From: Erpobdella octoculata
Lineage: Eukaryota; Annelida; Clitellata; Hirudinida; Erpobdellidae
DNA length: 64,000 nt
Assembly (NCBI GenBank): GCA_963978895.1
Contig: OZ022246.1
Location: forward strand, 25,632,859-25,696,858
Reading direction: 5' to 3'
A program made the translations under genes and the position numbers. The notes under the pieces are model-generated. The model saw only the letters and a list, made by a program, of their open reading frames with translations. It was not told the DNA's origin and ran no database searches. The number at the start of each line of letters is the position of its first letter. Position 1 is the stretch's first letter. Shown piece after piece: positions 1 through 64,000 of the stretch.

Positions 1-122
1 TTACTTTCTTTTGTTGGTAGAGGTGTACGAGGCTCTTTTAAATACAATTACAATTTTATAATAATATTTCAGTAAATGCTGATGTTTAGTTTATTTCAGT
101 TTGTTTTAAGAACTTAACTCAC

Positions 123-708
123 GTGTCATGCAAATAACAGGATGTTTTTCGCTGCAGTTACTACATGGACTCCAAAGACCATTACAAATGAAAGAACAGT
201 TGGTTTTTACAGAAGGTTCAGAATTATTATTCTCCCAGTGTGAAAAATCCATTGTCCTATCTGTTGTAAAACTTTCACATAAGTTGAAATTTTTAAACTT
301 GAATTTCAATCAAATTAATAAAGTACAACTTGATGTCAGCCAATAGTAATTTCCATTCCTAAATCCCAAATTTAGCCAAGAATTAGAACTTTTTAACGCG
401 GCCCAGGTTGAAAATGCACTATCAACAACATTTTGATAAGATTGATCATATATTTCTAACAGCATAGAGTTTTGTTGGTTGCATAAAAGTTGTGCTTCTT
501 CAAACGTTTTTAAATTTAAAGAAGCTGTTCCTTCAGAATGTAAGCATATTTGTGAGGTTCTGTTGCAATAATCCAAATTAAACGAGGTGACCACATTCAC
601 AATCACTAAAAATAACCTGTAATCTAAGTGCATGAAAGATACAAAAATTATTTAGCATCTCTATAATAATTAAAATTATTAAATCGTATTTTTCTTACAT
701 ATATTCAT
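123..708 (-). CDS. CTLD receptor A (5' part; runs off left edge)
   Basis: Partial gene for a secreted or membrane CTLD protein. Exon 1 (708-699) encodes MNI and ends at a GTAAG donor. Exon 2 (623-330) completes a hydrophobic signal peptide and carries the first CTLD half: an N-terminal Cys pair (LDYC...ICLH), the conserved helix with LLEIYDQSYQNVV, and WLNLG in place of WIGL. Exon 3 (262-123) holds the second half with SHWENN, NCSFIC and HPVICM, and ends at a strong GTGAGT donor. The donor of exon 2 (TCAA|GTTG) is weaker than in the paralogues and the intron is only about 67 nt. Stalk, membrane segment and tail lie outside the window. No EPN/QPD or WND motif is seen, so Ca2+-dependent sugar binding is unlikely. 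Confidence 0.65.
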
Positions 709-845
709 AGTTCCTACTTTAGTAGGACACGTCCAAAACAGAACAGTGAATGGAAACAAATAGCTCGTATCAATATTAAGCTTGTAGTGTATGCATTGTT
801 AAGTCGTGTCTTAGCCATATTTAGCACTTCCTGATAGTTATTTAA

Positions 846-1112
846 TTAGTTTAATAATAAATAGTTTGACGAGTTTATAGTGACGTAAGTCCTACTAAAG
901 GGCCACTGGAACAGATGCGTCTTGAGTTTCTTACTAAAGTCTTCGACTGTTGCTGAAGAGGTGATCTCTGAGGGAAGATTGTTCCATACTTTTGGGCCAG
1001 CAGCCGCAAATCTTCTGTCTCCGACGCAGATGGCAGACAATTTTTTTTTAACAAACAGATTATTATTTCTGCTAACAGATTTAAAGTAAGGGTACATGCT
1101 AAACATAACCAA
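846..1112 (-). mobile_element. Non-LTR retrotransposon 3' fragment (RT C-terminal remnant)
   Basis: The open frame contains GDRRFAAAGPKVWNNLPSEI followed by a stretch ending FSKKLKTHLF. This is the hallmark C-terminal sequence of reverse transcriptases from many animal non-LTR elements (CR1/L2/Jockey-like ORF2 ends, usually GDRAFSxAxPxLWNxLP...). Only the last 80 or so codons are present, so this is a 5'-truncated dead copy. It lies on the same strand as the receptors, just upstream of receptor A. Confidence 0.75.
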
Positions 1113-1455
1113 TCTTACAAATTAATGTTTCAATAATTTTTAAAGCATTCCAATAATTAACCATGTTTAAGTAAAATTACACAAGTATCAAAAACTTGTT
1201 GTGTGTCTCTGCGCGTAATTTATATTTTATTTCTTTACGTTTTTCTGTTAACAAAGTTTTATTTTACAACACAGGTTTTTTCCAATAAACCACTTTACTT
1301 ATTGGAAGTATTATTTGTAGAGTAAATGTTAAACAGGTTTTGTAAAAACCCAATATTTCCACTGCGTGATACAAAGGTCTTTGATTTTTACACAACAATT
1401 ATCTATTGACAGCTCTTAGATCAGTCACATGACTGTGCAGAGTACCTTGCTCTCA

Positions 1456-1504
1456 TGGTTTCTCTCTCTCTGTCTATCTTTCTCTCTCTTTCTCTCTCTC
1501 TCTT

Positions 1505-1586
<82 letters not shown>

Positions 1587-1588
1587 AC
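1456..1588. repeat. (TC)n microsatellite
   Basis: Nearly pure TC/TTTC dinucleotide tract of about 130 bp. The Ser/Leu-rich plus-strand open frames across it are artefacts of the repeat. Confidence 0.95.
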
Positions 1589-1736
1589 TTTATCTCCATC
1601 TGCAAAAACTTATATAACAAATGTATTTAATCAATTGAATAAATTTCAAACTTTAGCAATTTTTTATTAAACGGTATATGAAGATTTCAATAAAACAAAA
1701 TCTCAAACAGTAATAAATTATCTAGAAACCACAGAT

Positions 1737-3172
1737 TCAAGTTTTGCCAATTTTCTCGTAAAGATGCAAATCATTTTCAACGCTTCCCAAGACGTTGTAG
1801 AGTTGGTTTGGAGTCGGATTTAAATTTTCATAAATCTCTAGTTTGAAGCTGTTATTTGAATCATTAATTGATTTTGGATCGTTTTCACGTGTCTCTTTGT
1901 GGTTTTCAATTCCAACATTAGAGTTTCTCAACGTTGTTTTCTTTTTGAAAGCAAGAACAATTCCTGATGGCGTTTCTTGTTTAAAATAAAAAATTAGATA
2001 GAGAAATATTAAAAAAAAATTAAACTGTAATTTACTTTTTTTTATTCTGAGCCAGCAAAACGCAACAATTCCAATTATGAGCAAAAACAATAGAGACAGT
2101 CCAACTGCAAGCCCAACTTTACTCCCTGGTGTAAAAAAAATACCAGTTACAATTTTGTATATGTTTTCAAACGTATTCTGTATGTTGTTTATAAATTAAT
2201 TATGCTTATGACTGAAGATATAAATAGCATTGATGACCTGAATATTCAGATGTCGATGTTGAGTTTGTAACGCCAGAAAAGCTAAGTGACTTTGTTCCTG
2301 ATACTGTAGAAGAAGAATCTAACAAAAACTTTGTGTGTTATATACTTAGTAACATTTTTATTTCTGAAAGTGTTTGTCTAGCCAAAAATATTACGTTTTT
2401 TAAATTTAGTGTCAAAAACAGTTCTTTAATTAGGAAAAAAATCTGTATTTACAAAAACATTAATTTGAATGTATATACAAAATAATGTTGATAATGGCAA
2501 TATTCAATACCAATACCAACAACTTTTTGATAAACTTTACTAGGCAAAGTTTCTTTAAGAGTTGTTGACGTTTAACTTTTTTATAAATATAATTTATTAG
2601 GTACATTTGCTTGTACAATGAATTAAAACATATAAAGTTCTTTTTAAAAAAAATTGATACCTTCATTACTGAGCTTTGACGAAAAACTTGAAAATGAGTT
2701 AGAGTGTATTATAAATGTATTGGTTGTTGTTGTTTTAGATGGAGTTGTACATATAAGTGTAGTTGTAGTTGTATTTGTAAGTATATTATCAGTTGTAGTT
2801 TTAGTTGTAGTTGTAGTTGTAGTTGTAGTTGTAGTTGTAGTTGTAGTTGTAGTTGTAGTTGTAGTTGTAGTTGTAGTTGTAGTTGTAGTTGTAGTTGTAG
2901 TTGTAGTCGTAGTTGTAGTTGTAGTTGTAGATGAAACTGTGTCTAAAACTGTAAAAGAAACAAACAAAATAAAAATTAAATTTTCTACAGTTGAAAAAAA
3001 AAACAAAAATAAATGAAATAAGTGTTCACCAAGTTTTAATATATTTAGAAACTTTAAAATAGTTGTATTTATTTATAAAAACCTGACATCAGTAAACACA
3101 AACAACAAATTGTAATCAAAATGTAACAGAAAAAATAGGTATAACCTGAACTTGTTAAAGTAGCTTCTGCTG
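1737..3172 (-). CDS. ITAM-bearing stalk/TM/tail cassette behind receptor B
   Basis: Four or five exons with no CTLD of their own. Stalk exons at about 3172-3145, 2950-2678 (a long poly-Thr run encoded by an ACAACT repeat) and about 2313-2235 (Ser/Thr-rich) precede a membrane exon (2125-2036: GLAVGLSLLFLLIIGIVAF, then basic KKSK). The tail exon (1975-1737) ends in TGA. The tail carries YENLNPTPNQLYNVL, which is YxxL-x7-YxxL and matches the ITAM consensus, followed nine residues later by YEKI. The nearest lectin head upstream is B, whose own ITIM tail ends at 5033. The cassette is therefore either an alternative 3' end of B or a gene that lost its head. The tail is homologous to the one behind receptor J. 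Confidence 0.6.
2803..2930. repeat. Coding hexanucleotide repeat (poly-Thr stalk)
   Basis: About 21 copies of AGTTGT/GTAGTT on the plus strand, read on the minus strand as ACA/ACT, giving uninterrupted Thr-Thr. One copy is changed (AGTCGT). The unit is a multiple of three, so length changes keep the frame and would lengthen or shorten the mucin-like stalk. Confidence 0.9.
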
Positions 3173-4330
3173 CTAAAATTTAAAATTTTATTGAAGTTAT
3201 GAGCTGTCAATTTTCAAAAATAAAATGTTTGTTTTTAAAACAACTGGAACAAAACAATAAGCACATTTATAATAACAAAGTAATGGCAATTATATTTTTA
3301 AAATTTTAATTTGTGATTATGCACTAGAAAATTGCGAGAATTATTTGTTTTTCTAACAACACAGTAACCTACTTTTTCAAAATTGTTTGAAAATATTTAA
3401 AGTAAACGTATAAGTACAATGTTGTAAAATATTGAAAACTACAGAGAAAAAATACTTGAGTTTTCAGCAAACATTGCCATTGTTAGTAGTTGACCAGCTA
3501 TTATCCAACAATCTTAAAACAAATTTCAAAAACTATTCGTTACTTCTCATATAATTTTAAAATATAAAAAATCCTGTAAGCAAAAGGTTCACTTGACTAG
3601 CGTTTGATTATTTGGACAAACCTTTGTTGAAAATAAAGCATTAATTTAAAATCACTTAAAATATAAAAGCTCACAATTTATTTTTAAATCCATGCTGAAA
3701 CGTTTCTTCCACAAACCTACAGCAAAAAAACAGTGCTGTCAATTAATAGAAAAGTTAAATTATAATTGCTATGCGTTAGCTTGTATATCTTTTTAAGACG
3801 CTAACCATGAATTACGTGTAAACTATTGTTTGATATTTATTGGATTCGTGGGAAAAATCAAATGATATTGTAGAGCTCAAAGAGTTTGAATGTTTTTTTT
3901 TATAAAAATAATAAAATCAAATACAAATAAAAGTTTGTTTTATTACGCATTGAATAGTTATGAAAATACTGCATCTTTTAAACAAAAAAAATCAATTAAA
4001 ATATTTTTAATAAAGAGGTTTATAATCTTTTACACTGAGTGTTTTAAATATGAAATAGATGTATAAAAATACAAAATTACTCTATGTTTCAGATAATGAT
4101 CTGTTGATTCTATTTTTCCTCCTTTAGATGAAATGATGTGTAGTTGATTACTCACTATGCCAACACTCTTGTTAAATGAACAACAAAACTTTTTTTACAG
4201 ATTGTGTTTATTTACGTTTAGTAAAATGATGTGTAAAAATCAAACATATCATTATACAAATATTTATATCAAGTTAAAACTGATTTGATATATAAGAGCT
4301 TCGACGTTTCCGATGATTTTAATAACGTTT

Positions 4331-4400
4331 ATTGTGACAAGATTGATTAGCATACGTTGATTTAATTGTGACAAGATTGATTAGCATACGTTGATTTAAT
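4331..4400. repeat. Two perfect tandem copies of a 35-bp unit
   Basis: Positions 4331-4365 and 4366-4400 are identical (unit begins ATTGTGACAAGATTG). This is a simple recent duplication in non-coding DNA. Confidence 0.95.
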
Positions 4401-4637
4401 TGAGATTTCAAACTAAGGTGAGTTAGATATAATGGTATTACACTTTATATCAACAAAAAACAAATGGCACATTGATTTTCAACACTGACACACTTTCTTT
4501 AATTAAAATTTTAAATATCGAATGAAAACAATTGTTCATAGTTTGATACAATGAAATTTATAGTCTACAATTACTGTTATTTTCAGTTTAAACGTCTAAA
4601 AACATTTATATTGACATAAATAGATATAGTTTCTTAA

Positions 4638-4721
4638 TTTTGCGTTGAAAAATAATTTATCAAATTTGAAATTTGATAAATTATTTTGCGTTGAAAAATA
4701 ATTTATCAAATTTGAAATTTG
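4638..4721. repeat. Duplicated palindromic segment
   Basis: A 38-bp unit (4638-4675) recurs at 4684-4721. The first copy runs on into an inverted repeat with arms AATAATTTATCAAATTT and its complement, separated by one base. The RNA could fold into a strong AT hairpin. Confidence 0.85.
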
Positions 4722-5032
4722 TTTCATATTTACATCATATACATCATAAACAAATTAAAAAAAACCAACATAAACAAATGTGCAAGTGTTAAAATTCAGA
4801 ATAATCAAGCAAAAAGGTAGTTATATACAAAAATAATGTTAATGTAATCTAAGCACAAAAATAACAAAAATTGCACATAAGTTTTCAGCTATATAGTTAT
4901 TTCATCATTTTTTAAACAATAACTCAATATAATGTCAGTAATTTAACTAATAAAATAGGGCTAAATTTTTACAAAAGTTTCTTTGAAATTAATTTATTTG
5001 TGTAATATTATAGAACTGTTATGTTTGGAAAA

Positions 5033-7674
5033 CTATTTATTTCTTTCAGGCTCTGAGAAGTTAAATTCGGCGTATTGAAGTCCATCTGCAGAGTTTGGAG
5101 AGGTCGGTGTTGAACCATTTCCAATATCTGTTGAAGGTTTGGCTCGAATACTGACGTAGTGAAGATTGCTGGTATCTTCAAAATTGTTTGTTTTAGCGGG
5201 ATTTGCTTCAACCTTAGCGTACATTGTATATCTCTCTTCATTTTTCATTACTTGATCATTTTGTGTTGAAAGTTTAAAATGATTGGTAAGAAACCTGAAT
5301 AACATTTTCCTTATTTTAGAGGTTGATTGATTTATAAAAATAAAATTCACAAAATATTGAATCATTTTTACTTAAGAAAAATTGTTATTAATAAATTTAA
5401 CCTTCTCTTTCTCAAAATAAGATACGTAATAATTCCACCACCAAAAAGAAACAGTAATCCAAATGTGAGACCAACTCCTAAGCCAACGGCCAAGTTATCT
5501 GAAACAAAAGCCAAATTTTAAATACTATTTCGATGTTTCAATTTTAATTGGCCTGATTATTACTTACAGAAAAAAATATATCAATATTTAAGCAGCAAAT
5601 TATATTTTTTAATTATCGTTTAAAAAAGATAAATATATTTATGCTAATTGTTTACTTTTTTGATTCTCTGAGAGCTCGTCTTGGTTCGTTTCATTTTTTT
5701 CCATTGTTGCAGTTGGTGCAGTAGGAATTGCCGCTGCTGTTAAGTAAGTTTTTAAACTATTTGATATTAACAACTTGTTGTTGACGTTCAATTTTTATAT
5801 TTACAACTTTTACTATAATTTAAGTTTTTCGTAGAATTAGATTCGTAATTTATTTTTGATTTTCGGTTTTTGCTTTTCTATTTATTTTTACATTCAAAAT
5901 CTGCTAAATAAATTGAAGAAACATATAGTAAAAAGTCAAATATATAAAAATAAAATTGCACTTGTAATTTTGTCTGTGGCTGTTGTTGCCATGGAAGATG
6001 TTGGTAAAGTTGTTATTGTAGAGGTTATACCTTTTGTTGTAGAGGTTACACCTTTTGTTGTAGAGGTTATACCTTTTTTTGTAGTTGTCGTTGGCGTTGG
6101 TTGTGTAGTTGTAGTTGTTGGCTCTAAAGCAAAAGTTAGTTTTAATTTGAAATTCTAAGCTTTTAGTTTTCTGAAATTATTGATGTTTGTGTCTTTTTAT
6201 CGCGCTTCTATTAGTTTCACTTGATGTTTGTTTGTTGGCGAGAAAAACTTGCAGTCGATTTTTCGACGACTTCCCATTAATTTTTTAAATTTTTATTTTG
6301 CAAGATTAACGTTGTTTCTAAGAACAATACACGAATAAAAATAGGTCATGTTGAAAAAAGGCAAGAATTCTCCAAAACAATGTTTTTATGGAAGAATAAA
6401 CTTAGAGGAAATTTTAAGAAATATCTGGAAAAAGTACCTACTTACCCAGCTATTTCTATAAATGCGTGGTTTATAAAAAAAAGTATTTTGTTTTTGGTTT
6501 TATTTAAATTGTAATTGTAACAATTCAAACGTTTAAGAAACGAATTAAACATTACAACCTTTAATAACAAATATAACAAATAGTACAAGCCTTGGCTTGA
6601 AAAAAAGTGTACACATTTTAATTATAGTTTTATCTAATGAGAATTACTAGAAATCAAACTTGTTGTTGTCGTTGTAGTGGTTATTATAGTTGTTGTAGCT
6701 GTTGTCGTCGTTGCCGTCGTTGTTGTTTTTATTGTTGTTGTTGTTGTTGTTGTTGTTGTTAGTTTCATAGTTGATGGTGGGTCTGCTGGTGGACCTGGTA
6801 GTGCTTCTTCGCCTGGTAATTGATTATATACAAAATTACCTACGATTGAGTTGTTTAAACAGTCTTTTTAAAATTTGTTTAACTTATTTATATAATTTAG
6901 ATAAAAATTGAAACAGCAAAATTTAAGTAACATTTTCAAAATTTATATTTTTTAAAATTCGAGAAAGCATCTTACTTGTAGCTTTTGATGTTGGTGTTGA
7001 TAATTTTGAAGGATTAACTATAAAATAAAAATATCATAAACATAATCATTCAAGAAAGTGCTAAATTGTCTTCAATAACCGTATGATTGAAACATACATT
7101 GTAAACATATAAATGGGTGGTTTTCGTTACAGTCATTTGAAGGGTTCCATCCAGTATTAGTAAAAAATGAACATTGATTATTGGAAGAAGAATGTCCAAC
7201 AACCCATTTGAAGTAATTTGCTAATTCACCTGATTTGTTTTTCAGGTTGAAAATAATTTTTCGAAAACTCAAAAACTCAAAATTTTTATTTTACAAACCT
7301 GATGTCAACCAATAAAAGCTCTTATTTATATATCCTAAATTCAACCACAAGTTAGCTTCCTCAAAATCTTCCCACTGAGCAAATGCTGCTTCAACGACAT
7401 TTTGATATGATTGGTTGTAAATTTCTAATAATATAGAATTATTTTGTCGACAATATATTTGAGCATCAGAGAAGTTTTTCATAGGAGACCATCCGTTGAA
7501 ATACAAGCAAATACTGAGATTGTCGTCACAGTAGTCGAGAGCAGTTAAAACATTCACCGTTATCATTAGAAATATCCATTGATCTGAAATAATTTAAATT
7601 TAATATAAAATCACGATACAAAACAATATTTGTTTAATTATGATTTTCAACTTACAAATCTGTTTTGCTGACAT
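5033..7674 (-). CDS. CTLD receptor B with ITIM-type tail
   Basis: Membrane C-type lectin-like receptor. Exon 1 (7674-7656) encodes MSAKQI; exon 2 (7583-7299) adds a hydrophobic signal (FLMITVNVL) and the first CTLD half (DYCDDNLSICLY, LLEIYNQSYQNVVEAAF, WLNLG). Exon 3 (7229-7098) has the second half (NYFKW, QCSFFT, HPFICL). Stalk exons follow at about 7020-6977, 6815-6660 (Thr-rich, GPPADPP), 6120-5975 (repeated GITSTTKGVTSTTKG) and 5740-5660. The membrane exon (5498-5402) has GLGVGLTFGLLFLFGGGIITY then RKRR. The tail exon (5294-5033) carries LHYVSI, a strict ITIM (LxYxxI), LQYAEFNF near the C-terminus, and TMYAKV. Internal introns are phase 1; the TM-tail join is phase 2. An ITAM cassette lies downstream at 1737-3172. 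Ligand unknown. Confidence 0.72.
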
Positions 7675-8362
7675 TCTGTTATAATAATAAATGCTATCTG
7701 TATTAAATTCACGCTACTTCCTTCTTCTGTTCATCTTATAGGTACTCAATTCTTTTCAACCAGCCATTTTATAAATAGCACAGAGTAAACCCTATTCAGT
7801 GCGTGTTTTAGTTGTTTAAACGTATTTACCTGCTTTACATCCTCATAATTAAACACTTTTTTTGAAATACAGTCAACAAATACAATAACGGTGACTTCTT
7901 TACGCTATTTAAACGCAAATTCAAATTATTTGTTATTACAAAAATGTTTTCAAACCCGATTCAATAAAACGGAAAATTTTTATAAAAACCTTTTCATTTT
8001 AAATTTATTGTATGTTCATGTTGACAAAACTATAATGATTAAAATATTTTATAACACCAGCAACATAGGAATAGTTGTTGCTTTTCTATTTTGTTGTTGA
8101 AAATTTGGTGACCTTTGTTTTTAAATTGTTTTTTTTTGTTATTTCAAAACAAAATAAATGATTATTTTTATAAATTCTGAATTTTACAGTTTAAATTATA
8201 GTCTGGTAACAAGGATTTTCAGAATTGAACAAAATTAATGTCTCTAGTCCTAACAAAAATCACCAAAGTTTTTTTTCTTTTTTTCATTATAATAAACTAA
8301 GAAAACAAATCAGTTGCTAAAATCCTGTTTGTAAAAATACAAAAATTACAACAAAAACGCAT
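7675..8362. other. Spacer: likely promoter region of receptor B
   Basis: About 690 bp between the first codon of receptor B and the stop of the ITAM cassette behind receptor C. It is AT-rich and contains no gene or repeat that I can support. Confidence 0.4.
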
Positions 8363-8898
8363 TTAAATAGAAGAAGCATTGTTAGAAAATTTCAAGTATT
8401 GATGAGATGGGTCTTCCCCAGCTCTTATTGTTTCGTAGGCTTGGTTTTGATGGGATATTTCTTCGTAATTTCCACAAATGTAAATGTCATTCCCTTGATT
8501 ATTTGTACTATTTGCAACATTTCCTTCAATGATGTTTGATATTTTCACAGTTTTAAAGGTTGTTGATCTGTATTCTGCAAATCTTTGAATAAAAAATGAT
8601 CTATTTGGAGTTATTCAATATTTTTAAATAATTAAACTAGTTGTGAATTTTGTTAAAATTAGTGTCAACTAATATTTCTCACTTTTTACAATGTTGAGAA
8701 ATAAGAACAAGTAGTACAATGAAAAATAACAAAGCAAATATTCCCATGCCAACCGCCAAACCAACGTTGACTGAAATTAAAAATTCAATTATATATATTT
8801 ACGCAATAAAAAACTAAAAAAAAAAGTCAAAAATGTTTTTAATAACTTGGGTTTTCAGTTTTCAATGTCATTCCTGTGTCTGCATTGGTTGATTGATC
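8363..8898 (-). CDS. ITAM-bearing TM/tail cassette behind receptor C
   Basis: A small stalk exon (from 8898, DQSTNADTG), a membrane exon (about 8771-8688: VGLAVGMGIFALLFFIVLLV, then SQHCKK) and a tail exon (8582-8363). The tail holds YEEISHQNQAYETI, i.e. YxxI-x6-YxxI, a full ITAM, plus a later QYLKF and an earlier DIYI. The acceptor at CAAAG|ATTTGC keeps frame with the membrane exon; the nearby TTTGCAG would not. No CTLD exon lies between this cassette and the ITIM tail of receptor C (stop at 9391). It is best read as an alternative 3' end of receptor C, or a headless gene. Confidence 0.62.
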
Positions 8899-9390
8899 TG
8901 TGAATAAAATTATTTGATCATATGACGTTACCTTTTTTAAATATTCAGCAGCATGCAGCTGTTCACAGCACATAAAATAAGTATACGTAAATTGCTATTT
9001 TAAAGCAGATGTAACTGAACAATAAGACTTCAATAATAAAATCGCCGAGGTAGTAAATAGCTTTGAATAGATGCTACTCTACTTTTAATAAACTTTAAGG
9101 CTTAGTACTCAATTCTTTTTTGATGCTCATGTATACTGATTTACAGTTGCTAAACGGCTTTGCTTGTTTAAGCTGTGTAATTTAGTTTTTACAGATTGGC
9201 CATATTATTTGTTCAAGTGTTCCATTTTTAAAAAAGTATTTTATTTAATTAAACACAATTTATACGGTTAAGACCTTTTAGAACATCAAAAGCAGAAACC
9301 AAAATTTTATTTACAAGAATTTAGCATAAGATTATTAATAACAAATGTTTGTTAATGATGTTCCAGATTAAACAATACAACAACATCGAT

Positions 9391-11889
9391 TCAGGTTGAA
9401 AACTTCCTCGGCTGAGGCACAGGCGCTTTGTTAAGTGGGATAAAAGTTTGGGCTATCACAGGATTGTTCATGTTTGAAGAACCAGCAGCCACGTTGTTTT
9501 GATTATCTTTAAATGCAAGTTGAGCGTAGTTGAGCATACCATCTCCATAGTTTGATGGTGAACCATTTGTTGTATAATTGTTGTTATTATTTTCAACCGG
9601 TTTCATATCGGGATCAGCATACATTGTTATTCTATCTGGTCTTCTCATGATTGGACTGTTTTGCTGTGGCAGTTGGAAATGATTGAACAGCGACCTTCAA
9701 CAATAAACATTTTTTTATCAATTTAAAGTCATTAAGTAATTATGTCTTATTTTGGGGAAACAGTAATGTAATTATATAAAAAAATAATAATGAATAAAAT
9801 CTGTGAAATCTTACCTTTTCTTTATAACTTGAAAATGCACAAAAACTCCACCAACAATCAAGAGTAGTAATAAAAGAGTAAGACCAACTCCTAAACCGAT
9901 GGCCAAGTTGCTAGAGTCTGGTGAAATTTATATCTACATTAATTATACTTTTGAATTGTCGATTTTTAAATAAGTCATTACTAAGCAGTCTAAAAATGCT
10001 ATGCTGTGATAACAAATTGGAATGATACTGATTATTTATCATTTACATCAAGTTATAAAAATATTTCAAATAGATGTAGATAAATGTTTCATTTAAGTAG
10101 CTTATTTGCACAGATTTTCAATTATTTTTGTTGTTAAATTGAAAAGCTGTTGTTTTGATTTCTTTTTGGTTTTTACCTTTCGAAATTCCTGTTAAGTCAT
10201 TTTGTTTTGTTTCATTTTGATTATCAGTAGCTGTAAGAGCTGCATGTTGAAATAATGTTTTAAATTAAACATTCAATAAACACGGTAGTAACCTATACAA
10301 TTAATACCCACCAACAACACATTTGTTTTAAACAATTTTTCCAATATAAATAAATATCATTCATCACATACAATTAACCATTATTTCTTTATACATTTAT
10401 CTTACAACTCAGACCACAACTTGTACTTTATTTAAAATTGTTATTTTGTCAACATTTGTATTGTTGTAAACAAAGGCTACTTTAGGCTACCACAGTGCTG
10501 AGAATGAGCTTTTAAAAACTTTATTTACTTTTTGAATTTGTTGAAGTTGATGAGTACAAACTCAGAGTAGTTGTACTTGTCGTTTTAAGACTTGTTGCTG
10601 CAATGAAAATGAAAAACATTAAATTTTTTAATAATTATAAATTAGGAACAGGGGCATGTTTTGCGTACGTTTTATAAATAAAGTAAATGTTCACTTGTCG
10701 TAGTTGGTTTTGTTGTTGTAGTAGTCGTCGTTGTTGTTGTTGTTTTAGCAGTAGTAGTCGTTATTGTTGTGGTTGTTGGGGCATTTGGTTGAACTGTAGT
10801 TGTTGTAGACGTTGAATTCACTAACAAAATCAATTAAAAAATTTTTTTTTATAAATAAATTCAGTTTTAATGATAAATTTTAGTATTTATAATTGTTTTT
10901 CAATAGCTTTCCACTTTTACAATATTTGAATTATTGTTTAGTTGTTAGACTCTATATTTCAATATTATTGCATTTTGTTTGGTAAAAATTAATTTATTTA
11001 ATCTGATTTTATCGTATTAAAACTTGCAGAGTCTAAATTAAAACTTTGAATAAATAACAGTTGTTGTTAATCAAATAATTATAGATTTACTTGCAGCAGT
11101 TGATGGATATGCTATAGCTTCAAAATAAAAAAACAATAAATAAGCAGTTTTTAATGTTCAATTGTTATTTTAGATTTTACAAATTTTTTGGAAAAATATA
11201 ACTCTAGTTTTGATTTCAATTAATTTATAGTAAACATTGAACATCAGTCATCAATTACTTTACTGGATAGATATTTTAATAATAGTAAAACACACTTTTT
11301 AAACAAATGAATGGCTGGGTCAGTGTGCACGAACTGGCTGATCTCCACACAGAATTAGTAATGAAAGAACATGAGCTATTGAATGATGCTGCTAAACTTT
11401 CCCAATTGAAATATTTCGCTATTTTATCTAAAATTAAATTATCTTTTTTTAATTACAATTTTATTAAACCCTGAGCTGAATTTTAATATAAAAACCTGAA
11501 GTTAGCCAATAGAAATTGTCATTTTTATATCCTAAATTCAACCACATGTAAGCTGCATTTAAATCTGTCCACTTAAAAAATGCTGAGTTAACAACATCTT
11601 GATATGATTGATTGTAAATTTCTAATAATATAGAATTGTTTTGTTGACAATATAATTGAGCTTCATTGAAAGTCTTTGAAAGAGAGTATCCTTGAGAATA
11701 CAAGCAAATTCTGAGATTGTTGTCGCAATATTCGAAAGCATCAGAAATAACAAATATAAGGATAAGAAAAACCCAATAATCTGTTGTGTAATTGAATTAA
11801 AATAATATTATTATGAATCAGTTTAGCTTAATCATTAAAGAATCGTTTTAAATTATTTATTTTTACTACTTACTTTGTTTTCCCAGCAT
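9391..11889 (-). CDS. CTLD receptor C with ITIM tail
   Basis: Exon 1 (11889-11874, MLGKQ) joins exon 2 (11780-11496), which completes a signal peptide (VFLILIFVISDAFEYC) and the first CTLD half. Exon 3 (about 11430-11300) has YFNW, SCSFIT and QPFICL. Stalk exons at about 11125-11095, 10820-10690, 10600-10540 and 10240-10180 are Thr-rich. The membrane exon (9917-9815) has LGVGLTLLLLLLIVGGVFV. The tail (9694-9391) starts RSLFNHFQLP, matching receptor B, and carries MLNYAQLAF, a canonical ITIM (LxYxxL), plus TMYADP. The C-terminus PVPQPRKFST is proline-rich. A separate ITAM cassette follows at 8363-8898. The tail suggests SHP-type phosphatase recruitment (inference). Confidence 0.72.
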
Positions 11890-12677
11890 TTTGCAACCAC
11901 AAAACACAAACGAACAACTGAACTATTTTCACACAGCAGACTTTATGAAAAGTTTCTCTAGAGTTTATGTTGATTTAACTGCTTGAATCCAGCTGTATTC
12001 AATAGCTGCTCATTGTTTCACTATTGAAACTTCCTTGTGGAATCTATGTGTTTTCATGGCCTTTTATAGCATTTGCTCAGTTATTTGAATTTTGTTTGAT
12101 GGTATAAAAATTAATAAAACATGTCTGATTTTTAGCTCTACAATGAAAAATCGTAATAAATTTCATTTAAAACAAAATGTAGAAAATAACCCAGTAAAAA
12201 ATATTTTTTATTATGAGCGTTGCTAATTGAATTACGTAAGTTTTTAGAATAAATCTGTTATGTATATATATAATTTTGTATACATTTGGTCAAGGCAAAG
12301 CTCAAGACTACTTTGTTTAAATCCGCAATACATCGTCGTCGATTAAACACGTGAACTTCAAAGAAAGTATGATAAAAAAAACGTTCAGAAACATGTGCCT
12401 TTATAATAAAATAAAAAATATCTATCATCATGTCTAACGAACAGATTTAATTATTTTGTTTTTTGTTTGTTGAGTTCAGCAGCTGAGCATATTTAGAAGT
12501 TAAAAATAAACTAAATTTAAAATAGGATTTACTAAGTTGCTTTATTGTATAACTGTTAATATGAACATCGTTTTTAATTTTTCAGTTGTTATTATGAATC
12601 AATTTAGCAATAACTTCATCAAGAAATGTTTTCTTTTCTTGTCTTTCAATAAGTGGACTTTTTGGCGGCAGGAGTGT
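11890..12677. other. Spacer: likely promoter region of receptor C
   Basis: About 790 bp between the start of receptor C and the stop of receptor D. It is AT-rich and I see no gene, repeat or clear regulatory site in it. Confidence 0.4.
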
Positions 12678-15600
12678 TTAGTTATGTAAATATGTTCTGC
12701 AAAAAGATATTATAAATAATTTAGATTTACAAAATAAGCACAAATTTCATTGTTGAAAAAGTAAATTTATATTAAATTATAAAATAATTACCAACAAAAT
12801 AAATTAACTTATTATGAGTTCTAACTTGTTCTTTTTAACTTGGACACAGGCGATTATTCCACCTCCAACTAGGAGAATAATTACGGTTGAAAGACAAACT
12901 GCTAAGCCGATGGTCAGGCTGCCAGATTCTGGTTGAAATTTTAGATCAACATTAATTATATTTATTCAAAATATCCAGTTTCTTATTGATTTATTAGCAA
13001 AAATTTGAAAAATTAAATTCAATGAAATCAAGTTAAAAACTGTTTAACATTCTATTATCGATGCATTAACATTGATAATTGCACAATAAGTCATATATTT
13101 AAGGACATTACCAAAATAATTCAATTTTAAATTTTTTACGACATAAAAACAACCTGTTTTAAATATTTGTTTTTTTCCTTTAAAATTTCTAGTAAAATCG
13201 TGTTGTATTTGTATATCAATCAAACAAGCGTTGGTGTTACCCCATACCAATCCTATTTTATGCGCCTTTCCAAAACACAATCAGTAACAGGTGTAAATGA
13301 TAATATCAATAAGATAACAACTGGGCTGAAAAGGACAATTTAATTTACCATTTGTGTTTATTGAGAATGATATGTTCGATCCTGGAGTTGATGTAGATGT
13401 AGATTTGAAAATTATTTCTAGCAAAAAAATTAAATTCCTAAATAATAAAATGAACTAATGATGAAAATAGTTTGTTATGCACATGCTTTAAAAAAAAAGT
13501 AAAAGCTCACCTGTTTTCCCTGTATATTTTGTTGTTGGTGAAGCTGTTGTTTTTGTTGTTGAAACTGGATGGTTTTACAAGAATTTTAATAAAATTTCTA
13601 TACTTATAACTATTATTATAATTAAAAGAATGATTTTATTTATTTTAAAACAAAAGTTTATGAAATAAAAATAAAGTAGATTATAATTGTAGACATTTAA
13701 AGTTATTGCACACATAAATATTAAAACTATAGTAAGTATACATTTATAAATGAAATTGGTGAAAAATGTTGAAAAATGAAAAATATTTAGCTAAATAACT
13801 AAAATGAACTCATGGTTAAGAAGATCATAACTCAATCTGCTCAAAAACATGAAACTAAAATTGGCGAAAACCTTTGCTCATCACAAGGGTTTTTAGTTTT
13901 TATCCATGGGAATGAAACCAGGAGTTCACCAGCAGCAGAAATAGAATCCACCTATTTATCAGTGAAAGCCGCAATCTGTGTAGACATTTGAACAAAATTA
14001 TACCCAATTAGGACTTTCTTCTGATTATAAAAACATGCAAACCGAGACAACTGCTAAAAAATATTTGTATATGCTTGCACAATAACTGTGTATGCTTGCA
14101 CAATAACTGTGTATGCTTGCACAATAACTGTGTATGCTTGCACAATAACTGTGTATGCTTGCACAATAACTGTGTATGCTTGCACAATAACTGTGTATGC
14201 TTGCACAATAACTGTGTATGCTTGCACAATAACTGTGTATGCTTGCACAATAACTGTGTATGCTTGCACAATAACTGTGTATGCTTGCACAATAACTGTG
14301 TATGCTTGCACAATAACTGTGTATGCTTGCACAATAACTGTGTATGCTTGCACAATAACTGTGTATGCTTGCACAATAACTGTGTATGCTTGCACAATAA
14401 CTGTGTATGCTTGCACAATAACTGTGTATGCTTGCACAATAACTGTGTATGCTTGCACAATAACTGTGTATGCTTGCACAATAACTGTGTATGCTTGCAC
14501 AATAACTGTGTATGCTTGCACAATAACTGTGTATGCTTGCACAATAACTGTGTATGCTTGCACAATAACTGTGTATGCTTGCACAATAACTGTGTATGCT
14601 TGCACAATAACTGTGTATGCTTGCACAATCTAAAAATTTGTTTAGCATCAAAGTGTTACACACCAATCATCTTGTTGACGTGTAAACTTTCTAAAGTTCA
14701 ATTATAACAAATGTAGATAACTTGATTAAAATCCCAGATAATGGCAGAAGTCTTGATGAGCAGTGATACAGCTTTGTGAAAAGTATTATACTTTATCGGC
14801 TGACTCAGCAAACATTTGAAATTTTTTTCATGGAATCAGATAAACCTGGAACAAGCAGCAGAACAGTACACGGGTGTTCATGTATACATAAATTTACAAC
14901 CTTCAACTCTTAAAACTACGTTCAACTGAATAAAGAAGAATTACTAACTTTTACATAGGGTTTTCTACTTACATGTAAACTACGTTTCAGTATTTAAAAA
15001 ATAACGATGAGTTTTAAACTGCCAAACAATTAAATGAAACTAATTAAATTAGTCACATCATGCCTTCTCAAGAAAACAAGTTACCGTGTCTTACTCCTGG
15101 GTTGAAATAACAAAACCAGATCAACTGGAAGCATTAATATGCCCTCCAAAGAACGAAAAAAAGATCTTCATCAGATAAGTTTCACTGGTACTGGAACAAG
15201 TGGATACATATTATCTGGAGTTTGTTGCACAAGAAAGTGAGTTCATCACCATTAACTCCCCAATGTCATTTTAATGACTGCAAATTTGTTAAACTGATTA
15301 ATTACATGTGATTATTATGCCATATATTTAATTTAAACTATGGAAGTAATGTTTTGTTTTACTCAAATTCACAGCTGTTATTGAACAAATTAAAATTAAA
15401 TTTACTTGCAGTTGTTGAAAAATTCATTTCTGAAAAAATCATAAAGTGGAATTAAAAAAAATAAAACAAAACTAGCAGTCGGTGAAACTTATTAATAGAA
15501 ATAAATCCTTGAATTTAAATGCAAAACAGTTTTCTATCAGTGAATAACTTTGATAAAATTAACATAAAATAATGGAAAGTTAAAGTAATTGTAAATCATA

Positions 15601-16203
15601 CGTTTTAGGCAAATGAAAGTGTGATTAACATCGCACTTATAAGCAGGAATCCACTGTAAATTATAAATGAAAGTGCATTGAATTTGCCCAGTTGGTTTAA
15701 CATCTTTCCAATTAAAATAATTTGCTTTTGTTCCTGTGAAGGTTTAAATTTAAATCAAATTATGATTCTAATAGTTTATAAACTATGAATACTTTTGTTT
15801 AACCTGATGTCAACCAATACAAATCTTGATTTTTACTTCCCAAATTTAACCAGCAGAATGCTGACTGAAAATCTCCCCACGTGGCAAACGCCGATTCAAC
15901 AACATCTTGATATTCCCGGTTGTATATTTCTAATAATATGGAGTTGTTTTGTATGCATGTCGTTTGAGCCTCTTTGAAAGTCTTCACAGGATTGTATCCT
16001 TGAGAGTACAAACAAATGTTGAGATTTTCGTGGCAATAGTCGAGAGAAGTCAAGATATTCAACTTTAGAATTAGAAATAACCACAAATCTGTATATGTGG
16101 TAATAAATTAAAACTTGTTTAATATAAAACAATTTATATTATAATTTGAATATATGTTTTTATTATACAGTTATTACTACTTACAAGTTTGTTTACCAAT
16201 CAT
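12678..16203 (-). CDS. CTLD receptor D with very short tail
   Basis: Exon 1 (16203-16185, MIGKQT) joins exon 2 (16088-15804) with signal segment LWLFLILKLNILTSLDYC and the first CTLD half (YDREYQ-type helix, WLNLGSK). Exon 3 (15733-about 15605) holds NYFNW, QCTFIY, WIPAYKC and HTFICLK. Stalk exons lie at about 15438-15405 (EMNFSTTAS), 13560-13510 and 13420-13350. The membrane exon (about 12934-12828: IGLAVCLSTVIILLVGGGIIA) is followed by KKNK, and the last exon adds only about five residues (TYLHN) before a stop at 12678. No ITIM or ITAM can be formed. One intron, between the first two stalk exons, contains the 21-bp minisatellite. Receptor E is its closest relative by sequence and layout. 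Confidence 0.66.
14071..14629. repeat. 21-bp minisatellite, 27 near-identical copies
   Basis: Tandem unit ATGCTTGCACAATAACTGTGT starts at 14071 and repeats every 21 bp up to a partial last copy ending at 14629. I see no mismatches between copies. As 21 is divisible by three and the unit has few stops, five long open frames cross it on both strands; these are artefacts. It lies in a long intron of receptor D and reads as a recent expansion. Confidence 0.97.
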
Positions 16204-17462
16204 TATGCTATGTAAAATTTAAAAAAAAAATTAAAAATCTACTTCTCTATTGCTAGCTTTATGAAGCTCATGTCAATTAATCAGCCTAAAGCCAATCATG
16301 TCAAATAAAGAACATTGTATCCATTGAACTGAATGAAAGTTTTATAGCAACCATTGTATATTTAATACTTCTTTCATAGCATCATATTGTCCCCAGTATA
16401 ATTCTTTGTAGAGTCTTTATTTATTAATAAATATTTAAATTTGTCTAGCACAATTTATTAAACTGACTCTAATTGCAAAGCAACAATTACAGGACCATAA
16501 TCACCATTAGATATAATTGTGCCTCGTAGGTGAAACTTCGTTGTATTCTCATAGAGACATACCTATATAACACTGGGACCAATTAATTGATTTTTGTCTA
16601 ATTAAATGACATAGAAACTAATCAAACGTGTTCGAGTTTATTAATTACAAAATTGAGTTATGCTAATAAAGTTGTATTGCAATGTTTACTCTTTGAATAT
16701 TTGTTGAACAGACAAACTGAGAATATACACAAACTCTACGACATTAGCTCTAAAATGTTTTAATGATGTGGACAAAGAATGATTATAAAAACAATTTTTT
16801 AATAAGCATTGGTAAAACAATTAACTACAAAGTTATTTAAAAGTTGAGAAACTATTAGCCTAGGAATGAAATAAAAACATCAAAAAATGAGAAGCAAATG
16901 TAGTTTTCATATCCAGATAATGATTTAGGCAGATGGTCTTTAAAGAAGGTATGAAACTGCCACTAGTTTTGCAATTAAAATGCTGACAAGTCCTGTTTTT
17001 CCATAGTTATGTGGAGGCTGTCACAGAAGTTTAATGTGCTTTCTTTTGAGGAGAGTGACGGTGGATTCAAAATGAAGTCATCCGGAAATGTGCATCCGAA
17101 TATCTGTACGATCATTGAAGCAATTAAACTGAAACCATGTTGGAGGACACTCATGACTACTAAGGTCGGATTTCCAGCTTTTGAGGCTCAGAAACAGGTG
17201 CTTTTGTTAGCTATATCAGATAGAACTACGGTTTGTAGTAGCATAAAATTGTTCGTTTGAAAATCGATTCTAATTGCTTGAAGTTTTCGTTTTAGTTTGG
17301 GTTCAACGTTATTAAAATTTTCAGATTAAAAAGTTAAAAAGAAATCATTGTCAGCATTGCAAGTTGTTAAATTGTTAATCTGATTATAAATGTCGTTTTT
17401 GATTTCATAATTGCTGTTTTAAGCAATTTAGCATCAAATTTATCAGGAAATGTTATCCCTTC
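16204..17462. other. Spacer between receptors D and E
   Basis: The region holds the presumed promoter of receptor D and a plus-strand transposase-like fragment near 17009-17260. I see nothing else definable. Confidence 0.4.
17009..17260 (+). pseudogene. Possible MULE-type transposase remnant
   Basis: A plus-strand open frame of 83 codons, clearly less AT-rich than its surroundings. It contains NVHPNICTIIEAIKLKPC, which resembles the HPxIxxxIxxLKxEQ stretch in the C-terminal part of MULE/FLYWCH-type transposases. The W-H segment expected upstream is not intact, and no flanking exons or terminal repeats are visible. It is probably a decayed fragment. The assignment rests on one motif recalled by eye. 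Confidence 0.35.
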
Positions 17463-19703
17463 TTATTTTAACATATTTTTCTGTTTTTTCATCGAGAGTT
17501 TTAATTGATGTGAAATCGATCTGCAAAAAAGAAAATCATTTTAACCAACTAAATAAGCATTTTTACATTTGTATTGTTAGAAATGTATATTTTTTTATTA
17601 AATTAATGGAGAATTACCAAATAAAAATAAATTAAATTTTGTGATTATCTCACTTTTTCTTCCTAACTTGAATACAGGCAAGTATTCCACCTACAACCAA
17701 GAGCAATACCACAGTTGAAACACCAGCTGCTAAGCCGATGATCAGACTACCAGATTCTGGTTGAAATTTATATGAACATTAATTATTTATCTAAAATATA
17801 TAGTTTAAAATTGAATTATTGATTAAAATGCAGACAAACACCAACAGGTGCAAGCAATGATTAATAAGTGTACAGTTGGGTTGAAAAGAAATACTCAAAA
17901 ATTGTATTTACCTTTTGTATTTGTTGAGATAATTAAGAACGATACTGGAATTGATGTTTTTATTGACTTGAAAATTGTTTCTATAAAAAAATACAATTTA
18001 ATTTTTAAATAAGTATCATTAAACTGAAATGATTATTAAAATAATTCATTATGCACCTGCTGTAGATAAAAAATTTGAAGTTCACCTGTTGTTTTTGCAG
18101 TTGTTATTGGTGTTGTTGCTAAAGTTGCAGTTGAATCTGGTTGTTAAAAAATATTGTAAACATTTCCAAATAACTATTATATTTTAAAATAATTATTATA
18201 CTATAAAAGTACTGAATAGCGAACACTCTTGGGGAAGAGCAAAAGTGTCCGCTTCTTATGTCTGTCCATTCCCAGTGGATGAGTTACTATAGGCCAGATG
18301 TAGATTTAAGAAATTCCGTTCTAAAAAAAAATTTCCATTGCCTCTTAGCATTCACTTTTGAGACTGCCGCTCAAGGACATTAACCCAAATTCATGAAAGG
18401 TGCATAAGATTTATCTTGAGTTAGGTTAATGCTAGTTAGTGCTAGGTTAGCTGAGTTGGTAGAGTGTTAGCCTTGAATGTGAAAGCTTCACGGTTCGACT
18501 CCCACTCACTGCCTAGTAGCCCATGTCGACGGAAAACTTAGCGGGTAAAATCATTTCTCTCCGTGGGGCGTGTAAAAGAACAGCGCCTTTGAACAAAGCG
18601 GAAAAGGCGCTCAATAAATTATCAAACATTAACATTTACATTTTGGAGTTTGTCGTAGATTATTAAGTTCATCATTACCTTCTCAATGTCATTTCAATGA
18701 CTGTTAATTTATTCAACTGGTTAACTACATCTGCTTACTACCACAAGCATGCACGAAACCTCAATTCGAACAATAAAAGTAATTTCCTTTTAATTTAACC
18801 TACAACTATTATTGATTAAATTAAAATAAACTTACTCGTAGTCATTGAGAAATTCGTTTCTATAAAAATCATAAAAAAATTTACAAACAAAACTACTAAG
18901 AAGTAATTATAATTTAATTATATAAGTAATAAAAAAAATATAAAAATCAATTGCTGACAGTTGTTAATGAAAAATGAGCCCACGAATTCCAACACAAAGC
19001 GACCATATATTGAAATTGGTATTTTCTTTTTAAAAAGTTGAATGGATAATTTCAATACATTTTAACATAAAATAATTTGAATGTAAAAGTATTTTCCAAA
19101 CATACGTTTTAGGCAGATGAAAGATTGTTCAACTTCACACAAATAAGAAGGAATCCATTTGGAATCAGAAATGAAAGAGCATTGAATTTGTGCTGCTGGT
19201 GTTCCATTTTGCCATTTGAAGTATTCGGCTTTTTTTCCTGAAAGGTTTTTAATTTGAATAAAAATATTATTTTAATAGTTTTTAAGCAAACAAATTATTT
19301 GTCCAACCTGATGTCAACCAATAAAAATCCTTGTTTTTACTTCCCAAATTCAGCCAGCAAAATGAGGTATTCAACTCTCCCCATGTGGCAAATGCCGATT
19401 CAACTACATCTTGATATTCCTGGTTGTATATCTCTAACAACACAGAGTTATTTTGTAAACATTCAGTTTGAGCATCATTGAAAGACTTCCTAAAGGTGTA
19501 TCCTTGAGAGTACAAACAAATGTTGAGATTGTAATTGCAGTAGTCAAGAGCAGTCAGGATATTCAACATTTGAATTAGAAACAACCCCAAATCTGTATGG
19601 CAATAAATTTACAAATACTCAATTTAAACCAATTTATATTACAATTAGAAAAAATATTTTTATTATACAGTTTCTATTACTTACAAGTTTGTTTACCGAT
19701 CAT
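17463..19703 (-). CDS. CTLD receptor E with short tyrosine-free tail
   Basis: Close paralogue of receptor D. Exon 1 (19703-19685) encodes MIGKQT as in D. Exon 2 (19592-19308) gives signal LFLIQMLNILTALDYC and the first CTLD half. Exon 3 (19237-19106) starts GKKAEYFKWQNG and ends QSFICLK. Stalk exons at about 18860-18835 (ETNFSMTTS, cf. EMNFSTTAS in D), 18135-18085 and 17985-17910 are Thr/Ser-rich. The membrane exon (about 17765-17656: IIGLAAGVSTVVLLLVVGGI) ends RKKK. The last exon, using the TTTTTTGCAG acceptor near 17525, adds about 19 mostly basic residues and stops at 17463. There is no tyrosine, so signalling would need a partner or the protein may act as a decoy (inference). Confidence 0.68.
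18441..18635 (+). mobile_element. tRNA-derived SINE
   Basis: A tRNA-like head has a perfect RNA polymerase III A box (TAGCTGAGTTGG, 18448-18459) and B box (GGTTCGACTCC, 18492-18502). It is followed by a GC-richer body with AGCGCCTTTGAAC and GGAAAAGGCGCTCAATAAAT, the type of 3' end seen in many animal SINEs. It lies in an intron of receptor E on the opposite strand. The surrounding sequence (18200-18440) is also GC-richer and may be part of the same or a second insertion. Confidence 0.8.
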
Positions 19704-20159
19704 TCTGCTACGAAAAATATAAAAAAAATACCAAACTACTTCTCCATTGCTAGCTTTATAAGGTTCACATCAATTAATCAGCTTAATTAATTATGTTCAA
19801 TATAGAATATTGTATCAATTGAATTCAACGAATGTTTCATAGCAGCCATTGTATTGTTACCATTGTTTATTTATTGTATATTTATTACTTCTTCTTATGC
19901 CTCATTTTCTCAAAAGTAACTTTTCGTGGGAGGTATATATACTTATTAATAAACATTCAAATTTACCTAGCACAATTCATTTAACTTCCTCTAATGTCAA
20001 AACAACAAATAATAGTTGCTGAAATTTAATTTCTTAGAAATTTATTAAATGAATTGAAAAATCAAATTTAAAATAACCAAGAAACACTTAATAATCTTTT
20101 TCAAAATTGCTTTTATTTAAATTATTATAAAATATTTTATTATATTAAAAATTTACACA
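19704..20159. other. Spacer between receptor E and the kinase gene
   Basis: AT-rich. On the minus strand AATAAA hexamers follow the kinase stop codon within about 50 bases (near 20112-20140), which fits its polyadenylation site. The rest would be the promoter side of receptor E. Confidence 0.4.
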
Positions 20160-23100
20160 TTAAAAATCAGCAAACATATCTCCATATTTGTCTTCTTCTG
20201 CAACATCAATCTTAAGTTCTTTGTCTTTAAAGGTCTCCAAATTATCTTTTTTCTCTGGCAAGTAAGGAGCAGGAACCTGTGAAGATCAAAATGATAATTT
20301 ACAGTCACGATAATATTCACCGATGTTTTTTTTTACCCTAATAAGTATTCAAAATAAACAATCTGTGGATTAATTTATAATTATTATTTTTTATTAAACA
20401 CTTTAAATCAATTCTGTAATAAACTGCAATTACCATTTTAAAAAAGAGAGCTTCCCACTGAACATCGGAAAACCATGGGTGCTTCCTGATTGCACTGGAA
20501 CCACTCCGGGTACATCCGTACCTTTTCTTAACATTGGGATTGAGAAGATTTTTGATCAAGTGTGCCAATTCTTTCTCCATGTTGTCAGGTATTTCGAGCT
20601 GTTGACGTACAAAAGACTTGTTTTAGATACGAAATTATGAAATTGTTTATTCAATATATGTTTTAACATGCAAAGTAGGTTTAGATGAAATTAAAATAGG
20701 TTTGTAAAAGAATCACAATGATATTAAAAACATTTAAACAGCCTCGGCGTAGAAACAGTTCAAAACAATGAACTGTTATTAGAAAATATTTCCTTCAACA
20801 TAATTTATATATCATTAAATTAAAATACTAAACTCAATTTAAACACTAATAAAACAAAAACTGTACATATTAAAAGCATTTTTGAATGTGTAAAAATCTG
20901 ATTATCTTACAGAAGCCACATGATTTTGAAATTATTCAATACAACCAAAATCTAAAATAAAAATTAAAATCATTAAAAAATAAACTTTCATATTGATCTT
21001 CTAACCTGGGCTGCGATAATTTTCTTATATTGATCTTTCTTTTCATCTGCATCGAATGGTATTTTCCCCGTAGCCATTTCGTACATTACAACTCCGAATG
21101 CCCACCAGTCTACAGATTGGTCGTATCCCTATTAAATGAACACGCAAGTGAAAAAAAAAGAAAATTGAAGCATGTGAAAAGAAATTTAAAGTAGGTTTAT
21201 GCCAATAGAACTAATTTTGAGTTAAAAATGAACTTGAATAAAAATTTAAAATCAAAAATTTATACGTGATGAAGTCAAATGTAACTTTACCTTTTCATTC
21301 TTGTTAAACCGTAACTTGACAATCTCCGGAGCAAGGTAATCAGAGGTACCGCAAAATGTTCGAGTCTTTCCATCTAAGACTTTTGCAAACCCAAAATCAG
21401 CCAGCTGTGAAATAATAAAATATTGAAAATACGGTTGTAATTAGATAAACTGTAATGATGAAAACTTCAATAAAAGCTGATAAATATGAATAATTGTTAC
21501 AGCACACATTTTAAAAAAAACTTTTTTTCAACAAACCATTTTAAATACACAAAGGCATATAACAACCACAATTTTAAAACAAAATAATCGTAGCCTAGTG
21601 TCATACAATACCTTGATGTATCCTTGCTGGTCTATCAGGATGTTTTCTGGTTTCAGATCTCTGTATATAACCTTGATATCGTGCAAGTATTCCAAGGCCA
21701 TGACGATTTGAGAAGAATAAAACAAAACCTGAGACTTTCTGTAAGAGCGAAAGAAATGTTTACTAACGAGATTTATAATATCAGTGACGTTTGATTTTGT
21801 TTTCGATTTCTACAAACACAAATGTATGTATTTTTGACAGAAGTTAAAAATTATTTGTTATCTAATATCATCAATAAATTGTCAGATTAGCTAGATATTG
21901 AAAGACAAAGTTTTAAATTATTAGTTTTAAAAGCTACTTAATAACAGCACATTATAGTTATAGAAAATAAAATACAATAAATTAAAAAATCTTACTTACG
22001 GAAGTTCAACTTGTTCGCATGTCAAATCAAAAAGTTCTCCTTCAACATATTCCATGCCTAAATAAAGATAGGAATTGTCCTGTCAAAAAAGATAAACATA
22101 AATGTTTTTTATCAAGCCAAGGGAATCTTCTATTTAACTATTTAACTTTCTCCTGATAACAATGTCTTCTTTACAAAGTGTTTGCTTACGTTAAGTGGCA
22201 TTTTATCGTAAGCAGTAAGCAGAATACGCATAATAGATTCTACCGTAAAAGTTATTAAATATTAAAACAGTCGGTGCTTATTAACTTATTAAAATTCAGT
22301 TTCTGTTTGAATGTTTGTTTACAATGGGAAAACCCAAGCGATGTGGACTTGAAGTAGGTTTTCTTTTTCAACCCAAAAAGTTATTTGCTTAAGAAAAAAT
22401 GTATTGCTATTAGAAAAACGTTTGTTTAAGATAATTTATAAAAATATTAACTCATAAAAAATTATTTGGAATCTTAACAAAATTCTTTTAAAACGGTTAT
22501 ATTTAAAAGCATATATTATGTAACCATGCATATTTACTACATTTATGCTTGTAAAAAATTAGTTGAAACTAACAAGTAACAGAAAAAAAGAGTTTTTCAA
22601 CACAAACTTTTGTTCCAAATACACTCGATTTAGAAATACGAAAGATGTCCAAGTTAAGTTTTTTTTTTAATTGAATCATGTATTGTCATCCAATATAAAG
22701 CTATGCTGAACGTTTCCGCTTCTTAGCTAGTCAAAAAGCTGGTTAAATTTTACTTGCAAGATTTGTGTGCAGAAAAAGCCACACACACACAAACAAAGAT
22801 TGTAACATAAATAAAAGTTTGTAAGAAATGATCTAACCATAAAATGACATTTGAGTTTAACTACAAATGGAAAATTAATACTCTGTAAAAGTTTTCTTTC
22901 GTTCACTACGTATTCTGTTTGGTTCTTGTCCACAATCTGGCAAAGAAAATGCAATTTAGGTATATTTTCGTCTTACGTTTTAAATTTAAGTTGAACAAGT
23001 TCTCAATTGATTCATACCATTTGTTTTTGCATAATCTTCATGGCACAAACCATACCAGATGAACGATGTCTTGACAGCACCACACTCCCAAATCCTCCTG

Positions 23101-23888
23101 TTCCAAGCGTTCTCAGCCATTCCAATTCCTCTCGTTTAATATTACTTGCCTAGAGAAGAAAAATCATTATTAAATTTAATATGCAAAGTTTTGACATATT
23201 GTAAAGTTCTGATTTAAAATTAAATTAAACTTCAGCATTTTATTAGTGCTGAATCAATGCGCTTTCATTCATTCTTGATCTCATATGTCTCATGTGATTT
23301 TAAAAATACAGTAGTACTTCCCTTTTAGGACTTTGATAATCTCACAAATATCCGGTCGTAAAAATGGGGTGGTCGTAATTTAGGGAGATAATCAGCAAAA
23401 AACGATTGGGAACGAGGGGGTATTAAATTGGGAGGTCGCTTGTGGGAAAGTACCACTGCAGTTTAAGATTATCAAATTGCGCAACTGATAAGTAAAAAAA
23501 AGGTGTAGAAATAGCTTAATAAGAATGCTCTACGTTCAAATACATAATACCCTAATATTTAATGTCACATCTGTTTAGTGCTGTGAGATAAACGTTAAAA
23601 AACAAGAAATAGGTACACATATTTTTAGATCGTGAAACATTTGATTAACATACCTTGTGGTTTTGATATGTGTATTTAAATTTAAATTCTTTCTTCAAGT
23701 CTTTTATGGTTGTTTTATCTGCAAAATAAATTGAAATTTTGTATATACTTATTTATAAGTTTATAGTAAACAAAAAACCATATTTATATAAATTGGTTGA
23801 AAAACAATTCTTACAAAAATGTTTTGTCGGGTCGCTTTTTCTTTTGTGTTTGTCAATTTTTTTCAGAATCCACCGAGCAAAAAAGCCT
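20160..23888 (-). CDS. Divergent PKA-like AGC protein kinase (5' end uncertain)
   Basis: Serine/threonine kinase close to the cAMP-dependent kinase catalytic subunit. Exons in order: about 23888-23813 (tentative basic N-terminus), 23719-23653, 23150-23017 (Gly loop GTGGFGSV, catalytic Lys in CAMKIM), 22936-22833 ([17 protein letters not shown]), 22083-22000, 21738-21612 ([18 protein letters not shown]), 21406-21292 ([19 protein letters not shown]), 21129-21007 ([19 protein letters not shown]), 20600-20433 and 20276-20160 (ends GDMFADF). The activation-loop Thr and all catalytic motifs are kept, so it should be active. The segment after MEYVEGEL differs from PKA, which has GGEMF and an SHLRR stretch. 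Only one AGC kinase is present and its phosphorylation target is unknown. The first coding exon was not found. It lies inside the lectin array on the same strand. Confidence 0.8.
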
Positions 23889-24099
23889 TTAAGAAAAAAA
23901 GAAAAAAAAATAAATTATTAGTAATTAAGTTTAAAACACAAATCATACATTTCCTACTCTTTTCTAGTAGCCCATTTACAAAAAAAATTAGCTGGTTAAC
24001 TCGTTTCTTCATGGGCCATAAGAAACGTTCTGTAAATATTCACATAGAATATTTGAGTGGTATTTACATTACTTTCATTTAACATACCGCTGGTACGTT

Positions 24100-25138
<1,039 letters not shown>

Positions 25139-26015
25139 CTTTGGGTCAGTTGCGATAATCCTCCTGATGAAATAGAGGCTTCAAGTTTCAGAAAAATATT
25201 TATAATTTTTAAAACCTATTTCACATAATAACAAAATTTAAACATCTATCACAAAAGAAAAGCAATTTATTTTCCCTTTTTTGTTTTAAAATAATCAGTT
25301 TAACGCTCCAAAATTAGCAAAATATATGATCTCTTAAGACCTGATTTTAACTTAAATTAAAAAAGGAAACGAAGCCGAATTCAACACTTGTTAAGAAACC
25401 AACTATATGAAAATGCTCATTTAAAAAGTTGTGCTTTAATGTGTAAAAACACTTAGATCATTGAATCTACGACAAATTAAAAAAAATCGTTAATGAAACA
25501 TCTTATGAACATAGTAAACAGTTGAATCAAATGTGGTTTCAAAGTTTTGTTACAAAATCATAACGATATTTTAAAACATTCTCGAACCTAATATTTAAAA
25601 CAATTAAATTGTTATGTTAATTAGTCAAAATTAGAAATCAAAAATTTTAAATCTTTAAGTCTAAAAATAAATTAAAAATCCCATAGCAAAATTGTTTGAA
25701 AAATAGCACCATCCAGTTAATTGATTAGTTGTTTCAGCGGCAGTTTTAATTCAAAAATGTTCTCTTCCTGCAATTTTTTTAAATTTAAAGGTTATTATAA
25801 GTAAAACATGAGATTAACAAAAAATAAAAAAATAAACTAAAGAGAAAAAACCAATTAGTGATTATCTCTAAATTAAATTACCAAACACGTAAAAAGGTTA
25901 GGATATTAAAAATAAACTCTACTAATTTGGTTTAAAATTATAATTTATTTAAAAAAAACTTTTATAATATTTTAATGAATTCCAAACCAAAATTTACTTT
26001 TTATTTTTTATTTCC

Positions 26016-29000
26016 TCAAACGGCAAATCTTCCAAAAAATAACGGAATCAGTAACAGCACAAAATGAGCTTTCAGTTGAATTGCACCGTCTGAAATACAT
26101 GAAGTTGGGCAAATTTATTTAAACTTACGAAACTTTTTGGTAGTTGTACATAGATAAAATTTTATTGTTATTCTTTTTAGTGGGCCGGCTAACTGATCGA
26201 AAACCCCTTTATTGTGCAAAGGCTATTGACAAAATAAAACAGTTCCTGTGATAATACGCTATTCATACAGGTGCTGGACTGAAAAAAGTGATTTTTTTCT
26301 CTAAATTTCCCAGAATGTGGCAATATCAGGCAATTACAAACATATTTTGTTCTGATTACAAATATGTAACTTTTTTGCTTGTTGCAGTGAGCCGGCCCAC
26401 TAGTTTGAATATTGTTTTTTAACTCAAGATTTCCTGAAGAAGAATGTAATGATAAATTTAAATATTTATATGATTTGAGTTTAACTAGTTTTTAAAAATC
26501 TACACATAACAATGTTAACCAGTAGTTGTGCTACTAGTCGTTGTCGTCGTTGTAGTAGCAGTTGTAGTTGGTGTACTTCCAGTTATTGTTGAAACTGTTA
26601 GTTTTTTATTAGTTGTTTTTGAAGTAGTTGTTGCTGAACGAGTTGATGTTCTACCAGTTGTTGATGAAATTGCTGGTTTGACCGTTGTTGTTGCTGGTCT
26701 AGATGTTTTACCAGCTGATATTGCTGGAGTAGTTTGTAAAGAAATGCTAACAGCTGTTTTTTCTTGTTGAGATGCAATTATTTTTTGTCTATTAATTTGA
26801 TAAAACTATAAAACTTGAAAATTATTTTTCATAAATTGTTTTGTTATCTGTATAATTATAATTACAACAAACTGAAGCAAGGAATTTTAAATATCTAATA
26901 ACATTTTGTGACATGAACCACTATTATGTGATTTGTCTAAGAAATTGCATAAATAACATTGTATACTATATTTACTTATGGGTGAAGAGGATGGAAAAAG
27001 AGTCTCAGTGTTCATTGTTTTTGATTCTTCGGCTGGCAAAGTTTCTGTGGTTATAAAATTAAAACTTCTGTTCAAAAAACATATATTTAAAAACTTTTTA
27101 ATTAATTGAAAAAAGTTTTTGATTAAAACGACTATGTATTTTATAAATTTTTAGAACATAATTTAATTACTGTCTAACTAATTGATCTCGTTTCTAAAAA
27201 TGTTTGAAGGTCACAACAAATTATTATCATTAAGGTATAGAAACTTAATGCTTTAATTTAATAATTATTTGCATTTTGGCGCTCAATTCATTCAGTAATA
27301 TTCTGTAAAAACACTGATTCCAAATAAAATCAGGTTATATAAAACAAATAAAAAAGTTTTAAAGTTGTTTTCAATTTATAGACTTAGTTTTGCTATTTGA
27401 TTTACTTTTTAGCTGGAAGTTTTAAAATTCTAGCTGGTCGGAAAGTTGGCTTAATTTAATTAAAAGATTTTGAAACACAAGATAACCAGATAAGAGAAAT
27501 CACACCAATAATGCAATTTAAAATTTTTAAAAAACTATAAAAGGTTTAATTGCTTTCAATTAAAATATTTCATAAATTTTGTTTTTAGAGTTTTTCTATT
27601 ATTTCTGATTACTAGCCAGTTTTTCTAAATCCAGAAAAAATACTGTAGTTTCAACAACATTTACCTATCACTGTTGGATCAGAAATAGGATCAGTATCAC
27701 TGCTTGTTTCTGTTGGTTCTGGTTCTGGTGTTGTCTCAGTTACTGAAACAAAAAAACAGGCAAACAATTATTTAAATTTTTCACAACACGTTTTAATATT
27801 TTCTAATACTTTTATGTAAATCCAATCACTCGCAAAGCAAATTTTAGTATAGCTTAAACATTTACCTGCCAATGTTGAACTGGTATCATCAAAGGTTATA
27901 TCTAGTACCGTTGTCTCCGTGGTTGCTTCAGTTTCTGGAGCTGTTTTAATGCAGAAATAGTACAAAAACAGTTCAATAATTTTAGTTAAGATAGATATGT
28001 ATATATATATATATATGTTTTATTTTTATTTTTTATTAGCTCATAGTCCTTTATACCAAGTGTTTTAAAACCGAAATAGCTGTATGCTGGAAGCACCTAA
28101 GTACTTCCTGTCGTGGATCATAATTTGATCCTTTTAACTTGTATTTTCTCTTTTCTCTAGGCTTAAGACTGGCTTGTGAAAACATGGCAGAGTTTGCGTC
28201 AGTGTTGTCTGGATGGCAGGGCTATTGACAGTCTGGTCGCAGAGACGGCTGAGACAGTGGAGGACACGGTTCTGGACCAGCGTGTTGCTGGTAAAGAAAA
28301 TGTTGTGGGTTGCTGCGGAAAAACCTAGTGCAAACATGAGTCTACTAGCTGGCCTTGGAGAATGGAACAGATAGCAGCCAGACAAAGGCCGCAAATCAGA
28401 TAGAGTATGTAAGCAAAATAATAACTTTGATACAGTTTCTTGGCATGGCGCTGCAGAAGTGGTTTTTGTAGCTGAGTGTTGCAGGACCCTGGGAGTCGTC
28501 GGACCCGTCCGAAGAGTTTCGGTAACACCTGATTACTTAAAAACACTTATATGCTAAAAATTGTTTTTTTAAGCCCCGCCAGATTCAGCGAAAAATCCAG
28601 TAGAGATGCGGGGTATGAACCCCCTTACTAGATTACTGTGAAACGAGAGTGCACACGGGCACATGCGCACCTATAAAGTTCTGACATCTCTGGAGGATAG
28701 CAGGAAAATCCGAAGCTAAGATATGGCTTATATATGATTGTTACACATGCGTACAAACACATATACATTGGCTATTTCATTTTGATTTAATAAAAGAAAT
28801 AAGTAATACAACTGAAAAAATGCACGATACATGTTATTTAAATTAACATGGTTTGTTCTCTAAGATTACTTGGAAACTTAACTAAGTACAAGGAACAGAG
28901 TGTAAATTTGTTAAAAGTAATTTAATGGTTATTTTAAATGTATTTGAAACAATAGTTAATTGGTACTATAAAAATGAAACTTCACTTGTTGTTATCTCTG

Positions 29001-29882
29001 TTGTTGTTGGTGGTTTAGGAACATCTGTAAAATAGAAATATTAGTAAAAAAGTCATTAGGTGAATTTTTGTAGGCTGCTTTCAAACGTTTATAAAATTGT
29101 GCTTTTTTTAGTAACAGTTTACTGCCACAGTTCATTGTTCATATTGTTGCCATGATGTTTTATCAAAAATTATTTTTTTCAATAAATTTAAAAAAAATGC
29201 TGTTTAAAAGTATTTTTTAACTGAATCAAAACAATATGCCGAAAAACTGTTTTTATTTTGAAAATGCAAAGAATAAAACATACATTTTAAGCAGATGACT
29301 GGCTGGCTACCGTTACAGGCACTGGCACAAAGCCATTTAGTTTCAACAATGAAAGAACATGGACAATTATAAGGAGGTTTTCTATCAACATTATTAAAAT
29401 TGAAGTAATCTGCTTTTTTGCCTGGTTTGTTTTTTAAGTTTGGAAAAAGTTTGTCATAAAAATTCATCAATAATAATTAATTTAAATATATGATTAATTT
29501 ACGAACCCGATGACAACCAATAGAAACCATCATCTTTGTATCCTAAATTCAACCAGTTGTAAGCTGTTTTAAAAAGTCCCCACTGCTCAAATGCTGCTTC
29601 AACAACATTTTGATATGATTGGTTGTAAATTTCTAATAATACAGAATTGTTTTGTTGACATATTAGTTGAGCATTGGTTAAATTTGTCAAAATGGTGTAT
29701 TCTTTGGTATACAAGCAAATACTGAGGTTGTCGTCACAGTAGTCGAAAGCAGTTAAGATATTCACCGTCATCATTAGAAATACCCACATATCTAAAAAAA
29801 TTAAAACGAAATTCATATAAGTAATTTTACATAACAATTCATAGTTGACTTCAAACAACTCACAAATTAGTCTTGCTGCCAT
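26016..29882 (-). CDS. CTLD protein F, probably GPI-anchored
   Basis: Exon 1 (29882-29864, MAARLI), exon 2 (29791-29507; signal VFLMMTVNILTAFDYC and first CTLD half) and exon 3 (29421-29284; DYFNF, PCSFIV, QPVICLK). Stalk exons at about 29020-28990, 27945-27865, 27740-27670, 27050-26985 and 26775-26525 are Thr/Pro/Glu-rich; the last holds dozens of Thr. The final exon (about 26090-26016) encodes GAIQLKAHFVLLLIPLFF plus five residues and then a stop, with no basic or cytoplasmic part. A hydrophobic C-terminus directly at the stop after a Ser/Thr stalk is the hallmark of a GPI-anchor signal. AATAAA hexamers follow the stop. Phases join correctly (TTG|DG). No tyrosine tail exists. Receptor G is the duplicate. 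Confidence 0.7.
26178..26402. mobile_element. MITE with perfect 13-bp terminal inverted repeats
   Basis: The element begins TAGTGGGCCGGCT (26178-26190) and ends AGCCGGCCCACTA (26390-26402), exact inverse complements. If TA is the target duplication, the repeats are 11 bp (GTGGGCCGGCT), as in Tc1/mariner-type MITEs. It is 225 bp long with no coding capacity. The other duplicate copy (near 32390-32420) lacks it, which dates the insertion after the duplication or shows loss in one copy. It lies just downstream of the Thr exon, within the last intron of receptor F. Confidence 0.85.
28005..28940. mobile_element. GC-richer insertion in one duplicate copy (unidentified)
   Basis: Flanks around 27990 and 28945 align with contiguous sequence near 34045-34090 in the right-hand copy, so about 0.9 kb is extra here. 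Its core (28140-28700) is much less AT-rich than anything around it. Two overlapping short minus-strand open frames (28134-28394 and 28325-28546) show no domain I recognise. Clear terminal repeats are not visible. It is probably a transposon fragment or non-autonomous element in a receptor F intron. Confidence 0.55.
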
Positions 29883-32229
29883 TTTGCTGCAGAAATCACA
29901 AAGAGAATTCTGAAAAGATTGGTTGCCGACTGTAAGTTTTTTAATAGAATCATTTCATGCTATATTGTATTACTAACACAAAACCTGACCAATTGAGTGC
30001 TTTCATTTCAGCTCTGTTTCAATTAGCCTAACTTGAAACTTCCGTGTATAGTTTGAAACGTTTAGCGACGTTCTTAGATCTTATTAGGAGCAAGGAGTTC
30101 ACTCGCATTGCTAAAGGGGTAGGCGCCTATAAATGGCTGCCTCTGCAAAAAACCCTTCAGTGGCCTTGAAGTCCTTTAGGATTTACGCCATTCTAAATAT
30201 TGTCAAACATTATTAACATCATTATTAATTAAATATTAGAAAGTTTGTATTTTCATAAAATCAGGTTTGTAGTCTTTATATGTACTAATACTAATACTAA
30301 CTAGGAAACGCTTGAAATCCCCCTAAATTTTTTGTACTTAAATTTGCATAAAAAATGCTTATTGACTGTAAGTTGCACAATGAAATTCATTTTACGCCTA
30401 ATGAATGACATGCCCACAAATTGCTCTTTTCGATGTCAACACCTCTGTTTAAATCAAGCTAACATAAGACTTTATTGTAGAGCAAGAATCGTTTAGACAA
30501 AGTTTAAAATTTTTTGATTCAACAAAAGACAGATTGTTTGTTTCTGAAGTAACTATTGCGTCGCTCAAATGTCAACACTTCTACTACACCAGAGTGTCCC
30601 CCTTATCGGTTCGACGTGGTAATTGGGTCAGAAAGCAAAAATAATTTATTAAAATAGTTTGTAATTTATTATACAAAACTAAAATGGGTTTAATTTAATA
30701 AAATTAAATCTATCTCAGAAAAACATGGATTTAGGAAATCAGAATTTTGTATAATTTTAAAAACTTTATGTTTATGATTTATTTGGTGCCGATCAAGACG
30801 AGTTGGTTCATGTTACTTTATTAGTAAAGGGAATGGGTAGGTGTTTAGTAGAGTATGTGGTTTGGGTCACTTTCTTAGTAAATTATGTGGTTGGGTTCCT
30901 CTTCTTAATAGAGTATGTAAGTTGGATCGGATTACTTTTTCTGTAAAATGCGGGTTGGGTCTGGTTACCTTTTTAGTAAAGCGTGCAGGTTGAGTCAGGT
31001 CATTTTTAGCAGAGTTAGCAGTGTGGTTCAAGCTGATCAAAATTTTGTGGTGGGTAGGGTCTGGTATGGCCTGGTCGTTTCTGTATACGTTTGGTTTGGT
31101 CGGGTCTCTTTCTCAGTATGAATAGGATAGTTTCTGTACACGTTTTGTTTGAATTGGCTATGGTTTGCAAAGTGTCTTTCTAAACATTTATTGTCCACAC
31201 TAACAAGGAAAATTAAAAAAAAAAACCCTGAATTTTAAGAATCTTGTTAGCATGAAGGACTGTTTTTAGACTGCAAACTTTATACTAAAATTTTTTCAGT
31301 GCATTGAATGAATTACACAAAAATGATTCTATACAACGCTTTTTTTATTCAATTAATCAAATAAAATTGTCTATCGCCTTTTCATAAATTCAAAGACTTC
31401 AATGAAGATCGTGACTTTCTTGTCAAGCAAGAGCTGTCAGCAGGGTTCTTAGTTATTAATAATAAAAACATAATAGAAAGAATGTGTTATTATAAAGACA
31501 CTTTTGTATTGCTCCTGTGTACACGTCTGACTAGGGAAACGTACGTAAACCCCTTGAATATCGCCAAACTTGTTTGCTAATAAGAAAGCAAATTATTCTA
31601 GTATTGTTGATCTCTAGTAAAAAAAACTGAATAACGCTCATTTAAAAAATTGGATTCAATGTGCAATAGAAATAAAATATTTCACAAAACATTTAGAACA
31701 TCGAATCTACGACAAAGTAACAAAAATGATAAATGAAACATCAAATAAACATTGTAAACAGTTGAATTAGTTGTGGCTCCGAAATTTGTTTTAAAAAATC
31801 CTAACGATTTTTTAAAGCATTCTGGAACTTAATATTTAGAACAATGAAATAATTATGTGTATTAGTCAAAATTAGAAAACATACATTTTAACTAATTAAA
31901 AAATCCCAAGGTATGATTGTTTGAAAATAGCACCATCCAGTTAATTGATTAGTGGTTTCAAAGGCAGTTTTAGTTCAAGTGTGTTCTTTCCTGCAATTTG
32001 TAAATTTAACTAATAAAAACATGAGATTAGAAAAAAAGACCAATGTAAAACTACCGACACAAAACTAATTAAAATTAGGTTTTAAATTATTTTAAGAATC
32101 ACATAAATAAGCCAGGAAATTTTTATTATTATACTAAACTCTTTTTTTTTAATTCACGTCATTTTAAAAATAAACTTTTAGTTATATTTTTAATAAATTC
32201 CAAACCAAAATTTACTTTTTTTCATTTCT
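29883..32229. other. Spacer upstream of F, downstream of G
   Basis: The spacer includes the conserved upstream region of receptor F (about 29900-30560, shared with G), a degenerate minisatellite (30800-31030) and the duplication junction near 31630. No coding exons are visible. Confidence 0.5.
30800..31030. repeat. Degenerate minisatellite, left copy
   Basis: Roughly 37-40-bp units of the form GGTTGGGTC...TTACTTTTTxAGTAAAxTGTG are repeated about six times with many substitutions. The same array is present at about 35775-35980, so it predates the large duplication. Confidence 0.7.
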
Positions 32230-34993
32230 TCACACGGCAAATCTTCCAAAAATTAACGGAATCAGTAACAACACAAAATGAGCTTTCAGTTGAATTGCAC
32301 TGGCTGAAATAGGCGAAGTAAGGCAAACTTATTTAAACTTACGAAACATTTTTTGTACTTTTACATAGATAAACTTTTTATTGAGTACATAATATTTAAG
32401 TTATTCTTTATGAATATTGTTTTATAACTCAAGATTTCTAAAAGAAGAATGTAATGATAAATTTAAATATTGATATGATTTGAGCTTTACTAGTTTTTAA
32501 AAATCTACACATAACAATATTAACCAGTAGTTGTTGGAGTAGTAGTTGTGCTACTAGTTGTTGTCATCGTTGTAGTAGCAGTTGTGGTTGGTGTGCTTCC
32601 AGTATTTTTTGAAACTGTTAGTTTTTTACTAGTTGTTTTTGAAGTAGTTCTTGTTGAAAGAGTTGATGAAATTGCTGGTTTGACAGTTGTTGTTGCTGGT
32701 CTAGATGTTTTACCAGCTGTTGTTGCTGGAGTAGTTTGTCTACCAGTTAGTAAAGAAGTGCTAACCGCTGTTTTTTCTTGTTGAGATGAAACTGTTTCTT
32801 TGTCTATTAATTAAGATCGGTTTTCTAAAAATAGCCCGCTACATTTGATAAGACTATAAAACTTGAACATAATTATTTATCAATTGTTTTGTTATCTGTA
32901 TAATTATAATTACAGCAAGCTGAAACTTTACACAAGGTGTTTTTATTGTATAATTAGTATTTTGTGTCATGAAACACTATTGTGTAATTTGTCTAAGAAA
33001 TTGCATAAATAACATTGTCTACTATATTTACTTATGGGTGGAGAAGATGGAAAAGGAGTCTCAGTGTTCATTGTTATTGATTCTTCGGTTGGCAAAATGT
33101 CAGTGGCTATAAAATAAAACTTCTATTCAAAAACATATATTTAAAAACGTTTTAATTAATTGAAAAAATGTTTTTGATTAAAACTACTATGTATATTATA
33201 AATTATTAGAACAAAATTTAATTACTGTCTAACTAATTGATCTTGTTTCTAAAAATGATTGAAGGTCACAACAAATTATTATTACTAAGGTATAGAAACA
33301 TAATGATTTAATTTAATAATTATTCGCAGTTTGGCTTTCAACTCATTTAGTATTATTCTGTAAAAACACTGATTTCAAATAGAATCAGGTTAAATAAAAC
33401 TAATAAAAAAGGTTTTAAAGTTGTTTTCAATTTATAAACTTAGTTTTGCTATTTGATTTACTTTTTTGCTGAAAGTTTTAAAATTTTAGCAGGTCGGAAA
33501 ATTGGCTTAAATTTATTAAAAGATTTTTTCTAACACAAGATAACCAGATAAGAGAAATCACACCAATAACGCATATAAACCTTTAAAAAACTAAAAAGGT
33601 TTAATTGCTTTCAATTAAAATATCTCCTAAATTTTGTTTTTAGAGGTTTTTTAATATTTTTGCTTACTAGCCAGTTTTTCTAAATCCAGAAAAATTTACT
33701 GTAATTTGAACAACATTGACCTATTACTGTTGGATCAGAAATAGGATCAGTATCACTGCTTGTTTCTGGTTCTGGTGTTGTCTCAGTTACTGAAACATAA
33801 AACCAAACAAGTAATTATTTAAATTCTTTACAACACGTTTTAATATGTTTTAATACTTATATGTAAATCCAATCACTCGCAAAGCAAATTTTATTGTAGA
33901 TATTACATTCACCTGGCAATGTTGAAGTGCTTTCGTCAAAGATTGTATTTTGTTCTGTTGTTTCCGTGGGTGTTTCCGTTTCTGGAGCTTTTTTAATACA
34001 GAAATAGTACAAAAACAGTTCATTAATTTCAGTTAAGATAGATATGATATGTATATTCAAATTTAAAATTTTTAAAACAATAGTTAATTGTTACTATAAA
34101 AATGAAGACCTCACTTGTTGTTATCTCTGGTGGTTTTGGAACAACTGTTTAATAGAAACACTATTAGAAAATGTCATTAAGTGAGTTTTTAGGCTGATTT
34201 CAAGCATTTATAAAGTTGTGCATCTTTTTCTTTTATAACATTTTGCTGCCACAGTTTATTGTTTTTAATTTTGCCACGATTGTTTTGTCATATTTTAATT
34301 TTTTCAATAAATTCAAACAATTTGTTTACAAGTATTTTTAACAGAAACAAAACAATATGCCACAAAATTGTTTTTTTTTTCAAAACATTGTAATGTTAAA
34401 ACATACATTTAAAGCAGATGAATGCGTGATCAGAGTTACATGCACCGGCAGGAATCCATTTATTATTAACAATGAAAGAACATGGACCATTAAATGCAGC
34501 ATTTCCACCATCCCAGTTGAAGTAATCGGCTTTTGTGCCTGGTTTGTTTTTCAAGTTTAGAAACAGTTAAACAATTATAATTAATTTAAATATAAAATAA
34601 TTAACGAACCCGATGTCAACCAATAGAAACCATCATTTTGGTATCCTAAATTCAACCAGTTGTAACCTGTTTTGAAATCTCCCCACTGAGCAAACGCTGC
34701 TTCAACAACATCTTGATATGATTGGTCGTAAATTTCTAATAATTTAGAATTGTCTTGTTCACATAATAGTTGAGCATTGGAAAAATTTGCCCTAGGAGAC
34801 CATCCTTTGGAAGACAAGCAGATGCTGAGATTGTCGTCACAGTATTCGAGAGCAGTTAAGATATTCACCGTCATCGTTAGAAATACCCACAGATCTAGAA
34901 AAGTTAAAAAATATGACTACATTCCTTTTAAATATTATTTTCTAGTGATTTATAGTTTAATTCAAACAACTCACAAATTTGTCTTTTTGCCAT
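32230..34993 (-). CDS. CTLD protein G, probably GPI-anchored
   Basis: Paralogue of F. Exon 1 (34993-34975, MAKRQI), exon 2 (34894-34611; signal VFLTMTVNILTALEYC and first CTLD half) and exon 3 (34538-34407; DYFNWDGG, GPCSFIV, WIPAGAC, HAFICFK). Stalk exons follow at about 34135, 33985-33915, 33790-33725, 33115-33035 and 32790-32525 (Thr-rich). The last exon (about 32303-32230) encodes SAIQLKAHFVLLLIPLIF plus five residues and stops, again a GPI-type signal without a cytoplasmic tail. Compared with F, the Thr exon has lost part of one Thr/Ser block and gained codons elsewhere, all in frame. Intact reading frames in both copies suggest that both are used. Confidence 0.7.
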
Positions 34994-37191
34994 TTTGCTG
35001 CAGAAATCACAAAGAGAAATCTGAAAAATGTGTTTGCCGTCAGTAAGTTTTATAATAGAGTCATTTAACTCTATATTGAATTAATGGCACAAAACCTGTT
35101 TCATTGAAAGCTTGCTTTCATCTCACTTCTGTTTCAATAAGCCTAACTTGAAACTTCCGTGTTGAGCCAGAATTGTTTAGCGACGGTCTGAGATCCTATT
35201 GGTTCAATATAAGAAAGTTTGTATTTTTTATAAAGTCAGTTTTGTAGTCCTTATGTGTACTAATACTAATACTAACTAGAAAACATGAGGAAACCCCCCA
35301 AATTCCTTGTATAAAAATTTGCATAAAAATTGTTTTTTTGACTGTAAGTTGCACAATGAAATTCATTTTACGCCTAATGAATGACATGCCCACAAATTGC
35401 TCTTTTCGATGTCAACACCTCTGTTCAAATCAAGCTAACATAAGACTTTATTGTATAGCCTGAATCGTTAAGACAAAGTTTCAAAATTCTTTCGATTCAA
35501 CAAGAGAAAGATTGTCTTTTTCTGAAGTAACTATTGCGTTGCTCACGTGTCTACACTACTACTACACCAGAGTGTCCCCCTTATCGGGTCGTCGTGGGGG
35601 TCAGGTCAAAAAGCAAAAATAATTTATTAAAGTAGCGTGTAATTTATTATACAAATCTAAAGTGGGTTTAACTTAATAAATTTATATCTATCTCAGAAAA
35701 AAATAGATTTTAGAAATCAAAATTTTGTTTAATTTAAAAAACTTTATGTTTATAAATTATTTTGTGCGGTCAAGACGAGTTGGTTACTTTTTCAGTAAAG
35801 GGAATGGGCAGGTGTGGTCACATTTTTCAGTAAATTATGTGGGTTGTGTCCTCTTCTTTTAATAGAGTATGTACGTTGTATCGGGTTACTTTCACAGTAA
35901 AATGCGGGTATGGTCTGCTTACTTTCTCAGTAAAGTGTGCAGGTTGAGTCGAATCATTTTTAGTAGAGTTAACAGTTTGGTTCAAGCTGATCAAAATTTT
36001 GTGGCGAGTAGGGTCTGGTATGAATTGGTTGTTTCTGTACACGTTTTGTTTGAAATCAGCTATGGTTTGCACAATGTTTTTCTAAACATTTATCGTCTAC
36101 ACCAACTAAGGAAAATTAAAAAAAAACCCTGAATTTTAAGAATCTTGTTAGCATGAAGGACTGTTTTTAGACTGCAAACTTTATGCTAAAATTACCTTGC
36201 AGTGCATTGAATGAAATACACAAAAATGGCTTTATACAACGCTTTCTTCAGTCAATTAATCAAATAAACTTGTCTATCGCCTTTTCATAAATTCAAAGAC
36301 TTCAATGAAGATCGTGACTTCCTTGTCAAGCAAGAGCTGTCAACAGGGTTCTCAGTTATTAATAATAAAAACATAATAGAAAGAATGTGTTATTATAAAG
36401 ACACTTTTGTATTGCTCCTGTGTACACGTCTGACTAGGAAAACGTACGAAAAACCCTTGAATATCACAAAACTTGTTTGCTAATAAGAAAGCAAATTAAT
36501 TTTAGTATAGTTGATCACTAGTGAAAAACTAAATATTATATTGTTTAATTCTTTTTTAGGTTATTATTTTTACAAGGAGTTGCATATTTGGATGTTGTCT
36601 GACACCTCTATAAAAAATGTAGCCAAACAATTTAGAACTGTTAGAAGTTTAATACAATACTTACATTTGATCACTACAATAGATCTATTTATTAAAAAGA
36701 ACTGAACTTTTGGTTTAAATTTGCTAATTATAAAATTTTCTACAACTAATTTCCATTTAAAATACAAATTCGAAACCTCGATTAAAAATTTTAACTTGTT
36801 TTAATTAGCTGAAAATATAACAAAATTAAAGAAATTTCTTTTGTGTTAATATTTTGATCAGAATTTGTTTTATTGTAATTTAGGTTAAATTAAACACTAT
36901 CAAATTGTAAAATCAAAACAAAGTCAAATAACTTGAAAGAAAACATGAAAATATCTAATACTACCATTAACAAACATATTTACATTAAATTTCGCCAACT
37001 GAACATCTAAATATGAAAAGGCCAAACGACTACATCAACAGATGGTAACAGTTATAAATAACTAATTGGGACAACCGGGGTTTTTTGCGACTCAGCATAT
37101 AGCCTTTGATTTAAAAAGTATCATATTGCTATAATGTTACAACCTTGTGTAAATATTTAAAAACGTGTTCTATTGATATTCGACTAAATGA
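34994..37191. other. Spacer upstream of receptor G
   Basis: The first 1.5 kb matches the region upstream of receptor F, including the degenerate minisatellite (35775-35980). After the duplication ends near 36530 the sequence is plain AT-rich DNA up to the tail exon of receptor H. No exons are recognised. Confidence 0.5.
35775..35980. repeat. Degenerate minisatellite, right copy
   Basis: Counterpart of the array at 30800-31030, with the same GGTT...TTACTTT.xAGTAAAxTG pattern. Confidence 0.7.
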
Positions 37192-40138
37192 TCATAAATA
37201 CAGATGATCTTCATATATAGCTGATCCTAATGTTTCGTATTTATCCATTGATGATATTGTCGGAAAAGGCTGGTTTTGTTGGTCTTGATAAGTGTTTGGT
37301 CTGACTGATGGGCCGCTACTCATACTGTGAAGGGACGGAAGTGGACGTTTTGAAAATTTGCTTTTGGGACGTAAGGTGTCGTTGTCTGTAGTCGTCGTCA
37401 TCACTATTGGAGTTTGTTGCTGGTTCTTTTTATATCTTTTAAAGCAAAACAAACAAAATTTAGTAAACTGAATTAATAGTTGTTAATTGTAAAGAAGATT
37501 TAATGAGCAAATACACATTTTTTTTTAAAATAATTACTGAAATAAAATTCAACAAAATTCAAAATTAAAAATAATTATTTCTTACACTTAAAAAAAATTT
37601 AAACTAAAATAAAAACGTTTCTTACTTCTGGCAATAGAAACAGGCAACGAAGAATAAAATGGAGGAAACTACAAAAAGGATCGATACTGTTACGAGACAT
37701 GCAATCAGCGTTGTCACAAGATCTGTCAGTTTTTTTAAAATAACACCAAATTAAGCAAACCAATGACACATTCTATAATTTTAGTTAACAAACAAAAAAC
37801 TATTTTGCAGAAGCATTTGTTTAATATTATTACACACGAATGTTTTTCAACCAAGTTGGGTTTATCAAAGATATCTTTATATAACAAGATATCCATGGGC
37901 TTATTAAAGCTTCATGCTAAATCAGATGTATTAAATTCAAAGTACACTGTTTCAAACGACTAAGAATAAATTTTATAAATAAAAATATAATGTTGCAATA
38001 ATTTATTACATTTGTTAAACATTTTTAAGCAGTTTTTGCAAGCAAAACTAATTAAATAACATAATTTATTGTTTTACCTTTTGAAACATTAGTTTGTTCT
38101 ATGGTTGTGCCCTTTGTTGTTGTTGCTGAAAATTAGAAAAACAACATCTTTTATTAAGTAAATGAATTATTTTTTTGTATCGAAATATTTATCACTACTA
38201 TTTAATTTTAATACTATTTAATATTGCTAATATTTAATGTTGTGTCAAATGATTGTTTTGATCAAAGTTTCAAGTTTAAAATTTGAAATAATTAAATAGA
38301 AAATAATAAATTTTGCTTTTTCTAAATTTTCGAATTAAACACTTAGAATTTTCACTGCATTTCAATGCAAATATTTTATTGAAATACAAAAAATTACAAA
38401 ACTAGTAAATAAACATTATTTGATCTAGTTTTATTTCGATAAAACAGCAATATTTCCGGTAGTTTAAAGATTTCTAATTTTGGTTTCAACAATTCATTTG
38501 TTTTAAAAGCTGAAACATCAAGTGATTTAAGAAATGTGCATTTTTAAACAAATAAACATGTACAAAGTAATTGTTCTATTTAATTAAAATAAACTGGCAT
38601 GTTTTGATATTAATCATATTTGACTATTAAATAAACTAATTAATCAATATACATTAAATAATTTGTAATCTTTATTTGTTTAAAAAACAAGGAGTTTCGA
38701 AATATTTGAAGTTTAAATATTCAATCAGTCGGCTGTTTAACGTGGCTAAAGAGTGGGTGAATTGTTGGAATTTTGCAAGTCAGTGCAAGAGTTTCTCGTA
38801 TCTAAGTCATTCAATTGAGACGCGCCATCTATAACTTCCTTAGTTTCATTAAAGTTGAAATCAGCATAGTTCAACATTCTACTTTTGTTAGATTGAGTAT
38901 AAATGAATAGTTATCTGAAAGTGAATTAGCTGGAATTCCTGTTTCACTTTAACTGTTGGTTGTTTGTTTGTTTGCATTATTAAGAACATTTCCAGAAAAA
39001 AGTTTTTCTTGATTCTTTTCAATGAAGTAGATGGCAGGATTCATTAACTGTCTGTAATTTTTAGAATTTTATAACTAATATACTTAACTAGTTTGGTTTT
39101 TTTTCTTAAAAAGTTAGTAGTTTAGTTAAATTATGTTCTAACGTAATGATTGATGTTTGTTCTGCTAGAAGTTCAAATTTGTTTCATACACACTCATTCA
39201 CAATTGTTGTTGTTTTGTTAAATCAATAATTCTGTTCTAAAAAACTGTCATACACTTATCTGTTGATGGAACTTTAGGTAGTTGGGTCAGTGTATTACTC
39301 AAATCTGTTGTAAATTTTTATGTAAGCATGTTTATGTTCAGAAGTTGATTACGTAATTCACTATCTAAATGCAGGCTAAATTTAACCAAAGTTGTTATTT
39401 ACTCACTTGTTGATGAGATCCCAGGCAGCTGTGTCGGTGCAGTACTTAAATCTGTTAAGAATTTAAATGAATGCTTTTTCACATTCATAACTTGTTCATG
39501 TAACATAATGAGATAAAAAAAATAGAAATGTACAATACCTTTCAAGCAAATGAAAAGATGACTTGTTCCAACAATGCAGTCCCAAGCAGTTTTCCATTTT
39601 AAATTAACAAGCCATACGCATGGAGCACTTGGATTTAGTGGCTCACCAGAACCCCAATTTTTGTATTCTATTTTCCTATCTAAACGGTTTTTTAAATATT
39701 TGAAATATGCGTTTTGATAATTGAACCAACATTAAAAAAATGTACTAAAAGTTTTAATTACCTGAAGTTAGCCAATAAAAGCCATCGTTTTTATATCCTA
39801 AATTTAGCCACACAGAACTAGACATATTGATCCAGCTTGCTTTTTCAATCGAATCTTGATATGATTTGTTGTAAATTTCTAGCAAAACAGAGTTGTTGTT
39901 TTTACAGTACTCTTGAGCCTCCGATAGAGAGTTTGTCGAAACCATCGGATCATAATACAAACAAAAGTTTAGAGAACTGTCACAGTACTGTTCGGCATGT
40001 AAACTTTCCACCAATAACAACGTTAATATTCTCAAGACACCTGATCAACAAAATATTTAATATTAACTATTCACAATAAATCAATAATTAATGTTTAAAA
40101 AGAAGTTTCTAACGCATCAGTCTTAACCTAAATTTCAT
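37192..40138 (-). CDS. CTLD receptor H with YxTL-type double-tyrosine tail
   Basis: Exon 1 (40138-40114, MKFRLRLM) and exon 2 (40040-39762) form a strong signal peptide (ILTLLLVESLHAEQYC) and the first CTLD half; exon 3 (39679-39539) has YKNW, GEPLNPSAPC and HLFICLK. Thr/Ser/Pro stalk exons lie near 39450-39415 and 38125-38085. The membrane exon (37722-37626) encodes LIACLVTVSILFVVSSILFF then CFYCQK. The tail exon (37435-37192) has a proline/serine region (KRPLPSLHS) and ends with YETLGSAIYEDHLYL. The first tyrosine motif (MDKYETL) resembles the hemITAM of Dectin-1/CLEC-2; the spacing to the second is too short for an ITAM. A broken ITIM tail lies between head and tail (38746-39051). This is the most divergent of the heads; the exon 1 donor was chosen because it keeps the frame. 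Confidence 0.62.
38746..39051 (-). pseudogene. Decayed ITIM tail exon in receptor H
   Basis: Homologous to the intact ITIM exon of receptor I (42052-42313). It keeps MLNYADFNF and the flanking DGASQLNDL block, but from the expected acceptor (39051) the frame runs into a TAA near 38950, before the ITIM. A small length change just upstream of the motif relative to receptor I also breaks the frame. No membrane exon is found between it and the lectin head. Receptor H therefore seems to have lost its inhibitory ending. Confidence 0.72.
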
Positions 40139-41108
40139 TATCAGCATATAGAAACAAATTTCAGCAATGAAAATATTAATTTTAGCCTATTTCAAAGTTG
40201 TTTTCAAATCGTGTCTCACGTAAGGTATTAGTCACGTCATTATCAAAATCGTATGCTAGTTCATTGTTAAGTTGTTGTTGAACCATTCACTAGCTGGTGT
40301 TTAACATGCTTCTACATTATTCGTATTTTACGGAACCCCATAGAGATTTAAGAAGACACATAATTTTAGCTTTAGAAATCACACCTTTAAACATCTTTGA
40401 AACACTGTATTGACTTCAGCTCTAAAATGTTAGAACTTCGATATACGAGGTTGCATATGGTTTCAAAAAATAAACTCAAACTTGAAACTCAGAATTAAGA
40501 CTGAAAATTAAACCGATTATTTTTTGAAACTTTAATTAATAACTTCAAGTTATATTAACGTTTTTCATCTATTTTGAACCTTCTAGACTCATCTTTATTC
40601 CCTGTTCTCTCCAGACCAGGCAAATAAAGATAAACTACCATTTGATGAAATAACTACTATATAGAAGTTTATTCAAACAAATTACTAATTTGTTTATGCC
40701 GCAGAACAAGATTTATTTATTAGTTAGTTTTAACTTCAGATGTTGCTTAAGTAACATCTGTAAAGCAAACTGGAAACTTGTGATTTTGTTTTGTAACGAT
40801 ATATTCTATCAGGAATTGTTCCATCGTAAATTTGGTTATAAAACTCGAAGCGACTTTTGACATGTCTTTTAGTGAACATATTCACATAAAATCATAATTA
40901 GTAAGCCAGGAAAAACGTAGTTAATTTAGTTTTTGTTTGCATTGAAAATGTTATATCCATTAACCGCACGACTCAGTATGTGATCAATGATACTCTGATC
41001 ACTTAGTGTGTGATCATTGATACTCTAATTAAAAAAAAGTTTTCAACTGCCATCAGGTTAACAAAATGTTGAAAGGATTAAAAGCAAATATCATGTAACT
41101 AAATTATT
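40139..41108. other. Spacer: likely promoter region of receptor H
   Basis: About 970 bp of AT-rich DNA. A near repeat of a TGATCA/TGATACTCT segment occurs at about 40975-41020. I see no gene. Confidence 0.4.
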
Positions 41109-41635
41109 TTAAATAAAATGTTCTTGATATATAGCCGAGCTTAACGTATCGTATTTATCCATTGATGTAATTGTCTGGAAAAGGAAGTCTTGTTGGTTTT
41201 GGTATGTGTCTGGTTGCACTGGTGGGCTGCTACTCAAACTGTGAATGGAGGGGAGAGGACGTTGATAGAAACTTCGTTGTGTGCGAAACGTGCCGATTCC
41301 GTCTGATTTCATGACCATTGAAGGTTGTTGCTTGTTTTTATATCTTTTGAACACATTTTTAAATTCTAATAGCAGTTTCAAGTCAAAATTCAATAAGCAA
41401 CTAAAAAAACGTTAAAAAAGTAAATAAACTTCAGTTTTATTAATTGATACGATTAAAGAAAATTTAAAATAACCATACAAAACAAATACATACAACCACA
41501 ATTGCAAATTTGTTAACATAAGTAAAAACGTTTCTCACTTATGGCAGAAATAGCAAGAGACGATAAGCGAAACGGAGGATATTGCAAAAAGGACTGAAAC
41601 TGTGGCGAGACAAGCAATCATTGTTGTCAGAAGAT
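41109..41635 (-). CDS. YxTL double-tyrosine TM/tail cassette behind receptor I
   Basis: Membrane exon (41635-41539: MIACLATVSVLFAISSVSLI then CYFCHK) and tail exon (41343-41109). The tail matches that of receptor H along its whole length: KYKNKQQ at the start, RPLPSIHS in the middle, and a C-terminus YDTLSSAIYQEHFI. There is no stalk exon of its own, so to be used it must be spliced to the stalk exons of receptor I, bypassing the ITIM ending at 42052-42540. This is the clearest case in the window for alternative 3' endings on one lectin head. Confidence 0.66.
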
Positions 41636-42051
41636 CTGTCAGTTTTGAGAAATCAGAAAATTCAAATAAATTAAAATATCTATAAATGAGTGAGTGCGTG
41701 TGAAGGAGAAAATTTAAGCCATAAGTTCACGGCCTGGCCTGCAAGCCTACACGCATGCGCTGTTGGCCACTTACTATCCTCTAAAAACTTTTTCTCTTTA
41801 GAAGATTAATAATGCAATTGGTTGAGCATTTTCGTTTTAATAAACAAACACATAAGCAATTTTTCGTGATTTATTTTAATAACTAACATTTACTAAACAA
41901 AATTTTGTTCTCATCAGATTTTGACTTTTTGGTAATCTCACAACAATCATTAAAAAACTTGCTTTTAACAAACGATGTTAATTGAATGTACAAAAAAATA
42001 GTTTTTTATTTATAATCACATTTACTAATGTGTTTTTTTATTGTCCTGTAG

Positions 42052-44373
42052 TTAAGGAGCAAATGTCTTGTTAAGAATGTGTTCATCGACTGCAGCCTTT
42101 CCTGCATTTAAGTCATTCGATTGAGAAGGGTCATCTATAGTTCCATTAGTTTTAATAAAGTTGAGATCAGCATAGTTCAACATGCTACTTGTATTAGATT
42201 GAGTGAATGGATTTTCATCTGGAAGTAAATCAGTTGGGGTTTGCACTTCGGAACTATCACTTATTATAGAGTAGGCGGAAATTTGTTCAGGACCTTGCTG
42301 GTTTATTAACATTCTGAAATTAACAGTTAAGTTATTACCACACTAATTGTATAACACACAATGTAGTATGTATATAATATTTATACCTGAGAAATTAAAT
42401 CATAAAATTAAAACGCGATTTTTAAATTTCAAAATCTCACCTTTTCTTTTTAGTTAAAAAGTACCACAAGGCAATTCCACCACCAGTCAATATTAGTATT
42501 AAAAACGTAAGACCAACCCCCAAACCAACTGCATTGTTTCCTGAATTAATTTATACTTAAATGTGTTCAATGAAAAACAAATAACAACAATTAAAACACT
42601 TTTTTGACACTGAACACAACACATTTGAAGTTGTTTTTTCTTTAATTCTATCGTAAAATATACTGAAACTTTGTTTTGATAGGTGGTCAAAGAGTTTAAA
42701 ATAAATTTTTTGACAAACTATTCAAAGTTTGTAATTTAAAAAAAACATACTAGTAAATTACTACAGCGAAAACAGTTTTTTAAAGTTGTAATTTAAAAGC
42801 AGCAGACTACGTGTTTTCAAGGTCTTTTATTTTAACATATCAGTTGTTTTTTGTTTGAAACTACCCATTACAATAGTAAAAAATATTTTTGGTAAATAAA
42901 TTTTGTAAATAAAAATGATACAAAACATTTAAAACACGTTGTTTTAGAAAAAAGTTATTTTAAAAATAAGTATAATTGTAATTACAAAATAACAAGTTTT
43001 ACCTTTGGAAGTTGTATTTTGCTCTTGTGATGTGTTTGCCTTAGCTGATGCTGAAATTAAAAAAAATAGTAATTTATTAAAACGTTATAAGTTGAAAAGA
43101 AGTTTCTTAACGCTCTACTTGTTGTAGATGCTGCAAGTGATGGAGTGTTTAAATCTGAATAAATAAAAATAAAATAACGGTTATTTAATTTTAAAAATTA
43201 GTTCAATAACTTTTTTTGTAAGTTTAGTTTTAATGTTTTATTTAAAAAATAGATAGAACTAAATTAAATTTAATTAAATTAAATTAACTTTAAAATAATT
43301 ATTTTTAAACAAAACAAAACAAATTGAAGTTGAATGCAAACTAGGTAGTTCAAAACTTGTGTACACGGTATTTATTTGAACTCATATGGTTATTTATTAA
43401 ACCACATATTGAGGAGTAAAAACAAGCATAAAATTAATTTTACTTATATTAACAAATGTTGTCGTTGTAGGTAATAGTGCCGTCGTTGTTGATGCTGATC
43501 CTGGTTGTGTTGTTGTTGTTGTTGTCGATATTAATGATGTTTGTGCTGCTGTTGTTAATGTTGATGTTGGTTGTGTTGACAAAGTTGTTGCATTGGTAGT
43601 AGTCAACTGTGCACCTTTTGAGAAAAAACAAAAAACAAACTTATTTTTCCAGTTCTCTACAGAAATTTCAAGAAAAAGTTTTAATCTAAGTTTCAGAGTT
43701 TTATTTCAAATCAAATAATGTGTTCAAATAGCGTTCCTAAAAACAAAAATGACTTTTTAAAAAATATATTACGAATTTTATTCAATCATACTTTTTAGAC
43801 AGACGAATGGATGTTGAAGGTCGCAGCCACTAGCAGGAACCCACTTAGAATTAACAATAAAAGTACATAGAGGAGGGTTTAGAGGTCCTGTGTCTTGCCA
43901 GTTAAAATATTCTGCTTTTGTACCTGTAAATGTGTTCAATATTTATTAAAAAAAGGTTTTAAAAAATATATAGCAAATTTCTTTTAACCTGAAGTTAACC
44001 AGTAAAATTCATTGTTATTATTTCCTAAATTTAACCATCGCCAAGAACCTGTGTTATAATTCAATTGTGCAAATGCCAAATCTACAACGTTTTGAAATGT
44101 TTGGTTGTAAATTTCTAGTAATATGGAGTTGTTTTCTTGACATTTAACTTGAGCGTTTTCAAAAGAAAGTAGAGGAGCATCTTGGAAATAGAGACATATA
44201 TTGAGACTGTTGTCACAATAACTAAAATCACTTGTAACTTTTATTGTTAACCGTAAAATAATCCAAAAATCTGTGATAATAATAAATTTAAACAAATATA
44301 AAACAACAATTACTAAAACATATTGATACAATTTCATTTCTTTAGTGCACTTACATATTTGATTTTTCATCAT
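42052..44373 (-). CDS. CTLD receptor I with ITIM tail
   Basis: Exon 1 (44373-44355, MMKNQI), exon 2 (44270-43989; signal FWIILRLTIKVTSDFSYC and first CTLD half ending WLTSG) and exon 3 (43923-43792; EYFNWQDTG, LCTFIVNSKW, HPFVCLK). Stalk exons at about 43620-43455 (Thr-rich, with TTTQPGSASTTT), 43155-43120 (DLNTPSLAASTTS) and 43053-43005. The membrane exon (42540-42441) has VGLGVGLTFLILILTGGGI then LTKKKR. The tail (42313-42052) carries SAYSII and MLNYADLNF, both fitting the ITIM consensus, the second one perfectly. The phase-2 join AG|A gives R-M. A second, double-tyrosine ending follows at 41109-41635. Confidence 0.72.
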
Positions 44374-45258
44374 TATTTTCCTTTAAAAACATAAGATATA
44401 AAACATCAACTTCTGAACTGCTAACCTAATAGTAGTTTCACTTAAGAATCAGGATACCATTGTGCTACTTGTTGGCAGTCGCTAGCAGAAAGTCTATGTA
44501 AACGCCACCTTCATTGTTTCGTCTCTGTCTCTTTTACTACTTCCTCGTTTAAACAGTGATTTTTAAAACATTAATTGAGAAATAAAATACTAAGTGTTTA
44601 GTTGAAGCATCTATTAGCACAATTTAAAGTATTCAAGTTTGAAATAGGGAAATTTTAAAACAAAAAAAATAAAACTGTTAGCTGCCAATGCACAGTGAAC
44701 CAAGGCACAGTAAAGATGGATGTTATAAACGCATTCTGAAATAGGCCGTGTAAAACTTGTTTTAAAAAATTGCTTATGACTATCCTTGTTCCCGTTCCCG
44801 TCAATGAATTTGTTTTCAGAAAACCGGTGTAATTTCATCTAAATACGGCCTTGATTAACTACTTTAAATTGATATTTATTTAATTCATTATTTTTAAAAG
44901 CAATAAACCAATTTATTTAATTAGATTTAAAAAAAAGATGTTTAAGTATAGAAAGATAGTGCTTTTAAGCTTGATCTGTTTTGAACAGAAAACGTGTCTT
45001 AGTTTCTTCTCAAATTAAAATTTCTGTGAGTTCTCATGACAAGACAAATTTAAAAAAGGCCCATATCTGGTAATATTTGTAAAGTTTACTTAAACAAATA
45101 AACTGAAAATTATAAACTTAAAGTTTTTCTCAATTACAAACAAAAATATTCTGCTTAAATGACAACAATATAAAATTAAAAGTTTTAAAAATTTTTTTAA
45201 AAATACGAAACCGAGAATAAATGATAATATCAACGTGTCCATACAATTGAATACGCTT
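44374..45258. other. Spacer: likely promoter region of receptor I
   Basis: No gene is recognised. A 74-codon minus-strand open frame (44614-44838) has no signal, domain or family resemblance and is treated as chance. Confidence 0.4.
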
Positions 45259-45541
45259 TTATAAATCCTGGGAGGTGTTTATGATAAAATTGCTAACGAT
45301 GTTGTTTTCATGTTCGTGAAAGTTCAGTTCAACATAGTTGATCACATCATCAGATGTTGAAAACAAACCATTCGATGTATTATTTGGTTTGAATGAATCT
45401 GTTTTAGTGTTGTCATCATGAATGTTGCTGTTCAAGTTGAAGTTGTTGTTGCCGCTCTGATTTTCATCATTGTCAACATTCAATGTCTTCTTGTCCTTTT
45501 TCTAAACATTTTCACTACTTTTTATGACATTTAATAGTGAC
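45259..45541 (-). pseudogene. ITIM tail exon behind receptor J with premature stop
   Basis: Starts at an acceptor TTACAG|G (45541) with RSLLN, matching RSLFN of receptor C, but an in-frame TAG at 45502-45504 comes 12 codons later. The same frame beyond the stop runs on for about 80 codons with VINYVELNF, a perfect ITIM (IxYxxL), and stops at 45259. I find no membrane exon between it and the J tail at 46194. Unless a different acceptor is used, the ITIM cannot be translated. Confidence 0.68.
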
Positions 45542-46193
45542 CTGTAACAAATGGTTTAAACAAACAGCTAACTTTTTCTAGTGGTTTTCAAAGTCATTTT
45601 GTAGAATGCAGACTATCTCAAAGAATACCGAAGAAAACTTTGAGACAAACAGCACCTAATGATCATTGTAAGTCATTTATAGTCAGATTCAGCCAAGCCA
45701 CAGGATCCTAATTTATTGAGTCACAATCCCCCGTTGTTATACGTAAAATGATGACCTGTTTTAATATGTCTCAGAGTCTCGTACTGTCATGAAGTGAGAT
45801 TAAAACGTTTTTGCGTAATTATTTTTATAATCCCAATAAAAACTTACCTAATTTAAACATTTCTGTGTATTAAACGTAAAATTTTATTTACTATTTTTAA
45901 TTGTAAAATTTTGTTTGTTTTCATTTTTCTGCATTAATTTTAAAAGTTATGCTGAACAATTTAAAAAAATAAATTTCAACTCTTTAATAATTTGTAGTTT
46001 TAAAGCAACTAACACTTATTGTTAATATAAATACAACGCTGTTGACATACTGTAGATACACAGATTTTGTATGCTAGGTTTTCTTTTATCTAACCACAAT
46101 TTTAGAAAATTAAAGTAGAGTTTTCAACAGAAATTAAAACATAAAACTAATGGAAAACACAAACGCACTAATTTCTGTATGGTTTTATTTGTT

Positions 46194-48596
46194 TCAAACC
46201 AATACCGTTTTGTATTTGCAATTTTTAACAATCTTTTGGTATTGATTTTCTTGTTTATCAGTTTCTTCCAAAACGTTGTAGAGCTGCATTTCGTTTTCAG
46301 TTCCATTTAGGCCAACGTTTTCATATGTTACTCTTTCGCGAACATCAGTTGAAGGAGTTGCTTGATTGGTTGGTTTTCTTTTGAAGCAGCAGCAGCAGCA
46401 GCCTGTCAGACAATTTCTTAATTTTTCTCTTTAAATTACAATTACAATATATTAGTTTAATAGAGTGGTATGTTTTACAATAAAAAATGCAATAAACATT
46501 GAATAAATTTTGTTTTTTTTTAATTGTTCGAGTTGTTCAAGTTGTTTACTTTATTAATGATTAATCTGAATTATTGTATATTATTGTTTAATTAATGAGA
46601 ATAAAAATTTTTACCTAGTGCTCTGTTTGCAAAAACATGATATCAACATTCCAAGACCTATTGAAAACAGCATAAGAAAAGTAACGCCAACACCATGAGC
46701 AATTCTTGTATATTTGTTTTCATCTTTCTCTAATTCTCAATAAAAATAGTAAACACTTAATAACATAAACTAAAAGCTTGTTTTATAACAATGTATGTGC
46801 TTTTAAAACAGCAATTGTAAGCAAACCTAATGTAACAAAACTAAAACATGTTTAAATTATTCTTTTTTGATGAAATTAACATTTTAATATCGTTTCATAC
46901 CTTTTGAATTTTCAGTAAAATTATTCGGTTTAGTGATGTCTTTTTTATCCATTGAATTAGACGTTCTAGTTGTTGGTATCGCTGTCAAATTAAAATTAGC
47001 AACTAAGAAGGATGCTTGTTAATAATTTTTAAAAATATTAATGTAGTGAAGTTTTTTCAACTATAAGTTGCTGGTGACGCCGGTGAAGCTCGAACTGTTG
47101 ACTTATTGATCGACTGGCAAACGCTTTACCGCTCTGCCACCAACGCCACTTAATCTATATAGTTACGTTTTCTTTTCCAGTTGAAAGTGACATTGTAGTA
47201 GTTGTTTCTACTCCCTAATTAAAATTTATCTTTCAATGAGCAACTAAGTATAGAAATACAAGTTTGTATAACGGTTAGCTAAATCAGAGCAGACAAAACA
47301 AAAAATTTTTACTCAAAAATTTTTAAATAACATTCGTCGATCAAGTTGTGTGTTATTTGTGAACTTGTGCGTTTTTAAAAATTAAACTTTACTTGTAGTT
47401 GCTGTTGTTGGCTTGTTCGTTGTTGTTGTTGTTGTTGTCGTCGTCGTCGTCGTTGTGGGTTTTGTTGCTATTGTTAGTTGTTGTAAAAAACGTGTTGGAA
47501 TAAACGTTGTTGTTGTAGATGTTAGAGCTTCAGGTGTCGTTTCAAAATACGATGGCGAAGAAGCTAAAAAATCAAGCTTACAAATAATTTCTATAGATAC
47601 TAATGGGCATGCTGAAAAATTATTAATGTTGTAAAGCAATTAAAAAAAATGTCACTAATTTCCTTATTATAACAAAATTTAATTTTTTCGGCAATAAATA
47701 AAACTAGAAAAACAGCAATACACTTGTTTTATAGTATGATTAAATTTTAATTGTTGCGTTTATTCCATTAAATTATTAAAACCTATTTAATTTAAATAAA
47801 ATTTATTTAATAATATTTCTAATGTTAAACGTTTAAGAGAAAGTTTAAAGTATTTTAATTTGTCTATTTTTATCTTCACTTATATCTTAAAATTTAATAA
47901 CCATTCTTTGTATAAAGACAGCTGACCATGCATTAACACGTGTTCATACTGATCATACTTGAACAGTAGTTTTCAAAACATACTTTTCATGCAAACAAAC
48001 TGATGAGTTTTGTTGCAGTCATCAGAAAGAATCCACTTGAAGTTAGAAATATAGTAGCAATCATTATTTTCAATTTGCTTAGGCTGTCCACTATCCCAAT
48101 TAAGATAATTGGCTTCTGTACCTGAAATAATCTTAGTTGTAGCTTATAGCTTAATTTATTAATTTTCAACAAATTTGTTTTTCAAATAACCTGAAACCAG
48201 CCAATAAAAATTAATGTTTAAATATCCTAAGTTGAGCCAACAATTAGATGAATTGAAATCTATCCACTGAGTTAAAGCTGCTTCAACAACATTTCGGTAC
48301 GTCTGGTTGTAAATTTCTAATAATATGCTGTTGTTTTGGTTACAGTAAACTTGTGCTTCATTGAAAGACTTTAAAAAATTGTTTCCTTGAGAATACAAAC
48401 AAATGTCAAAATCACAGTACTGAAGAGCAGTTGCTAATTTCATCAAAAACAAACTAAAAACTGAAAGTAAAAAAAAAACATTTTTTTGTTAATTATATAA
48501 AGTTTAAGTTGATAAAGATAAACTATTTTCTGTTAAATAGATAAAATCCCAAAAAATAAAAATTGTTTGTTACTTACAAATTTGTTTTGAAATCAT
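46194..48596 (-). CDS. CTLD receptor J with ITAM-like tail
   Basis: Exon 1 (48596-48578, MISKQI), exon 2 (48460-48191; signal SLFLMKLATALQYC and first CTLD half) and exon 3 (48121-47984; NYLNWDSGQP, DCYYISNFKW, HQFVCMK). Stalk exons at about 47562-47395 (Thr-rich) and 46982-46900. The membrane exon (46729-46615) encodes VGVTFLMLFSIGLGMLI then CFCKQ. The tail exon (46416-46194) begins with six consecutive Cys, possible palmitoylation sites. It then carries YENVGLNGTENEMQLYNVL (YxxV-x11-YxxL) and, nine residues later, YQKI. The order YEN-YNVL-YxKI matches the tail at 1737-1975, so the two are related; here the first spacing is longer than in a classical ITAM. The acceptor AATTAAG|AAATTG was chosen because it alone keeps the frame. 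Confidence 0.68.
47071..47150 (-). repeat. tRNA-like sequence (pseudo-tRNA or SINE head)
   Basis: On the minus strand an A-box-like TGGCAGAGCGGTAAAG and a B-box-like AGTTCGAGC are about 40 bases apart, as in Leu/Ser-type tRNAs. The acceptor and anticodon stems do not pair well and the B box has a mismatch. It lies in a stalk intron of receptor J. Confidence 0.5.
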
Positions 48597-49641
48597 TATC
48601 CTGTTTCAAGAAGTAAGGACAGTAAAGCACAATGCCGTTTTAATGTGAATTTCAAATTAAAATGATCTCAAGCTGTTATGAAGGCGTCAACACACGATTA
48701 TTCTTTTCATTCTCATTTTTATTTCTTCCTTGTAAAACTTGGGATTTGTATGTTAACCTATGATACAACAAAAGTTAAACTTTGCTGGTGTAGTTGTTCC
48801 AACAATAATTACTAAGTCGGCTAATGGTGTGGTAGTGTTTGACTTCTATGCACGACTAGCCCGGGTTCGATTGTTTTAGCTGAAAGAAACCTAAAAATCT
48901 TTAACGGCATTTGGCAGGAACGTTTTTTTATTCACATCAACTAAGTTTATGTACTAATTTGTTGGTAGTAGTTAACTAAATACGAGTGGGTTTGTTAGAA
49001 TAAAAGTTCTTAAAGGGTTTTTCATTTGTATGATCACAAATGAGGAAAGCACTCACTGTTACGTGTTCATTATTCATATACTGTATACAAATGACATACG
49101 TGAACAGTTCTTGAAATCGATTTATTGACATCAAAATCCAATTAAAGGACATTAAATAAATGCTATTTGTATAGAAAACTGCGAAATCATTGTCTGAGAA
49201 AATTTTTTTTTGAGTTATTGTTTTTAAATAGGGTTTCAGCTCTGAAACTTAGAAACACAAATTATTTATTTCAGCAAAATGTTCAGAAAAATGTCTAATA
49301 ATGACAATGATTGTCAAATTTGTTACTATTGTCAAAACTATTAGCAAGTGAAAGGTTTTTGCATTATTTGTTTTACAATGAAATGATAACGCAGCACTTC
49401 AGCATCACAGGCATTTTCAAAATCTGATATTCTAGTAATTTACTTTATTCATTTCTTGTCTATTTTAATGTTTATTTAAAATCGTATTATAAGTGTTACA
49501 CAAATTGGTATGACAGTGAAAACCGTTTTAAAATAAAACTATTTAATAAAATAAATAATTAATTAAGGTTGCAAACTTTAAGGTAATTTTTTAAACAAAA
49601 TAATCAATTAACTTAATTAGAATTTGTATTTGTAGATTTTT
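48597..49641. other. Spacer between receptor J and the first EGF-IPT receptor
   Basis: AT-rich, with one short tRNA-like stretch (48815-48872). It contains the presumed promoter of receptor J. I see no gene. Confidence 0.45.
48815..48872 (+). repeat. tRNA-like fragment
   Basis: Contains TGGTGTGGTAGTG and, downstream, CCCGGGTTCGATTG, resembling tRNA A and B boxes. The last B-box bases differ and no cloverleaf closes. Probably a SINE head or pseudo-tRNA. Confidence 0.4.
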
Positions 49642-52600
49642 TTAATCTTTAAACATTGGTCTAGTTAATGTTATGCGCTTAGACGGTTGTGCAAAGCTAC
49701 CGAACGGTTTGGCTCGTGACATCGCTCCAAAGGCGTACGGATTGCCAGGTTCTGGCGGCTTCTTGACGACAGTTTCATCTAAAAAGCTGGTTGAAGTAAG
49801 CCCAGCCAAAGACTGTTCCAACGCTAGTTTTGAGGTTTGATCGCTGAGATCCTGAGGTGGAGAGTCTTCATCTGGGCTTAAATAGTCTTCTCTGTTGTCT
49901 TCCGATGTACAGCTGTCGAGCTTCCTAAAATCTTCCAAAACATTATTATAAAAAAAATCTTTTTCTCTGTTTTCCTTGAATACATTCCAGTAATTTTTTT
50001 CGTTTTTCATCACAGCTAACTGAATAATTTTGTCTGCAAAGATAGTTTCAGCTGGTGTGTAGTCTTCTTCGGCTCTTAGCGAAACGCTATAATTGTTCAC
50101 GTTATTACGAACCGACAAGTTTGTCTGATACATTGATGAATGTAGATCGTTTTTATTAATATTTGTGGCACCTACGTGAACATAGCCTGTAGAAACCAGA
50201 GAATTTGAATCAACTTTTTTTTTCTTTTTTTTCTTCTTGATGAAATAGCTTGAAACGACTGCAATGCTACACACCAGGGCAGCGCCTCCAACACTTATAC
50301 CGATTATGAGACCAAGATTGCTCGACTCGGGATATTCGACACAGAAGGCAAACTGAGGTGTCGATTTTGAGATGGATACCTGAGTAAGCAAAGATAGTGT
50401 TAGTTTTTGTATCATGTGTCAAATATATTCAATTGTGGTCATACATTCACAGTTGATATTTTAGTAAAACAAATATATGTTAGTTTGATATCAGATCAAA
50501 CGTATGATTATGTTTAAATAAAAAAAAACACTATTATTGATTAGTAAGAAGAACATTTCTTAGTAACAGAGCATTTCTTGGTAACATAAATAGAAAAGGC
50601 TATAACTGATTGGCTAGAAGAACATTTCTTAGTAACAGAAATTGTCGTAGTTGTTCATAATAATATTTGTAAAATAGGATTAAAATGAATTTAAATTATA
50701 ACAATAACAAAGCTATCAGTAATACTAGTAGTTAACATATAGTTTCTATTGTGAAAAAGCTTTTGCCTGTCAATAGAGGCTTGAATGAAATGCGTTGTAC
50801 AGCATGGCATTCGTGTATTGGTTTCGTTGTCATTTATTAAGGGTCCAGGATTACAGTTTATAATGTTTTCTAATTTAAATAATAATTGAAAACAAACATA
50901 CAAGAGCAGGTATAGCTCTAGCTGTACTACAAGGAATTTTAGTAATTTCCTTTGCCAGTTTTGCTGGTTCATTTGACGGAGGCAAGCAGTTTACTTGATT
51001 GGTTAATAGGGCAATAACAGTGCAGTTTTCTTGACCAATTGTTATACTGTAGTCAATAGGGCGAACTCCTATATCCATTTTCTCACCCTGAACAATATAA
51101 ATAAATTATCCACATAAACGAAACATCATCCAAAATGGATCAACTGATCCGAGTGGACTATATTAGCACCTGTTCTCATTAATAATATAACTGTGGATTT
51201 TTTAAGTGAAATTGTAATTAGGTAATAACACATGTAATTGGCAATTGCATGTGTTATTACCTAATTACATGTGTTATTACTAATTGCACACTCAATATTA
51301 ACTTACATTTATTTTTAATGACTCGTTTTTGGATGGATCTATTTTATGCACTTCATTGGAAGATCTTATTAGCGGTGGATCAAATTTTGGATCAAACTTA
51401 ATGGGAAGGCTGTTGTTAACATTTTCACTATATTTGTCATAATTGTCCATTAATACGGAAATGGCAAAATCTTTTGTTGAACTTGTTGAATTAATCCACG
51501 ATGCGTCCATTACAATGTTGAGATCTGGCATTGGACACTTTAGGACATTTGAGCCTTCAGCAACGCACAACTGATCAAAAAACATATTGAAACGTTGATG
51601 TTTGTAACGTTATTGTTTGCCGCAAAAATTAAAATGTCTATTAGAAATAATATAAGCCAAAAAACCCCATTGTGTTGTTTATAAAAATCATTATATATAT
51701 ATATTGTCTTACACTTAGTCCATAACGGTTGAATACTCTTTTCTCATTTTCCGTAACAATGAGACTTGCTTTCAAGAGTGATTTACTGATGGTGTCCATT
51801 CCTGTTCCATTAATCTGTAACTCAGCTCCGCCTTTTGATCTGTTTGAAAAAAAAATCATTTATTCAGTTTTACAAATGCAAGAGTTTAAGTTTAAACCTG
51901 ATAAAGCGTATGCAATGCCAGATACGAAAAAATTATTTCAGAGGCTTAAATTTTTGAAAAAGCTAAAATCTTACGTTAGTAGAGGGTTTTTAGGAATGAT
52001 ATCAGAAATGCTTGGATTTGGTGCAAAAGAAAAGGACAGATCTTTGTTAACTTCTCCACCAGAAAATTCAATTACGATGTTATAAATTCGACCAGCATAA
52101 GAATTGTTGTTTCCGGGAGCACCGGGAGAGAAAATGGTCAAATTGTTCGGACTCAATGGACTTGAAAAAAAATTGACTTATTTTAGTTTTTAAGTTATTA
52201 CATGTGGGTAAAATTACAATTTTATACAATTTTACTACAAAATAACTACAAAGCTCTTTCAGAATTCCATCTAAGTTAAAAAAGTAAAATCCCACTAAAT
52301 TAACTGTGGATGAACGTTATTCTTTGAACTAATCAATGTTTTTTTATGACTAATTCAACAAATGCAAAATAACTACGATTTTTGTACAAACTATATAGAC
52401 TTCCTACTTGAGTAGTTTCATTCGGCCTCTGAGTGTGGTTTCATTAGTTTCCTTAGGCTTAAATTCAACTGACAGAATGGGAAACAGATCAAAATACCGG
52501 CCAGTAATTACAAGTTCACCACCACCTGCCAAAATTCCCACATTTCTAGATATGCCAGAAACAGTAGGCTTGATGCCTGGCACATTAGGTTCTGCATAAA

Positions 52601-55518
52601 AAACAAATAACTGTTTCATTAAAATTGAAAGCTGCTACAATTTTATTACAAAAATAATGGTTGCTATTCGGCAAAGCAATATCGTACCAACCATACTACC
52701 AATTTATGAATTAAACCTTACGATGTCGCTATAAAATTTTTCTGCTATTTTAAAAGCATGTTTTTATTTTTTTAAATTAATTTTCACTATTTATATTTCC
52801 AATCTTACAAAATTTCAGCTTACTCTTGGTTGTACAGTTAATACCGAAATAATCTCCAATGCATTCACATTTGTAACTTCCATCCATGTTTGTGCAAGAT
52901 CCTCCATTCTGACAAGGATTTAAATTTTCACATTCGTTCACATCTGTTAGTTGAAATTCTATTCTGATGATCAGATTTTCATTAATTTGGGTTTTTTTAA
53001 TTTTAAGGTTTTCAAAAACTTGTAAAAAATCATGTAAACTTAACAAAACCCTAAAAATTTGATTGTGCATATTATTATATGTAAAATTGCTTCTCAGTAT
53101 AAAAACAATTGACTTACTTTGAAAACATCAACATAGCTAACTTCCGCTGTTTTAATGAATGCATTCATGCATTCTTGTATGTTACAAATTTGCATTATGT
53201 TGTAAATTGGTAAATAATGTTCTACCTTCTTGGCATTGAAATTTATATATTTTAATGTAGTAAAACTTACCGATGCAGTTCTTGCTACCATTCAACGTGT
53301 ATCCTTGGTGACATTCGCAGTAGTAATCGTTGAACATGTACTTGCATCTTCCTTGGTTACCACATGGAGATGAAAGACATTTGAGATCCTCTGAAAACAA
53401 TTATAAATTTATTTAAAGAACATTAGAATAAGTTTATGACTATGTTATAAAATAATACTCAAATTATATGGCAATAAAGAGATTTTCTAATTGTGAATAA
53501 TTAATGTTCTATGTAATTGTATAAAGCCAATTACAATTTATATTAATTCCAAAGCTCTTAAAATCAATTTGAAACATTGAGATTATCACTTAGAAACTCT
53601 GAAAAAAATATGTGAGGGCTTGATTATTTTTTTTAATGACTCCGTTTATTACCAAACAAAGCCTAGATTTTGGTCTTTTATTTTAAAGATACAAATCTTT
53701 TACGATGATAATCACCAAATCACCTTGGGCACAATTTTTTCCAATATAACCAGGTGTGCACGAGCAGATGTAATCTTTTCCTATGTTGGTACAGTTGCCG
53801 TTGTTGCTGCATGGATTGTTGCTGAAGCAGACGTTTTGTGAAGTTGTTGCAATAATTTGTGTTGTCGCTATTGTTGTTATTGATGTATATGAGAAGTTTG
53901 CTAGTGATAAAGTAATACAATTGTTTGTGGTAATTTATTTTTGAAACCTCCTGTCTCAAATGAACCACAAAATAATTAACAAGAAAAACGAATTACCTCT
54001 AGTGTTCGGAAGTGGCGTAGTTAGTGTCAACACAGTTCGAGAAACAGTGGTTAAAGCAACTCTTGTTAGAGTTGTAATATCAGTTGCAAATGTCAAAATT
54101 GTTGTCGGGTTAGTATTCACAGTTACAGGAGCAGTAGTTAAAACGGCATTTGTTGAAGTTGTATTATCCGTTGCAGATATAAAATTTGTTGTCTCTTTAG
54201 TATTCGCAGTTACAGAAGCAGTGGTTAAAACGACTTTTGTTAGAGTTGTACTATCAGTTGCAGATGTCAAATTTGTTGTCGGATTAGTGATCCCAGGTAC
54301 AAAAGCAGTGGTTGAAGCGGCTCTTGTTGAAGGTGTATTATCAGTTGCAGATATCAAATTTGTTGTTGATTCAGTGTTCGTTCCACATGCATTAACAATA
54401 AATTTGTTTAAATAAACAACAGTGCGATTTGTTTTTATTATAAGGTACAGACTATCAGCTACAATTGGGTCATAGCCACTGAGGTAGTCAACCTGAAATT
54501 ATTAAATAGAAAACGCGCAAATTTTTAACAAGAGGAACTTATTCCCATGTTTGAAACAAATATTCTTTTATTATTATAGCAAATATTTTTCGAAAATATT
54601 GTTTATTCAGTTTTAAAAAGATTAGCTTGTTAAAATATTAAAAAAAAGTCATTAACGTTTTTTTTTATTAAAGTTAACATTGTATCTAATGTAATTGTTT
54701 AAAAAACTTCAAACAAACCTTACGATTTTGGTTAATAAGCTATTTCTAAAAAAAAAACTGTTAAAACAACAATGTTATTTGTTTGAACAGTTTTTATGCT
54801 TTTTAATGTATTGTAAATTGTTGTTAACTAATTTTATTACTATTTGATATTTTTATTTCTATCTACAATGAAAATTGAAAATAATTTGAAATAATTTTTC
54901 AGTGTCAGCAATTAAAATGGAAAACTAATGTAAGAACACGTCCTAACGTTCTATTGAAAAATGTAAACATCTAACTTGTGTGTTGGCAACAAACGGTGCT
55001 GGTCCATATGTAAATACATTTGTAAAATTTCGTTGAAATATTATTTGAATTGTATTTCCGGATTCCACAGCAATTATAAAATTTACTATCGTTAACGAAA
55101 TTCCAATGGTTAAGTTTAATGCAGCATTGCTATTCCCATCTGTGAGAAGAGGATAGGTTCCGTAAGAAGAAGAATATTTGCTAGCCACATCTACTAGCTG
55201 ACACGGAGTTGCTGAAAAGTAACTTTACAATTTTATTTAATCGTCTTATAAGAAACAAGTTGAACTGTAAATATTAATTATAACACCACACGTTATTTGA
55301 AAAAATAATTAAATTACTCTATTTGATAAAACAAAAGGTTAAAAAAATTACAGTTTGTTTTAATGGAAAATTTAATTAACAAAGTTTTGAAATGGCTCAT
55401 TAGAAAATAACAAAGTATTACTTACTAGCTGCCACAGATATTGTTGATGTGGTTTCTGCTGTCGATGTAACGGTTGTTGAAAAATTTGCTTTTGTGACTC
55501 CTGTTGTTGCTGGCATAA
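49642..55518 (-). CDS. EGF-IPT transmembrane receptor 1
   Basis: Large type I receptor. Order from the 5' side: Thr stalk exon (55518-55433); a two-exon beta-rich module with Cys (55213-about 54976, starting [18 protein letters not shown]; then about 54494-54360); four 29-residue Thr-rich repeats; three EGF exons (about 53890-53722, 53392-53272, 52945-52829; the third begins [11 protein letters not shown], Ca2+-binding type); an IPT/TIG exon (about 52591-52411; [17 protein letters not shown]); further extracellular exons near 52160-51975, 51840-51720, 51565-51304 and 51087-50900, the last resembling plexin/Met IPT ([14 protein letters not shown]); and one exon (50379-49642) with the membrane helix ([20 protein letters not shown]), nine Lys and a tail of about 190 residues. 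Tail tyrosines include [16 protein letters not shown] and [11 protein letters not shown]. The CTLD head at 55835-56398 may be spliced on as its N-terminus. Receptor 2 is the paralogue. Confidence 0.72.
51214..51268. repeat. Perfect 21-bp inverted repeat (hairpin)
   Basis: Left arm 51214-51234 and right arm 51248-51268 are exact inverse complements, with a 13-bp loop. Part of the arm (ATGTGTTATTAC) repeats once more at about 51269-51280. It lies in an intron of EGF-IPT receptor 1. It may be a small foldback element or simply a secondary structure. Confidence 0.9.
54013..54360 (-). repeat. Four coding 87-bp (29-residue) repeats
   Basis: Inside one exon of EGF-IPT receptor 1. Units follow the pattern N-[LF]-x-S-A-T-D-N-T-x-S-T-x-A-x-x-T-T-x-x-V with an ending N-x-T-T, 29 residues each. 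The paralogous receptor 2 has only a short Thr segment at this place, so the array arose after the two genes split or was lost in receptor 2. Confidence 0.85.
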
Positions 55519-55834
55519 CTGGTGATGTTTTAAAAATTGTACAGCCGATTTGAAGAAAAACTTAATTTAAAATGAATTTTTCAAAAAAATAAAATTTCTA
55601 ACAATATTTATCAAATTTTGTATAAGCAAATGAAAAATTACTAACTTCATAAAAATATTAAAATTGTTTCCAATTATTTAAAAAAAAAATTATTTGCTAG
55701 TTAGGTTATTTGCGTTATGTTATTTTTAAATATTTTTGGTAACTCAAAAATAGAAATTGTACGTCCAGTAATAATTTTTCAATTGAAACAGGAAGATAGT
55801 GTTCAATTTGAAAACTGTAAATTTAAACATACAC

Positions 55835-56398
55835 CGGCAGGAATCCATTTATTATTATTAATGAAAGAACATGGACCATTAAATGAGGGATTTCCACCAT
55901 CCCAATTAAAATAATCTGCTTTTTTGCCTGGTTTGATTTTAAATTTGAAAAAAAACTGCTATGCAAATTTACCAATGTTATTTAATTTAAATATTAATCC
56001 AATTTACTAACCCGATGTCAACCAATAGAAACCATCATTAATAACGTATCCTAAATTCAACCAGTTGTAACCTGTTATGAAATTTCCCCACTGAGCAAAT
56101 GCTGCTTCAACAACATTTTGATATGATTGGTTATAAATTTCTAATAATATGGAGTTGTCTTGTTGACAATATATTTGAGCATCAGAGAAGTTTTTCATAG
56201 GAGACCATCCGTTGGAATACAAGCAAATACTGAGGTTGTCGTCACAGTATTCAAGAGCAGTTAAGATTTTCACCGTCGTCATTAGAAATATCCACCTATC
56301 TAAAATAGTATGTTTTAATATAATAAATCTTTTGATGATTAATCAAAACTAACATAAAAGGTAGTTTTTACAAACTTACATAAGTGTTCAGTTTTCAT
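55835..56398 (-). CDS. CTLD head K (C-terminally shortened)
   Basis: Exon 1 (56398-56380, MKTEHL), exon 2 (56299-56012; signal FLMTTVKILTALEYC and first CTLD half, very close to B and G) and exon 3 (from 55927: GKKADYFNWDGG, GPCSFIN, KWIPAG). In receptor G the exon goes on with the final Cys-containing segment and HAFICFK; here about 35 bases are missing and the frame would run to a TGA a few codons later. A GTGTATG donor at CCG|GT (55835) is created at the deletion and is phase 1, so it could still splice in frame to the Thr exon at 55518 and thus to the EGF-IPT receptor. The domain would lack its last two conserved cysteines. It is either a functional truncated head or a recent casualty. 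Confidence 0.6.
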
Positions 56399-57685
56399 TT
56401 TTTTATAAATTAACCGGACATTATTCTGAATAATTATTTTACTATTGGCTTTAAATCTGTTTTTTATCTTTTTTTTAAATTAATCTTGATTATTTCATAA
56501 TAAATGATCTTTGTAAGCTCAGACAAATTTTAAAAACAAAATATTTTTGAGCGTCTGCTACATAACAGATGTCAGTGAATGTAAATGAAAGTGACTTTTT
56601 ATTTATTATCTATGCAAGACTCGCAATTTTGTTACCGCTGATTTTGTTTCAAGTAGCTCAAACAAAATAAAACGCTTATCAGCTTAACAATAGAAGCATT
56701 TTATACCCGAAATATTGGTTCCTGCTTATCTACATTTTTATGTAGTCTACTTCCTTGTTCCACATTAAATATTATGAAACACGAACAGATTTAAAGTGTT
56801 TTTGTTTATTAAAATTAGTATTGTTGCATTCAGTAATGTAATTGACTAATAAAAACAAATATTACGTAATTTTTCTTCCTATTCATTTGCCGCAACATTG
56901 TTTTTTACTTGTCAAAAATTGAAAAAACAAAACTGAATTAATTGATTATTGACAATGTAGTAACAAATTTAATAACATTTTGGAAAATGTCATTAAATTA
57001 GAAACTGGCTTAAAATCTATCAACCAATTTATTCGAGTAATTTAATTTAACTGAAATAATCAAAACATTTCTATTATAATTGAAAAATGTTAGAGTGAAA
57101 ATTTTATGTTTTGTTGTTGCAGTAGTAGCACAGTTTATGTTGTTATCTCTTTTAATAAAATCCGATGAATACAAACAATTACAACAATGTACAACAGTGA
57201 CATGAGTTTCACCCAACTAACGTTTAGTTTCAACGTTTTTCTCTTGTAAGACCAATTTACAGAAAAATTAAAAACAGTTGTTTTTATGCGCTCAACATAC
57301 CATTACAGATGACAAAAAACTAGATCGACTTCACTCAAAAGGTAAACGGTGAGGGTTGAGGGAAAACCTATATACATTGTTCTTTAATAGGTTAATATTG
57401 ATAAGCTTTGTTCCAATGACTTTGGTTCCTACTGGACGCTACATTACCGCTATACCATTAGGGTCCGTCTAGAAAACAAACCTTGATAAAATCAATGTTC
57501 AAACAGTTTTTTTAAGCAAAATACAAATACATGTTTTTTCAATCCGTTAGTATTTGAAGTTTTGTAATAACTGAAAAAAAGATCTAGTGAGTTAAGCGTC
57601 AAACGATTCAAAGTTATTTTTCTATGATAAAATTCTCAAACTGTTTAGTTTACTAGGTTGCAAATTATGAAATTAAAGTTCTTAT
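56399..57685. other. Spacer between head K and EGF-IPT receptor 2
   Basis: AT-rich, no coding exon recognised. A weak tRNA-like A box (TGGTATAGCGGTA, minus strand, near 57440-57470) is present without a convincing B box. It contains the presumed promoter of head K. Confidence 0.4.
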
Positions 57686-60600
57686 TTAAGAATTGGTCGA
57701 CTTTTCTTTGTAATCTGGCAAAGACTGTTTCAACGTCAGTGTTGGTTTTGGATTGTCAAATTTCTGTGACTGACTGTTTTCAAATGTTCTTGAATAGTTT
57801 TTTCTGTTTCCATCAGATGTGAAATTGTTGAGCTCCCAAAAACCGTCTATAACGTTATCGTAAGGATAAAATGTTTTTCGGTTTCCTTCAAAATTTTCAT
57901 AATCATTTTCGTCATTTGTTGTCAATGGTATTTCAGTAGTACTACCTGAAAATATGGTTTCAGCTTGCGCAAAATAATCTTCGCCTCTTAGTGAAACACT
58001 GTAATTGCTTATTTTATTACCAACAGGTAAATTTGGCTGACCAACTGATGGGAGTTGATCATCGTCTTTAGGTTTTGTAGCGCCCACTCTGACATAACCC
58101 GTAGACTCAAGCACAATTGGATCATCGTTTTTTGAATTAGTTTTTTTTTTAATGAAGTAGGTTGAAATGAATACAACCACACCCACTATGATGACACCTC
58201 CAACACATAAACCAATTATGAGACCAAGATTGTTTGACTCGGGGTATTCCACACAGAAGGCAAACTGAGGTTTAGAATTGGATATGTAAATCTGGATAAG
58301 CAAAAATGGTGTATTTTTTAGCACGATTCAACCTATATTAAATTTCAGTTTATACATTACAATATGATTTTTTAGTAACCAGTTCAATAATTATAAAAAG
58401 AAACAAAAAAAACAGGTTAAGAAAAAACTGAAAAATTCTGATTGAAAAATAATAGGTTTTGTAAGATAAAAGTAATAAAAAAATTGTTTCATTTAAAACA
58501 GTTTCTAATAAAACAAGGTCCTAATTATAAATATTAATACATGCTATTAGTTTAAATTCAACTGGCACTAACAGTAGTAATAATAATAGTAATTAATAAT
58601 ACAGTGTCACGGTTTAAAATAATTTCTAATGTTGAATAGAAATAAAAAACATTCATACAAGAACAGGCATAGCTTTTACTGTTAAACAGGTAATGTTGGC
58701 TATTTCCGGTTTTGGTTCCTTTGACGGAGGCAAGCAGTCTACTTGATTGGTTGACACGGCTATAACAGTGCAGTTTTCTCGACCAATTGTTATTCTGTAG
58801 TCATTAATACCAACTCCCACATCCATTTTATCACCCTGAATAATTTGAATAATGTATCCATATATTAATACAGAAATCTTAAACTTTAATGGATGACCAG
58901 CTTTATGCTTATCCAGCCAACTGTTTTTAACAAGTTCATATATTGTAATTTTTGTTCTATTTCAGCTAAAATAGCAGTTTAGTAACAACATATGGGCTTA
59001 ATTTTTCTATATAAACTCACTTTTATTTTCAATGACTCGTTTTTAAATGGATCTATTTTGTACACCTCATTGGAAGATCTTATTAGCGGTGGATCAAATT
59101 TTGGAGCAAACTTAATTGGAAGGCTTTTGTTAACATTTTCACTATATTTGTCATAATTGTCCATTAATATGGAAATAGCAAAATCTTTTGTTGAACTTGT
59201 TGAGTTAATCCACGATGCGTCCATTGGAATGTTGAGATCTGGCATTGGACATTTTAAGGCAATTGGGTTTGGAGCAACGCACAACTGAACAAAAAGTTTC
59301 AATTTTTTTTAATTTTGCAACGTTAATATGAGTTTGATATTACAAATTATAATAGTTTAAAAACAGCTGTCCTGTTTTTTAAAACTAAATCGTACAAAAA
59401 TTATCTTACACTCATTCCAAAACGGCTGAATACTTTTTCTCCCTTTTCGGTTACAATGAGACTTGCATTCAAGAGTGGTTTACTGATGGAATCCATTCCT
59501 GTTCCATTAATCTGTAACTCAGCTCCTCCGTTTGTTCTGTTGATATAAAGAACAACTTTACTAATTAAATATTACTGCTGCATTTTTCTTACTTAATTTT
59601 AAACACTTACTTTCTGCATTAAGTAATTATTTTTACAAATTTATTTTTGGTATTGAGAAATAAAATAGTTGAAAAATTGAAATGTTTACTAAAATAAAAC
59701 CTTACGTTAGTAGAGGGTTCTTTGGAGTAATATCATAAATACTTGGATTTGGTGCAAACGAAAACGACAGATCTTTGTTAACTTCTCCACCAGAAAATTC
59801 AATTACGATGTTATAAATTCGACCAGCGTAAGAATTGTTGTTTCCGGGAGCACCAGGAGAGAGAACGGTCAAATTGTTTGGACTCAATGGACTTGAGTAC
59901 AAAATTAAAATACAATAAACGGAAATAAAATTAATTGTTTTTCAATTAAAAAATTGAATTTTAATAATTTTCACTATAAAGTAAAATTTTTTGTATAGCA
60001 TTTTATTAGTTGGTATTTTCAATTTCACAGACAAATAATAACTACAGCTTTAAAAAAAAATAAAGTTTTCTCCTACTTTACTACTTTCATTCGGCCTCTG
60101 AGAGTGGCTTCATTATTATCCTTGGGTTTGAAAGTAACTGACAGAATAGGAAACAGATCAAAGTGCAGGCCAGTAATTACAAGTTCACCACCACCTGCCA
60201 AAAGTCCCACTTTCTTAGATATGCCTGAAACAGTAGGTTTGATACCGGGCAAGCTAGGCTCTGTATGAAAAGCAAAAGTATGGTTCAAGAAAATATAAAA
60301 GATCTAAATTATTTTTTAGATCTAATTAACTTTATAATTATTCACAACATTGTTAAGATATTACTGTTTTTTGTAGTCAAGTAATGATGACAAAATTATT
60401 GTTTCTGCTTACTTTTGGTTGTACAGTTAATACCAAAATAATCTCCATTGCATTCACATTTGTAATTTCCATCCATGTTTATGCAAGATCCTCCATTTTG
60501 ACAAGGATTTAAGTTTTCACACTCGTTCACATCTGTATAATAAATTGTTTATCTGATAATTGGATTTTAATGAAGTGTGTGTGATGCTCTTTTGGCAAGT

Positions 60601-63600
60601 TTTTATTAATTTTATAACAAATATGCTTAGGACCGAATTCATTACCAACATAAAAAGTAGACGGATTTTTTGACATATAATATTTATAAATAGAAATGCA
60701 GGAAAACTTACCAATACAGTTCTTGCTACCATTCAACTTGTATCCTTGGAAGCATTCGCAGTAGTAATCGTTGAACATGTACTTGCATCTTCCTTGGTTA
60801 CCACATGGAGATGAAACACATTTGAGATCCTCTGAAAGAAAGCAACCGAAGTAGGTTAGAATTTGTATTTGAACATTTTATGTGAAACAATTGGATAACT
60901 TCATATTTATTTCAAGAAGTAATTTGTTGTTTTAAAATGTTTGTAAGTTTATATAGCGCTAACTACAATTTTATGTACTTTTTAAATTTTTCTAAATTAA
61001 ATTATGTTAGTAATTTTCTAATTGAATTCGAAAATATTAAAATTATCAATCGAAATTTTTAACTTCAAACGTTAGTTTGAGGAGATAAATAAATTATGCA
61101 TGTGTGAGGAGATAAATAAATTGGCTGGTCATCAAGCATTGCATAGAGATTGCAGCATTACCGTGTTTTCAGGATAACAATTTTTTACATTATAAAACAC
61201 TGAATCACCTTGAGCACAGTTCGTTCCAATATAACCAGGTGTACACGAACAGATGTAATCTTTTCCTATGTTGGTACATTTGCCGTTGTTGTTGCACGGA
61301 TTGCTAAAGCAAACGTTTGGTGAAGATGTTGCAACAGCTGATGTAATCAATGTTTTAAGATGTTGTGGATGAAATTTTCGGTGATGATTTAATTAAAATA
61401 GTTTATTAAATTATTATAAAAAAACTCTTACTGCAAGTAACCCAAAAATTCAAAGAGACAAACAAAATACCTGATTTTGTCGAAGTTTCTGGTTTTAAGG
61501 TTGTTAGATAATTAGTATAAATTGTATTTGTTTCGAATTCATTAATTGTTTTGCATACAAGAACAGTAAATGTAGTTATATTAACAACAGAAACATTATC
61601 ATATAAATGCAAGTCTACTGTCAGAGTGTCATCTTCATATGGGCTATATCCAAAAAGATAGTTGTACTAAAATTAAAATTAAACTAATTAAATGCAATAA
61701 AGTTAATTCATGCTTGAAACAATTGTTACTCTAAAACTTTTACAAATGTTGTTGTACTAGTTGTTTTGAAATTGCGAAAAACGTGTTAAAATATGGGTTG
61801 TAACAAATCTTTAAGCGTTATTTTTGTTGTTTAGCTTATTTATGTTTCTAAGCAAAATTGATAAAAAAAATTGTTAAGTTTATTTTATACATTGATTGTT
61901 TGAATACAAACCACGACTATATTATGCGCTTAAAATAATTTTAGTCAATAAGGCGTTTAGCATTTTATTGTAATATTAGCATCAAAACCTGTTCGACGAA
62001 AGGCCAAAAATAAAAACAAAAATATAGAAAATAATTTGTTATCAACTACAAAATAAAGATCTCTATGAAATCAATCTAAGATTAGTTGTTTATTAGGTAC
62101 TAAGTAAATATCTCCTTATAAACAACACTTTTATTTAAACATTATCAGATTCTTTGATTAGATGTCCTTGATCCAAATCTTCCAAAATTTTGATTTTAAC
62201 GTCGCATGCACTGCGTTATTGTGACACGGCAACATATAACTGTCCATGATTTAAAATAGGCTCTGGTAAATAACTGCCTACCGTATCTAATCTTTGATAT
62301 TAATTTGTTTTAATTGCAAACGTCAGCTTAATTGCAAACTGTTTTTTTCTGAGAAGAAAAAAAATTTTGGCTTTGTTGGAGCTAAATAATTAACTCCTTC
62401 AAAATGTCTGCAATAAATAAATTTAGTGTTAAATCCTTACCCATTCCATTGCATAGTCCTTGTTTAATGTTAAAGTGTATTCATTGTAATATTCTTAAGC
62501 AGCCTATTTATATTTAAAGTTTATGTGGCAGCATTCTTAACGGAGCCTGTTCTTTGAGAAACTCAATAAGGTAATTCTGCATGTTTCATCATTTGAATCA
62601 TCCATAGATTCTGTATTTAGATAAGTTACTTTGTTCGCATTCAATTATATTTTGATTGATTTTCATGAACTTCCGAGATTTTTGAACCTTATCGAGATGG
62701 GATGGATAAGCGTTCAATATTTGAAATGGTTTTCTATCTTCAAAAATTTCAATAATTTAAATGACATATTTGACCGGTAATTCTAACCGGATTCATCTAC
62801 GCAAATACAAGTAAACTATTATAACTTTTAGAATGAAGATGTTGGAAGTACTATAAATGTTGTAAAAGGAAGTATAAAAATTTGACTCCATTTTTTTTTT
62901 TTTGAAAACAACGAGTAAGTTTTTTGTCAGATAGCTGTTCTGCTTTTGAAAGTGTTAGGCAATATTCTCAAATTATGTTCAATGGTCCGAAGTAATGTGA
63001 ACCGACGCAAAAAGTTATTGAAGTTGAAAATAATTTATATGTGTTTGACTCAGCGTTCCAAATTATTTGTTTTCACTAAATTACTTTTCATTTGTCTATT
63101 TTGTGTCTTAAAATGCCAAATTTCATTGAAATTGGTGCGATTCTATCAAAATCATAGTGAATTACAGATAGAATATGTTAATCAATTATAAATAGTAGAT
63201 TAAGTGTCACAATCATTATTTTTATTTGAGAACAATACAAAACGTGTAACTTTATTTAGAAGTAAATAAAAAATTACTATTTAAATGAAAAAGTTAAAAA
63301 CTTCTTACTTGTTTGTTAGGATTGATATACCTTGACAGATAATCATTGACAAAAACAGAATTGAGAACAAAATTTATCGAACTGTAGGATCGGGTGTCCA
63401 TACCCAATACGATACTGACTAAAGGACCTGAAAATTTAAAGTTTAATTGTGCCCGGCCACTACTATCTGCATAAAGAGAAAATGGTTGATTCCTGTACGA
63501 AGAAGAAGGATTTTGAACCAAATCTTCTAACACACAATTATTTGCTGAAAAATATTTGAAATTATTAATAGTGTGCTTTCCACATTTTAAATTTATTAAA

Positions 63601-63752
63601 ATCAAATAGTTTGAATTATATTAAAAATAATGTGAAAAAAACGTTATTTTGTTACAATAACAATAACAAAATGCTAGTAAAATCATCTAAGATAAAAATC
63701 TCAACTTATTTAAACATTGATAAAATTATTGTAAACTTACTTGTTGTAAAAT
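57686..63752 (-). CDS. EGF-IPT transmembrane receptor 2 (5' end outside window)
   Basis: Paralogue of receptor 1 with the same exon order. A short stalk exon (63752-about 63741, FTTS) is followed by the beta-rich module (about 63546-63310, starting ANNCVLEDL; second exon about 61667-61470, [14 protein letters not shown] and VLVCKT). Three EGF exons follow (61337-61209, [14 protein letters not shown]; 60831-60712; 60532-60413, Ca2+-binding type). Then come an IPT/TIG exon (about 60260-60076, [16 protein letters not shown]), further extracellular exons near 59895-59705, 59538-59412, 59283-59022 and 58836-58660, and a single TM/tail exon (58291-57686; [19 protein letters not shown]). The tail shares [21 protein letters not shown] and AETIF with receptor 1 but differs in the distal half (YPYDNV, DYENF). 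A 1.6-kb intron (61.7-63.3 kb) is the longest in the gene. Upstream exons, possibly including a lectin head, are outside the window. Confidence 0.72.
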
Positions 63753-64000
63753 CTGTAAAACAAATAAGAAATTAAAAAACCTTTTAATAAAACCATTTTG
63801 TTTTGTTTTTTTATACTGAAAGCTTTTTTGAATTTTTGAAAAATATAAAATAAGTTAATTTTAAATAAATGATAAAAAATAAATATTTTTCCATAGATAA
63901 ATGTATATTAAAAAAATAAATTAAATATTTTCAGTTTTCATACAACTAACAGTTTTGATTTGTAAATTTTACAAATAAGTAAAATCTTGAAAATAATGAA

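Follow-up and report, generated by a model that had tools for sequence, protein, structure and literature searches.

A type I CTLD receptor array of Erpobdella octoculata with genes that may splice one head to an inhibitory or an activating-type tail

A 64,000-nucleotide stretch of contig OZ022246.1 of Erpobdella octoculata (the window) carries a tandem array of genes for type I CTLD receptors, and the arrangement and phases of their exons indicate that three of these genes, B, C and I, probably splice one head either to an inhibitory or to an activating-type tail. In each of the three, a single leader and a single head precede two complete transmembrane (TM) plus tail cassettes placed in series. 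B1, C1 and I1 denote the first (ITIM) cassette, B2, C2 and I2 the second (ITAM-lineage) cassette, and H2 the tail of gene H. The origin of matched stop and go receptors for one ligand is an open question; here both signs stand behind one head in one gene, and the neighbours kept one kind of tail or neither. Should the switch exist, splicing would set the sign of an immune-type signal, a contact calming or alarming the cell, and the order of events in the evolution of paired receptors would become testable.

Eleven CTLD heads (A to K) were recovered by tblastn of the heads against the window, each with an E-value of 1e-30 or better and all on the minus strand, in agreement with the head-to-tail arrangement described in an earlier note on this DNA; the remaining matches (five plus, one minus, E 0.053 to 0.93) are probably due to chance. 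The assignment to CTLD was also borne out by the domain search, since all eleven exceed the PF00059 cut-off of 22.6 bits (36.2 to 44.7 bits for B, C, D, G, H, I and J; 25.5 to 40.4 bits for A, E, F and K). PF00059 is the only Pfam entry above cut-off in the heads, with no Ig match, and the core W-L-N-L-G is present in 11 of 11; K alone misses the final CTLD cysteine and its second CTLD exon is truncated. As had been noticed before, the heads are devoid of Ca2+/sugar motifs (EPN, QPD and WND in none of the eleven); head A carries EPS. Nine heads (B to J), and not ten, lie between 1737 and 48596, with A to the left of this range and K, as previously indicated, to the right; the ends of the range fit, 48596 being the ATG of J and 1737 the end of the B ITAM tail. 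The invertebrate look attributed to the sequence agrees with a low GC content (about 28%) and with the gene style. Rfam matches in the window were zero, and homologues of the 321-aa B model and of an 89-aa first-exon query gave no match in a collection that seems to be without relatives.

The near-identical exon plan proposed for the heads holds from B to J, both in exon lengths and in phases (Table 1). The first CTLD exon is 285 nt long in B, C, D, E, F and G, 282 in I, 279 in H and 270 in J; the second is 132 nt in B, C, D, E, G and I, 138 in F and J and 141 in H. The CTLD is composed of two exons in 9 of 9 models, all of them running from phase 1 to phase 1. The leader exon is a micro-exon of 16-19 nt with an ATG and a phase-1 donor, and it lies upstream of nine of the ten heads tested (absent from H; A left out) versus 24 of 1150 background acceptors, a background that still included the real leader-bearing ones. 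All 12 spliced models, which omit some optional stalk exons, form a single open frame and have no stalk cysteine. In the TM models the protein order is leader, CTLD, stalk, TM and tail, that is type I, with the hydrophobic stretch N-terminal. The second CTLD exon is the more variable one in 44 of the 45 pairs of ten heads (mean identity 0.395 versus 0.586 for the first), and in the head tree D+E is the sole supported branch of eight inner ones. A poly(A) signal (AATAAA or ATTAAA) was present within 500 nt of each of the 12 tail stops examined, which is uninformative because such signals occur on average 2.5 times per 500 nt across the window.

The four kinds of ending previously recognized (ITIM, multi-tyrosine, tyrosine-free, GPI-type) can all be joined in phase, the 12 models being open: ITIM tails in B, C and I, ITAM-lineage tails in B, C, H, I and J, tyrosine-free tails in D and E, and GPI-like ends in F and G.

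Table 1. Coordinates in the window of the CTLD genes, their exons and tail relics.
Feature	Position	Strand	Details
Head A	109..651	minus	PF00059 36.5 bits; stalk and tail beyond window edge
Gene B leader + CTLD	7098..7674	minus	leader 7674-7656 (MSAKQI); CTLD 7583-7299, 7229-7098; PF00059 36.2 bits
Gene B Ser/Thr stalk	6031..7017	minus	7017-6976, optional 6812-6660, 6123-6031; phase 1-1; splice-site and phase scan
Gene B cassette 1	5033..5498	minus	TM1 5498-5402, phase 1 to 2; ITIM tail 5309-5033 (LHYVSI, LQYAEF, MYAKV)
Gene B cassette 2	1737..2125	minus	TM2 2125-2036, phase 1 to 1; ITAM tail 1975-1737 (YENL-x7-YNVL, YEKI)
Gene C leader + CTLD	11296..11889	minus	leader 11889-11874 (MLGKQ); CTLD 11780-11496, 11427-11296; PF00059 44.1 bits
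Gene C stalk	10177..11117	minus	11117-11091, 10597-10529, 10239-10177
Gene C cassette 1	9391..9917	minus	TM1 9917-9815; ITIM tail 9694-9391 (LNYAQL, MYADP)
Gene C cassette 2	8363..8770	minus	TM2 8770-8683; canonical ITAM tail 8582-8363 (YEEI-x6-YETI)
Gene D	12582..16203	minus	leader 16203-16185; CTLD 16088-15804, 15733-15602; PF00059 39.1 bits
Gene D rest		minus	stalk 15429-15406, 13564-13511, 13417-13349; TM 12928-12826; tyrosine-free tail 12657-12582
Gene E	17463..19703	minus	leader 19703-19685; CTLD 19592-19308, 19237-19106; PF00059 40.4 bits
Gene E rest		minus	stalk 18859-18836, 18136-18086, 17980-17912; TM 17756-17654; tyrosine-free tail 17520-17463
Gene F	26016..29882	minus	leader 29882-29864; CTLD 29791-29507, 29421-29284; PF00059 26 bits
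Gene F rest		minus	stalk 27940-27866, 27742-27665; GPI-like end 26089-26016
Gene G	32230..34993	minus	leader 34993-34975; CTLD 34894-34610, 34538-34407; PF00059 40.8 bits
Gene G rest		minus	stalk 34144-34115, 33987-33913; GPI-like end 32303-32230
Gene H	37192..40040	minus	CTLD 40040-39762, 39679-39539; PF00059 37.9 bits; leader not found
Gene H rest		minus	stalk 39451-39407, 38125-38078; TM2-type 37722-37626; YETL tail 37435-37192
ITIM-tail relic in gene H (LNYADFNF)	38746..38910	minus	accompanying TM1 not found
Gene I leader + CTLD	43792..44373	minus	leader 44373-44355; CTLD 44270-43989, 43923-43792; PF00059 39.3 bits
Gene I stalk exon	43003..43050	minus	a Thr-rich exon near 43614 may be an extra stalk exon
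Gene I cassette 1	42052..42540	minus	TM1 42540-42441; ITIM tail 42313-42052 (SAYSII, LNYADL)
Gene I cassette 2	41109..41635	minus	TM2 41635-41539; ITAM-lineage tail 41400-41109 (YDTL)
Possible ITIM-tail relic behind J (INYVELNF)	45259..45501	minus	without good phase-2 acceptor
Gene J	46194..48596	minus	leader 48596-48578; CTLD 48460-48191, 48121-47984; PF00059 44.7 bits
Gene J rest		minus	stalk 46981-46901; TM 46735-46615; ITAM-like tail 46428-46194
Head K + leader	55806..56398	minus	leader 56398-56380; PF00059 25.5 bits

The tails behind B, C and I had been listed as further endings, and here the sequence suggests instead that each is a second cassette belonging to the gene in front of it. 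Both cassettes of each gene are entered in phase 1, the same stalk is accepted in phase, and tblastn finds no head between them. An unlikely alternative makes the cassettes behind B, C and I independent genes, each coding for an ITAM adaptor or a headless receptor and lying between the head genes by coincidence. It would suit B2, which is separated from the first stop by 2907 nt that include a Thr-rich frame and some ATG/donor stretches (one leader-like stretch with a good donor, four more with weak donors); against it, no in-frame ATG precedes any of the three TM2 exons in that frame, and the gaps of C (620 nt) and I (416 nt) contain no ATG leader of at least 10 nt with a phase-1 donor, which is mild evidence because about 0.7 and 0.45 good leader-like stretches, respectively, are expected there by chance from the window average. 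Moreover, an adaptor of the DAP12 kind is expected to use a charged TM residue, and the TM cores have neither an acidic nor a basic one.

Searched in the tails as [ILVS]xYxx[LIV], the ITIM pattern occurs in those of B, C and I, and the strict ITAM (YxxL/I-x6-8-YxxL/I) occurs in B2 and C2 and not in J, H or I2, the pair of J lacking the standard spacing. Motif counts alone prove nothing, because ITIM hexamers in open frames are no denser on the minus strand (47 in 16,573 aa) than on the plus strand (65 in 13,509 aa) and the ITAM-pattern matches in open frames are mostly simple repeats. This density, no higher than in random frames, together with the non-significant shuffled-tail tests for a single ITIM in B1 (0.075) and C1 (0.094), is what would be seen if the tyrosine motifs were chance products of Tyr/Leu-rich frames and the genes coded for adhesion or feeding lectins, not signalling receptors. 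We hold this to be very doubtful, because the motif sets of B2 (two wide-spaced ITAM pairs, P=0.0002; strict ITAM, 0.005), C2 (strict ITAM, 0.011) and I1 (two ITIMs, 0.003) are rare in shuffled tails, and the blocks LNYA(D/Q/E) and YENx...LYNVL...Y(E/Q)KI recur in otherwise diverged tails; one wide pair in J gave 0.006. A block derived from these same tails, [LI]xY[AV]x[LF]xF, occurs once on the plus strand and five times on the minus strand, where every copy falls within an ITIM tail or the remnant of one.

The case for the tails is carried by position, phase and conservation between copies. Within the ITIM lineage B1 matches C1 (E 8e-8) and C1 matches I1 (7e-14); within the ITAM lineage B2 matches J (3e-5) and H2 matches I2 (1.4e-42, 53% identity), and TM1 and TM2 of B are 50% identical over 30 aa (E 7e-5). 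By their codon use the tails hardly stand out from non-coding frames: among 100 null frames, one of which is the real exon of K, those scoring as high or higher numbered 9 for B1, 3 for C1, 1 for I1, 8 for B2, 5 for C2, 8 for J, 24 for H2 and 25 for I2, and 15 to 59 for the TM exons. Such a weak codon signal would be in keeping with second cassettes that are dead remnants of duplication, leaving one tail per gene, and clear remnants are found nearby (an ITIM exon of H without TM1, a frame behind J without acceptor). We nevertheless judge this quite improbable: B2, C2 and I2 retain full frames, in-phase splice sites and paired tyrosine motifs, and constraint is visible in the H/I pair, where omega is 0.30 for TM2+tail2 (upper bound 0.50) and 0.31 for the I2 tail versus the H tail (bootstrap 0.15-0.61), B2 and C2 having no comparably close pair in the array.

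In the reading that we prefer, the gene unit consists of a micro-exon leader, a two-exon CTLD lacking the Ca2+/sugar residues, a Ser/Thr stalk, a TM exon and a tail exon, and alternative 3' splicing would join the single head of B, C or I to either cassette. Choice of the ITIM tail would lead to inhibition via SHP-type SH2 phosphatases and choice of the ITAM tail to activation via a Syk-type kinase; one binding specificity would thereby be read as inhibition or activation. The heads probably bind a protein or a non-classical glycan, and may serve in self/non-self or microbe recognition, the role inferred in the earlier note. The double-tailed state appears to be old in the family, because H, and probably J as well, combines an ITAM-lineage tail with what is left of a lost ITIM tail: the H relic is 53.7% identical to the I ITIM tail over 41 aa (E 5.7e-9), and the match of the J relic to the C ITIM tail is weak (37.5% over 32 aa, E 0.20). 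Short tails alone would later have survived in D and E, and in F and G a GPI-like end with a potential use as decoy, ligand or co-receptor. As a tentative reading, with about even prospects at best, single genes would be built-in sign switches and a double-tailed ancestor would have split into genes with only the activating tail (H, J), a short tail (D, E) or a GPI-like end (F, G), so that paired receptors would arise by such splitting and not by duplication followed by gain of the opposite tail.

The earlier note saw here a mirror of the vertebrate NK gene complex (NKC), which stands as an analogy and fails as a family relationship. In PMC3819593 and PMC3322459, NKC receptors are described as type II proteins whose C-terminal CTLD is encoded by three exons, and the former describes clustered CTLDs without Ca2+-dependent sugar binding and with paired inhibitory and activating members. 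The array shares with the NKC clustered Ca2+-motif-free CTLDs and the presence of inhibitory (ITIM) and activating-type (ITAM) members in one cluster, as true orthologues would; it differs in its type I order, two-exon CTLD and lack of a stalk cysteine, whereas the NKC has type II receptors, three-exon CTLDs, dimer stalk cysteines and each tail in its own gene. Orthology is hardly credible also because the nearest solved structures are CTLDs of the PLA2 receptor (PLA2R, 8e-19) and the mannose receptor (MRC1, 2e-8), E-values that add up a number of weak domain matches, the best of them at 21.7 bits; the NKC protein KLRF1 ranks seventh among these matches. PLA2R and MRC1 have the type I order of the array but many CTLDs per protein.

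Among invertebrate receptors, the ectodomains of Hydractinia alr belong to the Ig superfamily; such an ectodomain, as in alr or in the fester co-receptors (FcoR) of Botryllus schlosseri, had no match in the heads of the array. The alr genes, candidates for allorecognition, form a cluster in this cnidarian that carries ITAM and ITIM motifs, according to a citation in PMC12065747. The same paper describes the FcoR as clustered receptors whose tails hold an ITIM or a hemITAM, and reports that at two loci alternative splicing swaps one for the other. ITIM/hemITAM splice swapping is thus already reported for Botryllus Ig receptors; the FcoR have Ig and sushi ectodomains versus the CTLD here, a hemITAM versus the two-tyrosine ITAM of B and C, and a swap seen in transcripts, while ours is inferred from exons whose phases fit. 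In oyster, CgCLec-TM1 and CgCLec-HTM combine a CTLD, a TM and a hemITAM or non-classical ITAM tail that binds Syk, with no ITIM+ITAM array and no double-tailed gene described in the sections available (PMC13027682). If our reading is true, CTLD receptors would join Ig receptors as independent users of ITIM and ITAM outside vertebrates.

The C-termini of F and G, LKAHFVLLLIPL(F/I)FGRFAV, are hydrophobic and GPI-like, with an Arg near the end. A Ly6/three-finger domain, suggested in these genes by frames with QCYLC and CNSTESSFC, was rejected because that frame is out of phase; read in phase 1, the last exon codes for the hydrophobic GPI-like end. Positive selection on the F/G heads was likewise discarded, their omega of 1.16 (bootstrap 0.61-2.49) being indistinguishable from neutral. 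With 96/126 identical positions, the second CTLD exon of the two genes is more diverged than the flanks, be it in six non-coding rows (1670/1907, P 0.0009) or in all eleven (2491/2913, P 0.007), and gene conversion fits this divergence equally because dS is also raised (0.30). In gene E, an alternative donor at 17668 would yield another tail, with one tyrosine.

All-against-all comparison of stop-to-stop frames in this AT-rich window (GC mostly 25 to 33% per 4-kb block) recovered two families of frames, both on the minus strand only, with 12 members for one exon type and 11 for the other. Assembled, these frames give 11 CTLD heads, lettered A (leftmost) to K (rightmost), and all 11 match PF00059 (Lectin_C) above the curated cut-off, which confirms the earlier proposal of CTLD heads on a single strand. 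That proposal counted ten heads between 1737 and 48596 and an eleventh further right; the total of 11 holds for the window, but only nine heads lie inside that interval. The tail of gene A lies beyond the left edge of the window, and in head K the second CTLD exon is truncated at its end. The aligned heads show six cysteines arranged as in long-form CTLDs, the type to which we assign them; the EPN, QPD and WND motifs are found in none of the 11.

The second CTLD exon, which in CTLDs encodes a large part of the ligand face, is the more variable of the two in 44 of 45 head pairs (K excluded). Between D and E, dN is roughly double in this exon compared with the first (0.27 vs 0.14), with dS at 0.55 in both. 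For the F and G heads omega is about 1, which may equally reflect relaxed constraint, gene conversion or diversification.

Gene models rest on splice sites that were scored with a basic in-house consensus and had to agree in phase; optional stalk exons, which are Ser/Thr-rich, were excluded (for example 6812-6660 in B). The recurring plan opens with a 16-19 nt leader exon, M..KQ-like in most genes, followed by two CTLD exons (285 nt for the first and 132 nt for the second, each in six genes), small Ser/Thr-rich exons and a TM exon. Twelve models, among them two each for B, C and I and one without a leader for H, have an uninterrupted reading frame throughout. All 55 introns counted are GT-AG, a figure that is partly built in because sites were picked as such. 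A leader lies upstream of 9 of the 10 heads tested; of 1150 acceptors on both strands, a set that includes the real ones, 24 have a leader at equal distance; each head thus appears to have its own start, and starts match heads, not tails.

The phase-matched open models also bear out the four types of ending described earlier: ITIM tails, multi-tyrosine or ITAM tails, tyrosine-free tails (D, E) and GPI-like ends (F, G). The tails form two sequence lineages, an ITIM lineage (the first tails of B, C and I, with a remnant in H) and an ITAM lineage, in which the second tail of B goes with that of J, and the YETL tail of H with the second tail of I. The H remnant is 53.7% identical to the ITIM tail of I over 41 aa; another possible remnant, behind J, is a weak match (E 0.20). 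Omega between the H and I tails of the ITAM lineage is 0.31 (0.15-0.61), and 0.30 (0.16-0.50) with the TM exon included. Across all six frames, a block of eight residues drawn up from the ITIM tails is seen in five tail frames and once elsewhere. Motif density is not raised over background, two single ITIMs do not go beyond shuffling, and by codon use tails and TM exons are hardly distinct from non-coding frames.

In B, C and I a second TM exon (TM2) and a second tail lie downstream of the ITIM tail, at 2907, 620 and 416 nt, respectively, from its stop to TM2. In none of the three does the open frame ahead of TM2 contain an in-frame ATG, no head lies between their two cassettes of TM exon and tail, and the C and I gaps hold no ATG leading to a phase-1 donor, not even when weak donors and exons of 10 nt are allowed; from this we infer that the second cassette would be spliced to the upstream head. 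The missing leader lends only mild support, because chance expects just about 0.7 (C) and 0.45 (I) good-donor leader stretches. The B gap holds five ATG-to-donor stretches, one of which has a good donor and four a weak one. TM exons run from phase 1 to 2 in both cassettes of C and I, in the first of B, and in D, E, H and J; the second of B runs from phase 1 to 1. In B, since the phases differ, TM1 is compatible with the ITIM tail only and TM2 with the ITAM tail only; in C and I each TM exon is phase-compatible with each tail. C and I are predicted double-tailed genes, anatomically well supported if unproven, and B is a plausible, likewise unproven, one.

Features in and around the CTLD array (window positions)
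Feature	Position	Strand	Observation
Retrotransposon-like frame	846-1121	-	like end of non-LTR ORF by eye; no Pfam match
Minisatellite	14008-14707		21 bp, ~27 units, gene D intron; several open frames, both strands
Protein-kinase exons	20338-22500	-	between E and F
Direct repeat	24022-24960		roughly 470 bp, two near-identical copies
TA microsatellite	~24950-25215		adjoins direct repeat
GC-richer stretch	28134-28546	-	within F gene; long open frames
Start of J tail	46428-46350	-	opens with a run of five cysteines just inside membrane, like palmitoylated proteins
Tandem receptor, left	49642-55211	-
Head K	55806-56398	-	directly 5' of right tandem receptor
Tandem receptor, right	57686-64000	-	IPT/TIG called in this copy only

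The two tandem receptors share an unassigned N-terminal domain, a Thr-rich part, EGF repeats, a TM segment and a tail of some 150-240 aa that contains several YxxV/L motifs; they may be partners of the CTLD array, or co-receptors. Head K is phase-compatible with the right-hand receptor in a model that leaves out the last part of K's second CTLD exon, and may be fused to it or broken; its first exon is constrained against that of B (omega 0.26).

With an E-value limit of 0.01, a profile of the 11 heads matched 18 PDB sequences, with PLA2R and the mannose receptor on top and KLRF1 seventh. The interpretation in the earlier note is partly supported, and its likeness to the vertebrate NK gene complex (NKC) holds as an analogy only: by the definition of the NKC in PMC3819593 and PMC3322459, the genes here differ from it in topology, in the number of CTLD exons and in stalk cysteines. 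Closest in logic is Botryllus FcoR, whose genes carry ITIM or hemITAM, two of them reportedly swapping motifs by splicing (PMC12065747); that review also mentions ITAM and ITIM for the alr genes of Hydractinia. Also on record are Syk binding by oyster CTLD receptors with hemITAM (PMC13027682), an ITAM in an oyster Ig receptor (PMC11999971) and Syk-like kinases or relatives in invertebrates including Hydra (PMC10253181). Searches of open-licence literature gave, in the titles and abstract openings listed, no cnidarian CTLD receptor with both ITIM and ITAM tails, a weak negative.

Among the kinase exons, 21809-21528 matches PF00069 at 8e-14 and 20622-20338 falls below the cut-off; by eye they look AGC/PKA-like. 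The GC-richer stretch in F is missing from the G copy in the F/G alignment and is possibly an inserted element.
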